Shown here: piece after piece, positions 1 to 64,000 of the stretch
Layout: each line of letters starts with the position of its first letter
How positions within the stretch are numbered: position 1 is the stretch's first letter
NCBI GenBank assembly: GCA_004335835.1
Contig: RWJK01001501.1
Coordinates: 47,159-111,158, forward strand
Direction: 5' to 3'
DNA length: 64,000 bases
Origin: Scenedesmus sp. ARA3
Lineage: Eukaryota; Chlorophyta; Chlorophyceae; Sphaeropleales; Scenedesmaceae
Translations under genes and position numbers: made by a program
Notes under the pieces: model-generated
Database searches by the model: none
Seen by the model: only the letters and a program-made list of their open reading frames with translations
What the model was told of the DNA's origin: nothing

Positions 1-1136
1 TCGAGGCCTAGTGTGCATGCATTACTTCAGCCTTGACTGGCGGGGTGGCCATCTGCCAGCTACTCATGGATGCTCCACACACTGGCCACCAACAACCGAA
101 AAGGTTCAAGCGTACAGAGTGAACCTCCAGCATGGTGGCGTATGGTGTTGGGTTGCTGTCAGCACCACTGGGTTTGTTGTGGTGGGGATTTGGCTGTCTG
201 CCGCCTTCACAGGACGTGAGCCGTTGCATGTTGATTGGCAATTGGCAGTAGCAACTGGCTGCGGTGTGCAGGGCAGTCAATTTTGTTTGACAGTACTGTC
301 ACACACTAGTGTGTCGGATGCGGCAGCTGAACACTTGGACAATTTCAATGTGCAGTGCTTCTTTTTCGTTGCCTAATCTTTGCAGCGACTGAGCAGGTGG
401 TACTTGCAACAGCTGCCAGATCTTCAAGCGCACAGCAGCATGAAGGAAATTCTGAAGCAGAGCAGCATGCTGTGCGGTACCATGTGGTGACAAGCCTCCC
501 AATCTGACCTGACTCCAGAGCACGACAGCACAGCGCCTGCTAACTTACAGTTTGCTGATAGTGGGCAAAAAGCAAGTGAATGGTTGAAGCTTCGTAGCCC
601 AGGAGTTCGACGAATGCTTGTGTGAACTCGCATGCTGTTGTAGCTTGGCGTTTCTGGCTTCGCGATTTGTCACCGACGGCCGGCCGCACCTGCTTCAACT
701 GTTTTCTTTCAGTCAAATCGTTTCTGTATTCGTTTTCTGTGATGCTACTGCGGCTGTAACTTGTAGGTTTTGGGGTTTGTTTCAGGGACCGACAGCTGCT
801 AACTCATAGTTGAAGCAGCACAGCGGACCAAGTACATCACAAACAGTCGCTCCTCGCATTTCAGTAGTGATTACTGCATCCTCAGCTGTAACGGTGAGGC
901 CCGTGCACCTCTAGCAGTCACCCTCAGGCTGGCTGGCGCTCCGAACAGCTCTGCGTCTTGCTAGCAGCTACTCAGCTGATCATCAATTATTTGTAATCAG
1001 CATTGATGTGGCAACCTGCTGCGTCCTCTGGGCTGTCCTCGATACAGACAGTCTCACAATTGCCTGGTGTCTGCTTCGCCTGCCGATCTCTGCTTACAGG
1101 AGCCCGCTCTTCTCAGCCAAACAGCAGTCTATCACA
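1..1136. other. 5' flank with no recognised gene
   Basis: I see no open frame with splice-site support or a recognisable protein here. Short frames exist on both strands but have no conserved motif. The right end is the presumed promoter and leader of the Ala-rich secreted protein starting at 1137. Confidence 0.5.
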
Positions 1137-2849
1137 ATGATGAAGGCTGTGGTGTTCGCTTTCTGCCTGCTGCTGGCTGGTGCACACGGTGAGCGCTGCT
1201 TGGATCCCGGCCAGCTGCAGCAGCAGTAACAGCAACGGTGATATGTGTGAGCATTGCAATTGGCTATAGGTTGCAAGATGACTAGTGCATAGAGCCTGCT
1301 CATCCGAGAGCCGAGTGAAACAGCTGGCAGCTACATCGTGCAGTGGGCAGCTTCATCATCACAAACAGTTGCAGATAATTTTTGTGTTTGGCCATTGGAT
1401 GTTTATTGGTTTGACGCATACAATGTTCGACGGATGCCGCGTGCGTGGCCGTGATGCGGGCCGTCACGGCAACCCACAACGGCACCAACGGCACCGCTGC
1501 GGAGCCAGTAACCCTGCTCGCTGCAACGAAAGTGATATATTTAGGACGCCTTCAAGCAAGTGCTTTGAGGGCGCCTTCAATCAAGTGCTCTGCAACTATG
1601 GAGCTGTCGCTAACAACGGCATTGCTGCTGCTGCCTGCTGGTGCTACTGCTGCTGCATTCCCTTTCTGTCTACAGCCCAGACCATTGCTGTCAACAAGGA
1701 TGCTAACTCCATCTCCGTCAGCAAGGATGGCCAGGTCGTGGCATCTGCCTCCATCACCAAGCCCGCCGCTGCTGCAGCAACCGCTGCTGCTGCAACTGTG
1801 TCTGTGCCCACCATTGACGTCAACGCCGTGATCAAGCAGGCCCAAGACGCCAAGGCAAGCCTGGTCAAGACTGTCACTGACACCGTCAACAGCGCTGCTG
1901 CTGCCAAGACCCAGGCTGCCAACGACGCAATCAAGGCCCTCAACGACGCTGCTGCTGCCAAGACCGCCGCTGTCAACAGCGCAGTGGCTTCCGTACAGAA
2001 GACCATTGATGATGCCGCTGCTGCCAAGGCTGCTGCTGTCGCATCCGTGCAGAAGACCGTCAGCGATGCAGTTGCCGCCAAGACTGCCGCAGTCAACGGC
2101 GCCGCCGCATCTGTGCAGCAGACTGTTAGCGATGCCATTGCCGCCAAGACCGCCGCAGTCAACAGCGCTGCCGCATCCCTGCAGCAGACTGTCACTGACG
2201 CAGTTGCTGCAGTCAACAGCGCCGCTGCCTCTGTGCAGAAGACCATCAGCGATGCAGTTGCCGCCAAAACCGCTGCAGTGAACAGTGCTGCTGCATCCAT
2301 CACCGTCTCCAAGCCCACCGCTGTGTCCGTGTCTGTCGATGTGAGTGACCATTTCAGCCAGCTATGGTTATGAGCTGCAGCCATGGCTGATGCTTCTCAC
2401 CAGCCCTTTCAACCTGCTTGAGGGCTGCTTGCTTGCAGCCCCGATCAGAAAACCCTTGATTAGCAGCATGCAAGGACTTGGTGCATAATGCTAGAGTACA
2501 GCTTTCCTATCCTGCTGGTCGCCCTCAACCCACCCCAAGCTGCAGGAACTTTGCACTCACCCTTCTTCCCTGCTGCTGCTGCTGCCATTCAACAATATCT
2601 CACTTCCTCCTGCAGGCCCAGCCCATCACTGTTGATGTCAACGCTGCCGTGAAGGCTGTCCAGGAACAGAAGGCTGCCGTGCAGGCCGCAGTCAGCCAGG
2701 CTGTCTCTGCCAAGGTGGATGCAGTGAACGGCGCTGCTGCTGCCGTCACCAAGGCAGTCAACGACAAGGTTGCAGCTGTGTCTGCTGCTGGTGCTGGTGC
2801 CTCTATCAGCATCAGTGCTGGCAAGGGTGGCCGCAAGATGCTGCTGTAA
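1137..2849 (+). CDS. Secreted alanine-rich repeat protein (3 exons)
   Basis: The exons 1137-1188, 1676-2340 and 2616-2849 (951 nt, 316 aa) keep phase across GT-AG introns with donors GTGAGC and GTGAGT. Translation starts at tandem ATGs. The first 17 or so residues are a hydrophobic signal peptide (MMKAVVFAFCLLLAGA) that continues across the first intron into AQTIAVNKD, so the protein is predicted to be secreted. The body is Ala/Val/Ser/Thr/Lys-rich and built from about seven imperfect copies of a roughly 22-residue unit with the consensus AAKTAAVNSAAASVQKTISD. This is likely to form a long helical rod. A second, similar block lies in exon 3, and the tail is GGRKMLL. I do not recognise a family. 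A wall or matrix structural role, or a LEA-like role, are guesses. The repeats may have grown by the same in-gene tandem duplication seen elsewhere in the window, here kept in frame. Confidence 0.85.
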
Positions 2850-4740
2850 ACAGCACGCTTGCAAAGCTAACTCTGTAGCTTTGAGGCGGGTTGTGCGGTG
2901 TTGTTATGCCGTGCAAGCGAAGGTGACTACCCTAAGCTTGTGTGCTGCTCTGGCTGCTGAGACATGTATGTGTGCAAAGGCTGTTGTGGTTGGAGCAGGC
3001 TTGCATGTTGCAGCACGTCCTGCGGGGCACTGTTTGAAAATTTAGTGGAATGGCTTGCAGCAAACATGGCATCGGGTTTGTATGAGCTCTGTGCTGTGGT
3101 GATGCTTGTCAGTACAGGAATTGACGGACTACATAGACGCTTTAGACACATCAGACACACATGTACAGCTTATGTGTTGGAGCCTGTCAAATTTATTGAT
3201 TGTATGCTTAGTGTCACGACGTTGATGTCGCAGAACTGCACTGTAGCAGCGCCAGTTGTTGCCTGGAGGTCTAGTGCATCACAGCAACCATGCGAAGTGT
3301 CTGTTGTTAGCAGCGGCTTTTCAGCATTGATGCCCTGTGTTACACATGGCTTACAGATGACACTGGATCTGCTTCTGCTGCTGGCTGCTGTTGGAAACTG
3401 CTGCTGTAGCAGCAGATAGAAGTGTTTTTACATGCCTTTTTTGTATTGGCAAAACAGTTGTCAATCAGTGATACCTGTGAAACACTGCTGGTGTTGCAAA
3501 ATGCCATACCAGGGTGATGACTGTTCAGCAGATCAGCACCGTATCTTGAGTACCCACTGCCAACTGCTTCACTGTGCCCTCTGGACGTTCCACAGCTTGA
3601 CCATTTTACATTTGATGTATGTGTTCCTTTGATGGTTGAATTTCTGTGCTGTTGGTGTGGATAGCCATGGCGACACTGCTGTCCTGATCCTTAAAATGCT
3701 AATAACATCCTACACATGTTATCTGACTGGCTGTTGACTGGCCGTGCTTGCCCTGTGGCAAAGCACATGTGGAAAGTCGTTGCTGCCGCAACTTTGATAT
3801 GTTTGGTCAGCACAAGACCTGTTTGTGGTCAGTCATGCTGTGCTCATACAATGCTGCCATGGTCTGAATCCTGCGAAAGGTTTCAGCACTTTGAGCAGCA
3901 GTACAGTGATGCAGCACGCAACAACACATGCCACAATTTCTGTTGCTGGAATTGTGAGCTCATTTTGTTGGGTGACAGGCATCAGTCATTTGTATGGTTG
4001 TTGTTGCGGATGCTGCTGATGCTGCCACTTGAGTGCTATCTAACAGCACTCAGAACAGCAGCACAAGCAGGCTCATCTGTGTTGTGTCAGCAGCCAAGAG
4101 TGCTCAAGTTCAGGTGCTGGCTGCTCACAGTGCAGCCATGGAGTGCTGAACAGGTCAATGTTTTGCTTAGCTAACTAGAACTGTGTATGTGTATGTAACA
4201 ACACGGTGTGTCATTTGGTGCCTGCTTTCCCACAGAGTGATAGAAGCAAGCCAGAATACCTGAAGTTGCAGCTGCCATGGTGCCTTTGGGGGGGCCCTTC
4301 TAGATATGTGAGTGAGCAATACGTTGCATGCAGCTGTCTCAACAGGTATTGTCATGCCTGCAACTCTTTATAGAGTGCCCTGCGCCCTGGATTGAAATGG
4401 GACGAGAGCCTCTCGTCGGACCAATGTTTCTTCAATATCATGAAGCTCAGGCACGATGTGTGCCTGTTGCTGTCATTTTTTCAGCACATAAAGTAGGTGT
4501 AACATCAAATTCAGGCAGGAAGCTGCTGGCAGGACAGGGTCCGGACAGCGTCCATGAAAGGTCGCATGGGCGCACGCGCCGTTCACACTTTTCACGCTTG
4601 AGCCTTTGTGGCATGCACAACGCATAAAATGATAGATACCTAGCGTTTTGTGTCTATGACTATCAAGGCGTAGCAGATCACAGCGCTTTTGGATGAGAAC
4701 GATGCTTCGCGGCACCAGCTGATCGGCTCCCGCCTAAGCA
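2850..4740. other. Intergenic region
   Basis: This is about 1.9 kb between two plus-strand genes. Several open frames of 60-150 codons occur, but none has splice partners, domain motifs or sensible composition. It presumably holds the 3'UTR of the upstream gene and the promoter of the sulfatase. I see no repeat of note. Confidence 0.5.
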
Positions 4741-6786
4741 ATGAGTGGCATGATGTCGAGCAAGGCCATCGTAGCTCTGTGCCTATGTTTCATGCTCATG
4801 TGTGAATCGCATGCGGCAGAAGGAGATCTCGCTGCCGAGAGCAGCAGCAGCACTAGCAGCAGCAGCAGCACACACGAGCAGCATGGCGCACTTTCCCCGA
4901 GTGCAGAGAGCAGCGGCAGCAGCAGCAATCAAGAGGAGCCCTTTCTACCCAACTATGCATACGGCTGCAAAGGCCCAAGTGAGTGCCGGCAAGTCTCCAC
5001 TTTTCCGTGCAAGCATGGTGCAGCAATGATATCCGTTTTGCTGTTGACCAGTGTATGCGCTGAGTCTGGTTTGGTGTGAGCGTTAATGAGCCTCTGAAGA
5101 AGCTCACCATCAGCAGCAGTGTGTCATGCCATAACTGCATGTCCAAGTAACACTGGGCATCTTCTTGCTCACCAGTCAACCAAAGCCACACTGCAGGCCA
5201 ACGCGTCAAACAGCAACACACAGAGCTCTGTGTACTGCTGTTACTGCTGTGCACTGCTGTCACTGCTGTGTACTGCTGTCACTGCTGTGCACTGCTGTCA
5301 CTGCTGTGTACTGCTGTCACTGCTGTGNNNNNNNNNNNNNNNNNNNNNNNNNNNNNNNNNNNNNNNNNNNNNNNNNNNNNNNNNNNNNNNNNNNNNNNNN
5401 NNNNNNNNNNNNNNNNNNNNNNNNNNNNNNNCACTGCTGTCACTGCTGTGTACTGCTGTCACTGCTGTGTACTGCTGTCACTGCTGTGTACTGCTGTCAC
5501 TGCTGTCACTGCTGTCACTGCTGTCACTGCAGCCTTGCAGAGCTGGCCTCAGGGCCCGCCCCGGGTGCCGCCACTGTCACCCGGGCAGAATCCGAACTTC
5601 ATAATGATCCTGGTGGATGACATGGGCTATGACGACATCGGGTTACACCACCCCAGGGCGCCTGACGGCGTGCGCTCTGCTGGCGCCCAGACGCCAAATA
5701 TAGACAAGTAAGACAATATTATATGTTTAAACGAACCATCAGCGCATATAACTAAGCTAAGAATGCAGGCTCAGACTTCTGAGGGTTGGGTGGTTCTGAA
5801 ACAAAGCAACAGCAGCAGCAGCTGCTGCCTGAGCCCTTGTCAATGCAGGTGGGCGGGCGTCAACACACAGTGCACGCATGACGCCTGCACCTCTGCAGGG
5901 CTGCACAGCACCTGACTGCTGCCAACAGCACTCGACAGTGAGCTGCGCTGCATACCTACATTACCCTTACTGCACCAACGATATGTTTTTTTCTGATTAG
6001 TCCTCGGCTGTCTTTTTGGTGTATGCCCCATGGCCATCGTCGCTGCTTTATGCACACAAAGGCTGATCAAGGGCGGCATGAGCTTCCACCGACTTTTGCA
6101 CTGGTGCTGCTGTTCAGCACCATGCTAAAATGCTGGTCTCTGGTTCGATTCGACCCTGTGCATGCGTGTGCCACATGGCCGCCGTTGCTGTTGTGTACAC
6201 ACAGGCTGATCAAAAGCGGCATGAGCTTCACCAACTTCTACTCAGCGCCTCTGTGTGCCATGGGCCGGGCAGAGTTTCTCACTGGCCGGTCCTGGACTCG
6301 CACAGGCACGCTGTTTAACGGGTGAGTGGCGTGAACTGCAGCTGGCTGCAGCTGCTGCTGTGGTTGCATGCTATTAGATGAAGTCACGTGCTGTCAGCAC
6401 AGGCACAGTGTTCTACACGTGAGTAATGTGGACAGCAAGCGCAGTTTACAAGTTTGCTGCATCCTGGCGCTGTTGGCACAGGCATGCTGTGCAGGTTTCT
6501 GCACACATCACGCAGCAGCTGTGCCTCGGGCAGGTGCTGAAGTGCTACTGCAGCAGCGCTGCCAGCGCCGTGTGCCGCCAACATGCGACCGCCCATCTTC
6601 GAGTTACAATGCTGTACTGTATGGCACTTGTGTTGAAACTGTCTGTCAACGCCTGCAGGTTTGGCTACGATGCTTTCTCCCTGTCAGAGGCCACCATGGG
6701 CGATGTGATGCAGCAGGCCGGCTACATGACCGCACACTACGGCAAATGGTGAGTGACGGCAAATCAGGCGTCAGTGACAACAGCCA

Positions 6787-6818
<32 letters not shown>

Positions 6819-8899
6819 ATTGGAAAACAGCCAGCAAGCAATACACTGCTGTCCAGTCCCTCATGACAGCATACTACGGCAAGTGGTGAGGCACAACATT
6901 GCTCGCTGTCAGCAGGCTCGCCACACATGCCTAATGGAGCTGCAACAGCCAGCGCATACATACATGTGCAGCTGCAAAATTGCTGCTGCAGCCTGTTGTC
7001 GAGTTACAACTGGGTGCCAGCAGAGTCTTCCTAGTGCAACAAAGGCATCATTGTAAAATAAGAAGCCAAATTCTCAGCCAACTGCAACCACTGTCTTCTG
7101 CTGCTGCTGCTGCTGCCGTCAGGCACAATGGTGATGCGCTGGGCTACGAGCCGTGGTGGCGCGGCTTCAGCGAGGCGTGGCTGCCCTCCAAGTACATCCC
7201 GCTGGACAACCTGATGCGGTGCGGCACTGTGTCTCCTGCTTTTACTGTGCGTCATGCTTCAGAGTTAGAGTGTGTCTGCTGTGAGTGCTTTGTGTGGTGT
7301 GTGGTGTGGCTGCCCTCCAAGGTACATCCTCCTGGACAAGCTCATGCGGTGCGTGTGTTGGGTAAGTACGGAAAGGGGCGGGGCACAGGTGTAGCAGTGA
7401 CAGCTGTTGGTGCTTGTGTGGATGTGGGTGTGGGGCAAAGGGCGTGGCTGCCTCCAAGTACAGCCCGCTGGACAACCTGATGCGGTGTGTGACACTGTGT
7501 GAGTGTGGGGGGTGGTCGTGTGATGAGGAGGGGCGTGGCAGTGCACAGCTGTTACTGCTTGCGTGTGTGTGTCCGGCACGCACCAAGTTCATTACTTGCT
7601 GACACAACCTACGTGCCATGAAGTTTATTCGTGGCATCGCTGCACGTGATTTGCTGCATGCTTACGCACACATGCTGGCACAGGCACAACAAGGGCACAT
7701 GTGCGCAGACCAAGGGGCTCATGGAGCAGGTGCTGGCCAACAAGACAACCACTTACCCTTTGTTGTTTGCTTTTTGTTTGCACATGTTGTATTTACATGT
7801 TACATACGTGTGCAGGCACAACAAGGGCAGCTATGTGCAGACCAAGGGGATCATGGAGCAGGTGCTGGCCAACAAGATGACACCAGCTACTTGATGCCAT
7901 TCGCACGTGTTATGTTATCTTGTTACATATTTGTGCAGGCACAACAGGGGCACATATGTGCAGACCAAGGGCTTAATGGAGCAGGTGCTGGCCAACAAGA
8001 TGATGGGCTGGATGAAGGAGCGGGAGGAGGACGGCAAGCCCTTCATGATCTACTACGCACCCTACGCCATCCACCGCAAGTGAGCAGCATGTCGTGGGGA
8101 AACAAATCGATGCACCAGGGCTGAGATGTGCAGGCGGCAGCAGAAGCAGCATGCGGCTGGCGGTGACTTTTGAGTGATACCTGCTAAGGTGTCACTATGT
8201 CACTATGTGTCACTATGACAATCAGTGGAAATTACTCCTGGTGTCACCAGCCCTGGTGTCCAGGCTGCTGAAACCCATGACCTGCAGTGGTACAACGCAA
8301 CACGCGTCGTAACACATTGCTGGTTGTAATGCACCTGCATTGTGAACAGCACCAAGTACCTGCATTGGCCTCACAAATCTAGCCTGTGGGCGTCGCCTTT
8401 GACCCAACTAACATGTGGCTGTGCTGTGCCCGCAGTGTGAACCGCACCAAGGGCTTCAAGAATGACGTGGACAACATCTACTTCCAGCCCGAGCCATACC
8501 TGTCAAAGATCCTCGCGCAAGACCCCACCCCTGACCCACACAACGCACGGGTGAGAGCAGCACCAGGCCGGCCAGCCTGCTGCGTGCTGCTGGGTTCATG
8601 CAGCTGATGTGACTTGTTGGTGCAGCGATCTGGTGTAAGATGCTGCATCGCCGCCACTTGACAGATGTGAACATGCAGCAGTCGCGTGTTAGCTGCAGCC
8701 GCCGCCAAACAGAAGCAGCCCCTTGCTTGGAAGCATGTCAAACAGCTGTGCGTATGGCCGCTGCTGCTGCTGCTGCTGCTCGTGGTGCTGCTGCTGCCGC
8801 TGTTGCTGCTGCTGCTGCTGCCAGGTGTGGTCGTACCTGGCATACCTGGAAGAGGTGCTGGCGGCATAGTTGACTTCGTGTGTATGACCAAAGTGCTGC

Positions 8900-8933
<34 letters not shown>

Positions 8934-9306
8934 GCTGTTGCTGCTGTTGCTGCTGCTGCTGCTGCTGCCAGGTGTGGTCCTACCTGGCATACCTTGATGA
9001 GGTGCTGGGCGGCATCTTCGACTTCGTGGCAGCCAGCCCCAAGTGAGTAAACGACGCTGCAGCAGCACCAACAAACTGGCATTGAACTTGAACTTATACG
9101 CTCAAATAGCAACTTAACAGTAGCTGCGATGTCAGCAGGTTGCAGCTCCCAGGTATACGTTTTACATGCATGTCTTTATCAGAAGAAAACCATGTTCTTG
9201 ATGTTTGGTGTGTCTGCAGGCTTGCTGGCAACACCTACATCATGCTGACAGGAGACAACGGCCCGGGTCTGCCCCTGGTCAGCGACCCACTGGAGCGGCT
9301 GGTGAG

Positions 9307-9340
<34 letters not shown>

Positions 9341-12300
9341 GCGTTCACACTGTTTGGTCACAACCGAACTTGCACAAAAGTGCATCAAAGTGCATCAACC
9401 AAACACCAGAGAGCATACACTGCACCACCACAAGTCCCTACCACCTGCCCTTGGTCTGCACTTGGTGCTTGCTGCGCTCCATCTGCTGCCATCCACTTTG
9501 CATGCTGGCCGCCGTCAGGCATGATGCATGGTGATGCGCTGATCCTGCCGCTGCCGCCTGCTGCGCCTCCTCTGCTGCCCCTGCTCTCCTATTCTACTGC
9601 AGCGCCGGCTGCCTTCGGGCATGCAGGGAGACAAGACAGCTGCAGCGCTGGGCACCTTCCCCACTGCAGCCGGCAGCGAGGGCAGCCTGCGCAACCACCT
9701 GGCTGTGTGGGGCCCAGGCGTGCCCTCCGGAGCCACAGACGACACCCTTCTAACCCTAGCAGATGTGCTGCCAACAATGGCGGAGCTGGCCAATGCAACA
9801 AATACAAAGCACCGGAAGTGGTCGGGCCGCAGCTTTGCCAATTTGCTGGTGGAGGGAGGCAGGAAGAGGCGCAGCCAGGCAGCGAGGTTTCATTTTGTGC
9901 TGGGTGTGTCTGCTGACAAGGGGCAGTGCCCGCCCCTGATGGAGCTGATGCAGCGGCAGCTGCCTGACCTGGGGCCTGACAGGTGCGGCTTGACAGGCTG
10001 CAATTGTGTTTTGTGGTTATCTTTGATTCTGCGATAATGCACGTGGTTGGTGCAGCGGCAGGTGCCTGACCTGGGGCCTGACAGGTGCGGCTGCTGGAAT
10101 ACGCGGTGTTTTTGCAGTAGTTTTGTGGAGATGTGCATGTAATGTTGTGACGTGTGTGCGGCTGCACAGTACGACCGCTGGTATGTATGTTAGTGACGAC
10201 CTGCTGCTGCTGCTGCTGCTGCAGCTGCTGCTAGTGTCAGGGAGGTGCTTCAACATCTGCCAATGCACAGCGCAACCGTTGATACATATGTAAGTGACCT
10301 GCTGCCGCTGGTGCTGCTAGTGTCAGGGAGGTGCTGCAACGTCTGCCGCTACACAGCGCAACCATTGACATGTATGTGACCTGCTGCTGCTGCTGCTGCT
10401 GCTGTTCTGTTGCTGCTACGGCTGCTGCTGCTGCTTGCTTCAGGGAGGTGCTGCGGCCGCAGCCGCTGCTGTCGTACGATGTGTACAAGCGCTGCATCGT
10501 GGGCAGGTACCGCGACTTCAAGTGGTACGGCGTCAGCAACAAGGTGTACAGGCAAGTCGCTGTTGCGGTAGAAGTGCTTGGCCAGCTGCAAGTGGTACGG
10601 CGTCAGCAGCAAGGTGTGCAGGCAAGCCGTCTGCCGCGGACAGCGGACGTCTTGTCGCCATTGAACAGCAGCAAGGTGGAGACGAACCATACGGCCGCAA
10701 GCAGCAGCTCCAGCATCATTCAGCGCATGGTGCAGCCGTTGCATGCAGGTGTTATTAGTACACCAGTAGCAGTAGTCAGGCAGCAGTGCCCAATGTGCAT
10801 AACTCCACACCAGATCACAGCACTGCAATGAGGCACAAAAATTCATGCAGGCTGCATCCGACGCTGCAATGGCCGCCCTCCTGCCCCGCATCGCCCTTGC
10901 AAACTCCTGCTGCAGGATGAACGGCACCCACATCGAGAAGCCCTGCAACGAAGTGCGCAATCCTCACAAGAGCTCCATTGCAGCGCGTTTTGATGCAGAG
11001 GCAGCAGCATGGTGGCAGTCTGTAGTAGCAGAGCCAGATAGCTTCACTAAGCCTGTTTATCAGCTGGGACTGCAGGGTGAAGAGGCCAGTAATGTGGAGG
11101 CAGAGGGAGCTGTGCAGATCACCCGGGGAAGTGTCACCGTCAGCAGCAGGGCCAACTACACACGCGTTGGGGACAACGTGTGCATGAAGGCAACGGTGAG
11201 TGCGGGGGCTGCATGCAAAGGCAATGTCGTGTTATGCTGGCTGTGCATGGAACGTGCTGCTTGATTCAGATTTTGTGTTTGCCAGCGCATTAAGCCATGT
11301 GGAGTGCGGATGATGGGTGGCAACAGCAGCAGGTTGTCCTTGCAAAGCATCCCTAGGTATTGCATTCGATACCCGCTGCTGTTGACTACCAAGTAGCAGC
11401 TATGAACCAAACTTTTCTGGCTTTGTGTTGCGCAACATGTTGCTTGTTATGCAGCTGCACACACCCGGCCACTACACCGTCACCGCAATGTACATCGCCA
11501 GTGCACTGGCCAGTGGCAGCGGCCGCTACCGGGCTGAGTTCAGGCTGCTGGTGGGCAAGGCTTCTGAGGTGGCGGCTGGCTCCGCAGCCAGCATCACCTC
11601 AGTGCTAGGGCCGTCAGCGCAGAGGTCGGGCAGCCCGGTGAGTGGGATCTAACTAAATCGAAGCATCTAATTCATTTCTTGCAGTCATCACAGGTGCCAG
11701 GCAGAACTACCGGCTCCTGTTGCGAGCAGCATTGGCAGAAAAAGCGGCCGCCGATGAGCCATGGTTTATTGGGCGCGTGTTGGACCAAACGTGATGACAC
11801 ATGTGTGCTGTTGGTTGTGCAGTGACCTCACATTGCTGCTGCTGCTGCCGCCGCCGCTGCAGGCGTCCAGTGGCAGCATCATAGGCCTTGTGGACCTGAG
11901 CAGGTACAAGCGGGGCCAGGAGCTGGATGTCTGCTTCCAGCTGCTGCGCATCAGAGACATGAAGCAGCAGCAACAGCAGCAGCAGGCAGACAACAACCTT
12001 GGACTGCTCACTGAGAGTTCCTTGGGTGCCAGCAGCAGTGCAGCTACTGCCGCGTCACAGCAGCTACCAACGACTAGCGTTCCAGCAGCATCTGACTACC
12101 CTATGCCGACGGTTTCACGGCCAACAGAGCGAGCTGACGCATCCAGTGAGCAGGTAGTAATCGATGAGGCGGATGACGCTCAAGGCGCTGATGACTCAGC
12201 AGCTACGCCAGGTGGCATCCCGCCTTGGCATTTCATCCTCGACAACCTGCGCTTCGTGCTTGTTACAAACAGCACGCGTGCAGCTACTGCTGCTGCGCTG

Positions 12301-12648
12301 GCACTCGGCGTTCCTGCAGGCATGCCTCTCGACACCATCGCCTTGTCGTCTACGGATGTGCAGCCAGCAGAATACGAGTATTTCAAGCCTACACCTGACA
12401 TGCTCGAACTGGAGCGGCGGATGCGTGCAGCTACGATACAAGCCAGCACATACATAGAAGCAGAGGGCCAGTGGGGTGGGCAGGCGAGCCCACAAGCAAG
12501 CAGCAGCAGCAGCGGCGGGGCAGGCATGCAGCAGGCGTGGTGGAAGCTGCAGCAGAAGTATGGCTGGCCTGATGGCCAGGTTGTGTTCAAGAGCCTGTAC
12601 GCGCCCTGCCCGGTGGAGCCTGGGCAGTGCTCGGAGAGCTGCGGGTGA
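4741..12648 (+). CDS. Secreted sulfatase (arylsulfatase-like), 14 exons
   Basis: The exons are 4741-4978, 5533-5707, 6205-6321, 6659-6748, 7123-7218, 7939-8079, 8436-8550, 8972-9042, 9220-9301, 9603-9982, 10444-10551, 10916-11195, 11455-11637 and 11863-12648. All phases close (2862 nt, 953 aa). An N-terminal signal peptide is followed by a Ser-rich linker. Alkaline-phosphatase/sulfatase-fold motifs appear in order: ILVDDMG (D108, D109, metal), the formylglycine loop APLCAMGRAEFLTGR (C155, R159), GKWHNGD (K206, H208), MIYYAPYAIHR, TGDNG (D360, N361) and the GSLRNHLAVWGPGVP region. Sulfatases hydrolyse sulfate esters; in green algae, secreted ones scavenge sulfate or act on matrix polysaccharides. 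Position +2 of the usual C-x-P-x-R is Met, so activation is uncertain. Residues from about 630 onward (exons 12-14) form an unrecognised C-terminal extension. Intron 11 begins with GC instead of GT. Many introns hold partial copies of adjacent exons. Confidence 0.9.
5230..5531. repeat. CACTGCTGT / GTACTGCTGT minisatellite with sequence gap
   Basis: Nine- and ten-base units (CACTGCTGT and GTACTGCTGT) alternate across sulfatase intron 1 up to the acceptor of exon 2. A run of 104 N at 5328-5431 sits inside the array, so the assembly did not resolve the true copy number. The open frames running through the N stretch are not genes. Confidence 0.9.
6025..6096 (+). repeat. Echo of sulfatase exon 3 (5' part) upstream of the real exon
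   Basis: The segment matches 6168-6238, i.e. the end of intron 2 plus the start of exon 3 (GGCTGATCAA-GGCATGAGCTTC). The acceptor AG of the real exon is AA here (cacacaaa instead of cacacag) and the match fades before the active-site cysteine codon. It reads as a decayed tandem copy. Confidence 0.8.
6862..6895 (+). repeat. Echo of sulfatase exon 4 (3' part plus donor)
   Basis: CATGACAGCATACTACGGCA and the following AGTGGTGAG match the end of exon 4 and its donor at 6725-6757 with a few substitutions. The copy lies downstream of the real exon, after a (CTG)n tract. Confidence 0.75.
7305..7490 (+). repeat. Two echoes of sulfatase exon 5 (3' part plus donor)
   Basis: Copies at about 7305-7355 and 7442-7490 repeat the exon 5 tail that encodes WLPSKYIPLDNLMR, including the GTGCG/GTGTG donor. 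The first has an extra G (CTCCAAGG) and the second lacks one C (GCTGCCTCC), so neither keeps the frame. Both lie downstream of the intact exon 5 (7123-7218). Confidence 0.85.
7681..7882 (+). repeat. Two echoes of sulfatase exon 6 (acceptor plus 5' part)
   Basis: Copies at about 7681-7745 and 7812-7880 repeat the acceptor and first 60 or so bases of exon 6 (real exon at 7939). They would encode HNKGTCAQTKGLMEQVLANK and HNKGSYVQTKGIMEQVLANK. Both keep the AG acceptor and an open frame but have no donor, so they cannot be complete cassette exons. Both lie upstream of the intact exon. Confidence 0.9.
8335..8362 (+). repeat. Short echo of sulfatase exon 7 start
   Basis: TTGTGAACAGCACCAAGTAC resembles the start of exon 7 (AGTGTGAACCGCACCAAGGG at 8434). 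It lies about 100 bases upstream, and the acceptor AG is lost. Confidence 0.5.
8755..8968 (+). repeat. (CTG)n tracts plus echo of sulfatase exon 8
   Basis: Two CTG-rich tracts (about 8755-8821 and 8893-8968) each end in a CAG acceptor followed by the same exon. The first exon copy (8822-8880) has a 1-base deletion and a TAG in the reading frame. The second, at 8972, is the intact exon 8 encoding VWSYLAYLDEVLGGIFDF. The whole tract-plus-exon unit was therefore duplicated. Confidence 0.9.
9309..9341 (+). repeat. (CTG)n microsatellite in sulfatase intron 9
   Basis: About eleven CTG units follow directly after the exon 9 donor. Similar tracts sit at about 6787-6818, 10201-10233, 10379-10440, 18637-18676, 33990-34023 and 34649-34673, mostly as the pyrimidine tract of a 3' splice site. 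Confidence 0.85.
10051..10092 (+). repeat. Echo of sulfatase exon 10 (3' end plus donor)
   Basis: The 40-base end of exon 10 (GCCTGACCTGGGGCCTGACA followed by donor GTGCGGC) is repeated almost unchanged about 100 bases downstream of the real boundary at 9982. Confidence 0.85.
10150..10395 (+). repeat. Three-fold repeat with echoes of sulfatase exon 11 start
   Basis: Two near-identical units of about 84 bp (from 10235 and 10319) each carry GTGTCAGGGAGGTGCT, matching the acceptor and first codons of exon 11 at 10441, followed by a short spacer and a CTG tract. A third, more diverged unit precedes them. All lie upstream of the intact exon. Confidence 0.75.
10586..10632 (+). repeat. Echo of sulfatase exon 11 (3' part plus GC donor)
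   Basis: TGGTACGGCGTCAGCAGCAA and the following GGTGTGCAG-GCAAG repeat the end of exon 11 (10518-10556) with few changes, including the unusual GC donor dinucleotide. The copy lies directly downstream of the real boundary at 10551. Confidence 0.85.
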
Positions 12649-12692
12649 TTGCTGCTGGCAACAGTTGTGGGTGATTGCTGCTGGCAGCAACT
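12641..12692 (+). repeat. Short tandem copy at the sulfatase stop codon
   Basis: A 25-base unit containing GGGTGATTGCTGCTGGCA occurs twice (from about 12640 and 12667). The first copy contains the stop codon TGA at 12646-12648. Confidence 0.8.
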
Positions 12693-12957
12693 GCACTGCA
12701 GGAGTGTTTGGCCCACAGGTACCTATCTGATATGTGAAAGTTGGGCGTCTGAGAGTACTTGAAAATGTCTGAATGACCAAGTGTTCCGCATCTCTGCCGT
12801 GATATCATTCTGCATCTGACTGAGAGTTGGCACTCATGAGCGTGTATCATGATATATATAGGTTTTAATCATTCTTTCATCATTGCTTGAATCAAGACCA
12901 CGACGTCATCCTGTTGTGGCGACATCATGCAAGATGCATATGGCACCAGCTGTCACT

Positions 12958-12987
12958 TGTAAACTACCTAGGTAGTAGGCCTACTAC
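12958..12987. terminator. TGTAA signal and two overlapping palindromes between convergent genes
   Basis: TGTAA at 12958-12962, on the plus strand, is the usual chlorophyte poly(A) signal form and would give the sulfatase a 3'UTR of roughly 310 bases. It is followed by two perfect palindromes, CTACCTAGGTAG (12964-12975) and GTAGTAGGCCTACTAC (12972-12987). These sit at the boundary with the convergent oxygenase gene. Confidence 0.5.
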
Positions 12988-13333
12988 TTGGCTCTCTGGA
13001 AGCCTCGTCCGGCGGCAGGTGCCGCGGCTTGTGCAGCACATGCGTGCACCCCCGCCAGAAATGGGGTTTGCAACATCAACCCCTCATTACCCGGTGCTTC
13101 TCATTGCGGCCATCAGCTCATGGTAGCGCCTGGAAGCCTCCTCTGCTGGCAGGTGCCGCAGCCTGTGCAGCAACCCTTGCCTAAACTATGGCTTATGACA
13201 TCAACCTCTCACAAGCTGGTGCTCCTGCTGGCAGCCATCACCTCGTGGTAGCGCCTGGAGGCCTCGTCCGGCGGCAGGTACCGCAGCCTGTGCAGCAACC
13301 CTTGCCTAAACTATGGCTTATGACATCAACCTC
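12988..13333 (-). repeat. 125-bp tandem array of the oxygenase last-exon end, stop codon and 3' sequence
   Basis: Read on the minus strand, the final segment of the oxygenase (HLPPEEASRRYHELMAAS followed by stop) is repeated downstream three times. The recurring TGGTAGCGCC lies at 13121, 13246 and 13371, an exact 125-base period, and a fourth decayed unit starts near 12990. Two downstream units keep an open frame to their own stop, for example YLPPDEASRRYHEVMAAS. The spacer (stop plus GAGAGGTTGATGTCATAAGC) is nearly identical between units, so the expansion looks recent. Confidence 0.9.
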
Positions 13334-16300
13334 TCACAAGCCGCCGCTCCTGCTGGCAGCCATCAGCTCATGGTAGCGCCTGGACGCCTCCTCTGGCGGC
13401 AGGTGCTGCAGCTTGTGCAGCACGCCCTGCCGGGTGAGGTCACCAACCACAGCAGGCGGGAACAGCGGCGACGCCGGCAGCTGCGGGGCTACTGGGGCGG
13501 CGCCAAGCCCTTGCTGCTGCTGCTGCTCTGAGGACTGGTAGCATGTAGGCAGCACCTGCAGGGCAGGCGCAGTGCAGTTCGCAGCAGGCTGATTAGAGTG
13601 ATGTAGCCTTGAGCGCATGTATTGACCATGGTCACCTACTTTGGATGGTCGGCAACCCAGAGCACTTACATACACAAAGCGTATTGCTTAAATTGTGGTA
13701 GTATGCAGCCAACCAGCTTGAAGCATGCAAGCGATGGCAGTGCGCGCAGCAGCACCAGCACAGGCATCTTCTTGCCTCTGAGCTGCCGCATCTGCTCACA
13801 CCACCTACAGTTTGTGCTTTTGAGGTCAAGCACAGTTGGCTGGCAGATATCTGGTACTGCCCTCAGCAGCCCACCTCTATGATGGCGTCATAATTGGGCT
13901 TGTGGAAGAACGCCATCGACAGCCGCCTGCTGCTGCGCGCCTTGGCTGGCAGCGGGTTGGTCACGCGGTGCAGCGTGGCCTTCCATAGGCCGTTGGTCCA
14001 GCGTGACATCAGGCTGCCTAGGTTGAGCAGCAGCGCACCTGCAGCAGCACACAACACACAGCTGTATGGACTCAGTCCAAACAGGCAAAAAGTTTGTGAA
14101 TAATGAGTGGAATGCAGCGCAGCACATCGTGAAGAGCCCAGCATGAGGCAACCCACGCACACAGTTCCTGCAAACGTTTGTGCCCATGCAGCACATGCTC
14201 AACGGTTGCTGTGCGAGACGCACTGCTTGACAACCTTTCGCTGCAGGTCAAACACTGCTCTTGTTGCCACCTCTCTCACACTCGCCGTACACTGTACTCG
14301 GCGCACAGCTGTGCAAGTCATCAAACAACACCACGCCACACTGCACCATCACAGCCCTCACCCACCTGGCGGCACTTCCACCTCCAGCCACTGCCGCTAT
14401 CCGCCTGGACTGGCTACAAACACTACTTCCATATCCCAGTCATGTCATAACCACCAAAACATACCACGGCCCACCACAGCCCACCACAGCCCACCACAGT
14501 ACGATACATACAATCTCTCACCCACCTGACGGCACCTCCACCTCCAGCCACTGCCCTGCAGCACACAGCACAGCACAGCACAGCACAGCACAGCGCGCCA
14601 CACCACACCACACCCACCTGGCGGCACCTCCACCTCCAGCCACTGGCCTGCAGCGCTCAGCAGCTGCAGCCCCACCACATCACACATCACCTCAGTTCCA
14701 TGAACCCAGGATCACACGTTTGTTCCAAAACCAAATCACCCACCTGGCGCCACCTGCACCTCCAGCCACTGCCCCGAAGCACTCAGCAGCTGCAGCCCAC
14801 CGTTGCCAGCCCGCCAGCCGCTGCCAGGCAGGTAGTCCTGGCTGGCCAGCAGCGTGAGGCTGCCCGAGTCGATGTGTGCCTTCTTGCGCAGGTCATGTGG
14901 GCCTGGCGGCAGCAGCTGCGAGGGGTAGTTGGCCACCTGGCAGGTGACACACAGCCAGTATGGGCAAAATGACGAGTAAATAGATGGCGGAAGCAGATGT
15001 ACAGCCACAGCAGGCAGGCAGCCAGCCAGGCAGGCGCAACAGCTACAATTGAACATAGAAAGAGAAAACACAGGTTGATCCTGGCTGGCCAGCAGAGTGA
15101 GGCTGCCCGAGTCGATGTGGGCCTTCTTGCGCAGGTCATGTGGGCCAGGCGGCAGCAGCTGCGAGGGGTAGTTGGCAACCTGATGCATGCAGCGCAACAA
15201 AGGTAGAGGGAAGTGCGAGGAAAGAAGCAAGCAGTCGGTCGGAACATCAGTTGGACAGTCAGGGCAAGCAGGCAGAATAAGCAAGCTGTGTGACCCTGGG
15301 AACAGCCGGCTGAAGTATAAGGAGCTGTGCAAATGTGATCCTGGCTGGCCAGCAGCGTGAGGTTGCCTGATTCGATGTGAGCCTTCTTGCGCAGGTCATG
15401 TGGGCCAGGCTGCAGCAGCTGCGAGGGGTAGTTGGCCACCTGGCAGGTGGTGGGCGCGGGGCAGCGAGGGTGGGGAGGAGGGTCAGGGATGGCGGGAAGC
15501 AGGTCGAGGCACAGCAGCCAGGCAAATAGGGCAACATGTCAATAGTTGTGAAACAGCAGACACATAAGTCAAACGTGCCGGATTTGAATGCGCAGCACAA
15601 TCGCGCACGCCAGCGAACACTTGGTGATGTGCACACAGCAGTCCTCACGCCCCTCGCACTCCACGACAGATGTGAACAAAGAATAGCAACGCAGCAGCAC
15701 ATGCTTGCTGGCTGGGCTGTTGCTGGGCTGGACCTGCGGAGTGCTACACATAACTGTTGATTGACACAGCAGTCGCACAACTAGTGCCATTCCCCACCAA
15801 CCTGCAGGTTGCTGTGGTGCCGGCAGATCTTGTCATCAAAAAAGTGCTGCTGCAGCCCCAGGCTGGCAGCAGCCAGGCGTAGCACCGCGCCCGCGATGAT
15901 TTCGCACTGACTGTAGCATGCCTGCATTGCTGGCTGCAGCTCGGGTGTGCTGCTGCTTGGGAAGACGTCAGGAGTGAAGAAGACCTGCAGGCAGATGTAA
16001 CACATTACATGTCATTGAATCTGTCGGTGTTTGAAAACAACAGTCAAGCTGTCTTGCACGGCGTGCCAAGCACAGCTACGGTGCTAGCACTCCCAAGCAA
16101 AGCAGCGACCCCCAAGGCAAGAAAGAGCATTGATCTTCCTGCAGAGCTGCGTCAATGTCTTACAGGTACAGGACAGGTTGTCAGCACGCCACTGCCTTGG
16201 CCGCCAGCTTGCACAGTGAGCATTGTCCTGCAGCTTCTCCTGCTTGTGCAATTGCTGTGGCTTCTTTGGGCTTCTTTACCCTGCTTCAAGCCCGCCTGAC

Positions 16301-16533
16301 CCGGCTCTGACGAGTAATAAGGCATATGCACAGCAACTCATTGATATTCAATGCCCTTGCGTGTGATGTAACAGCCCTTGCGCTGCCCTGCTTCAACCTC
16401 ACCTGGCCCAGCTCTGAGCAGTAGTAGGGCTGCTGCAGCTGCTGCTGCGTCAGCGGAGGCCCACACATGAAGCGCTCCGACAGGATGCCTGCAAGCGCCG
16501 ACGGCTCCCTGCTGCTGCCACACAGTGCAGCCA

Positions 16534-16569
<36 letters not shown>

Positions 16570-17452
16570 ATGCCTGCAGCATAGCACATGCTGGAGTTGG
16601 TGAGGCATTTTGTATGAGACAGATGAGAGCACAGCTGTGAACCCAAATGCAGCTGGTGCTTGCAGTGTCGGCTGACAGCTGGCTGCTGCTGTGGTATTGC
16701 AGCATGTGCTCGCGTCATGTACATACGTGCTTCTGACAGCTCGATGCTGCCGAAGCCTGCCATACCAGCTGAGGTGAGATTTAGGTTCTGCAGGGTGCTG
16801 AAGCATGTACTGCCTGTACTGCTGCAGCAGCACATGCTCGTACTGCTTGTACTGCTGCAGTCCCACCTGCATGTACTGCTTGTGCTCAGGGCTGATCTCG
16901 TAGCCCCTGCCACGCCGCATGTCCTGCGGCAGCGACGCATAGCAGATATCTTGAGACGAAGCAATAGTGCAGCTTGCTGAGGACAAGAGATGATGCGTGG
17001 TGATTTGCGGAGATGTGACAAGCAGACACAGCCTGCATGTGACCACGGTGCACTTGACTCCCGCATCTCCATGTGTCATTTCATGTCACACCTTTAAAAA
17101 GCTGGCACTGGGAGCAATGAACAAGACCCCAGCACCTCACACACAGCATGCCTGCCGCAGTTTCGCAAGTCTGCTCAACCACGCAGCCCCCCACCCGCAC
17201 CTGCACCACCAGCTGCATCTTCTCATCCAGCGGCAAGTCAAAGAAACTCTCAGCAGCAGCAAACAGCTGCAGCAGCAGCTCCTGCTGCAGGCCGTGGCCC
17301 TCCAAAGCAAGGAAGCCTGTGGCAAGGCACTCCTGCCTCACTGCTGCTGCCTGCTGCTGCGTGGGAGGCTGGCCAGCCAGCAGGTTGCTGATGTCTATGA
17401 GAGGAGGCTGGAAGGTTGCGAATGATGGGCTGTCATCTAACCGGGTGTAGAC

Positions 17453-17492
<40 letters not shown>

Positions 17493-17596
17493 GTGTGGTG
17501 TGCTCTGAGCAGAGGAGGTGCCCTTGTACAAATTTGGTGGCATCTGCTGTTCCTTGGCAGCAATCCATGCTGGGAGATGATGCCGCTAGATAGCAT
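13334..17596 (-). CDS. 2-oxoglutarate/Fe(II)-dependent oxygenase (isopenicillin-N-synthase-like), 8 exons
   Basis: The exons in coding order are 17201-17596, 16867-16923, 16727-16787, 16403-16488, 15802-15984, 14744-14936, 13875-14038 and 13334-13525 (1332 nt, 443 aa, all phases close). The N-terminal 40 or so residues are Arg/Ser/Thr-rich, suggesting an organelle transit peptide, then comes a poly-Ser tract. The DIOX_N-like part (PPLIDISNLLAG, ATGFLALEGHGL) precedes the catalytic double-stranded beta-helix. The Fe(II) ligands are visible as AHIDSG (H282, D284) and TLHRVTNP (H349), and R364 in RRLSMAFF is the likely 2-oxoglutarate anchor. The family hydroxylates, desaturates or ring-closes small molecules; the substrate cannot be told from sequence. 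The gene is divergent from the PUB gene and convergent with the sulfatase. Exons 6 and 8 have truncated copies on their intron or 3' side. Confidence 0.88.
14355..14680 (-). repeat. Three echoes of oxygenase exon 6 (3' part plus donor)
   Basis: Segments at about 14361-14400, 14521-14560 and 14612-14675 repeat, on the minus strand, the exon 6 end coding GQWLEVQVAPG and its donor (real at 14744-14800). The third extends to LQLLSA. They are separated by low-complexity CACAG and CCACAGCC runs, and all lie downstream of the intact exon in transcription order. Confidence 0.85.
15077..15447 (-). repeat. Two echoes of oxygenase exon 6 (acceptor plus 5' part)
   Basis: Blocks at 15077-15182 and 15337-15447 repeat the first half of exon 6 on the minus strand, including the Fe-ligand segment (AHIDSGSLTLLASQD and AHIESGNLTLLASQD). 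Homology stops at the same codon, just after SQD, in both. They are open in frame but have no donor, and they lie upstream of the complete exon (14744-14936). Confidence 0.92.
16790..16866 (-). repeat. QQY/KQY-type repeats after oxygenase exon 2
   Basis: Just past the exon 2 donor, the minus strand reads on as repeated CAGTAC-containing units that resemble the end of exon 2 (HKQYMQ). They look like small tandem copies of the exon end. Confidence 0.55.
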
Positions 17597-18043
17597 GCTG
17601 GAGGCTGAGCCTAAAATTGAACTCTAAGACAAAGGGGATCTATGGCTCCGGCAGTACCAGCTGGTTGTGGCAGTAGCAGCTGGTGTGTAGATCCCTCGCA
17701 GCGCAAGAGGTGCTACAGTAGATCTAAACTAAGCCCTTTGAATGCGAGATGCAGCCAATGAACTGGTGGACCGGAGCCGAGCGGGGTACATCAGTGTTTC
17801 AAAGCTTGTGTCTTTGTGTCTCGGTCGTGACAGTCGTCAAGAGCACTTGTGCCTCGTTGCCGGCTCCTTGATCTTGCAAACGATATACTTGCTGGTCAAG
17901 TATCGTGTGACTACAGCTTTGAGTTGCATGCATACACTGCGGAACTAGTTTCGTAGAACTGTTGGACACCGCGCGCTCTGTTTCCTGCTTCCTGGAGCAG
18001 CTTCAGCACATATAGCTGTCTCGTACCATTGAACATACGCAGC
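17597..18043. promoter_or_regulatory. Divergent promoter region, oxygenase (-) and PUB gene (+)
   Basis: The 447 bases between the two start codons must hold both promoters and leaders. I see no clear TATA box or other element. Confidence 0.55.
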
Positions 18044-18640
18044 ATGTCAGCGCCCTCGAGCCCTAGGGGTGCTGTGAACGTAGGACACAGCCCTCTGCTG
18101 CAGCAAGCAGCAGCAGCAACAGCAGGAGCAGCAGCAGCGCCAGCAGGAGCAGCAGCAAGCGCAGCACAAGGCGCTCGACATGCAGAGCTATTAAATGCGA
18201 GGCGTAAATTCAGCAGCACGTTAGAATCAGATGTGCTGGACTACCTGCACTATGGGCCCTCACAGCTGGAGGACTGCATGACGACCATGCACACCATTTT
18301 CAACAACATTGTGCTGCACCCAGACGAGCCAAAATACAGAAAGGTGAGGATAGGTTTCGAACGGGGGTCTGATGACAACAGCAGGCAGAAGCGCGCTGTC
18401 TTCTAATGCTCTGTGTGCTTCTTGTGCTGCATCCATGTACGTTCCATGGGTGGAGGCAAGCGCATGAGTCTCAGCACTTGCCCGGCATTCAGCATGCATG
18501 CCACAAACAACTCTTATCAAGACACTGAGCATCATCAGCATAGTGCGTAGTGCATGTGCCTGCCAGCACAGGGCCAGGGGTAGGAGGCACCACATGGCGC
18601 ACCAGCTGGGGCAGTTTGGCCCGTAACAATGCCCATGTTC

Positions 18641-18676
<36 letters not shown>

Positions 18677-19296
18677 AGATCAAGGCTGCTAACAAGGCGT
18701 TTCTAAGGCACATTGCCAACGTGAACAAAGCAGAGGACCTCATGCTGCAAGCTGGCTGGCGGCCCAAGGTGCATACCAGTTTTGACTGCAGTTGCTGTCC
18801 CCCTGAGAACAGAGCAGCAGGTCACGCGCCCACTGCGGCAGTCTAGACAGTGCACAGAAAAGCGCAAGATTGCTACGCAGCCAACACTGCCACGGCAGCA
18901 GCAGCAGCAGCAGCAGAGCGACGTGCCATGCGCCTTGCAGCGCAAGCGCAAGGACGATGAGGGGCTCAATGGCACGCACCTGCCTGCTAATTTTTGTGAC
19001 TGACGGTGACCAACTGTCCCTAACTGCATGTTGCCTTGCGCTTGCGCAGCAAGGCAAGGATGACGAGGAGCATAAGTGCAAGCCTCTGACCATTACTGCA
19101 AACCACCTATTGGTGTTAAGCAACTGTTGCCAACTGTGTGCCGCTGTATCATGCGCAGCGCAAGCGCAAGGACGATGCGGAGCGCAAGAGCAAGCATGCT
19201 GAGGAGCGTGAGCGCATCAAGCTGGCACTGGAGGACGACAGGCTGCAGCGGCAGGTGGCGCAGGAGCTCACAGCAGCACGCCCACATGATACATAG
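18044..19296 (+). CDS. PUB-domain protein (possible p97/Cdc48 adaptor)
   Basis: The exons 18044-18343, 18679-18768 and 19159-19296 give 175 aa with closed phases. After a Ser/Ala/Gln-rich N terminus, residues about 58-130 match a PUB domain: a helical LESDVLDYLHYG segment, then MHTIFNNIVLHPDEPKYRK, and across the intron IKAANKAFLRHIANVNKAED and AGWRPK. PUB domains bind the C-terminal tail of the AAA ATPase p97/Cdc48. Exon 3 encodes a charged helix (RKRKDDAERKSKHAEERERI, LEDDRLQR) that looks like the linker found before UBX domains, but a TAG stops it and no UBX domain follows. The gene may be a truncated PUB-UBX protein, or splicing may continue downstream. The start is the first ATG of the frame. 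Exon 3 is echoed on both sides. Confidence 0.75.
18925..19090 (+). repeat. Two echoes of PUB-gene exon 3 (acceptor plus 5' part)
   Basis: Blocks from about 18931 and 19033 repeat the acceptor and start of exon 3 (QRKRKDD... and QGKDDEEHK...). Real exon 3 starts at 19159. Both precede the real exon. Confidence 0.8.
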
Positions 19297-19361
19297 CGGC
19301 ACCAGCAGCGGCGGCGGCCGCGGCGGCTGCAGCAGCAGCGGCGGTGGTGGCGGCAACGGCA

Positions 19362-19812
19362 GCGGCAGGTGGTGCAGGAGCTCACAGCAGCAAGCCCACA
19401 TGACACATAGCTGCTGCAGCACTGCTGCAGCTGCTGGCAGCAGCGGGGGCGGTGGCAGCGGCGGTGGCAGCAGCCAAGGCGGCAGGTGGCGCAGGAGCTC
19501 ACGGCAGCCCGCTCACGCTGCACATAGCAGCAGCAGCAGCTGCGGAAGCAGCGGCGGTGGCAGCAGCCAAGGCGGCAGGTGGCGCAGGAGCTCACGGCAG
19601 CACGCCCACATGATACATAGCAGCAGCAGCAGCAGCAGCAGCGGCGGCAGCGGCAGGTGGCGCAGGAGCTCGCGGCGGGACGTCCACATGACACATAGCC
19701 GCAACAGCAGCGGCCGCCGCTGCGGCAGCGGCGGCAGCAGCAGCGGCTGCAGCCGAAGCGGCAGGTGGCGCAGGAGCTCACAGCAGCACGCCCACATGAT
19801 ACATAGCGGCTG
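19362..19812 (+). repeat. Five further copies of the PUB-gene exon 3 end
   Basis: The exon 3 end (GCGGCAGGTGGCGCAGGAGC, then a segment ending ACATAG with the stop) recurs at about 19362, 19479, 19572, 19651 and 19758, each about 50 bases long. The spacers are GC-rich CAG/CGG runs of 30-70 bases. All five keep the ACATAG end. With the original at 19248-19296 this makes six copies. In another frame the block reads as a Ser/Gly/Arg-rich open frame, which I do not accept as a protein. Confidence 0.9.
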
Positions 19813-20329
19813 CAGCAGCAGGGGCGGCGGCGGCGGCAACGCACCAAGCTCATTCTGGAAGACGATGCTGGCTATGCTGGCTGCTGTTTGTGGCTGCATG
19901 GTACAAGTATGTTGCTTACATACAGGCTTCTTGGCCCTCACCAGCAAGTTCTCAGTAGCTGGTAAACGGGGATGGTATGGGGCTGCAGCCGAGAAGACCG
20001 CGCTATACCAAGGCGCAAACCGCTTTGATGGTGCTTTTGACTTACACGTGGCACTGTTTGCGAAGCCACACCTGGTCACGGGCTGTAACTCGTTATACGC
20101 GCGTCGCTGCACTGAACAGCGATATATAGATCTAAGTAATGCTGACTCCCGCGCGCCTATCCCGCGCTGAGTTAACTAGCTAGTTCTTCACTGGCTTGCT
20201 TTTGCTGCGGAGCCTACGTAGTGCGCCTGGCTCGGCTGCAGCTCCTTTCGAACCGCAGCGTCACTCCTTGGCGAACCCGCCAACGCCTCTTTACAGCCCA
20301 AAATATCTTACTTCGTAGCTCATCAAGTC
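19813..20329. other. Intergenic region with possible PUB-gene remnant
   Basis: KLILEDDAGYAG can be read at about 19847-19884 and resembles LALEDDRLQR of PUB exon 3, so it may be one more remnant. The remainder to 20329 shows nothing recognisable. Confidence 0.4.
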
Positions 20330-20434
20330 GTTTGAAAGCCGGCTGCGCCATTTACCCTCACATCTTGGCATAGTTGTAGGACTTCTGTACAGCTGCAGGC
20401 TGAACGGTGTCATCGCTGTAGACAAGTATCCCTG
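20330..20434 (+). promoter_or_regulatory. Conserved upstream block of peptidase gene, plus copy
   Basis: The 100 or so bases before the ATG match the sequence upstream of the minus-strand paralogue (60576-60690), including ACTTCTGTACAGCTGCAGGC versus GCTTCTGTACAGCTGCAG in the same position. Conservation outside coding sequence suggests a core promoter or leader. Confidence 0.6.
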
Positions 20435-23400
20435 ATGGATAGCATAAAATCGTTCGTGATAGGTGGGTGCTTAGTAGGCAGATCCATTTACTGTCAGGCG
20501 TGGCAGAGCAGCACACACCAACAGCAGTTTCAGCACCGCCCAGTGGCAGTGTCACCAATGTACAGCCGATCTTATGCCACGGAGGTTGCCAAATCAGCTG
20601 TTGCACAGCACAGTGCACTACTGGCTGCAATGAACCACAACAGCTTGCCGCAGGTCGACACATGGCCTGGGCCCCAGCGTGCGCGAGGCCAGCTAGCCTG
20701 GTTGTGTGGCAGCGCCAAGTGACTCTCACATGAATAGCCAGGCAATCCTCATGCTGCCTCCCCATTTCTTGCTCAGTTCTTGCATGTGTGTTTGTTGTGC
20801 GCAGGGCTGTCTCTGCTTATTGTCGCAGTTGTACGGGCCACAGCAGAGGCACAGCCTGCACTAGCAGGTGATGTTTTGAACAACCAGCTGCGGCCGCACT
20901 GCATGCGCACGCACTTGTGTAGTTACTGCTGCGTGCCTGCTTGTTAAGTGGCATTATGAGGGGACTGCAATGGCATACGCATACTGCTACTGTTGCCAAG
21001 CCATGCATGTACATGCAGAGATGCAATATGCCCACCACGGCTGCACCATGTACATGTGCATGTCTACTTGAGACACCCTGATGCAGCTCAGCATCTGCCT
21101 GAGGGCTGTGTCGTGCAGCACTATAAGCAGGCGCGCGTTGCTGTTATAATTGAGCGCAGAGATGCAATGTGCCCACCACTGCTGCACCATACTTGACGTC
21201 TGGTGGGCTTTTGGCTGCGCTTACATGCCACTGCAGGAACAGCACAGCGGCAGGTGCTGCAAGTACCCCCGTAAGTACTAGTACACGATTGTGCATGCAC
21301 ATCCTGTGGATGATGGTGTGAAGTAAACACAGCCCATGAAATGCACAGCGCTGCCCGTGACTCGTTTGTTGCAGTGTGCACGCTGCTGGTACAGCTGAGC
21401 AGCAGGAGTTCCTTCTTGCTTCATATTAAGCAGCTGTTGCAGCAACAGGGCACAACCACGGCCAAGCGCACAGCAGCGGAGACATATATGGTTGCAGCCA
21501 CTTCACTCTGCCCTGTCACCACAACCTGTCTCCTGACCACCCCTGCAGGCGCTTGACAGGACTGCAGTATCAGCCGAAAGGGCTGCAGTCTGCACCCAAC
21601 AACACCCGCAAAAGCTACCGTAACTCCAGAGACACAGCAGCGCTGCTCAAGAACCTAGGCGCAGGCACGAATGCCACACAGATTGCCAGGGCAGCTTGCA
21701 GCTCAGATAACATACTGGACCCAGAATGTGTCGATGTGCTGCTGCTGGCGCTGACCCCGACCTCATACTCTTCCAATGAAACACGTGACACGTTCGGCCG
21801 GCGCCCATACATCAGCCCTGCACAAGTAAGCGGCGTACATCGTATGTTAGATGAACACATGTGCATGCAGGCTGCAGAACAGCCAGCTGTCGGACCATTG
21901 CTCTGGTCAACACGTATCCTATGTTACGCTGCAACCAGGTGGCGGTTTACAATTCTGCAAGTGGCATGTGAACATTGACAGATCCAGAAACCGTGCTAGC
22001 CTGTACGCGTGTCAAGCATGCTGCAAAAACAAGCACATGCAGGCCCTGCATGACGTTAGCGCTGTTGCTTCTGCTGCAGGCTTGAAAATAGAATGCTGGT
22101 TGCCACACCCGTCTTGTTGATCTGCATTCAGCCAGCGGCATTTGAGGTTCTGGGACCTGTGCTGCTGTGCTTGCAGGACCAGGGCAGGTGCTCTTCATGT
22201 GTGGGCTTTGCTGTTACTGCTGCTGCTGAGGCTGCCATCAATGTGCACCGCCAGCAGAGCTGGCGCAGCTTCAACCTGTCAGAGCAGGACTTGAGCTTCT
22301 GCAAGTGAGGCATCGCTGGTGCTTTTGACGCTGTAGGCGCTTGCACGGTTGCTCGTATGCGTAGTCGCACAAGACAGCTGTCACATAGTGCAAGTGGTAT
22401 CACTTAAACCGATTGTTGAGCTCAAACGAGGCTAATCCGGCTCACACAGAGTTTGCAGGGCTCAAAATGCTCTTCAGAAGTTTGGTTGTTCTGGCCACGC
22501 TGCTTGGCCTAGGCTGAGCCGCGCAAGTGCTGTTCTCTCCTGCTCCTGAGATGCAGGCTTCTGCCCAGGATTAACTGCGTGACTGGCGCATCGTATGGCG
22601 ACGTTATCAGCAGCTTTCTGAACAACGCTGTCTCAAGTTGGGCTTCGCGCAGCTGCTGGGCCTACTCGGGCGATGCCAACACGGGCTGCCCTAGCGCCGC
22701 CACCTGCCGCAACCAGCTCTCGAGAGGTAAGCTGATCCCGGAGCCTGCATATGCACATTTTGCGACTTCTGATAATGCTTTCGCTGGATCCGGATCAGCA
22801 AGTCTCGTTGCGGGTTCGTCTTCCGGCCAGGCCAGAGTATCTTCTGTACCAGGACTGTCATGCCGGCGCCAGCGGCAGTGTTACTAGCCGGTGAAAGTTA
22901 CACACACGCGCGTTTGAGGAGCCGATGACAAGCTCAATGGGCAAAGAGAAAATAAAAGCTGGAGGCAGCAGACGAGGTGTTCACGTGCATCAGCCACAGC
23001 GCATTGCTAGCTGCTGGTCTGCTGGACACCAAACACGTGTTGTGCACAAGTAGGTCCACTATCTTCGGGTTCTTCTGTGAGGATGAACTAGGGGGCGCAC
23101 AAAGGCGCACTGATGGCTCCGTAGTGGGGTACAGGGGCAACGTCTGTATGTGGTCTATGACCGCTGCGGCAGCGCCTCGTTTAGTTATCATGCTGTGCAC
23201 AGCTGCCGGGTGCTGCTCAAACCTCCGGGTGTTGCTCACTCTATATGACTGCCTGCAGGCACTTCCTTGTCCTGGGCGTACAATGCCAATGCGCATAACA
23301 CCATGGCCAAAGTAAAGGAGCGCATCATGCTGTCAGGCGGCGTCATCGCATCCATGGCTATGTCAGATGCCGCATTCCAACAGTTCCAGGCATATGGTGT

Positions 23401-23772
23401 AGCGGGAGATGCGGTGTATGCACCGCCTGATGACCCTGCAAGTGCTGTTTCAGTGATGCACGCCGTCTTCTGCTACGGCTGGTGGGACAATGCAACAAAT
23501 ACTGCGGATGGCTATTGGCTGTGCAAGAACAGGTGCGGAGGCAGCCTTGTGTTTTGCTTTTGGGCAGATTTGCTGCTGGGCTGGGCATGTGTGTATGTGC
23601 GTATGTTGCGTGCATGCGGGAGGCGTGCTGTCTGTGGTGATTCATCAGCGCAGCGGAGACGCAGCAGCAACTCAACAGCTGCTGCTGGGCGCCCGCTGAA
23701 GCCATGTTGCTGCTGCTGTTGCTGCTGCTGTTGCTGCTGCTGCTGCTCTGCTTCTTCTGCTGCTGCTGCTGC

Positions 23773-23805
<33 letters not shown>

Positions 23806-26800
23806 GATGCTGCTGCCGCTGCTGCTGCCGCCTGCTGATATATCCGGTCGCTGTTCTCAGCTGGGGCCCCTCTTGGGGAATCAGCGGCTCTTTCAGGATT
23901 GCATACGGTGCAGCCTACATCATGCAGCCAGATTATACTTTTGCGCTGAAGGTCCAGCCGAGTGTGTCACAAGTACAGAAGAGGTTTGCACAGGCGCTGT
24001 CATACCCAGCCGCACCTGGGTGCCTGCTGTACTCCCCAAAGCAACCTGAGCGCTTGCTGAAACTGGCCGAAGACCTGAACACCCTCACCGCATTGGCACC
24101 AACGTTAGCCTTGGCCCTGCCGCAAGCGCTGGCGGAGGTCATGACAAGCAATGTGGACCGCATTCGCAACTTGACAGCAGCTAGCCGGGGCCCCTTCAGG
24201 CTGTGTGGCAGATACATGGCGCCACTTCTCAAGCAAGGTTTGTGACAGCATGCCAACATGCTGCTTCCAAGGGCAAATTTGTGCAGCTGCAACGGAGCCA
24301 TGTGCCCATGCAAGCATGCCGCTGCTTGTTCATGTCTGCACCTGATTAATGCATCAGCTGTGCAGTGCTGTGTGTACACCAGCCTGCAACCTGAACGTGT
24401 CAACTTGCACCCCACACAGCAACATGAGGATTTCAGCGACCTTCAAATGCAACAAGCACCCAATCGCTGCCATGTATCAGCCGCTGCGTTGGCTGCCGAT
24501 GCTGTCGTAGTAGTTTCACGAACAAAAGCGGTTGTTGGGTGCTTCATGCTGCAGTTGCCTGTGTAACACCTCCTAAGCAGCTGCCGGACGCTCAGCCATG
24601 GAGCGGCTGCAAGCCTGCTCTGGGCGCCACCTGCAATGCACGCTGCAATCCTGGAGATCAGGGCCAGGGATACACGGCATCATGCGCATTGACTGATGGC
24701 GTCGGCACTTGGTTTGTGGCTGGCCGCTGCTCGTCAGGGAGTGCAACAGGTACGCTTCAAGTGAGCTTCATACTGCATTTCAACACACACAGCTGTTTGT
24801 GGTGCTATGCCGTGCTAAAAACCATGTCCTTGCTGGCATATGTTATGCAGAATGCACAAACTGCAAGCAGATTGGCACTTATCACTGCTGCTTGTTGTCT
24901 CATGTGCCTGCTGCTGCAGCAAGTGGGCCCATTGTGGTGCAGGCTGAGCCGTCCCTGTGTGTCACGGCACCTTTGCAGCAGGTGAACTTCACCTGCTTTA
25001 AAAGCATAGCTGCCAACACTACCTGCTTTGCATCCCTCGAGTCCTGCCCGACAGTCAGCACCATCCAGCAGGCACAAGCGGTGCACAAGCACGCGTTCAT
25101 GTCGTTGGTCACACTGTTGAATGGCTGGTGTGCGTTTGATGCATATGCACGGATGCAGAACACCAGAGCACTCTGACGCGCTGCCCTGTTTGGCCACTCT
25201 TTCATTACAGCAGAACACCGATGTCAGCAGCCCACACACCATGTACAGCAGCAGTTGCGGCAGTGCTGTTGACCTGTTGCTGCTTACCTTGCTGACAGGT
25301 TGAGCTGCAGAGGTGCGGCGGCGATCTGCAAGAGTTCGAGTACAAGGATGGCAAGATCATCTTGCAAGGTGATCAGATTACTGCTCAGCAGCAGTATGTT
25401 GAGCCCAGCCGGCTGGCCTGGTGGTGACAGCAGCAACTGATCTAGACAATCTCGCAACACCACCAAACCCGCTGGTTGCAACCTTGTCATCCGATGATGC
25501 TGAGCCACCACGTGGCGCAGCTGCAGGCTGTTCCTGCGCTTGTCAGCTACGGACACCATGCTGTGCATGTGCACGCACAATCTCGTATGCTCGGGTTGGC
25601 TAGAACAGTGTTAGGCTTCATCAACTTCTGTTCTGGGCATTTGTGGTTGCAGGAGCTGATCGATGCCTTGGGGCGCTCGTCGACTCCCCGTTCAGTGGTG
25701 CTAAATTGTTTGCGAGTGCAACTCGTACTGCTGAGCAGAAATCAGAGCTCAGCTGATGTGTGCCGCTCACAGCGAAGGCAGCGCATTGGCAACGTACGAT
25801 TATTTCAATATTCAAGTGTTGATTGCCTGTGTACCGTGCTGCTTCTCTTGGCCCACAAGGCTTTTAAGACACCGCAAATGGCCCGCTGATAGCGTGTGCT
25901 TTGAGGGGCTCCTGAGGCATTGCACCCTCAAAATGGGGTGCTGCCTGCAACCCGGGGCACAGCAACAAGGTGTTGTCGCCAGTGTCTGGGTTGTTATCTG
26001 CATGCAGGCCTGGCCATGTAAGGGTGCGGGTGATGGCGGCAAACAGCGCTGGTTGAAGGACGCTGCTGGTATGCTGCGGCCCCTGCATGCCCTTGAATTG
26101 TGCCTGAGCTTTGCTGGAGGTGCTGCCAGCCCTGGAGCAGGACTGGAGGTAATCACTCATGAGCTGTGAAAGACCAGAAATGAAGGAGCTGCTTAGGTCC
26201 CGATAGTAGTAGCACTGTCACCATGTAGGCAGATATAGATGCTGCTGCTGCCTTCAATCCTGCAGCAGCTCTCAAAGTGTAACCTGCTTCACTCTTGTTG
26301 CAGCAGCATGTTGCAGGCGTGCAGCGTCGCACCAGGCACGGCACAGCAAAGCATCAAGCGGCCTCATCATGTCGCAAGCAGCCATGCTAGATGGACAGCA
26401 GCTGTTGTTTGGCTAACACAGCTTCTTGTGGCAATCAATTTAACGACAAAGGCGGCCTTTTACAACAAGTGCCTTGCTTTGTTGCGCAGCTGATGTTTTG
26501 CCCTCGAGGCGCATTGGGGCTGTTCTGGGCGAATATCGTGCCATACATGGGAGGTAAACTGCTGCTCAGGTCACAGTCCCCTCTAGTACTGCTGCTTACT
26601 CTAGTGTGTTGCTTCATGTGCTTGCAACAATTGCAGCAACCAGATAACACTTATGTTATGCAGTGTTGAAGTTTCTGCCCAGTAATTGATGCACATTCAT
26701 CCAAATGGTTGCAGACAGCTCTGCTGCAAGGCATGTACGACTGCCAGTCTCGGAGTGTGAAGCAGCACATGTGCACAGCTACTGCACCCCAGTGTAACTT

Positions 26801-29800
26801 GTGCAAAGTACAGATGTGGTGCTGAAAGGGGTGCAACCGGCTCAGCTTACACAGCAATTGCCAGGCCTGAGACATCTGGCCAGAGCTGGCTGCCACAAGG
26901 ATCTGCGCCAGCATGACATCGAAAGCCGTTGGGTCGTTGTGCTGCTGTCATGCTGCAGCAGACCGTCGTAATTTACAGCCAAGCAAGCAGCAGACAGCAG
27001 CACAGTGAACATGACGGGCCAAATCTGCAATTGACTGAGCACTGCTTGCCTTCTTGCCGCAGGCCGATCGGGGGTTGTTGCGCTCAAGTCCAACATCAAT
27101 CTGTGCATCGCTGCACCTGTGCTGGACAACCAAACGCGAGTAAGTGGTGATCAGGAGGAGGGCATTGCTGTTTACAGTAATCGCAACCCTCCTCCCAGTA
27201 GCTTGAGGTGGCACACATGCGCTTGCCTGGCCTGCAGGGGTCTCAAGGCTATTTGAGTATGTGCCTGCCAAACCTGCGCAAACAGGTATATCCGTGGGAC
27301 CAACCCATGCTGGGATGGTTCACAGAACAGGCATGGATTGATCACTGCTGCAGCACCCGTGCTAGCATTGGTGTTAAGCAAGGTGCGAGACTGGCATCTC
27401 GCTGTGTGGACCTTGGACGGCAGCAGCAGCCGCACTGGCAGCTGCTGCAGCAGCATATCATCAATGCAAATGCACAGTTTCACTTTCAATCAAGAACCTT
27501 GCTGCACAACGTGCTGCTGCTCCGTGTTGCAGGTTAAGCTGCAGCTTTGCAGCAGCAGCAACACCCGCTTTGTATACGAATCAGATGGCAGTGTGCAATT
27601 GCAAGGTGAGATTGCACAGTTAGATGCTTTATGCAACTGGCAAGGGCACAATTTGTGCTTGTTTGCAGCTCCAATCCTTTCAGGTATTAGTGTTGGCGTA
27701 TGCCGCGTGATCACTCATGAGTACACCAGTGTAACCCCTCTACTACGTGCTTGTTGCCAGCGCGTGTAGGATCATGTGATGTGCTGTGACGGTAGCGCTG
27801 TTGATCAGGCAGTGAATAAGGTACCTTTATTGACCGCAACAGAGGGTGGCGTACCTGCGGTGACATGCGTTGGCAGCGCATTCAGAGGAAAGTGCATGCA
27901 CTACTCAAGCCGACCGCCTTGCTGTTATTGTTGATACAGTTTGTCACCAACTTGCTGTGGGTCTGTCTCGTGATGTGTGCTGCTTCTGCCATGCAGGGTC
28001 CAACTGGTGCCTTGAAGTTGTTGCCTATGCAGCCCGCGATGGCGCTCAAGTTGTGGTGAGAGCTGTGCTTGCCCTTCGAATTGCAGTGGGTCCGCTGGCA
28101 GTGCGCCTGAGCATGCTGTGGCTTATACATTCGGGATGTATCCGCTTCCTTCTTTCTTCTTGACATTCCTTTACCGACTTGCAGACATGTCCAGATACAA
28201 GCAAGTAATGAAAGAGCGTAGTTGATTTGATTCAAAAACCATGTGTTGCTGCAGCACTTGATTTGGCGGCGTCCGTTCAGCTGTACATCCTGGCAGATTT
28301 GAAGTACATCCCAGCGTTGTTTGCAGTGTTGTGCTGTGTAACACACGCTGGCCCAGCATCTCATCTCAACACACAGCCGTTTCCCTTCTAGGACGTGCCT
28401 CATATGCATGCACTGCAGCTGCAGCAACTTTAACAACGCAGCTGCTGTAGATGGCTGGAAGCCAGCAGCAATGCATTCTGCGTGGCTATGCCTCGGGCGT
28501 AAACCTACTAGCACACCTGAGAGAACTCCTGCTGCACATGGACACCCTGCTGATGCATGCATGGCATGTTGGCTGCTGCTTTGCTCCTGATTGCGCAGAT
28601 TAAGCGGTGCACGGTCGCGGCACTGATCAACCAGCGCTGGTGGAAGGATGCCGACGGTGCGCTGCGGCCATTACATGCCCTCGACTACTGCCTTGGCGCG
28701 CCTGAGGACAATGCCAGCCTGGGAACAGCACTACAGGTGAAAAGTGGCACAAGGCAGCTCAACAGCTGTATGACTGAGCAGCTGTGCAGAACCAGTCCTG
28801 GCACAATTCGCATGCTTTCAGATGCAGCTGCTAGCCATGCGTGTTATGCCAGGACATCTGCTGTGTCGCCTTGTCTGAATCGTTGCCCAAACCGCGCTAA
28901 TAATGCGTTGCGTGAGATGCATCTTGGTCACCATCATTGGTGGACAGTTTGTGCACATGTGCTGCGCATAACGTGGATCCTAACACTGCAAACACAAGGC
29001 TTACAGGGTGACATAGTCGCATCCCTCTCACGTGGGCGCGCCTTAATGTGTGATTAATGCAACTTTGTTGTTTCTCCAACATCTGGCATTGTCGTCTGGT
29101 TCCTCGCTTTGAGTGGCCACCAGCTGGGTACTGACTTGTAGTGCTTGTCTGCCGCCTGCTGCCCGTCTGCCAGCTGTGGAAGTGCAACCAAAGCAAGAAC
29201 CAACTGTTTGCGGCTGACTGGATGCCATCTGTGCCTGGTAAGTCGATAGAATTTCGGTTGAACTGCACCAGTTTGTTGTGATGCACTGGTGCAATGCACA
29301 ATTTGCAGGTTACACGTTGCACAGTCTAGACTGGTGAGCTTGACGGGTGAAGCTGTACACCACATGTGGGGCTGGTGACAACAGACCTGTGCTTTGCCTT
29401 ATTATACGTGACAATGCACAGGCATATGCCTGACGAGATGCATTTGCGCTCAGGCTAGAGTCAAGACACTCAGGATGCACACCACTGCTTTGCCGCTGCA
29501 GCCTTGCATACTCCTTCTCTATTATCGCATGCCACCTGGCGTTTTCGTGTATTGTGTCAGCTGTGATGTACCTATTACCTCCTCTGGCATGTCTCACACT
29601 CTGCTGCACTTGACCTGCCATGCGCGCAGCTTTTGTATACCTCGGCTGCTTCCGCAGCGAAGCCAGCGCTCCAGTACTGCCTGATCTGCTGTCAGAGGCG
29701 CTGACTGCCAGCAACACAACAGAGCAGTGCTGGAAGCTTGCAGCCGGCTCACTGGCTTCGAAGTATACACTGCGAGCAAAGGATCAGGTGCATCCACTGT

Positions 29801-31082
29801 TTGGTGTGAGCGGCCGCAAGTGCTTCGGCGGCTGGAGCCTTGCCAAGGCCACATCGCTGGGGCCGGCCCCAGAGTCCTCATGTGCTGCCAACCAACCAGA
29901 CGTAAGCGGCATGATGGTCCCAACAAATCACACCACGCGTATGTCCTGCAGTAATAGGTAGTAGAGTGACTTGCCTTGACGATGCTGACCTGCAGCTGCG
30001 TGTATGCCGCATAGCGGCTGTCACATGATAGTGCTGGCGCACCCGAGTCACGTAAAAGTGCAGTTGCTGCGTACAGTTTCGGCCGCTGCGGCTGCCGGCG
30101 GCATCCCCTGGCATTGCTTGTCTGCTCAACCGTTGGCCGGTCCGTGCTTCCTCAATTGCAAGTCACGGCTGCTGCTCGCACACATGTGTTGGGTGTACAC
30201 CCAGCAGGGGGGCTCTGCAGGCCAGCCTCTGCACTACAGCGCAACAGGCCCGTGACGCTATTGCCGCTGTTGCTGCAGGTGGTTGCTGTGTACCAGGTGG
30301 TGCCGCCAGGTGCCCCTATTCCCAGAGGCTGTGTGCTGGAACCTCTCAGCGTGTTCAGCCGCGGTCAGCCCGACAAAGTAACCGTGTCTTTGTGTTGCTG
30401 CTGCTCTCTGTATCACTATTACATCGGATGATGCAAACACACTTGAGCTTTGCATGCAAAGAGAATGAGGAGGGTATGCTGCACGAGCACAGCAGCGGCA
30501 ACATAATATGCGAGAACAACAATGCAGCTGCCGCGGCCATGAGTTGCACTTGAGCCAGTGCATGGTGCACTGCATGCCTTGATGCAAGCTCAAAAACACA
30601 CAGAAGATGCATGTGCATGCATGCACACAATCCATGCATTAGAGGATGCATCTCTGGCAGAGCCATGAGCAGCCAGCTGCACCATGTTGTTGAGTGCATT
30701 CAACCTGTGGCACCCGCAGGAATACTTCGGCGGCACGCTTCCTGGAGGTTACGAAACAGCCCGCGCATTCGGACTTATTACAGAATCCAAGTACTATGTT
30801 GTGGCACGTACCAACAATATTGGTGAGCTGCGCATGTCGCTCCGGCTGGGCTGCCTCCGTCTGTCCAGAAACGCTGCAGCATGCATTGTGTGCTCAGCAG
30901 TGGTGGTGTGAGAATGTGTTGCCTTAGTAGGTGCTGAGGGTAGTTCTGTTAGTACACCATACTGGATGCGTGTGCTGTGCACACCTCCCAGCCCTGGAGA
31001 CCTTGATTGCCACTTGTCTGCATGTGGCTGCTTCTTGCAGTGCCCTTGCAAGTGCATTCAGCTGCCGGGCCAAGCATGTTTT

Positions 31083-31128
<46 letters not shown>

Positions 31129-31326
31129 TGTTGGCCAGGGTATGGCTATGGCTTCACCTATGGTGCAATATCTACCACTGCCCCGCTGCTGAACATCACA
31201 ATTAACGGCTCACTGGGCTGTTACGAGCCATGCTTAGATGACGCCTCCAAAGCGTGTGGCAGCGGGGATGGCTGGGGCGGCGCAACACAACCACGTGTGT
31301 GGGTTGTGTACGAGTTTCCCAACTAA
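20435..31326 (+). CDS. Secreted papain-like peptidase with ricin-B and WSC-like modules, plus-strand copy
   Basis: Exons supported by phase and by the paralogue are 20435-20462, 20805-20867, 21237-21270, 21549-21825, 22177-22304, 22557-22726, 23259-23532, 23861-24237, 24555-24749, 24920-24981, 25299-25368, 26008-26148, 26490-26553, 27063-27139, 27533-27605, 27997-28055, 28599-28736, 29174-29237, 29630-29901, 30279-30377, 30720-30822 and 31139-31326. Exon 5 (near 21878-21938) and exon 13 (near 25650-25790) are unresolved. A two-exon signal peptide joins to MDSIKSFVIGLSLLIVAVV. The peptidase C1 core has DQGRCSSC, MHAVFCYGWW and KNSWGPSWG (the Asn-Ser junction spans an intron). Further on come CCP-like Cys, beta-trefoil units (RWLKDAAGMLRPLHAL, QRWWKDADGALRPLHALDYC) and a WSC-like domain (YLGCFRSEASAP). 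Probable extracellular protease binding glycans. It may be weakened by exon 5/13 changes. Confidence 0.8.
21015..21195 (+). repeat. Short duplication in peptidase intron 2
   Basis: A block of about 35 bases (GAGATGCAATATGCCCACCA) at 21018 recurs at 21157 with two or three changes. It is intronic and has no match to a neighbouring exon. Confidence 0.6.
23703..23835 (+). repeat. CTG/TTG-rich tract before peptidase exon 9
   Basis: About 130 bases of imperfect CTG repeats lie 25 bases upstream of the acceptor at 23860. They form the long pyrimidine-rich region of that 3' splice site. The long Leu/Cys open frames here are artefacts of the repeat. Confidence 0.85.
31083..31127 (+). repeat. (CTG)n before last peptidase exon
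   Basis: About fourteen CTG units lie a few bases before the acceptor of exon 24 (31139). Confidence 0.85.
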
Positions 31327-33054
31327 GCAGGGAGGCAGAGGGTTCTTCAGGGAGTCGCTGATGCATTAGACAATCTTTCAGTTGAACAACTCGTGGTTCG
31401 TCCAACTCAAGCTTGGGGCTTATGGATGCAGCCGCAGCAGCACACATCGTGTGTGGTGGAACTTACTTTTTATACAGGCTCTTTTGCAGCAGGCCAGATG
31501 TCTCACAATGGACAACGCTGCTGTCTGCTGCAGCAGCCACGGCATCTTCCCTGGTACATCAGGTTGCAGCCAGCCAGCTGGTCAGCATCACCAATGCAGT
31601 GCAAGTATGCCACCACATTCCTGCGGTTGGCTCTGTGTGTGGAGAGTTGAACACCTTTGAAGGCGCACGCAACAATAGCTGCACCTAGCTGGCCATGTTG
31701 GCGCAATACTCATGAACCTGTAGCTTTTCAAAACCACTGATGATATCAGGCGCAAGGGAGGCGGTTGCTGGTGCAGCTGATTGGCAAGCGTGCCAGCAGC
31801 AGGCCTGCTTGGTTGGAAAAGAATCGGGCGGTGCTGGCAGCAAATTCAATGTCTGCTGCTAGCAACTACATCTTTGTGGCTGCGTGCAGGAAGCAGACCA
31901 TTGTGAACGTAAGTTGCCCTGTCACGGGTATCGCGCATGCTGGGGTGAGGGAGAGCAGAATGCAGGTGGCTAAGCTCTGGTGTGTGTGAGGGCATGACTG
32001 AGTGCATTACAACATGCTGGGGTTCTTGTTATTGTTTTCTACCACTTGATGTGCCATTTAATATGTGCAACCAACATGCAAGGTGTGCAGCGTGTGAAAC
32101 ACCTTTCATGCATTTCAAGTAGTTAACGCGTGCAGGGGGGGGGAGTCAGCTGCTGGGGACGATTTCGATGCAAAAGATAGCAGTGGTTTGGCAGCATTGT
32201 TTTCGAGCGTTGTACGTACATGGGAGTTTTGAGTTGGGGCCAGCAAGGACAGCCTGCATTGTTGGTGTAGTAAAGCTGTCAGTCAAACATTGTCAGTCAG
32301 CCAGCGCAGCGCACAGCAACCGGGCGTTGGAACAGGCGAATTTCTTGTTGAAGATTGATTTTTTGGTATCAGAGTGTGCTGTTTGTGCAATATGTTGAGG
32401 ATACGGCTGTTGCCTGGGCCTTGGTGCTTTCTGCTGCTGCACACTTTGTGGCAGTCCGTGACACAGGTTGATTTGGCTGTCAGTTCTGTTGCAACAGCAG
32501 TGACCGCAGTGACATGGCCATGCACATGCCTCGTGAGGCAAAATGCCATGTCAGGCTTTACCACCTGACTGTTGATGCTGCATTTTTACTTCAGTTTACC
32601 CGATGAAGCGCAGCACCAGCAGTGTCAGCTGCATTGTCAGAGTCACGGGCCAAAGCCATTGGAGGGTGTGGACTAGGTGGCGGGACATTGAGCCTGTTAC
32701 TGGCTACCTATTCTTGTGTCAGTAACAAGTGGCGTCCCCGTTGTGCAACACTCAAACAGTGTGGTTGTTGGCATTGTTTTATGCGAGAGAGGACCTTTCA
32801 CAGGTTGGCATACGCTGAACCCTGTTTTACCAGGTGTCTGTCATAGAATATAGAATATGAACGCGCCGATGGAATATCACATCCTCCCTTGAACCCTAGC
32901 CCAGGGTAACGTCATCGTGTCACACCACTGTTATGTGTTCAGCTCATCAGAATTCTACAGCAACATCCTGGATGTTGACGTGCTGGTGCTCTTAGCAACG
33001 CTGTAGCTCAACATTCTACCCCCTGTCTTCCCAAGACTCGCACAGAACAGCACC
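31327..33054. other. Intergenic region; possible conserved ORF near 31393-31688
   Basis: Just 3' of the peptidase stop, frames at 31393-31650 and 31413-31688 contain segments (WGLW, TGSFAAGQM, SQLVSITNAVQVCHHIPAVGS) resembling a frame downstream of the paralogue (49325-49573: WGLW, GGSAGQTRL, SQLRSISGVVRVCLHNAVGS). In the plus copy the similarity switches frame. An exon-like stretch ending at donor GTAAGT (31909) follows. Beyond about 32000 I see nothing. No product can be named. Confidence 0.35.
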
Positions 33055-33983
33055 ATGGTGAAGGTCGGAGACAAGATTCCCAGCGCCACGCTGAAGACAA
33101 TGGGTGAATCTGGGATCCAGGATATCACAACCGAGGAGCTCACAACTGGCAAGAAGGTGCGGCAAGCAAACGAGGGTGGAGGGAACGCGAAGCTCCTATC
33201 AGTGTGTTGTGTCGTTCGCTACTGTGCAACCAGCGAATGAAAGGCGTATACATTTAAACGTGTCTAATGTGCTTGACGTGTGCTGCAGGTCGTGATCTTC
33301 GCTGTGCCAGGAGCGTTCACACCGACTTGCAGGTACAGCACCACCTGACAGATGATTGGAGGTGTCTGTTGCGTGATCTTGGCTCATTGGCACGCAAATG
33401 CACTGTTGATGCCAGATCATAGACCCACAGCAGGTCATCTCTAGGCAGTGCTGCGCTATTTTGCTGTCGCTGCATGCACCCCATACATCCACTTGCTGCA
33501 TCATGCAGTGGTTGTAGTTGTGATGCAGGTGGACACCACCCATACGATGGCCCACCGCACGCACTGCTCCTACTGTTGTTGTGACACCTGCACTTGCGGC
33601 CCCAACCATCAACAACTGCTGCTGCTGCTGCCGCGCAGCAAGAGCCATGCGCCCGGCTTCATCCAGCACGCAGCAGAGCTCAAGGCCAAGGGTGTGGACA
33701 CCATTGCATGCGTGTCTGTGAATGACCCCTTTGTGATGGATGCATGGGCCAAGGACCTGGCAGCAGGTGGGAGGGCTGGGCAGCGGCATGTGGTGTCCAG
33801 CTGTAGCAACTTCAGCAGCAGCAACAGAAGTACAGGGCTGACAATGCATGGAGCAGCTGTTAACAGGCAAGACATGTTGAGTTCAAGTGCCTGCAGCAGC
33901 AGCAGCAGCAGCAGCAGCTGTGCTATGTGGTGAGCTTGCCTGGTGCATTGCTTCGAGTCTTGCCTGGCGTCCCTGGCCTCCAT

Positions 33984-34023
<40 letters not shown>

Positions 34024-34749
34024 AGGCAGCGCGCTGCTGTTCCTGGCTGACGGCAACGGGGACTTCACCAAGGCCATGGACCTGGAGCTGGACGGGCGCG
34101 GCTTCGGGCTGGGGGCACGCAGCCAGCGCTACGCGGCCGTCATTGAGGACGGCGTGGTGAGTTTGAAGCGTGCATGCATGCGTTTAAGACACTTTCTGTT
34201 GATGGCAGATGGCGTGATGGTGCAGCCGCAGCTAGCGCTACGCTGCAGTCATTGAGGACGGCGGGATGAGCTCCTTGTATTACTCACAACAGCTTGCTTT
34301 GCACGCGTCAATAACACATTGCCGGTGGTTGAGGCAGCTGAAGTTGCGGTGCCGTGGCATGTGTCTTGTTGCTGGGCTGGTGCCGCGTTCATACAGCAGC
34401 AGGCATTGCAGCAGTGTCTGTTCGTTTACGGCGTTGCGTGCGGCTACAGCAAGCGCTGGCACAGCAGCAGGTGGCTGGCGGCACGAAGCTCGCCACGGTG
34501 AGCTGCTTATAAGAAGCTAATTAGCTTCTGGTGCAGCAGCAGCAGCAGCAGCAGTAGGAGAATCCATGTGTCACCTGTGGGAGGTTACAACCAACACAGA
34601 CGACTGTAGGGAATGCAGTTCTACATTGATATCACCTGCTGCTAACACTGCTGCTGCTGCTGCTGCTGCTGCAGATCACCAAGCTGGAGGTTGAGGGCGG
34701 GGGTGGCCTGACTTGCAGCGCAGCGGACAACATCCTCAAGCTGCTGTGA
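33055..34749 (+). CDS. Type II peroxiredoxin (5 exons)
   Basis: The exons 33055-33156, 33289-33332, 33639-33766, 34026-34156 and 34675-34749 make exactly 480 nt (159 aa), the usual length of cytosolic PrxII. There is no N-terminal extension, so a cytosolic location is likely. The thioredoxin-fold protein carries the peroxidatic Cys48 in PGAFTPTCS and the resolving Cys73 in IACVSVNDPFVMDAW. The 25-residue spacing is that of atypical 2-Cys PrxII enzymes, which reduce H2O2 and alkyl hydroperoxides with glutaredoxin or thioredoxin as donor. RSQRYAAVIEDGVI and LEVEGGG are further family landmarks. Introns 3-5 end in CTG tracts. The exon 4 end is echoed in intron 4. No stress-response element was recognised upstream. 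Confidence 0.95.
34228..34270 (+). repeat. Echo of peroxiredoxin exon 4 (3' part plus donor)
   Basis: GCGCTACGCTGCAGTCATTG with following AGGACGGCGGGATGAG repeats the end of exon 4 (34128-34160, GCGCTACGCGGCCGTCATTG, then donor GTGAGT) about 75 bases downstream. The donor GT is mutated to AT. Confidence 0.85.
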
Positions 34750-36678
34750 ACTAACTGTTCTAAACAGCGACATGTGTTTGTAGAGGCCATGAGTTCATTG
34801 TGCGTCGATTTGCAAGCACTTGCATGCAAAATGTGTGTTGCATGATCCAGGAGCGGTGGACGTGCAGGCCTTGATTGATGCTTTGGTCCTTGGTTTGGAT
34901 GGCGCTGTTGCTATGGCTGCCAGTAGAGGATTGGTAACATCGCGATGACGATTGTGGTGATCACGATCTTGATCCTGAGCAGCAGACTGCATATATAACG
35001 TGCAAGCAGGTCAATCATTGCAAGTATAATGCAGCATAATGAGTACTCACATGGCTAGAAGTGGTCCCCCAAAAGGCCACCATGGCTGCTGAACCTCAGA
35101 TTGCAAGCATGTGCAGCTCCTGCTTCTGCTCCTATGTGTCTTTTGTATTACCTGCATTCATAACAACACCTGGTCAGCGCCGTCCCAAAAGGCCATGATG
35201 CCTTTTGGGGGCATCGGCATTGACGGTCTTCAGTGCTCTTGTAGTCAGTCGTAGTCCCGGTAGTGACACCTTGTCAGTGACTCCACGTTGTCAACCCCAA
35301 CACAGCTGTGTGCGGTTGATGTTTTCCTCGCAAGAAGCAGGAGGGGCAATAGTGTGAATTGTATGTTTTGGGGTGTATGTATGCCTGCTGTACTGCTTCG
35401 TATCGCTGCTGGCATAGTTTGCTGTCCTATAGACCATGTATGGCCATGTGTAAATTTTGTCGTCCTTTATCAGACAACGGGCGCTCAGAAGCAACAGCCG
35501 TGTTGCCGGGCACTGGCACGGGGCCCTTTTGAATTTAACACTGCCACCTTTTGTTCAGCTCGGGCCCAGCAAGAATCATGCAGCCTGGGACGGGTGAAAT
35601 GGCTTGGCAAGCAACGGGCATGAAAGAAGGTAGGCGTACATTCAGCCACTTATGTGTTACAGGACTGTGATCAGAACCCGACGACTGTGGGCTGCAATGT
35701 GCCAGCCAAACGCACGACAGCATATACAGAATACCGGGTAAATACCGTTCAACACAGACCGCCGCAGCAGTACGCAAACGTGCTTCGGCGTACAAAATCA
35801 ACACTGGAGGATGCGCTGATGAAACGCCTCCTATAAAAGTGCAGGCATGCATATGGCATGCTGTGCTAGCGCGGCGCTGTGTCCTTGCATATGCATAGCA
35901 GAGCACACAGCCTTCTCGTGTGGCCGCTTGCTGACGCCAGCCGCCAGCAGCCAACATTACGTCAGTGACGTAACAGTCAGAATAGGATGATGTACTATAT
36001 CGGCGAGGCCACTGCTATGGCGGCAAACTGCACACGCAAACAAAAATCGCCACGCGAATGACTGACGAACTTGCAGTGCCATCCACCACAAATCAACCTG
36101 ATGAACGCCAAAACCTGACCAAGCAAACAACCTGCAACGCTTGTCAAAGCGGATCTGCGTAGCGCACTGCAATAGCAGCCGTTCCAAACCATGCAACTGC
36201 TGCATATGGTACACTATGAGCAGGCATCAGGCTTCAACACACGCGAACCTGCTGCTGCACCTGCAACACCAAGCTCAACGTGTGTGTTATGCAACTGCGT
36301 GCAGCATGCAGAACTGCCATGCACTACTCCCTGGCACTAACCCAGCAGTATCCCAAATCAGTGCCCTGCCCAGCTCCCTAGCCCCAGGTGGGCTTGCCGC
36401 TGCCACTGTAGCGCAAATGATAAATAGTATGCAGAATTTGAGGGGTGTGGTAGCCACCAGCCCCTGAACAAAACTGAGCTGGCATGCAGCATGTTTTGCA
36501 TCACCATCAGCAGCAGCAGCAGCCCCGACGTACAATGGCCTGCTGCACACAAGCAGCACAACACACCTGGGAAGGACTAGCACAGAACACCCTACGGTGC
36601 CACAACCACAGAACTGCACGCGTGCCACAACATGCACCAGCTATGCCCTGCTCTAAACCCAGTCAAACCTTGGTCAAA
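34750..36678. other. Intergenic region between peroxiredoxin and CLC (3'-3')
   Basis: This is about 1.9 kb between convergent 3' ends. No gene is recognised. It contains the hairpin at 35184-35209 and a second CCAAAAGGCC motif near 35068. Confidence 0.5.
35184..35209. other. Perfect 10-bp stem hairpin
   Basis: CCCAAAAGGC and GCCTTTTGGG are separated by CATGAT, giving a perfect 10-bp stem. A related CCCCAAAAGGCCACCATGG occurs about 120 bases upstream. The function is unknown; it might form part of a small mobile-element end. Confidence 0.5.
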
Positions 36679-39600
36679 CTAACGAGCCGGCCGGTCAAAG
36701 TTTGCGTCCGGCTCCGCCAGCAGCTCCTGTTTGACCAGCTCCGCCTCAATGTCATCTAGATACACAATGCCCAGCGGTGTAAACGAGTCATCCACAACAA
36801 CAGCAGCTTGCGAGGCGCGCGCAATCAGCGCATCTTTCGCCTGCTCCAGCGGCAGAGTGTGCCGCACATACAGCCGCGCAGGAGTTGCTATAACCGCCTC
36901 GACTGTCTTCTGCTGCTGCTGCTGCTGCTTTACTGCCATCGCTACGACGCCTGCACCTAAGCCAGGCGAGCCTGCTCTGCTGCTGAGTGCTGTGCCTGCT
37001 GACTCGCCTGCTGCTGGGGAAGATCCTGCAGCAGCTGCTGCTGCCATAGCAGGGCTGGGGCTGTCTGAGCCTGCTCCCCAGAACAGCAGCTTCTCTTTCA
37101 GGTAGATGCCGCTCAGCGCTGCCTCCAGCTTTTCACTGAAGATGCCTTCTGCATACTCGCTGACGAGTGAGGCCACTCCAATGGATGCAAGCAGCGGCAC
37201 AAAAAGGCCTGTGTCCCTGCAGAAAGACAGATGTAGAGCAGCAGCGGCAGCAGCAGCAGGCATAACACGGGTCAGGGAGCAGGCAGCAACTGCAGCCAAC
37301 GAAAGCCAACGCTGGTCGCAAGCACTGCTGAGCATCATGCACCAACCACGCGCGTGTGCCTGCTTGCTGCTGCATGCACCATACCGACCTTGCGTTGGCT
37401 CAATGCTTGGCCTTTCATTTCTTTGTTGGTGTGGAGCATGCATTGTGATGAAATGCAAGCCTGCTTGGCGGCCGCTGAGCTGCCGCCACTCGGTGATCTC
37501 TAGAGCCCAGGGTTTTGCACCTGAGCCCACATCCTCAACCTTGAACCCACCTGGTAATCTCCACCATGAGGCCAAACGCTGTCAGCGGCGCGCGGCAAGC
37601 AGCGCCCAGCACGGCAGCAGCACCCACCACCACCAGCGTGGTGGGGTCAGCCACACCCCACCTGCAGCCAGCACAGCAGCACCGCAGTCACTGTCATGCG
37701 CTCATACTAGCAAAGCTTTGTAGCAGGTGCATGACTTAGGAATGGTGGGACACAACGGAACCGAGTGCCAGGTGCTGACATGCCGTGTGTCTGCATTGTG
37801 GCATGCTGCTGCCATAGCTGCCATCCCACCCCACCACGACCCCACGAGCAACACCCTTCGTGCAAGCGGCACCCACACAGCTCAACCAGACACATCAACA
37901 GCAACTCCATCTGCTATCAGCCTCCAGTCATCACACACCTGTTTGCAACAAAGTGGCCCATGACGTCTCCCACCAGTGCGCCAATGAACAGCGAGGGGGC
38001 AAACAGCCCACCAACCAGCCCGCCACCCACGCACACGCTGGTGGCAGCGATCTTGGCCAGCAGCAGCGAGGACAGGTCCACCGCAGACAGCCGTGTGGAG
38101 TCCCGGAAGATCTCCTCCAGGTTGATGTAGCCGTACTGCACCTGCGCTTGCAGGAAAGTATGCAGGAATCGTTGCAGGCTCGCTTTCCAGGGCTATTCCA
38201 GATGGTTTACATGCCGGCAGCCCTGCCTCTCAGTTGCGTGTGGATTTGCGTGCTAAAATGCGCATTTCAAGCAAGCATGCAAGGAGCGCTGCATTTCCTG
38301 CAAGCATGCACCCGGCTCCCGCCAGAGCTGCAACCGCCACCACGCAACGTGCCTCATGTGTTTCACTCCACGCATCTGATGCAGATGAACCAGCAAAAAC
38401 CTGAACGTTGCCTAGCAGCGCACCTGCGGGAACTTGAACGCGATGAGGCCACACACCGCGCCCCCAAGCGGCGCGCTGACCCAGCGCGGCAGCGGGCGCA
38501 GCACCACCTCGCTCACGCGCACGCCCTCGTACAGCAGCACGGCAGCACCAGCGCAGCCCACGCCCAGCACGGAAAACTGCGGCGCAGCAGCAAGTGTGGG
38601 GATGTGTATCACACAAGTGCATGTGGCACGCAACAGCAGCAAACAGCTTCTACAGCAGCACGGCCGCGCCCGCGCAGCCCACGCCCAGCACGGAGAACTG
38701 CAGTGCAACAACATGGAACAGGTGCGGCACAGCTGCATGTCAGCATACACAATAGCAGCAGCCGCTTTGTACAGCAGCACGGCACGCCCAGCACGGAGAA
38801 CTGCAGTGCAGCAAAGCAGAAGATGTGCATACGACATAGCTATATCTCAGCACAGATACCCGCTGCTTGCTATTGCTTTGCTTCAGCTGCGCACCAGACT
38901 TGCAGCCCTGCTGCCCGATGCATGCCTTATAACCAGCTGCCCCCTCCAGGTGGACTCCAGGGCCTATGCCCACAACAAACGGCAACGCAAACAGCGCTGA
39001 AGCAGTGCAACACAAGCAATCACACATTCAAACTCTCTCACCTGCAGCACGTCTGTCAGCAGGTTGGGGTTCACACTGAAGTAGGGAATGCGGCCCACCA
39101 GGTGCGTGGCAGCACCAGTGATGCCCAGCGCCTGGCCCTGGCTGCGCAGGAAGCCGATCACACCTGCAGCCACGCTGGTGCTTGCAAACACGGTGCTGGT
39201 GGACAGCCTGTCGAGGCCCAGCCTGCTGCTCTTGAGCACAAATTCGATGGCGAAGAGAGCGCCGGTGGCTGGCGCGTCAAAGGCAGCAGACACGCCTGCA
39301 AGTGGAGGGCGGCAAAAAACAGCGAGCCAAGGTGAGCAAGAGTGAAGTTGGGCAGCAGATGCGCTTTGAACACTGTTTGAGCCAGAAGAGAGGGAATAAG
39401 GGACCGAGTTTAAACAAGGTAGAAGGAGCTGCAATCCTGCATGGCTGATAATAGCCCCAGGAGCTCCAGCAACCACGTGCATCGCAAACTGCCTGCTGCA
39501 GCACATACATTGAATCTGCTGCAACCTACATCTGCGCAACAGCAGCCACTGCCCTTGCTGAATCGTGCCTGGTCAACCAACCAGCTGTCGCTGCATTCCT

Positions 39601-41486
39601 ACAAGCCGCACTGCCGCCGCCTCACCTGCCGCTGCTCCTGCAGCCACCAGCATGCGCTGCCGCCGCTTGCTGAGGTGCTTTGGCGCAAACACTGCTGCTG
39701 TGTTGGCCCCAAGCTCCACACTGGGCGCCTCGGGGCCCAAGCTGGCGCCACTGCCAAGCGTTATAACACTGGCCAGCGCGCGACGAAACACCTGCAGGCA
39801 TAAACACATATGGCAGAGCAGCGCGGCGCAGAGACAAAGGCAAATTCGGCAACTGCTTAACAACAAAACATCTCAGCAGCAGGAGCAGTGCGCGGCAAAG
39901 CAGTATCAAAGCTGCTGGCTGTGCGGCTGCTGTTGCTGCAAAAAAGGATGGCCATGTGCGCACCTGCCAGTATGAGGTTGGCAGTGCCGCGTTCTTTGTG
40001 TCGTCAACCACTCCCTCGATGGCCCGTGTAAGGAACTTGAGAGCCGGGCTGAAGCCCCAGCCCTGGAGATAAGCCACTATGAAGCCAGCGCCAATGGGCA
40101 TCACACACCTGCAGGCGCAGCAAAGGGAGAGAGAGAGAGTGTGGGAACAGGCACAGCACCTGGCAGAAACTTCATGCTTCACACACCTGCAAAAGCGAGA
40201 AAGCAATGTAGCCATCAAAGATCGCGTGACCATGCTGCGTAGGTGCACTGCGATGGCGACCATTACCAGCATATGCATGCACACTTCAGGGGTGTGCCAG
40301 CACACAGACCAACTGCTGCGCCACACAGGTATCAGCAGCTGCATGTTCTTGCGCACCTGAAGGGAATGGCCGTGTCTCCGATCACCAGGCCAGTGGCTCG
40401 GCCACCACCCACGTGCAGCTGCACAGCAGCACAGCAGCGCAGTGCGGCGAACGTCAGGCCATTGCAGGTCAGCTTCATACAAACGCCTGCCAAGACCCCA
40501 ACGGCAAAGCTAGCAACAGGCTGGCAGCAGCTGTGTTGCAGGACCCCTGCCACTACCCTGTTGGCCGAGTGTTGCGCAAGCATACACCGCAGTACATGTA
40601 TTTGTGCAGCTTCCCTGCTGACCATTGGGCCGCAGCTGTCACCCGCACTGCTGGACGCGGCGCTGCGGCCATCTGCACGGCGTGTGTCGTCTCGCCATAG
40701 CTCTGCTGTTTCAGCCTCTGCTGCCGCCACAAGCTGCAGCTTTGTGCTCTGCTGCTGTTACGAACTGCATCTTCCCTGCTAGCTTACTTGGCTTCCCAGC
40801 GCAGCTGCCCCTCAAGCAGTTTCCTGTCTCTGCTGCAGTTCTCTGCTGCTCTTACTGGTAACAACTGCGTCTTCCCTTGCAGCTGCTTGTCAGCGCACAC
40901 GCTGCGCCTCAAGCCCCTGCACAGACTGCCCACCTGCGCGAAGATGTCTGGCAGGTCGTGCACGTACTGGATGGACACGTCAAAGATGAACACGCTCGTG
41001 GCCACCAGCCCACCCATGCCCACAGCATACGCCAGCGTCAACAGGTCGTCCCTGCAGGGACAGCAGTACATTGGTACGCAGCAGCAGCAGCAATTGCAGG
41101 TGGTGTCGGCCCAAGCGAGCATCCAGCACGCTTGCAAGGATACTCCCTTCTGAACCGCTGACGTCATGTCCACATCACCCCTCCCACCACTGCTGCAAGC
41201 TGCCGCACACTTCTGCCAGCTGCCAGCACACTCGATCAGCCATGCCAAATTTCACGCCACCACTCCCACCTGTTCTTCCACCAGCTGGTGAAGGGATCTT
41301 CGTCCTCAGCCCATGTTCCTAGCGTGAAGTTCACACGCCGCACATCGGGAGCTGGGCCCGACCTGCCTGAATAGTTCAAGTCAGTGAGGCCCTCAGGTGT
41401 ATCCAGCTCATCTACTGCACACAAGTCATCTGCAGAATCTGAAGGGCTGAGTGCTGCATCCTCGCACGCAAGCACTGCAGCACCTG

Positions 41487-41579
<93 letters not shown>

Positions 41580-42090
41580 GGTCTGCTGTGCCGCTCTCCG
41601 TTGCTTCCGACTCTGCTATCAGCGTGCTGATGGTTGCTGCGTCGCTGGAATCGTAACTGCCGCTGCTGCTGACAAAGCTAGCTGTGGCCGCACTGCTGCT
41701 GCCGTTGTCACCGTTGGCACTGCTGCTGCTGCTGCTGCTGCTGCCGTTGGTACTTGGAGGAGGCTGCTCTACTGCTCCAGTAGCGCCGTTACTCTGCGTG
41801 TCAAGTGCTGAACAGAGAACTGTTTGGCGCTGCCGTTGCCGCAGCCTGGAGCTGCTGCTGCAACACCGCTGCTGTGTTGCTGCTGCTCCTGTGGTTGCTG
41901 AAGCACCTGCTGCTGCTACTGCTGCTACTGCTGTATGGCTGCATCCTGCTGCAACCCTGGTTGGCCGCTGCAGCTGGCACACAGACGGTATCCGTGTGCG
42001 TGGTGCAGCTAGCTGCGTAAGAGTACCAGCACTGTTGCTGCTCAAAGCCTGTGGTTTTACAGCCCTGCAGCTGCTGTGGGCCAGCTGCAT
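36679..42090 (-). CDS. Plastid-type CLC chloride channel/transporter with C-terminal CBS domain (10 exons)
   Basis: The exons in coding order are 41270-42090, 40934-41051, 40357-40418, 39964-40108, 39626-39791, 39042-39295, 38424-38576, 37939-38141, 37551-37661 and 36679-37216 (2571 nt, 856 aa, phases close). The start is the first ATG after an in-frame stop. The first 100 or so residues are Arg/Ser/Ala-rich, like a chloroplast transit peptide, then comes a poly-Ser run of about 30. The CLC core has GSGASLGPEAPSVELG (gating Glu403), AFDAPATGALFAIE, GGLVGGLFAPSLFIGALVG and AACRAPLTAFGLMVEIT. The C terminus carries a CBS-type segment (ARLYVRHTLPLEQAKDALIA, QAAVVVDDSFTPLGIVYLDD). The LGPE-PS form of the filter resembles plant CLC-e/CLC-f proteins of thylakoid and Golgi. 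The role would be anion transport across a plastid membrane. Divergent from the lumen protein gene. Exon 7 is echoed upstream. Confidence 0.9.
38650..38805 (-). repeat. Two echoes of CLC exon 7 (acceptor plus 5' part)
   Basis: On the minus strand, blocks at about 38650-38701 and 38768-38805 repeat the acceptor and first codons of exon 7 (FSVLGVGCAGAAVLLY; real exon at 38424-38576). The copies read FSVLGVGCAGAAVL and FSVLGVPCC. Both lie upstream of the real exon in transcription order. Confidence 0.88.
41488..41578 (-). repeat. Coding (AGC)n poly-serine tract in CLC exon 1
   Basis: About thirty triplets encode an uninterrupted poly-Ser run between the transit peptide and the channel domain. 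A pure repeat of this length should be length-polymorphic. It is tolerated because it lies in a non-membrane N-terminal linker. Confidence 0.9.
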
Positions 42091-42834
42091 TCCAGTGTGC
42101 AAGGCTAGCGCACAGAGCAGCGCTGCCCTCGCGCCTGCTGCTGTTGATGCTGCCTGACAGGCCTATGCCAGCAGCTGCCTAGCTGCAGTCCCTGTGGCAC
42201 CCTGCGATGATATGCAGTATGTTCACAACCGAAAGCCAAGCATGCAAGCAGGAAAGAAGCGAATGTGATGCAGCATCTCATCCGAGAGCAGGAAACTGAC
42301 TTGCTGTGATGCCTATGCTAGATCTCAGCGCATGCTTGCTTAGTAGGATTGTAAGTCGACACAATGGTGCATGAACTCACCGGTATTGCAAGCAATCCTA
42401 ATCCTGCAGGGTGCAGGTTGGTGCCTTTGCCACGGACCTCCTGATTATGCAACGAAAACTTGCCAAGTAGCTTATATAAAGAAGCTAATCATATGATCTG
42501 TTGCGTACTATGCGTTTGCCTGGCACCGGCAGTAGCAGCGGGTGAGTGAAGTGTGGCAAATGCAGCCCTAAGGTCCTTGTAAGGCTGCACTAACCACCTG
42601 CAGGTACACAGGAAACAAACAACATCGGTACTGGCAATTGTTTTGCGGTTCCAGCGGCGCGAACACTACTCGATGTCTGAACCACAGCTTTGGCCCTCTG
42701 TTACAGCTAAACAGTGTAGTTCATGGCAATGCCATGCTGCTGAATGCCACAACTTTAATAACAAAAAAAGTTTGACAACCACACCTTAGCTCTCAGTCTG
42801 AACTCTTACAAAGCTCAGAGACCAGCTCTTGCAA
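42091..42834. promoter_or_regulatory. Divergent promoter region of CLC (-) and lumen coiled-coil gene (+)
   Basis: The 744 bases separate two start codons of predicted plastid proteins. A TATATAAA sequence lies at 42473-42480, about 355 bases before the plus-strand ATG. A shared regulatory region is plausible but unproven. Confidence 0.45.
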
Positions 42835-44657
42835 ATGGCTCTTCACATGCAGCGCTCTGCGATCGCCCCTGCCAGGACGCAGCGTCCTCGGTCAGTTGCT
42901 GTGAGGTATGTAGCAGTATTAAGCACGAATTGTCATGCAGCTGGGTGCAATGAGCCGACCAGACGGTGTCAAGAGCATGTTGGCTGCTGTGCTCACTTGC
43001 ATGAATTTCATGCAGGGCTCAGGCTGTCGAGCAGAATGGGCCATGGAAGAAGGTATGTGTTGTTCGTTTAACGCAAACTATGGTGCAATTGCCGCCCTGG
43101 CAGCTGATTTGCTGCTTGTAGTGCCCATGTGGCTCCTGCCGCCAGCACACCACGCACAGCACACCACACATTGTGCGCATCTGCCAACCTGAGCAAAGCC
43201 GGCATTGGGGCTCCTTAGTTTTTGGCCATTCAACTTAAATTAAGTTGTCAAATGCTCAGGGCACATTGCTGCTGCTGGTACTGTCGCTCACAGCTCTCCT
43301 GCTGGGCCAGGCTGGCTGCTGCTAGCACACTGCACATCCCTGCAGCGTCTGTGCTCTTACTCACTCTGCGCAACAAGCACGACTATATAACAAACATCCT
43401 CAATATCACCCTGCTGCCACTGCTATTAACCCTTTTCTTCTGCCACCTGTGTCACGTCACTGTGTACCCCTGCAGGCTGCCTCAGTGCTGCTGGCTAGTG
43501 GCCTGGCCCTGAGCGTTGCCGTGCAGGGCGCGGCAGCAGCACCCATCAGGCTGGAGGCCAAGCGCGTTGAGCAGGAGGAGATGCTGCAGCAGCAGCTGAG
43601 CAAGATCGAGTACCTCATCCAGCAGCAGGACAACGCGCGCAAGGCGGAGCTGCAGGGCAGGTGCGCGTGAGGGATTGGAGGGGATTGGACAACCGCACGC
43701 AGAACACAGCAACCTTTTAACAGTGTGTGTGCTCGTGTGCCAGTATAGTTGTGGCACATTGCGGCAGCTGCGTCACTTACACAGGTACACTGTCCGATGC
43801 TGTGGGTACACCATGTGCTATCTCTGTCCTTATGGAACAGTGTGCCAGCAGAGAATGACTTCCAAGTGCCCGGCATCTCCCGGCTGTGGACAATGGTCCC
43901 GTCAGTGTTTTGGCAGCAAGGGTGCACCAAGCTTGACGCCTGCTGTCTCACTCTTGCTTGCCGCCGCTGCTGCTGCTGCTTCTGCAGCCGCCAGGCCCTT
44001 GAGAGCCAGGTGAACCAGGCTGAGGTGGCCATCCAGCGCAAGCTGGTGGAGGAGGCAGCCAACCAGAAGGCGGCAGCAGCCAAGGGGGTGAGCTGCTGTT
44101 GTCCTCGTTGCACAAACCAGCAGGCAGCACACTTCCTGGCAAATGCTTCATTACAGCTGCATCACTTCTGGTCACACTGCATGTGATTCTGTGATTGTCA
44201 CTCGAAGGCCTGAACAGGGCAGCTCACACACAGCACACACTTGCTTTGCAGTCCTCCTGGCAGGAGTTGGGCTGCAGCCACGCTCCGGTTGGACCGCTCG
44301 TACTGTGTACCCCGCCTGCTCGCCTCGCCACCATGGTCCTTGATGCCGTTGCTGCCTCATGCTGTGGTTCCTAGATGCCGCTATCTCATGCTGCTCCCGT
44401 GCGTTGCTGTTATGCTCCGTTGTCATCGGCCGCAGGAGGCTGAGCGTGCCGCGCGCATTGCTGCTGAGGCGCAGCAGATCAAGGCTCAGGAGGTGGCCCT
44501 CAAGGCAGCAGCAGCCAAGGCTGAGGGCCAGCTGCAGCGCGCTGAGCTTGTTGAGAAGGCCAAGGAGGCAGGCGAGCAGCAGCAGGTGGCCAAGGCCGCG
44601 GGCTCCTTCATGGACCTGCTGGGCCTGACTGAGGCTGACCTGGGCCTCAGCAAGTGA
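42835..44657 (+). CDS. Predicted thylakoid-lumen coiled-coil protein (5 exons)
   Basis: The exons 42835-42905, 43016-43052, 43476-43660, 43988-44087 and 44436-44657 close to 615 nt (204 aa). Residues 1-36 form an Arg/Ala-rich chloroplast transit peptide with an Arg-Ala-Gln-Ala site. They are followed by a Lys-Lys and a hydrophobic stretch (AASVLLASGLALSVAVQGAA), a bipartite lumen-targeting layout with KK in place of twin Arg. The mature part is almost entirely a Gln/Glu/Lys/Ala-rich coiled coil (for example RVEQEEMLQQQLSKIEYLIQ) and ends in the conserved-looking GSFMDLLGLTEADLGLSK. I do not recognise the family. Exon 2 is a 37-base mini-exon needed to keep frame. The C-terminal exon has at least two, probably four, downstream copies. 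Confidence 0.85.
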
Positions 44658-44819
44658 GGCGGCATTTCTGCTGCTCCGCCGTCTGTTCCACAGCTCTTTC
44701 GCTACAGCACTTTTGCAGCGTTTGAAGGGTGACTGCTGCTCGCTGATGGTTGGTTGTGAGAGTCACAGCTTGAAAAGTTGCCCAGATGGCTGGTTGTCTG
44801 CCAACAACAGCGCTTGCTT

Positions 44820-44900
44820 TGAGCAGCAGCAGGTGGCAGGGTCCTTTAAAGAGCTGCTGGGCCTCATTGAGGCTGACCTGGGCCTCAGCAAGTGAAGTGG
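44820..44900 (+). repeat. Echo of the lumen-protein C-terminal exon, still open to a stop
   Basis: EQQQVAGSFKELLGLIEADL then GLSK and stop repeats the real ending (EQQQVAKAAGSFMDLLGLTE...) about 250 bases downstream, with a short in-frame deletion. The reading frame is intact through the stop at 44893-44895. Confidence 0.9.
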
Positions 44901-45002
44901 CGTGCTCGAGTTCTGAGTTTCTTTCCTTGTTCTTGACTCATGCCTGCTGTCTGGCACGCATGACTGCGTGTGAGAGGACAGGCTTGGGAAGGGGCAGGTG
45001 GC

Positions 45003-45155
45003 AAATGGGCCTCAGCAATTGGGGCGGCTGGCATCGTCTTCTGGCTTTCGTTTTTCTCCTTATCTTCTACAGCTTCAGAGGGTTGTGGTTTTTGATATTG
45101 AGTAATAGCTGGCTGACTGAGGCTGACCTGGAAGTCAGCAAGTGAGGCGGCTTTG
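45003..45155 (+). repeat. Two more decayed echoes of the same C-terminal exon
   Basis: GGGCCTCAGCAATTGGGGCG at about 45007 and LTEADLEVSK plus stop at 45110-45145 (followed by GGCGGCTTT as after the real stop) repeat the last codons and 3' sequence. A fourth, very weak copy may lie at 45272-45320 (CAGGAGCAAGAGCTGGC). Confidence 0.75.
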
Positions 45156-46112
45156 AGAGAAGAAGTTCCATTCGGGTCCTGGCACCATCGTAGATGGTAC
45201 GAGCTTTGAGTTTCATTCTTGCAGAGTTGTGAGTGAGTGTTATTGCTCGTAATGAAAGCTTGCCGTCTGTTGTGCACGACCAGGAGCAAGAGCTGGCTTG
45301 CATTGAGTATGACCTGCGTGCGATAAGCATGAAGGGAGGGCTGAGCAGCTGATTCACTTCAATAAGGGTTACTTGTGGGGGTTGCTGGCAGCAGTGCCAA
45401 ATGCACTTGGCTTATGAGACAGCAACTCACGCACGGCCACGATTATGGTTGTCGATTCTTGTCAAGCATTGTACACTGACAGCAGGTGTTGTGTTTACTC
45501 TGTGCAAGTTGCTGCCCCGTGGCGGCAACTGGCAACGTATGCAGCGCTCAGCCATGCGTGCTAGCCAACAGACATGGCATGCAGCACTGCTGCATGCTTG
45601 GTGACTGTCGAGTCTTATATGTTCAATGTGGTTTGTTTATGAGACACCCCTGCTCATTGTTTGGAGCTGCTTGTGTTCCTGCTAGCAACTGGTGGCAGCC
45701 TGCACTGACTGTGTTTCTTGTTGTGCGCCGGGATGCCAGTAACCGTGTTGACATCATGCTCACCGCTGTATTCAGCTGTCACCAACCGCATGGCACGCAT
45801 CTGATACGTCAGGCATCAGCGCAACATCTAAATCGCCTTGCCCAGCCAAAGCAGCCCAGCGCATGCATGTTTCGAATCAGGCGGTGCACAACCCGCAACC
45901 TTGGACTCGCACAAATGCACATCACGTGATCTGGATACAACGGTTGAAGAGAAAGCTCAGATCGCCATGCGCTGAGCACACAATGCCTTAGGATAGGCAA
46001 GCTGGAGCAACCTTTTTCTTCTTCTGGCTTAGCCCGCGCCGTGTTGTGACAAGGCCCAAAACGCAGGGCTTTCCGACACACCCTAGCGGAAGCTGCCGAG
46101 TCGACTCTCAGG
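45156..46112. other. Intergenic region
   Basis: I recognise no gene here. Open frames of up to about 150 codons lack splice partners and motifs. Confidence 0.45.
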
Positions 46113-46118
46113 TATAAA
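46113..46118 (+). promoter_or_regulatory. TATAAA box upstream of the Ser/Pro-rich secreted protein
   Basis: TATAAA lies 144 bases before the ATG at 46262, a sensible position if the leader is about 110 bases long. Confidence 0.45.
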
Positions 46119-46261
46119 GCCAGCAGGGGACGCACTTTCCATTACTAAGCTTTCTGTGCGTGACATCCATAAGCACCCGATCTACTTGGAACAGTCACTT
46201 GCAAAGCAGACGGTTGACACCTGCCATTCGTGGTATCCTCGACAAGCGCAGAAACTTCAAG

Positions 46262-47228
46262 ATGAACACCAAAGGAGCTGTTTGGGCGCTGGCAGTGCTG
46301 CTGTGCCTGGCCTTAGTCAGCGGGCGCAAGCTGCTGGATGTGTCGGTGCAGGTGAGCCAGGCTACTCTTACAGTTGCACTGCACTGTGACACTGCACACA
46401 GCCTATTGCCGCAATAGCCAAAGCAGAGGACGACTCATCACAACCTTTGGGCCTGGTTCCTGGTCAGGAGAGGCCGATCAATGCCAACAATGGAGCTAGT
46501 GCACACATCCAGTGATCTGCAACACTCAGCAGCGCTGCAGCAGCATCACATCTGGTCTAGACTGAAAAACTGACACAATGGATGTCCGTGCACCATTGTT
46601 CCATGCTGCTGCAGGCCCCTGGGACCAATGTGAACGTCCAAACCGGCTCCCCAAGCCCCCCTGCCTCACCCGCAGCGTCATCAAGCAGCAAGGGCTCCCC
46701 TTCGCCTTCACCTGCGCCCTGCACCCCAGTCAGCGTTCAAGCGCCCTACACCAACGTGAACGTGCAGGTGGGTGCAGCAGCTGATATTGCAGGCCGTGCC
46801 AGCCGAAAAGCTCATGTGATTCTGAGCCATACACCTGACCACACAAACACGCACATGTCATGGTGTACAGCTGTTGTATGTATGCTTGCACAAGTGTGGC
46901 GGGCCACATGTGCTGCACAGCAAGCCGTCTGTTGAGTTGCAGATATGCATATGCATCTGTAATATGGCCGGCAGCAGCACCTGGCAGTAGGGGCACAGTC
47001 ACACCACCTCAGTTGCTTTTCCCCTGACCCCTTGTGCTGCTGCCGTTGCTGCTGCTGCTGCCACTGCAGGTGCCGTGCTCTCCCTCCCCGTCCCCTGCTA
47101 CCAGCAAGGCCAGCCCCAGCCCGAGCCCGAGCCCAAACCCCAGCACCAACGTCAACGTGAATGTCCCTGTCCCTGGCGTCAGCGTGCAGGCACCCAACAC
47201 CAACGTGAACATAGGCCGCAAGCACTAA
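46262..47228 (+). CDS. Small secreted Ser/Pro-rich (HRGP-type) protein, 3 exons
   Basis: The exons 46262-46351, 46615-46767 and 47070-47228 give 402 nt (133 aa), all phase 0. A signal peptide (VWALAVLLCLALVSG) is followed by two SP-rich blocks (SPSPSPNPS type), targets of proline hydroxylation and arabinosylation in green-algal wall glycoproteins. Between them is a three-fold motif: APGTNVNVQ, APYTNVNVQ and APNTNVNIG, with one Cys per block (PCTP, PCSP). The motif repeats coincide with exon ends, suggesting growth by exon-end duplication. It probably belongs to the extracellular matrix. The family is not recognised beyond this composition. Confidence 0.85.
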
Positions 47229-49638
47229 ACATCAAGGCAGCTTTGGTGGTATGATGCTGTCTCGAGTTGGAAATGCAGTTGGAAGCTGTTGACATGTGCT
47301 TGAGAGTTTACCTGTAAGCTAGCGAGCACAGCGTTGTTTGTGTGCACTCGGGATAATTGTACCGTGTCTGAACAGCCAGTGCAGGCGCATTGAACAAGCG
47401 ATGGTGAAATTGCGGCCAGCTTTCGTGAGCTGTACATGTGTACGTTGTGCATGTGGATCACAGTGCACGGTCTGCGCCATACAGCTGTGAGCATGTGCAG
47501 TCCCGTCCCAGCAGGGCCTGGTGCTGCTCCTACTGTTAACATGGAGTTTTCAGAGTTGTTTACTGTGCATGAGTGGTCTGGAGGTACCCATGCTGTGCCG
47601 CAGGGCATGCATGTGTGGCAGCTGCACTGGATGCTGCTCGAGTTGGCTGCAGCAGGTGATGGCGCGCTGTATGTAGCCCGCGAGGCGGCAATATTGACCA
47701 TTCAGACATGTGAAGTCTTCGTACAATGTACACATGTGGATTACCCAAAAAAGAACCACTTTACACCAAATAGCTGTGCTTGCGCGTGTGCTGCTGCACA
47801 CGGCTGCCATGCTGTGGTCTTGTAGAATACAACAGCAGTGCATATATGCAGTCAACGTTGACCAGTTGGTGGTGCTTGGATGCATGGCAAGCCTTACCAT
47901 TGAGCGGCTGTGCACAGTTGTCCAGGTGGCGTGGATGGTGCCAGTTGAACGTAAAGTCGGCACACTCTCATTTCAAGAGGCGCACTTGTCAGACAGCAAA
48001 TGGCAGGGCCGTGGCAATGCCTTTCCAGTGCGGCCCTGAGTACAGTTGATGTGCCGCAGCACATAATGCGGGTGTCGTGCTTCATGGTCCTTTCCTGGTG
48101 ACTGCTGCATGCAACCAACGCCATCAATGTAGTAACGCAACTGACAGCCAAATCAAGTTGATGTTTTTTGTGGCATGTTTGCAACAGTGACCATGCTTTC
48201 ACCACACAGGGCCCCAGGCGGTATCCGTAATTCTGTGCGCAGCATGTTGCCACAGCAAGGCACCACCAACATTGTGCCCCTGGCCAACAGCCGCAAGTCC
48301 AGGAAAAGGCGGCTGGGCTAGACCATGGCCTACATAAACCGCATTGAGCCATCCCCACGCTTTTCACTAACAACTGTTTCCTGCCACACGAGTTGCAAAA
48401 ACCCTGGCGTGGGCTTTTGCCAGAGAGCCGGCAGCTGCTGCAGGCGCAACAGTGAGCAAATTATGGCACAAGTGTGCAGCTGCTGTGCGCACACGACATT
48501 GCATACAGCAGTACGGAACCCAACAATGCTACAGCTATCAACATGACTGCAGCACGCAGCTGAGTGGGGCATGGATTCATCTGTTTCAACGCCGGTTGCT
48601 GCCACGCTACGGCCAAGACATACAAAACAGTGCAACACCTGCTGTGCCCATGCTGAAAGAGACCTGCTGTGCTAGCACAAAGCACACCCACACACTGCAG
48701 ACCTTGAGAATGTTTATGCGACTATTGACTTGCACACCGTACGCAATACCTGACAACTTCAGAAAGGGAAACTACTACATGTATAAAGAACATAAAGCAC
48801 AACTGTGCAATGCCAGTAAAAGCACCTTGTATTGTTCAGCACCTAAGCCGCTGACTGTTCCAAAGTGCCTGCTCCTTATCCCACCCTACCCACAGAAAAT
48901 TTGCAGCTTTCCAAACCACAAACCCATGCTGCACTTACTGTGACGCCACGAGCTGTTGTGCATGAAGTAGATGTGTCAACTCTGCTCACTCATCATACAG
49001 TGAAGTGCATACTGCACATGTAGTGCGAATGCTGATGCTGCACGCTGGCACTGGGCTGCCCGCCTAACCCACCTGTTGCCTGCTGGAAACCTTTGGATGC
49101 ATGTGCCGCTGAAAGCGCAACATGCAAGATGCAACGCACAGCCATCCAATTCAGAAAAAAGCTGCGCGGTTGTCAGCGGCATTGCGCAACACTTCCTGCC
49201 AGCAGCAACAGGATCTCCATCATGCTATAGCCAGGCCTGCAACCGTAGCATCAACCAAACCATGACAGCTACACATCCACTGTCCATGCAGCGCCAAGAG
49301 CAACCTGTATGTGCTGCAAGCCTGCTACACATTATGGCTACCCACAGCATTATGCAAGCAAACCCGCACTACACCTGAGATGCTGCGAAGTTGACTGTCT
49401 GCATCCAAAGCCCGTGAAGCTGTAACAACACCTGCGGATGCTACAGCCGCTGGCAACCTGGTTTGGCCAGCTGATCCTCCAGCGGCATTTCTTACAACAC
49501 GCCACAAGCCCCATACCAAGTCAATCGACAGCAATGCATGCTGCGCGCGTTGCGACTCAAGCCCCCTGTACATAAGTCAACATACTCTGCAACACAACTC
49601 AAGGAGTGCGAGTATGCGTTGCTTCTTAGTCCGCCTGC
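47229..49638. other. Intergenic region with TGTAA signal and an exon-like stretch
   Basis: TGTAA at 47313-47317 lies about 85 bases after the Ser/Pro-rich protein stop and is a likely poly(A) signal. At 48210-48321 an AG acceptor is followed by an open stretch reading APGGIRNSVRSMLPQQGTTN and ending SRKSRKRRLG plus stop. It looks like a terminal exon but I could not connect it to a gene. At the right end, a minus-strand frame (49325-49573) resembles sequence 3' of the plus-strand peptidase. Otherwise I see nothing. Confidence 0.4.
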
Positions 49639-50547
49639 TCAAGCAGGGAATTCGTAGACAAACCACACACGCGGAGCTGCTGCTCCGCCGTCACTGCCGC
49701 ACGCTTTTGCGGGGTCATCTGGGCACGGCGTGTAACAGCCCAAGGACCCGCCAATAGTGACGTTCAGCCGCACAACGGTGGTGGGTTCCGCGCCAAAGGT
49801 GTAGCCCCAGTCTGGGGCAACAGCAGCAAAAGCAGTTGGGCAGCAAGATCAAGGTAGGCACATCACCAAACGCCGCTAGATGCAGGACACTGTAGATGCA
49901 GATCGTGGCTATGCATGGCACATTGAGAATGCATTTTTCGTTGTGCACTCACACGCAGTTGCCTGAGCAGTGCTCTAGAGCTGGTGCATGTGCTGTGCAG
50001 CGCCGTTGGAGCTGGTGCATGTGCTGTGCAGCGCCGTTGGAGCTGGTGCATGTGCTGTGCAGCGCCGTTGGAGCGACTGCTGAACCAACAGGGACAGCGC
50101 ATCAGCTGCAATGTAACACGTTGTTGCTGTCCTGCTTGCATGTATCTGAACATAACGCCGCTGTCAACACGCCCAGCTTACCGTCTTTGGCAGCGCCTGA
50201 CACAGCAAAGTACTTGGCTTCTTTCATAAGCGCAAACGCCCTGGCTATGTTGTAGCTTGCATTGTGCATCGTTGCATCTGCACGGAGTGCAGCTGCAATA
50301 GACTCCTGCAGGTGCGGCACAAAAGCAATCCTGCAGGTGCTCACAGGCTGTGCAGTATGAAACAGCCGCAGCATGTTGCACCTGACAGCAGGTGGTCCCG
50401 GCAGGGATGCTAGCGCGTACAGCACTGATTGCCCGCATGTAAGCACATAAATGCTATGTGAAGTCTTCCGCTATCAACTCACATCACATTCAAAACAAAT
50501 CAACCATGCTACACTGCATGCTGTCACACTCGCTGGCTCAGTGCGTT

Positions 50548-50639
<92 letters not shown>

Positions 50640-50655
50640 GCAGCAGCAGCAGCAG

Positions 50656-50703
<48 letters not shown>

Positions 50704-53700
50704 GCAGCAGCAGCTGGTGAGCGGCAAGGAGTCAGGCCCACCTCTACAGGTCGGCCCTTCAAGAAAGTCTTTTTGTCTGTCACGCAGCCTCTGGGGATGG
50801 GGCCACCTGGCTGCACCAGCTGGTACAATGCAACCACCTGTGACAGCAGCGGCAACATTAAGCAGGGCTCTTAGCAGTGTGCTATAGAACCAAGCTAAAA
50901 GGAGGCACCCTTTGCTGGCGTGGCAAGTCATTATCTAGCCGCAGCTGCATTGAGTTGCGGCTGAGCAGCAAGCAAAATCTTGTTCTGCGGCGTTCAAGCA
51001 ACACCCGAGTGCTGTCAGGCGCTGTTGCTGGCAGGCCTGGCAGCTGCAGCTGTCATCAGACAGCATGCAAAACCATTCTGCTGCACAGATTGGGGAATGA
51101 AAGTGCTATCCTGCGACAGCTATGCACTTGTGCCGTGCACGCTGTGCAAACTGAGCGGTCAGGAGCAGGCAGGACAGCAAGTAGATGTTGCTAATGCGTG
51201 CAAGCCATGCAAGCACGACACTCTAGGAGAGGATAACAGCTGTTGAAGTTTCCGTGCCGCTCACATCTGGGTTTCCCGCAGCGCAGGCAGACTCTGGGGC
51301 CGGCCCCATTGCCGTGGCTTGGGCCAGGCTCCTGCCGCCGAAGCACTTGCCGCCGCTCACACCAAACAGTGGATGCACCCGCTGGTCTTCTGGGAGCTGA
51401 ACTTTTGAAGCCAGCGAGCCTGCTGCAAGCTTCCAGCACTGCTCTGTGGTATTGCTGGAAGTCAGATCCTCTGACAGCAGATCAGGCAGCACCGGGGCAC
51501 TGGCTTCGCTGCGGAAGCAGCCAAGGTATACGTACGCTGCGTGCATGGCAGGTCAGTGAGGTGCAGGATGGGTATGACTGGTCAGATCCCAACACACTGC
51601 AGCCGGCGCCTGAAGGCCATATGGCATATGGTTGGTGTCCTCTACATTACATATTCAGTTAGGCTACCTCAGCGTCAAGCAACATATACAATTATTTGGC
51701 ATGATTATGCAAGGACTACAGTGCGACTGACAAATCACTGCTCAAGCCCACCAATGTGAGGAGCAGAACATGCCTAACAACAATGTGGATGGCTCACCTG
51801 GCGCAGTTAGCATCCAGTCAACCGCAAACAACTGGGCCTGGCTTCGGTTGCACTTGAACAGCTGCAGAACATAGGACAGGCAACAGACATGCACGGCGTG
51901 TTACATACAAAGATGCTGGTGACTCCGAGTAAATAACTACTTGTACAAGCATATGTGGCACAGGTATGCACGGCTCAAGGCACAGCATGCTGCCATGACT
52001 GTGAGTGCTGCATGCTGGAATGATCCCACCACTGAGCTGTATTGCTTTGCTAGTGTAGCACATGACATGACATGTGCAGGCGTGGTGTCTCAAGGTCGTG
52101 AACTTTGGTCTGTGTAGCGGTACGGCTGTGGGGTGGACTGCGTATAGCAAGCCTGGTGGGAACACAACATTCACAAGAGAACGCGTCTGTGCCGTCATGT
52201 GGATGAGTTTGGACTGAACGGCATGCATGACAAGCAACCATTGGATGCATTCTGCATAGCAACCAACAACAAAAAATAGCTTTTCGCATGTAGCTGAGGG
52301 CTGCAGTGTACCCTGCCAGCGCCAGGCGTGCACAGCTCTTGCAATACAGGCGGCACATTGTGCTGTTGATCCTACCTGCAGTCTTGTTCCTGGGCTGATG
52401 TTGCCTAATGTAACGTCTAGGCAATAATCGAGGGCGTGCCAGGGGCGAAGCGCACCATCAGCGTCCTTCCACCAGCGCTGGTTAGTAAAGCCATTGCAGG
52501 GAAATGACTGTAGGGAGAACAATAGAAGTACCAGCACAGTGCAGCACATGCTTCAGCGGATTCACTGTGTGCAGCAAAGAGTCTTGCAGTTGTACTTCGT
52601 TCTTAGTATAGTGCACTTTCAAGCAAAGCCATGCAGCGCAGGCTGATACAGCATGTGCTTCAAACGTGCGAGATGTGCAGCTGCTGACTCTCCAGCTGTC
52701 GCAACAGCTGCATGATGCAGTGCTGCTGCACATGAGCCGTGATTAAATGCGTTGAAACAGCAGCTGGCGTGACAATTGCAGTACTTGCATGCGCTGTTCA
52801 GCACAAACCATCACAAGTGAATGATGGGGTGCAGCCAAGCCTGGCAGGCTGACACAGCAGGACAACGTCCGACGCGTTAACTGCTGCAGTGGCTTGGTAC
52901 ACTGAATGGCACAGGCTTGCAACCAACTGGAGCCAAGTTACTGGATGCTCAGGCGTGCAGCGAAGAAAATGCTGTTTGGCTCTCACCACAATGCCAGCGC
53001 CATCTATATCCCCATACCCGAACACGTCAAGGCAGTACTGGGTGTCTGCGCAGCACAAGCAGTGCAGATCACCGTGGTGAACAGCAGCACGTGGTGTGTT
53101 GACAGCGCCGAGCTTGGAGGTATTAGTTGTTGCTCATGCCCTATACACGCTGCTCAAGCATGTTGCAGCAGGGATGAGAGGCCGCTTGTGAAAGAGCAAC
53201 AACGCACGACATCTGCGCCTACGTGCCCAATTGCAAGACTTCAAGCATACAGCCGTCATGCCTGTGCACGAAACGTATGGTTTTGCAGTTACTCACCTTC
53301 CCATCTGATGCTGCCATCTGGCTCGTACACAAGGCGTGTGTTGCTGCTGCTGCAAGGCTGCAACTCGACCTGCAAGATGGGCCAGCAGCGCAATGTTCTG
53401 CAGAGGTCTTGGCTCTGGAAAGGTATGTGCTGTTGTGCGTATGTTAGTAGCTGCTGCACCGGCTGCCACTGCTGCAGAAAGCCATGTTTAAACACAGCAA
53501 TATGCCAGTCTTGCATCTCACATGAAGATAAATGCAATCATATCTTGTGCAGCACACATTAAGTCCATGCAAGCACGGCAACATGAGTTGCAGGACCCAA
53601 CGTTTATTTGTCTTGACAGCTTATGCATGCATGCTCAACAAGCAGAAGCACAGCACAAGCCCTGCAGGCTGAGCAAATGCATCTCACAACAGCAGAGGCT

Positions 53701-56700
53701 GTTCTAATGCAGCTTACCTGCTTGATGTAGCCCACCACAGGTGCAGCCAAGCACATGTTTTTGTTTGATTTCAGCGACACAACGCCAGCTCGACCTGTCA
53801 GGGGATGGCAATTAGCGCTCAGTGCATTGCAGATGTAGCTTGTCATACTCATTGTGTAGATTACGACAGCCTTGCTGTTGCACCGCAGCAGATTACCAGG
53901 CTGTAGCACTTGCTGTGGCTGCTAGCTGCTTGTAAAGGCACAGGAGTAAAGCGTAGCAGCAGCGTTACCTTCCAAGTATGGCACAAAGTCAGCCCAGAAA
54001 AGCTTCGCTGTGCTGGCCTTGCATTTCCACAGCTGCGCAACAAGTGGCACACAGCAGCCAACAGTTGATTTTGATGTCCACGGCTTGCCTACCGCACTGG
54101 AGCTGTTTTGCAAATGCATGCTGGTGATGACAGCAAGTGGCGACACACCAGTAACACTTTGTCATGCCATGCTCAGTGCAGTGCCTTACACGCTTAGTGC
54201 AGTGCCTTACACGCTACATACTGCAATGTAGCGCCTGTGCAGTACCTCTCGCACTACGCATTGCAATGCAGTGCCTACACAGTGCCTCGCGCGCTGCCAT
54301 GCTGGTGCATTGCCATCCCGCGCTGCACCCTCAGTACTGCTGTGACCCACCCGAGGATGCTGACACCAGCAGCATCTGTGTACGCATGAAAGCAGCAGCG
54401 GCAGCCGACGCGGCCAACATACCTATCTGACACGTCTGTTCTCTAGCGCTTACTTGTAGTTGAGTTCCTGCGCTGTGCCTCCCCCCATCAACGTCCACAC
54501 ACATTTGCAGGGCATGCAGGGGCCGCAGCGTGCCGTCAGCGCCCTTCAACCAGCGGTGATTGGCAGCACTGTCACACCACCAGGTCTGCATGCAGTAGGC
54601 GGCCAAGGCACAGGTGGCAATTGCAGTGCAGGGCTGCTGGGCACCAGCATGCTGGCAGCACCTAGAACACAAAGTTTGGCTGCATGCCGCACCAGCATGC
54701 TGGCAGCACCTAGAACACAAAGTTTGGCTGCATGCCGCAATGCTTCGCAAGGCAGTACCACGCCATGCATGCAGCAGAAGCTACTTTCACATTTGTGGCA
54801 CTGTACAGTGCCACATATAACACAAGGCTGTAGAAATCAATGCTGTTGCTGTTGATTGCAGCGCATAAGGCAACACGGTTCAAAAATCATTCGGCCATCA
54901 GCATGCTGCCTTGCCGGCGACTTCAAGTCGGGGGCTTCAAAGTAAACTACCTCTGCACCCACCCACCTGGACTTTGGCACCATTGTCACTGCTGGCAGCG
55001 CCAACCGCCAGGCACAAGTTGGTTCCTGCTGCTGCAGCGCCGTACAGCAGGACAGACGATGGCGCGGCCTGACAGTCAGCAGTTGAACCTGAGCATCTCA
55101 GTATGCGATTGCACGTGCATGGCATGGTGCAGAGTGCACACTGCAAGGAACCCACGTGCCCAACACCTGGTCTGGCAACGAGCTTTGGCTTTGAAGCTTC
55201 GGCTGTAGCAGGTGCAGCAGCATGTGCACGCTCAGGTATATGACTGCACACGCGGTTACACGCATGTGCCCAACTACGCACATGTGTGGCATGGAGTCAC
55301 AGGTGTAATTACTGCAGTACATGCCAGCTGGGCCCCAAAACGGTGCACGGCTGCTGTGCAGCAGTTTGGTCACCTTTCAACTGGATCCGACCTTCCTTGT
55401 ACTCAAACAATTGCCGACTGCTCTGCGAGCCGCCACAGGTCTGCAGTCTCATCTGTCGACAAAAGAAGCAGCAACAGCATCAACAGCGCTGCTATGACTT
55501 CCAGCAGCCGTTGTGACTGGGGCTGAGGCTAACTGAGGCAGTCCTTTATAGTAAGAGGCTAGCCAAGTACTGCTGCTTGTGTGACTACACGTTTGAATCC
55601 ACGCAGATTCATAAACTGCCCCTCCACCTGGCATAGCAGTAACATTACTGTTGCATTGTTGACAAGCAACAGCTATCCAGCATATAACAGCGTGATCCGT
55701 TGGCGTCAACACATGCTCCTCTACCATGCTGCACGCTGTTCTGCTGGTCAGCGCCAACCAGCAAGCTCAAAGTGAGTGAGTGAGTGACTACCCAGGCAGC
55801 TCTGCAGCTCCTGGGTAAGTTAAGGCTAAGAGGGTGTGTGTGGCNAGGGGCGGCGCCCCTGGGCTCCACACCCTCTACCCGTCCACTTGCGCCCTAGGGC
55901 ACAAGCGGGGCGTAAGCTCAAACGATTTACAACAGAGGATGTATGTGATTGCGCACCACACCTGGTCTGCATCACCACCCTCGGACTGCGCCGTGACACA
56001 CAGCTCTGGCTTGGCCTGATCGACAATGGACCCACTCACTGCAGCAGCAGGCACATAAGTCGTCGCTTGAATACTCGATGGTTGCTAGCAGCTTGCAAAC
56101 AGCTCGGCATTGTCCCACTGAACACCAGTGTACATCCACTGGTGCCTTGGGTATGAAAGTGCATGCGGTAGCTTCAATGTGGTACAGGCACGCGTCGGCG
56201 GTAACAGGCAGCTGTGTGCGGGGCAGATGTCACGCTCACTCAACGCTGTTAACACACACATACCTGATACAGCACTTCCCGAGCAGCTGCCTGTCACCAC
56301 CCAAGTGACACTGCCATCATTCAATGAGCACACCGCCCGGTACCCCCGGCCCTTAGCTCCTGGGGTGCAGCGTGCTTCGCAGACGCTGCGCAGAGTTGGC
56401 TTGCAGCCTCTCCAAGGCAGGGCGTCTGGTAGCTGCTTAGGGCGCTCGGCACAGGTAACTGCGTAAGGCAGCACACGTGGGCGTGAGGTCAATGCTTCTG
56501 AACCGGCTCCGAGACTGGCGGTGTAGGCAGGTAGTACAAGCAACGAACCTGCAACTGCTGGCACGGCTATGCTGCAACTAGGCTGTCACAAAGTTGGCCC
56601 ACATACCTGTTTTCAGCACCTGCGCCAAGCTGTCGCCACACAGCCTGAAGGGCGCCCGAGTAGCTGCTGACAGGCTGCGGACGCGGCCCACGTTGCCTGT

Positions 56701-59700
56701 CACAAGATCTGCCAGCACTTGCGGCAGTGCCACGGCTACTGGTGAAGCCAATGCGAGCGTTGTAAGATCATCCGCCAGCTTCAGCAGGCGCTCAGGCTGC
56801 TTCGGCGAGTAATGCATGCACCCGGGAACGGGCAGCCAGGACAGCGCCTGCACAAACCTCTGCCGCACTTGCTCGACACTCTCTCTGACCTCCAATGCGT
56901 AGGTGTAGTCTGGCTGCATGATGTAGGCTGCACCGTATGAAATCTTGAAGGAGCCGTTGAGTCCCCAGGAGGGGCCCCAGCTGGCAACCATTGGGAAAGT
57001 TGCCAGGAGGCAAAGCAGCAGCAGCAGCAGAATCAGAAACTGGCTAGCGCCAATGATCTTCATCATTCGAGGGGGAGTCGATCAGCACCCCAGCAACCAA
57101 CAGTCCTGGCCAATCCTGCTGCTGAGCTTCTTTGATGTTTGCGCCTGCGGTGGCTTAGCTGATGTTATAACTTCACTCATGCTTGTACGCAATACTATTC
57201 TTCGCTACGGTTGGGCGTCGACACATGGCAGCTGCTGTCACATCGGTGTGCAGCAGCATAGTGAAAAGACCCAGAGCATTAATCTTGCCCTGCTTCCGGC
57301 ATATGCATGCGCGCGCCTAAGTACATTGTCAGCAACACATCTGCTGCTGAACAACCAAAGACAGCAAGCACACCTGTTTTTGCATAGCCACCAGCCATCG
57401 CCAGCATTGCTTGTGTTGTCTCTCCAGCCGTAGCAGAAGATGGCATGCATTGTCCACTCTGCAGATGCCAGGTCCTCATTCGGAGCAAACACCGCATCTC
57501 CCGCTGCGCCATACGCTCTGAACTGTCCCAGTGCATTGTCGACTGACATGGCCATGGAGGCAATGACTCCGCCTGACAGCATGATGCGCTGCTTTACCTT
57601 TGCCATAGAGTCAAGCGCGTTGGCATCATAAGCCCATGCTAAGGAAGCGCCTGCACAGATCCCCCAGGTGCAGCGAGCATACTTACTTTGCTACACGACG
57701 TTACTAACAGCTGAAGATGCTGGCATGAGATGGGACAGCCAGGTCACACCATGAGCAGCTGGTTTGAGTTCAAGGCATCGCCGTGTTCAACCAGTGCAAG
57801 TGCATATTCAATGCACAAGTGCTTCTAAGCACAGAAGGCGTGCTGCTGCTGCCCAGCAAGCTGCTACGCTACAGTGAAGCACCTTGAAAGCGTCTCAATG
57901 CTGTGCATGCGATGCACTCTCCGCTGCAGACTCACCAGATGGGAGTTGGCTGGGGCACGCGTCAGCGCGTTTGCAATTCCCAATGGCTGCCCCTTCATAG
58001 CCATAGCAGCTGCGTGCAGCCCAGGTAGACACGTCCTTTCTACGAAAACTGGTGATCACATCATCATATGAAGCGCCACTCACGCAGTTCACCCTGGGTT
58101 CCAGCCTGCGTTGTAGAACCAGATGCGGACAGCAGTTGCATGCATGCCATCTGGCTCATAACACCACAGAAATAACAGTACGACAAGGTCTTACGTTTTT
58201 GGTGTGGACAACATCAGCAAAGTGAGGATAGGCAGCACATGGGCTGAGCAAGCACCATATCAGCTCAACAAGCACTTGCTGTGTGACAGCCGTCTTCGGT
58301 TTACATGTACGCAGGCGCAGTACATGTACAGGCACCACCAGCAGCAGCAGCAGCACTGGCAGCGGCGGCACCTCACCTGCAAAAGCTCAAGTCTGCCTCT
58401 GACAGGCTGAGGTCGCGCCAGTCCTGCTGCTTGTATACGTTGATGGCAGCCTCAGCAGCAGCAGTCACCGCAAAGCCAACGCATGAGGAGCACTCACCTT
58501 GGTCCTGCGACAGTAGCAGTATTCCTCAGTGAGACATGCGCCCTTCCCAGCAAAACATGCACTTGTGATGAAATGCATCTCACTGGAGCTGGTACACTAT
58601 CTGTGTGCTTGTCGGGCGCATGCTCATCAGCTCGCGCCAGCATGGAGCACGGATGTACCCTACACATGATCATTGTGCTGCAATCAGCTGGCCAGTATAT
58701 GGTGTGCGAGCAAACAGTAGGCCTACAGCAATAACACGGTCATGTTTTGCTACACGATTCACCGACTGCTTTGCTAGCATGGTACATGCAAAGGTACTCA
58801 CAGTGTCATCAACAAGTCGAAACCCAGCACAGCATGCCAACAGCCTAGTGCGTGGCTTGCACTGACCTAAACATGGCTGGCACTGCCACTGTCTGTCTGG
58901 GCCTAACACATTTCATGCGCACAACACTTTCACTGTAACATATTCAACTGAGAGCTAGATGCAGTCCATCACCCACCTGCATCACCAGGTAAGGCAGAAG
59001 GAGATCAGCAGCATCGGGAGTGAAGCTGTTTGAGAGCTGCAGGCAGCACACAGACACACCTTGCGCGCACACTTACCTGTGCAGGGCTGATGAGAGCGAG
59101 TCGGCCAGCCGTGTCTCGGGTGTTGTTGGAAGAGTAGGAGGCTGGAGTAAGCGCCAGCAGCAGCACATCAGTGCAACTTGCGTCCAGTATGTTGGTTGTG
59201 TTGCATGCTACCCTGGCGATCTGTGTTGCATTGTTGACTGCGCCTAGGTTTCTGACGATGTTCGCCCTGCTGCTCGACAGGACGTACCTTCGGCGGGTGT
59301 TGTCTGCAGGTGTTTGCAGCCCTTTGCCTTTGTAGTTCAGTCCTGTACTTCGCCTGCAAGAGGCACAAGGGCACAGGATAGCATCGCAACATTTCACATG
59401 TTGATGAGGTTGGCGGCAAATTCAACGTAGCTAGCACACAGGCATGACAGCGTCAGATTGCACCGCATGCGCTGGTGCGACGCCTGTAAGTATTGTTTAG
59501 GCTGCTGCTGTGATTGGCTCAATTAAACGATTGGTCCACTCTGGCGTTTGCTGCAACAGCTGCTCAGTACGATGCAAGGAAAGCCTGCTGCTGTTGAGCT
59601 GTGCCAGACTGGCAGTAATACGCAAGATGTGGCAACTGCTTATTTCGCTGCCAGCTTGCATGCTGATTGCCAAAACAATGCAGCACACAGCCGCAGGGTG

Positions 59701-60575
59701 TTCACACACAAAATTATCTCTTCTGCTGCTCACGGAGGCGCTTCCTGCAGCTGCCGCTGCGCTGTTCCTGCAGTGGCATAAAAGCAGCAGCCACAAGCGC
59801 CACACGCACTGTATAACATGCAGCACTAACGGTTGAGGCTGATCGCGCTCCATAATGGTAGCTGTTGTTGGTGCTGCATGCACCTGGTGTAAGCTGCATG
59901 CTGTGGCGCTGCAAAGCGCGTGCTCAGCAACGCTGCAAACATGTTGCCTGTATGTTGCCATGTGTTCGACCACAAAGCAGTACCAGTACATAAAGGCCTT
60001 GTCTGATTCGTGTGTTGCCACTGAACGGGCAGGACAACAGCAGCAACTGCACATGTGAAAGTGCCATTACTGCGGTTGCAGTGCATGCAGTTGTTCCCCA
60101 CCTGCTGCTAACCCAGCCTCTGCCTCTGCTGTGGCCGTTACGACTGCAGCAGCGAGCAGAGATAGCCCTGCACAGCACCAACAGGCATGCAACAGGACGA
60201 GGTTATGGAAGACGCAGCATGACAGTTTCATTGGCTTGGAGGAGTCACGATTGACTCAAATCTGCAATGCACCAGTCACTGGGTCACTGAGTGACGCAGC
60301 AATTGCTGCCTTGCAAGGCTGGATGGCGACTTGCATGAGCCACGTCTGACACCACGGGGAGCTTGGGCAGCTGCTTTGCAACCAGAAAAAAAATTATCAA
60401 TGCAGCAGCTGCTTAAGCACGCCTTGTTGGCACGTGATTGCCTGCACAGAGGCGTCACTACCACTGGCGCTGCTGACGCTGCTGCTGGTGTGTGCTGCTC
60501 CAGGGCCGCCCCTGACGATATGCGGATAAGCTCGCCACCGCAATCACCTATCAAGAACAATCTTGAGTTGTTCAT
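49639..60575 (-). CDS. Secreted papain-like peptidase with ricin-B and WSC-like modules, minus-strand copy (24 exons)
   Basis: The exons in coding order are 60548-60575, 60102-60167, 59734-59767, 59077-59353, 58977-59036, 58377-58504, 57936-58105, 57374-57650, 56607-56980, 56264-56458, 55962-56038, 55374-55452, 54967-55088, 54454-54585, 53969-54032, 53718-53794, 53297-53369, 52987-53045, 52376-52507, 51798-51861, 51265-51536, 50742-50837, 50182-50305 and 49639-49811. They sum to 3153 nt, exactly 1050 aa. The signal peptide (MNNSRLFLIGLSLLAAAVV) is made by joining two exons. Peptidase C1 residues are DQGECSSC (Cys163), MHAIFCYGW (His323) and CKNSWGPSWG (Asn346). The Trp after the nucleophile is Val. 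Then follow a Cys-rich module, two beta-trefoil lectin sets with ricin-B-like units (NQRWWKDADGALRPWHALDY, LFKCNRSQAQLF), and a WSC-like domain (GCFRSEASAPVLPDLLSE). Role: extracellular proteolysis with glycan targeting. Same exon plan as 20435-31326. Confidence 0.9.
49978..50070. repeat. 31-bp unit in three perfect copies
   Basis: GAGCTGGTGCATGTGCTGTG plus CAGCGCCGTTG is repeated three times without change in intron 23 of the minus-strand peptidase gene. There is no exon match. Confidence 0.95.
50548..50712. repeat. (CAG)n / (CTG)n microsatellite, about 165 bp
   Basis: Some thirty pure CAG units are followed by CAG blocks interrupted by GGG. The tract lies in intron 22 of the minus-strand peptidase gene, about 30 bases after the exon 22 donor. 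It is the longest triplet tract in the window and yields spurious poly-Gln, poly-Ser and poly-Ala frames. Confidence 0.95.
54643..54738. repeat. 48-bp unit in two perfect copies
   Basis: The unit beginning ACCAGCATGCTGGCAGCACC occurs twice in tandem in intron 13 of the minus-strand peptidase gene. It is intron-only, not exon-derived. Confidence 0.95.
55763..55922 (+). mobile_element. Short hairpin-rich element, copy 1 (142 bp plus 9-bp direct repeats)
   Basis: The element (55772-55913) is flanked by AAGCTCAAA at 55763-55771 and 55914-55922. It begins with a GTGAGTGAGTGAGTGAC microsatellite and contains a strong stem (GGGGC-GGC-GCCCC within GTGG...CCAC). It ends with a 31-base part holding a second near-palindrome (CTTGCGCCCTAGGGCACAAG). 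The first 111 bases match copy 2 except one substitution and an N at 55845. No coding capacity. It sits in intron 11 of the minus-strand peptidase gene, and I see no counterpart in the plus-strand paralogue. Confidence 0.8.
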
Positions 60576-60690
60576 CCGTGCCAATTGTCCTGTACAGCGG
60601 TTGTGCCGTGCAGCCTGCAGCTGCAGCTGTACAGAAGCCCTACTACTGTGCTGGGACGTGAGAGATGACGGTGCTGCCGACTGGAAATGA
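60576..60690 (-). promoter_or_regulatory. Conserved upstream block of peptidase gene, minus copy
   Basis: This is the counterpart of 20330-20434. The blocks GTAGTAGGGCTTCTGTACAG and GCTGCAGGCTG align to the same positions upstream of the other copy's ATG. Confidence 0.6.
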
Positions 60691-61423
60691 CTGTAAGAGT
60701 TGTAAATTCAGGTAATTGGCGATGCAGTCACAAGCTTGTCAAACCATGACTAGAGCAACGGAGCAGCGCTGCGATGGGGGAGGTGCTCTCTGGTGCAACA
60801 CAGCCAGGCGCGTTCAGCTCCGCAGCATATGCACGTCATAAATCACAAGCTGATTCGGTTCCCTGCGTGATCTGTGCGGGCTGATATGTGCGGGAGTCCG
60901 AACTGCAGTGATTTTAACACCGTTGCTACTTGCGGTGACGCCTACATTCAAGCCACCTGAGGTGCGAGCGCGCAGACGCCATTTATCAACAAACAGTTGG
61001 CGGTAGATTTGTTTGCTTATTGGGCCAAAGCAGATCCCCTAGCTGCAGCTCCCTAGAACTTCCCTTGGTGAACTAGTGTGTAGTAGTACCAGTGTGCACT
61101 AGTGTAGCAATCTTGGAAGTGAACGTAAAACGTGGAAGGCTGCATTGAATGGGTGACAAACGTGACTCAAAACGAGCAGCAGCAAGAGGCAGCCGCAAGG
61201 GATGTACCATTGGACTGGCAACCTCTAGAGAAGAAGATCTTCTTCTGGTGGCAGCCTTGCATTGCACTCTGCAAAAAGATCATTTAATGCATTTGCCTTA
61301 CACCGGATGTGACAAGCACTCTGATCCTTACACCTGAAACCTGTCAACACCCTTGACTCAGTCAAGTTGCTTGATTGTGTCGGTATCCGGTCGTGCTGCT
61401 AGCTACACGTAGCGCAGACCTGA
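60691..61423. other. Intergenic region
   Basis: No gene is recognised. Short frames (for example 61149-61337) have no support. Confidence 0.45.
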
Positions 61424-61560
61424 TCCCTGAGGTCATACGGGTAGTGGGTGTGGAGCCCAGGGGCGCCGCCCCTGGCCACACACACCCTCTTAGCCTTAAC
61501 TTACCCAGGAGCTGCAGAGCTGCCTGGGTAGTCACTCACTCACTCACTCCCTGAGGTCAT
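61424..61560 (-). mobile_element. Short hairpin-rich element, copy 2 (111 bp plus 13-bp direct repeats)
   Basis: The element (61437-61547) is flanked by perfect direct repeats TCCCTGAGGTCAT at 61424-61436 and 61548-61560. It is the reverse complement of the first 111 bases of copy 1 and lacks that copy's 31-base tail. Target-site duplications of unequal length (13 and 9 bp) suggest a SINE-like or target-primed mode more than a cut-and-paste DNA transposon, but the evidence is only two copies. Confidence 0.85.
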
Positions 61561-63076
61561 GACCTGATCAGCACACAGCACCACAGGAGGGCTCTTACCC
61601 AGCAGTAGCTGTCGCTGCTCTGTGCGGCACAGAGTGCACCTAGCCTGCCGGCAGGCAGGTCAGTCGGGCTGACACACCTTGGAACCTGCAGGTCATGCAA
61701 GGAAATTTACACGAAAGATTTTATTCTTTCCACGTATCTCATGTCACTTCACTTCCTCCGCTCTCCCTCTGCACAACTATCCTCGACCCAGTGTCAGGCT
61801 TGCAGCCTCATACCAACATCCTTGCTGCCAGTCTATTACCTTCAGCTGCCAACAGCTTCACCTTCCATCTGCCAGTAACTTCACAGGTGCTGGCGACTCC
61901 CGCCAGACATGCTGCAATGCAGACATGCTGTGACTGGTCAGTCAGTCATCTGTACATGTGCACAGCACAAAGGCGTCCTACAGGTCTGACCTGGCTGCTG
62001 CAACAGGCGCCAGTCAGTCATGCTGTATGACGTACACAACAACATCCCGGCTGCTCAGCTTTTCTTTTTGTTCATTCCGTTGTGCTTTCATGCTATAATC
62101 GAACTTCTGTACCAAGTATAGTGCCGCCAGAATCCTACTGACTCCCCTTACTGCTGCCAGTAGTGCTGCTCACACACCAGTTTGTCAGACTGTGCATGTA
62201 GCAGTGCCAGAGCATTGGTCAGTATCGCATGCGTTGAGAAACACCGTGCCTACGGTTTCTGCTGGCAAGCATCACTGCCAAAGAACACAACCAGCTGCCA
62301 CACAAACTGTGTGTGAGACACATCAGGTGTGTAAAATTAAAGATCATTAATATCTGAAATACCTTATGGGTTGCCGACAAATTTGCCATGCCTAACAGGC
62401 TGGCATGCTGCAGCTGCAGCTAGCCGTGAGCATGGCTAATGCTCATGACACAGGGCCAGTGATGACAGAGTGCTCTGCATGCCAATGCATGTGCTGCATT
62501 GTTGCACATGGCACACCCCACAAACATAACGTTGCTCATCTACCCATGAGATTGTGGAAGAGTGAGTGCATACAGCCGCAGCGAGCAGGGAGTGGCTCCC
62601 TGGCGACACATGCGACTGGTCAACACGACGCTGCGTGCTGCAGTGAGCTGCCTGTCACACTGACCAGTAGTGTGAGATTCACTGTGATTCTGTCAAGCTG
62701 AAGGTCTTGAAACACCCCAACAACACTCGACACAGAGCACAGGGCCAAGCAACAGCACACTTGAGGTGTCTTGCTGGTGGCTTTTATTGGCTAATCCAGG
62801 CCAGACATCAGGCATGCCAAGTGGTGTGGGAACGCAGCAGCTGCACAGGCCACCGGCATATCCACACAGGTTATTTTACGCGGACAGCCTACTTTGCCTG
62901 CAACGCACACCACCTTTGTGCAAGTGGCAGTTATTCTTGATTCAAGAGCTGTGTCAGCTGCACCTAAACCTGTGACATGGCGCAGGCATTTTGCGCAGCT
63001 GTCAATTTCCTTAACCCAGCTCAAGGCCTGTCTGCAAAAGCCATCGCTACGACACGCATCTGCCATGCACTGCAGC
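61561..63076. other. Intergenic region or unresolved 3' part of the right-edge gene
   Basis: No recognisable gene. A minus-strand Cys-containing frame at 62791-63200 (CMADACRSDGFCRQALSWVK, IDSCAKC) may be a further exon of the right-edge gene if the stop at 63077 is spliced out. Nothing else was seen. Confidence 0.4.
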
Positions 63077-64000
63077 TTAGTAGAAGTACAGCTTTCGAAG
63101 CAGGGGCCGCGCACCGGAGCACACCACCCTGTAGCTGTATGCACCGCCGCATGCACCATCATTATCGCCACTCCTGCAGCCGTTCGGCAGGGTGGTACCT
63201 GCCTTACAGCTCGATAGCGCCATGCGCTGCGGCGACTGCGCTGCAGGGCTGCCAGCAGTTGCCTTAACACCCTTGCACTGGCCATCATGCACAATGACGT
63301 CAATGACGGCGCCGCATGCCACGCTATTTAACGTCACCTGGTCGCCCAGCCGCACGGCAGTGATCCTCGCGCAGTTGACTGTGCTGCTGCTGGTTGACCC
63401 GCAGGTAGCAATGGTCAGCCAGCTGAGGCCCTGTGTGCAGTCGCACTTCCAAAATGTGTTATTTGTGTATGTAACAGTTACGGTTGACCCTGAGCTGCTC
63501 GAGACAGAGAAGCCTTCTGGAAGCAGTGCGTTGACAGTAGCTGGCGCGGGGCACTGCCCTTGGTTGCAGTCGGGTGTGGGGATGGGACCAGGCTGGGGTG
63601 ACGGAGAGGAGGGGAGAGCCTGCAGACAGCCAGAGCAGCCAGTGTGCTTGTCAGCAGCAGTAGCTAGTTCACTGCTGGGCTTGGTGACCTAGTTGCTGGA
63701 GCATATGCAGGCTAGTTGGCCACTGGCATTGATGCACTTTTGACGTGTTGGTGGACAGGCAGCACTCCTGTCAAGATATGGGGCAGCCGTGTTGACAAAT
63801 TTGATTGTAAACGCACGTGGGAAGCGGTGAGTCAACACAATGTCTCACCATGCAGCAGGCGTCATTGCTCAGAGTGGTGTTGGTGGCCTTGGTTGAGTCG
63901 TAGGTGTAGCCATCAGCGCAGCTGCTGTAGGGTGCTGTTGCATCGGCTGTGGGCTTGGCGCAGGTGGGGACGAACTTGCAGCAGGCATCACTGGTCAGGG
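63077..64000 (-). CDS. Cys-rich secreted-type protein, 3' end only (runs off the window)
   Basis: Two exons are visible: 63849-64000 (continues past the edge) and 63077-63619, in phase, with a GTGAGA donor and a TCTGCAG acceptor. The first carries the repeat-like signature DACC...TCAKP...PYSSCADGYTYDSTKA then LSNDACC, so two DACC boundaries about 45 residues apart. Such units occur in arrays in secreted chlorophyte proteins. The second exon starts with a Pro-rich linker (SPSPQPGPIPTPDCNQGQC), then a Thr/Val-rich, Cys-containing domain (STVTVTYTNNTFWKCDC, VNCARITAVRLGDQVTLNSV). It ends at a TAA. I do not know its function; an extracellular matrix or surface protein is likely. The 5' end and total length cannot be seen. 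Confidence 0.6.

Follow-up and report, generated by a model that had tools for sequence, protein, structure and literature searches.

Truncated copies of exon edges in introns of Scenedesmus sp. ARA3 and their possible concerted evolution with the intact exons

Why do introns of Scenedesmus sp. ARA3 carry truncated copies of the edges of neighbouring exons, and what keeps these copies recognizable? The question is raised by a stretch of 64,000 nucleotides (contig RWJK01001501.1, positions 47,159 to 111,158; hereafter the window), in which a first-pass annotation had described over 25 such copies, or echoes, in six genes. Using gene models from a self-trained splice-aware HMM and an automatic search for junction-spanning matches (E <= 1e-3), we kept 19 echoes at 15 exon edges, all within the same six genes (sulfatase, oxygenase, PUB, peroxiredoxin, CLC and lumen-protein), the CLC case being weak. 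The echoes are real and the original observation is confirmed, at a lower count and at a density of about one per 2 kb rather than one per 1.5 kb over positions 5533-45155. Pfam confirmed the sulfatase, 2OG-Fe(II) oxygenase, PUB, redoxin, CLC and papain identities, PDB sequence matches also supported oxygenase, redoxin and CLC, and the oxygenase protein without echoes aligned to solved dioxygenases; a Pfam search with the lumen-protein gene gave no match.

The sulfatase gene (forward strand) has acceptor echoes at 6021-6095 for exon 6205-6321 (partner copy 6166-6237, 81%), at 8822-8880 for exon 8972-9042 (88%, a (CTG)n tract preceding both copies), and, for exon D (intact at 7939-8079, by HMM model and Pfam), two at 7681-7880 with exon starts at 7684 and 7816. 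CTG tracts were noticed at acceptors, where they may have prompted duplication. Donor echoes of the same gene are located at 6862-6890 for exon 6659-6748 (partner 6725-6753, 90%, 5 matching intron bases), at 7303-7353 (88%) and 7441-7500 (90%, with a gap within the exon part) for exon 7123-7218, and at 10048-10092 for exon 9603-9982 (96%, 8 matching intron bases). A further forward-strand donor echo at 10319-10377 (row 10233/10319) was counted but is doubtful, its "exon" being a predicted 20-bp one at 10225-10244. For window positions 6900-9100, no allelic copy was found in the assembly among 40 scored of 851 candidates. On the reverse strand, oxygenase exon 14744-14936 has three donor echoes downstream (14357-14395, 14517-14563 and 14613-14672) and acceptor echoes upstream (15071-15182 and 15339-15449), exon 16403-16573 has one donor echo at 16279-16323 (80%), and a tandem array at 12996-13431 with offsets of 125-134 bp overlaps predicted oxygenase exon 13338-13555. 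The remaining cases are an acceptor echo at 18937-18978 for PUB-gene exon 19159-19254 (forward, 86%), donor echoes at 34227-34270 for peroxiredoxin exon 34026-34156 (forward, 89%) and at 44821-44901 and 45108-45154 for lumen-protein exon 44436-44653 (forward), and the one CLC case, a weak acceptor echo at 40838-40914 by exon 40643-40751 (reverse, 70%, 8 exon bases).

All 19 kept window echoes lie on the predicted side of their exon, 13 donor-side ones downstream and 6 acceptor-side ones upstream, so that the strict polarity claimed before stands for this set. Two further window rows, 10516/10586 and the PUB repeat 19472/19565, would both be contrary to it, but they were left out because both copies fall in predicted exons. 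We extended the search to 295,222 bases, comprising the window and 26 further pieces. Masked self-BLAST gave 51 local direct matches versus 5 local inverted ones in the window and 264 versus 35 in the whole sample. Local direct repeats cover 6.5% of the window bases and 0 to 40% of the other pieces, among which the window does not stand out. Among 126 rows found, 31 were dropped (partner exonic, or both edges within the copy) and 95 kept. The kept rows involve 76 of the 1102 internal exon edges predicted in the sample and 28 of its 55 multi-exon genes, and 91 of them obey the polarity. The four exceptions are in L011 (only 8 exon bases), L031 (labels look swapped on inspection) and L033 (twice). 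The 29 dropped one-edge rows fit the polarity in 14 cases and misfit it in 15, and they are unable to test the rule because 11 of 17 dropped pairs appear in both directions. The polarity, together with the 32/95 rows in which over 30 bases of intron align next to the exon part, supports the earlier proposal of in-place tandem duplication with one breakpoint inside the exon. It separates tandem from dispersed origins and to that extent speaks against retro-insertion as had been argued, though it is the geometric outcome of tandem duplication and not a separate discovery.

Exon edges are duplicated in excess. When duplications were re-placed 1000 times within their genes, 24.1 +/- 4.3 families pairing an exon edge with an intron copy were obtained against 69 observed, a value reached in 0/1000 re-placements, while intron-only families numbered 16 against 41.3; echoes are thus more frequent than duplication anywhere in introns would give, and copies on the wrong side of their exon are rare, so that the refuting outcomes named in the first-pass annotation are not seen. 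False exon calls do not account for the excess: in 90/95 rows the exon concerned is 90 bp or longer, and the coding log-odds of echo-bearing exons are higher than in the full exon set (median 22.3 vs 9.9 nats).

Echoes also occur in paralogues of the sulfatase gene. Upstream echoes of exon D are present in 5 of the 7 paralogous copies in which exon D was located, or 6 of 7 counting C703, where the scan missed the echo but a self-match revealed it, and echo number per paralogue ranges from 0 to 3. In C674, C1517 and C1550 the spacers separating echo and exon show homology from gene to gene (z 4.0 to 12.0, with 12.0 for C674/C1517) and start at about one common joint, as judged by eye on the alignment, in which the C674 joint is blurred; the duplication is therefore older than these paralogues. 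In neither C674 nor C1517 is the flank preceding the echo related to the spacer (z -0.5 and -0.6). Each of the three echoes mostly carries the bases of its own exon, and at the exon sites that differ between C674 and C1517 the echo carries its own exon's base at 7/7, in a comparison that covers 48 aligned bases in three genes of one family. Ancestry common across loci, with copies more alike within a locus, was thus found in this one family; no close paralogue was found for a second comparison with the L025 gene, which we take to be dehydrogenase-like, or the L020 gene, presumably glycosidase-like. Site counts were used because a tree built from 57 bp of exon D and the echoes left most inner branches (10/13) open. 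In C775, which lacks an echo, the intron matches the part of the C674 intron that precedes the echo (score 68, shuffled maximum 53) and not the spacer (score 15, shuffled maximum 35). Exchange between echo and exon would leave such a pattern, and C775 looks like a recombinant of the two, an indirect sign from a single case. Echoes of sulfatase exon E in C674 and C775 are not clearly common to both.

Could tandem duplications that arise at random positions in genes and afterwards merely decay produce this picture, the conserved exon partner inflating the number of exon-edge copies? The polarity, the frame-breaking gaps described below and the arrays that keep intron sequence in both copies all agree with it, and part of the echo set fits plain decay because intron homology persists above the null 95% level in 51/95 rows by anchored gapped extension (28/60 donors, 23/35 acceptors; none above null in the rest). 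Simulated decay also gives exon-edge duplications a detection advantage, but one of only 1.3-1.5-fold, against an observed relative excess of about 7-fold. Moreover, among rows with an identity of 86% or more, 35/48 matches (31/43 counted once per edge) stop within 12 intron bases of the splice site, against 2, 18, 25 and 6% under four indel settings of a simulation free of selection against particular duplications, and the pure-decay null is rejected for this class. Paralogues with a common spacer but own-exon similarity also tell against this explanation, which we regard as unlikely. Hot spots, at which given exon edges were duplicated recently and independently in each gene, would account for the recurrence of exon D echoes among the paralogues, for offsets that gather at 100-150 bp (53/95 rows), for an echo load uneven among genes (chi2 107 on 54 df), and for the spacers of the window and C712, which show no clear homology to the spacers of the three paralogues (z -1.2 to 2.7); mean intron length showed no correlation with the load (rho -0.12, p 0.43, 49 genes). 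Recent duplication, however, predicts a flank like the spacer, contrary to C674 and C1517, whose spacers are instead homologous between genes, and we consider such hot spots quite improbable.

Neither does a function of the echoes themselves, as alternative mini-exons or selected decoy splice sites, seem probable to us; its chances are slim. Conservation ends near the splice consensus, some echoes are predicted as exons by the HMM, and the 11 short-class acceptor echoes have tracts like those of real acceptors (median 1.40 vs 1.44, and -1.31 for intronic CAG, p 0.0009). Differences are 2.39 times as frequent at third positions as at the other two (CI 1.99-2.93), a value that borders on the neutral-echo limit, and weak constraint may act on some echoes. 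Against this, gaps in echoes break the frame in 45/49, the 46 short-class echoes show no more second splice sites at their inner ends than expected at random (35 donor-type, p 0.64; 11 acceptor-type, p 0.30), the lengths of 15 candidate mini-exons fall 4, 5 and 6 over the mod 3 classes, paralogous echoes follow their own exon, and retention of the splice dinucleotide in 84/95 rows is a figure biased by row selection. The echoes look non-coding from their sequence; frame, second splice site and length give no support to functional mini-exons. Duplicated alternative exons, which would be complete, with both splice sites and an open frame, receive no support from these truncated, frame-broken copies, nor do new introns with a functional donor and acceptor, judged on the 46 short-class echoes. 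Insertion of reverse-transcribed or dispersed exon fragments would suit the echoes that stop almost exactly at a splice site, yet for the local copies studied here it is hardly credible given the polarity, same orientation and preferred offset, and the intron bases included in copies and arrays.

We favour concerted evolution of truncated exon-edge copies with the exon as template, to which we assign a probability of about 60%. As the geometry shows, short tandem duplications that broke once within an exon and once in the intron beside it left a truncated exon edge and its splice site inside the intron; splicing would presumably stay at the site beside the intact exon, and the intron would become longer. 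Many echoes would then not simply decay: the 40-60 bp common to echo and exon may recombine repeatedly, by gene conversion, unequal exchange or template slippage, so that the exon rewrites the echo, for which one gene family gives indirect support and which we extrapolate to the others. Selection would remove transfers of a damaged echo into the exon, which would survive as template, and the intron parts of the duplicated unit would drift apart meanwhile. The first-pass annotation's local tandem duplication is borne out in this reading, but for many echoes its simple decay is not supported, because the exon parts are too similar for the state of the intron parts and shared old echoes match their own exon; its interpretation as a whole is partly supported.

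In concerted evolution of tandem repeats and in gene-pseudogene conversion, copies within a locus are more alike than their counterparts in related loci; the present case differs in that the template is a coding exon edge and the recipient is intron sequence. Internal gene duplication as a source of intron gain was reportedly treated by Gao and Lynch in 2009. Titles and abstract openings in part of the literature held no report of intronic exon-edge copies kept alike by conversion. A study of the potato RdRp gene describes tandem duplication of an intron 3' end and exon 5' start, splice signals copied along, in one event that created a new intron via a cryptic donor (PMC4974935); duplication across the intron-exon boundary with the splice signal inside the copy is common to both, whereas here the events are many, a second splice site is no commoner than chance in the echoes tested, and certain echoes still match the exon although their intron parts have diverged. 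A review describes how introns can be gained by tandem duplication of AGGT or by internal gene duplication, with duplicated exonic segments becoming new introns (PMC3443670); in both settings local within-gene duplication alters introns, but our truncated edges appear to lengthen existing ones. The Dscam exon arrays are similarly exon-sized tandem copies 100-200 bp apart within one gene, but they are alternatively spliced and the study in question found no gene conversion between copies (PMC3236188), while the copies here are truncated, apparently unused and seemingly homogenised.

If about 7% of predicted internal exon edges (76/1102) are echoed and kept exon-matched by exchange, intron length and splice-site context would be coupled to exon conservation. 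Introns are usually regarded as drifting freely from exons. With such echoes, gene finders would predict mini-exons that do not exist, and a single genome would suffice to read short-range recombination between repeats lying about 120 bp from each other. At its widest, and with slightly less than even confidence, we suggest that coding exons genome-wide may be immortal templates that rewrite their own truncated edges in neighbouring introns, and that this, over transposons or random duplication, may be a main engine of intron growth and turnover. Echoes would also be a reserve of splice sites on which alternative splicing or the birth of new introns could draw.

In the window, 19 junction-spanning echoes, i.e., truncated copies of an exon edge and its splice site inside the adjoining intron, were found at 15 exon edges, all within the sulfatase, 2OG-Fe(II) oxygenase, PUB, peroxiredoxin, CLC and lumen-protein genes. 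All 19 kept echoes followed the polarity proposed in the first-pass annotation, with acceptor copies upstream and donor copies downstream of the intact exon (two, 10233/10319 and CLC 40744/40838, are weak cases); two further rows (echo/exon pairs), excluded as their partner also lay in a predicted exon, would contradict it. The search of the complete sample gave 126 rows, of which 31 were dropped and 95 kept (window 19, L028-L031 3, L032-L034 15, all in L032 and L033, the rest 58); 91 of the 95 conformed and four were exceptions. The 29 dropped one-edge rows were divided (14 conforming, 15 not), and 11 of the 17 dropped pairs were listed in both directions and were therefore incapable of testing the rule.

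The window belongs to contig C1119 of an assembly of 87.3 Mb in 1567 contigs, and is intron-rich with a GC content of about 55% and the splice consensus CAG|GTGAG and TGCAG|G; it probably derives from a green alga. Simple repeats were masked, self-BLAST was run, genes were predicted by an HMM trained on the sample itself, and gene identities were checked by Pfam and PDB sequences. The sample of 295,222 bases comprised the window, the adjoining piece L009, L010-L027 from sites that we chose on contigs of the assembly, L028-L031 picked for sulfatase matches, and L032-L034 from contigs drawn at random; the set as a whole therefore falls short of strictly random sampling. Self-BLAST of the whole sample yielded 264 direct versus 35 inverted local repeats. 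Of the 1102 internal exon edges predicted, 76 carried at least one echo, as did 28 of 55 multi-exon genes, and the load was uneven: 15 of the 33 genes having 8 or more introns had none, and junction pairs per intron reached about half or more in L025, L033, L015, L024, the oxygenase gene and L020. The genes predicted at 49639-64000 of the window yielded no junction echo. An inverted pair of diverged blocks (20357-31319 and 49646-60662, aligned blocks about 69-84% identical) carries papain-like and WSC/ricin-B-lectin-like genes, and a partly palindromic 112-bp inverted repeat (55771-55882 and 61437-61548, 98% identity) exceeds the surrounding paralogues in similarity.

Echoes were compared with intron-only duplications, as the first-pass annotation had proposed, by collapsing the pairs to 124 families (121 inside genes, 3 outside) and re-placing the same pairs within the same genes. 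Families joining an intron copy to an exon-edge-spanning copy numbered 69 of 121 versus 24.1 +/- 4.3 re-placed, and intron-only families were rarer than this null (16 versus 41.3 +/- 4.9); the uncollapsed count of exon-edge pairs was concordant (94 versus 35.7). Conservation of the exon partner gave a simulated detection advantage of just 1.3-1.5-fold, and therefore fails to account for the excess.

Of the 95 rows, 53 have an echo-exon offset of 100-150 bp, another cluster falls at 200-300, and some arrays hold intron sequence in both copies. The polarity follows geometrically because a duplication breakpoint inside the exon puts the truncated copy beyond the shared splice site. Subsequent decay, the other half of the original proposal, proved insufficient. 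The match ran no more than 12 bp past the splice site into the intron in 46 of 95 rows and exceeded 30 intron bases in 32, and exon-part mismatch by codon position was about equal in the two classes (0.070, 0.076, 0.173 in the short-match and 0.062, 0.054, 0.174 in the long-match rows). Among rows of at least 86% identity, 35 of 48 had intron matches of 12 bp or less (31 of 43 when each edge is counted once). Neutral simulation, with mutation free in the echo and in both intron parts but limited in the exon almost entirely to third positions, gives 2% when the indel ratio is set to 0.15 and 6-25% when it is extreme. On the other side, gapped extension detected above-null intron homology in 51 of the 95 rows, and long intron matches prevailed below 80% identity (19 of 24 rows); the set is therefore mixed.

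Sulfatase exon D (7939-8079 of the window) was located in seven copies, among sulfatase matches on a larger number of contigs. The window copy has upstream echoes at -123 and -255, C712 at -154 and -267, C674 at -118, C1550 at -112, -245 and -377, and C1517 at -125; C775 has none, and in C703, where the locus ends within the exon, a self-match at about -101 was missed by the scan. The nearest sequence was in the same gene for 8 of 9 echoes compared. When seven echoes of five genes were compared with exons of six genes (excluding the outer C712 echo, the outermost C1550 echo and C703), the echo base agreed with its own exon in 301 site comparisons, with that of another gene in 40 and with neither in 53; these comparisons are not independent. 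Between C674 and C1517, all 7 differing sites followed their own exon in both echoes; the two C1550 echoes were less clean (e.g., against C674, 9 own, 2 other, 2 neither). The more diverged C712 outer (62%) and C703 (72%) echoes are compatible with decay. The spacers between echo and exon in C674, C1517 and C1550 are mutually homologous (z 4.0-12.0) and, by eye, their starts behind the echo fall on nearly the same base (blurred in C674), whereas in C674 and C1517 the flank before the echo shows no relationship to the spacer; the duplication therefore predates these three genes. We make no claim of age for the window and C712, whose spacers showed no clear homology to the other three (z -1.2 to 2.7).

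The C775 intron aligned along almost its whole length with the part of the C674 intron that precedes the echo (score 68 against a shuffled maximum of 53) and did not match the C674 spacer (score 15, shuffled maximum 35), and the C674 echo with its flank matched the C775 exon with its flank at 85%. Loss of the spacer through recombination of the echo with the exon would produce such an intron. Over all rows, echo-exon mismatch by codon position was 0.078, 0.072 and 0.179, 45 of 49 gaps were frame-breaking, and no second splice site beyond random was found at the inner end of the 46 short-class echoes; judged from sequence, the echoes do not look coding. An exon third position of A or T corresponded to G or C in the echo at 80 of 245 sites, which suggests frequent change in the exon itself. 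We propose that a duplication crosses an exon edge, as the geometry shows, that splicing would continue at the intact exon's own site, and that the shared exon pieces would exchange repeatedly while selection keeps the exon version. One gene family and the failed decay null support such exchange, and we infer that it runs from exon to echo.

Long (CTG)n/(CAG)n tracts are many in the window (e.g., 8760-8821, 8894-8968, 23708-23837, 41488-41578, 50548-50714), and two lie immediately upstream of the splice acceptors at 8822 and 8969, the acceptor consensus itself being CTG-like; they are possible promoters of local duplication. The window also contains an intronic minisatellite with an N run (5228-5530; N run 5328-5431) and a coding tandem repeat of 120-bp offset (1933-2298) in a predicted alanine-rich protein. 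In the L024 gene, which we take to be tyrosyl-tRNA-synthetase-like, the gene finder read exon-edge echoes as duplicated peptides, and genes with such echoes may be mis-annotated.
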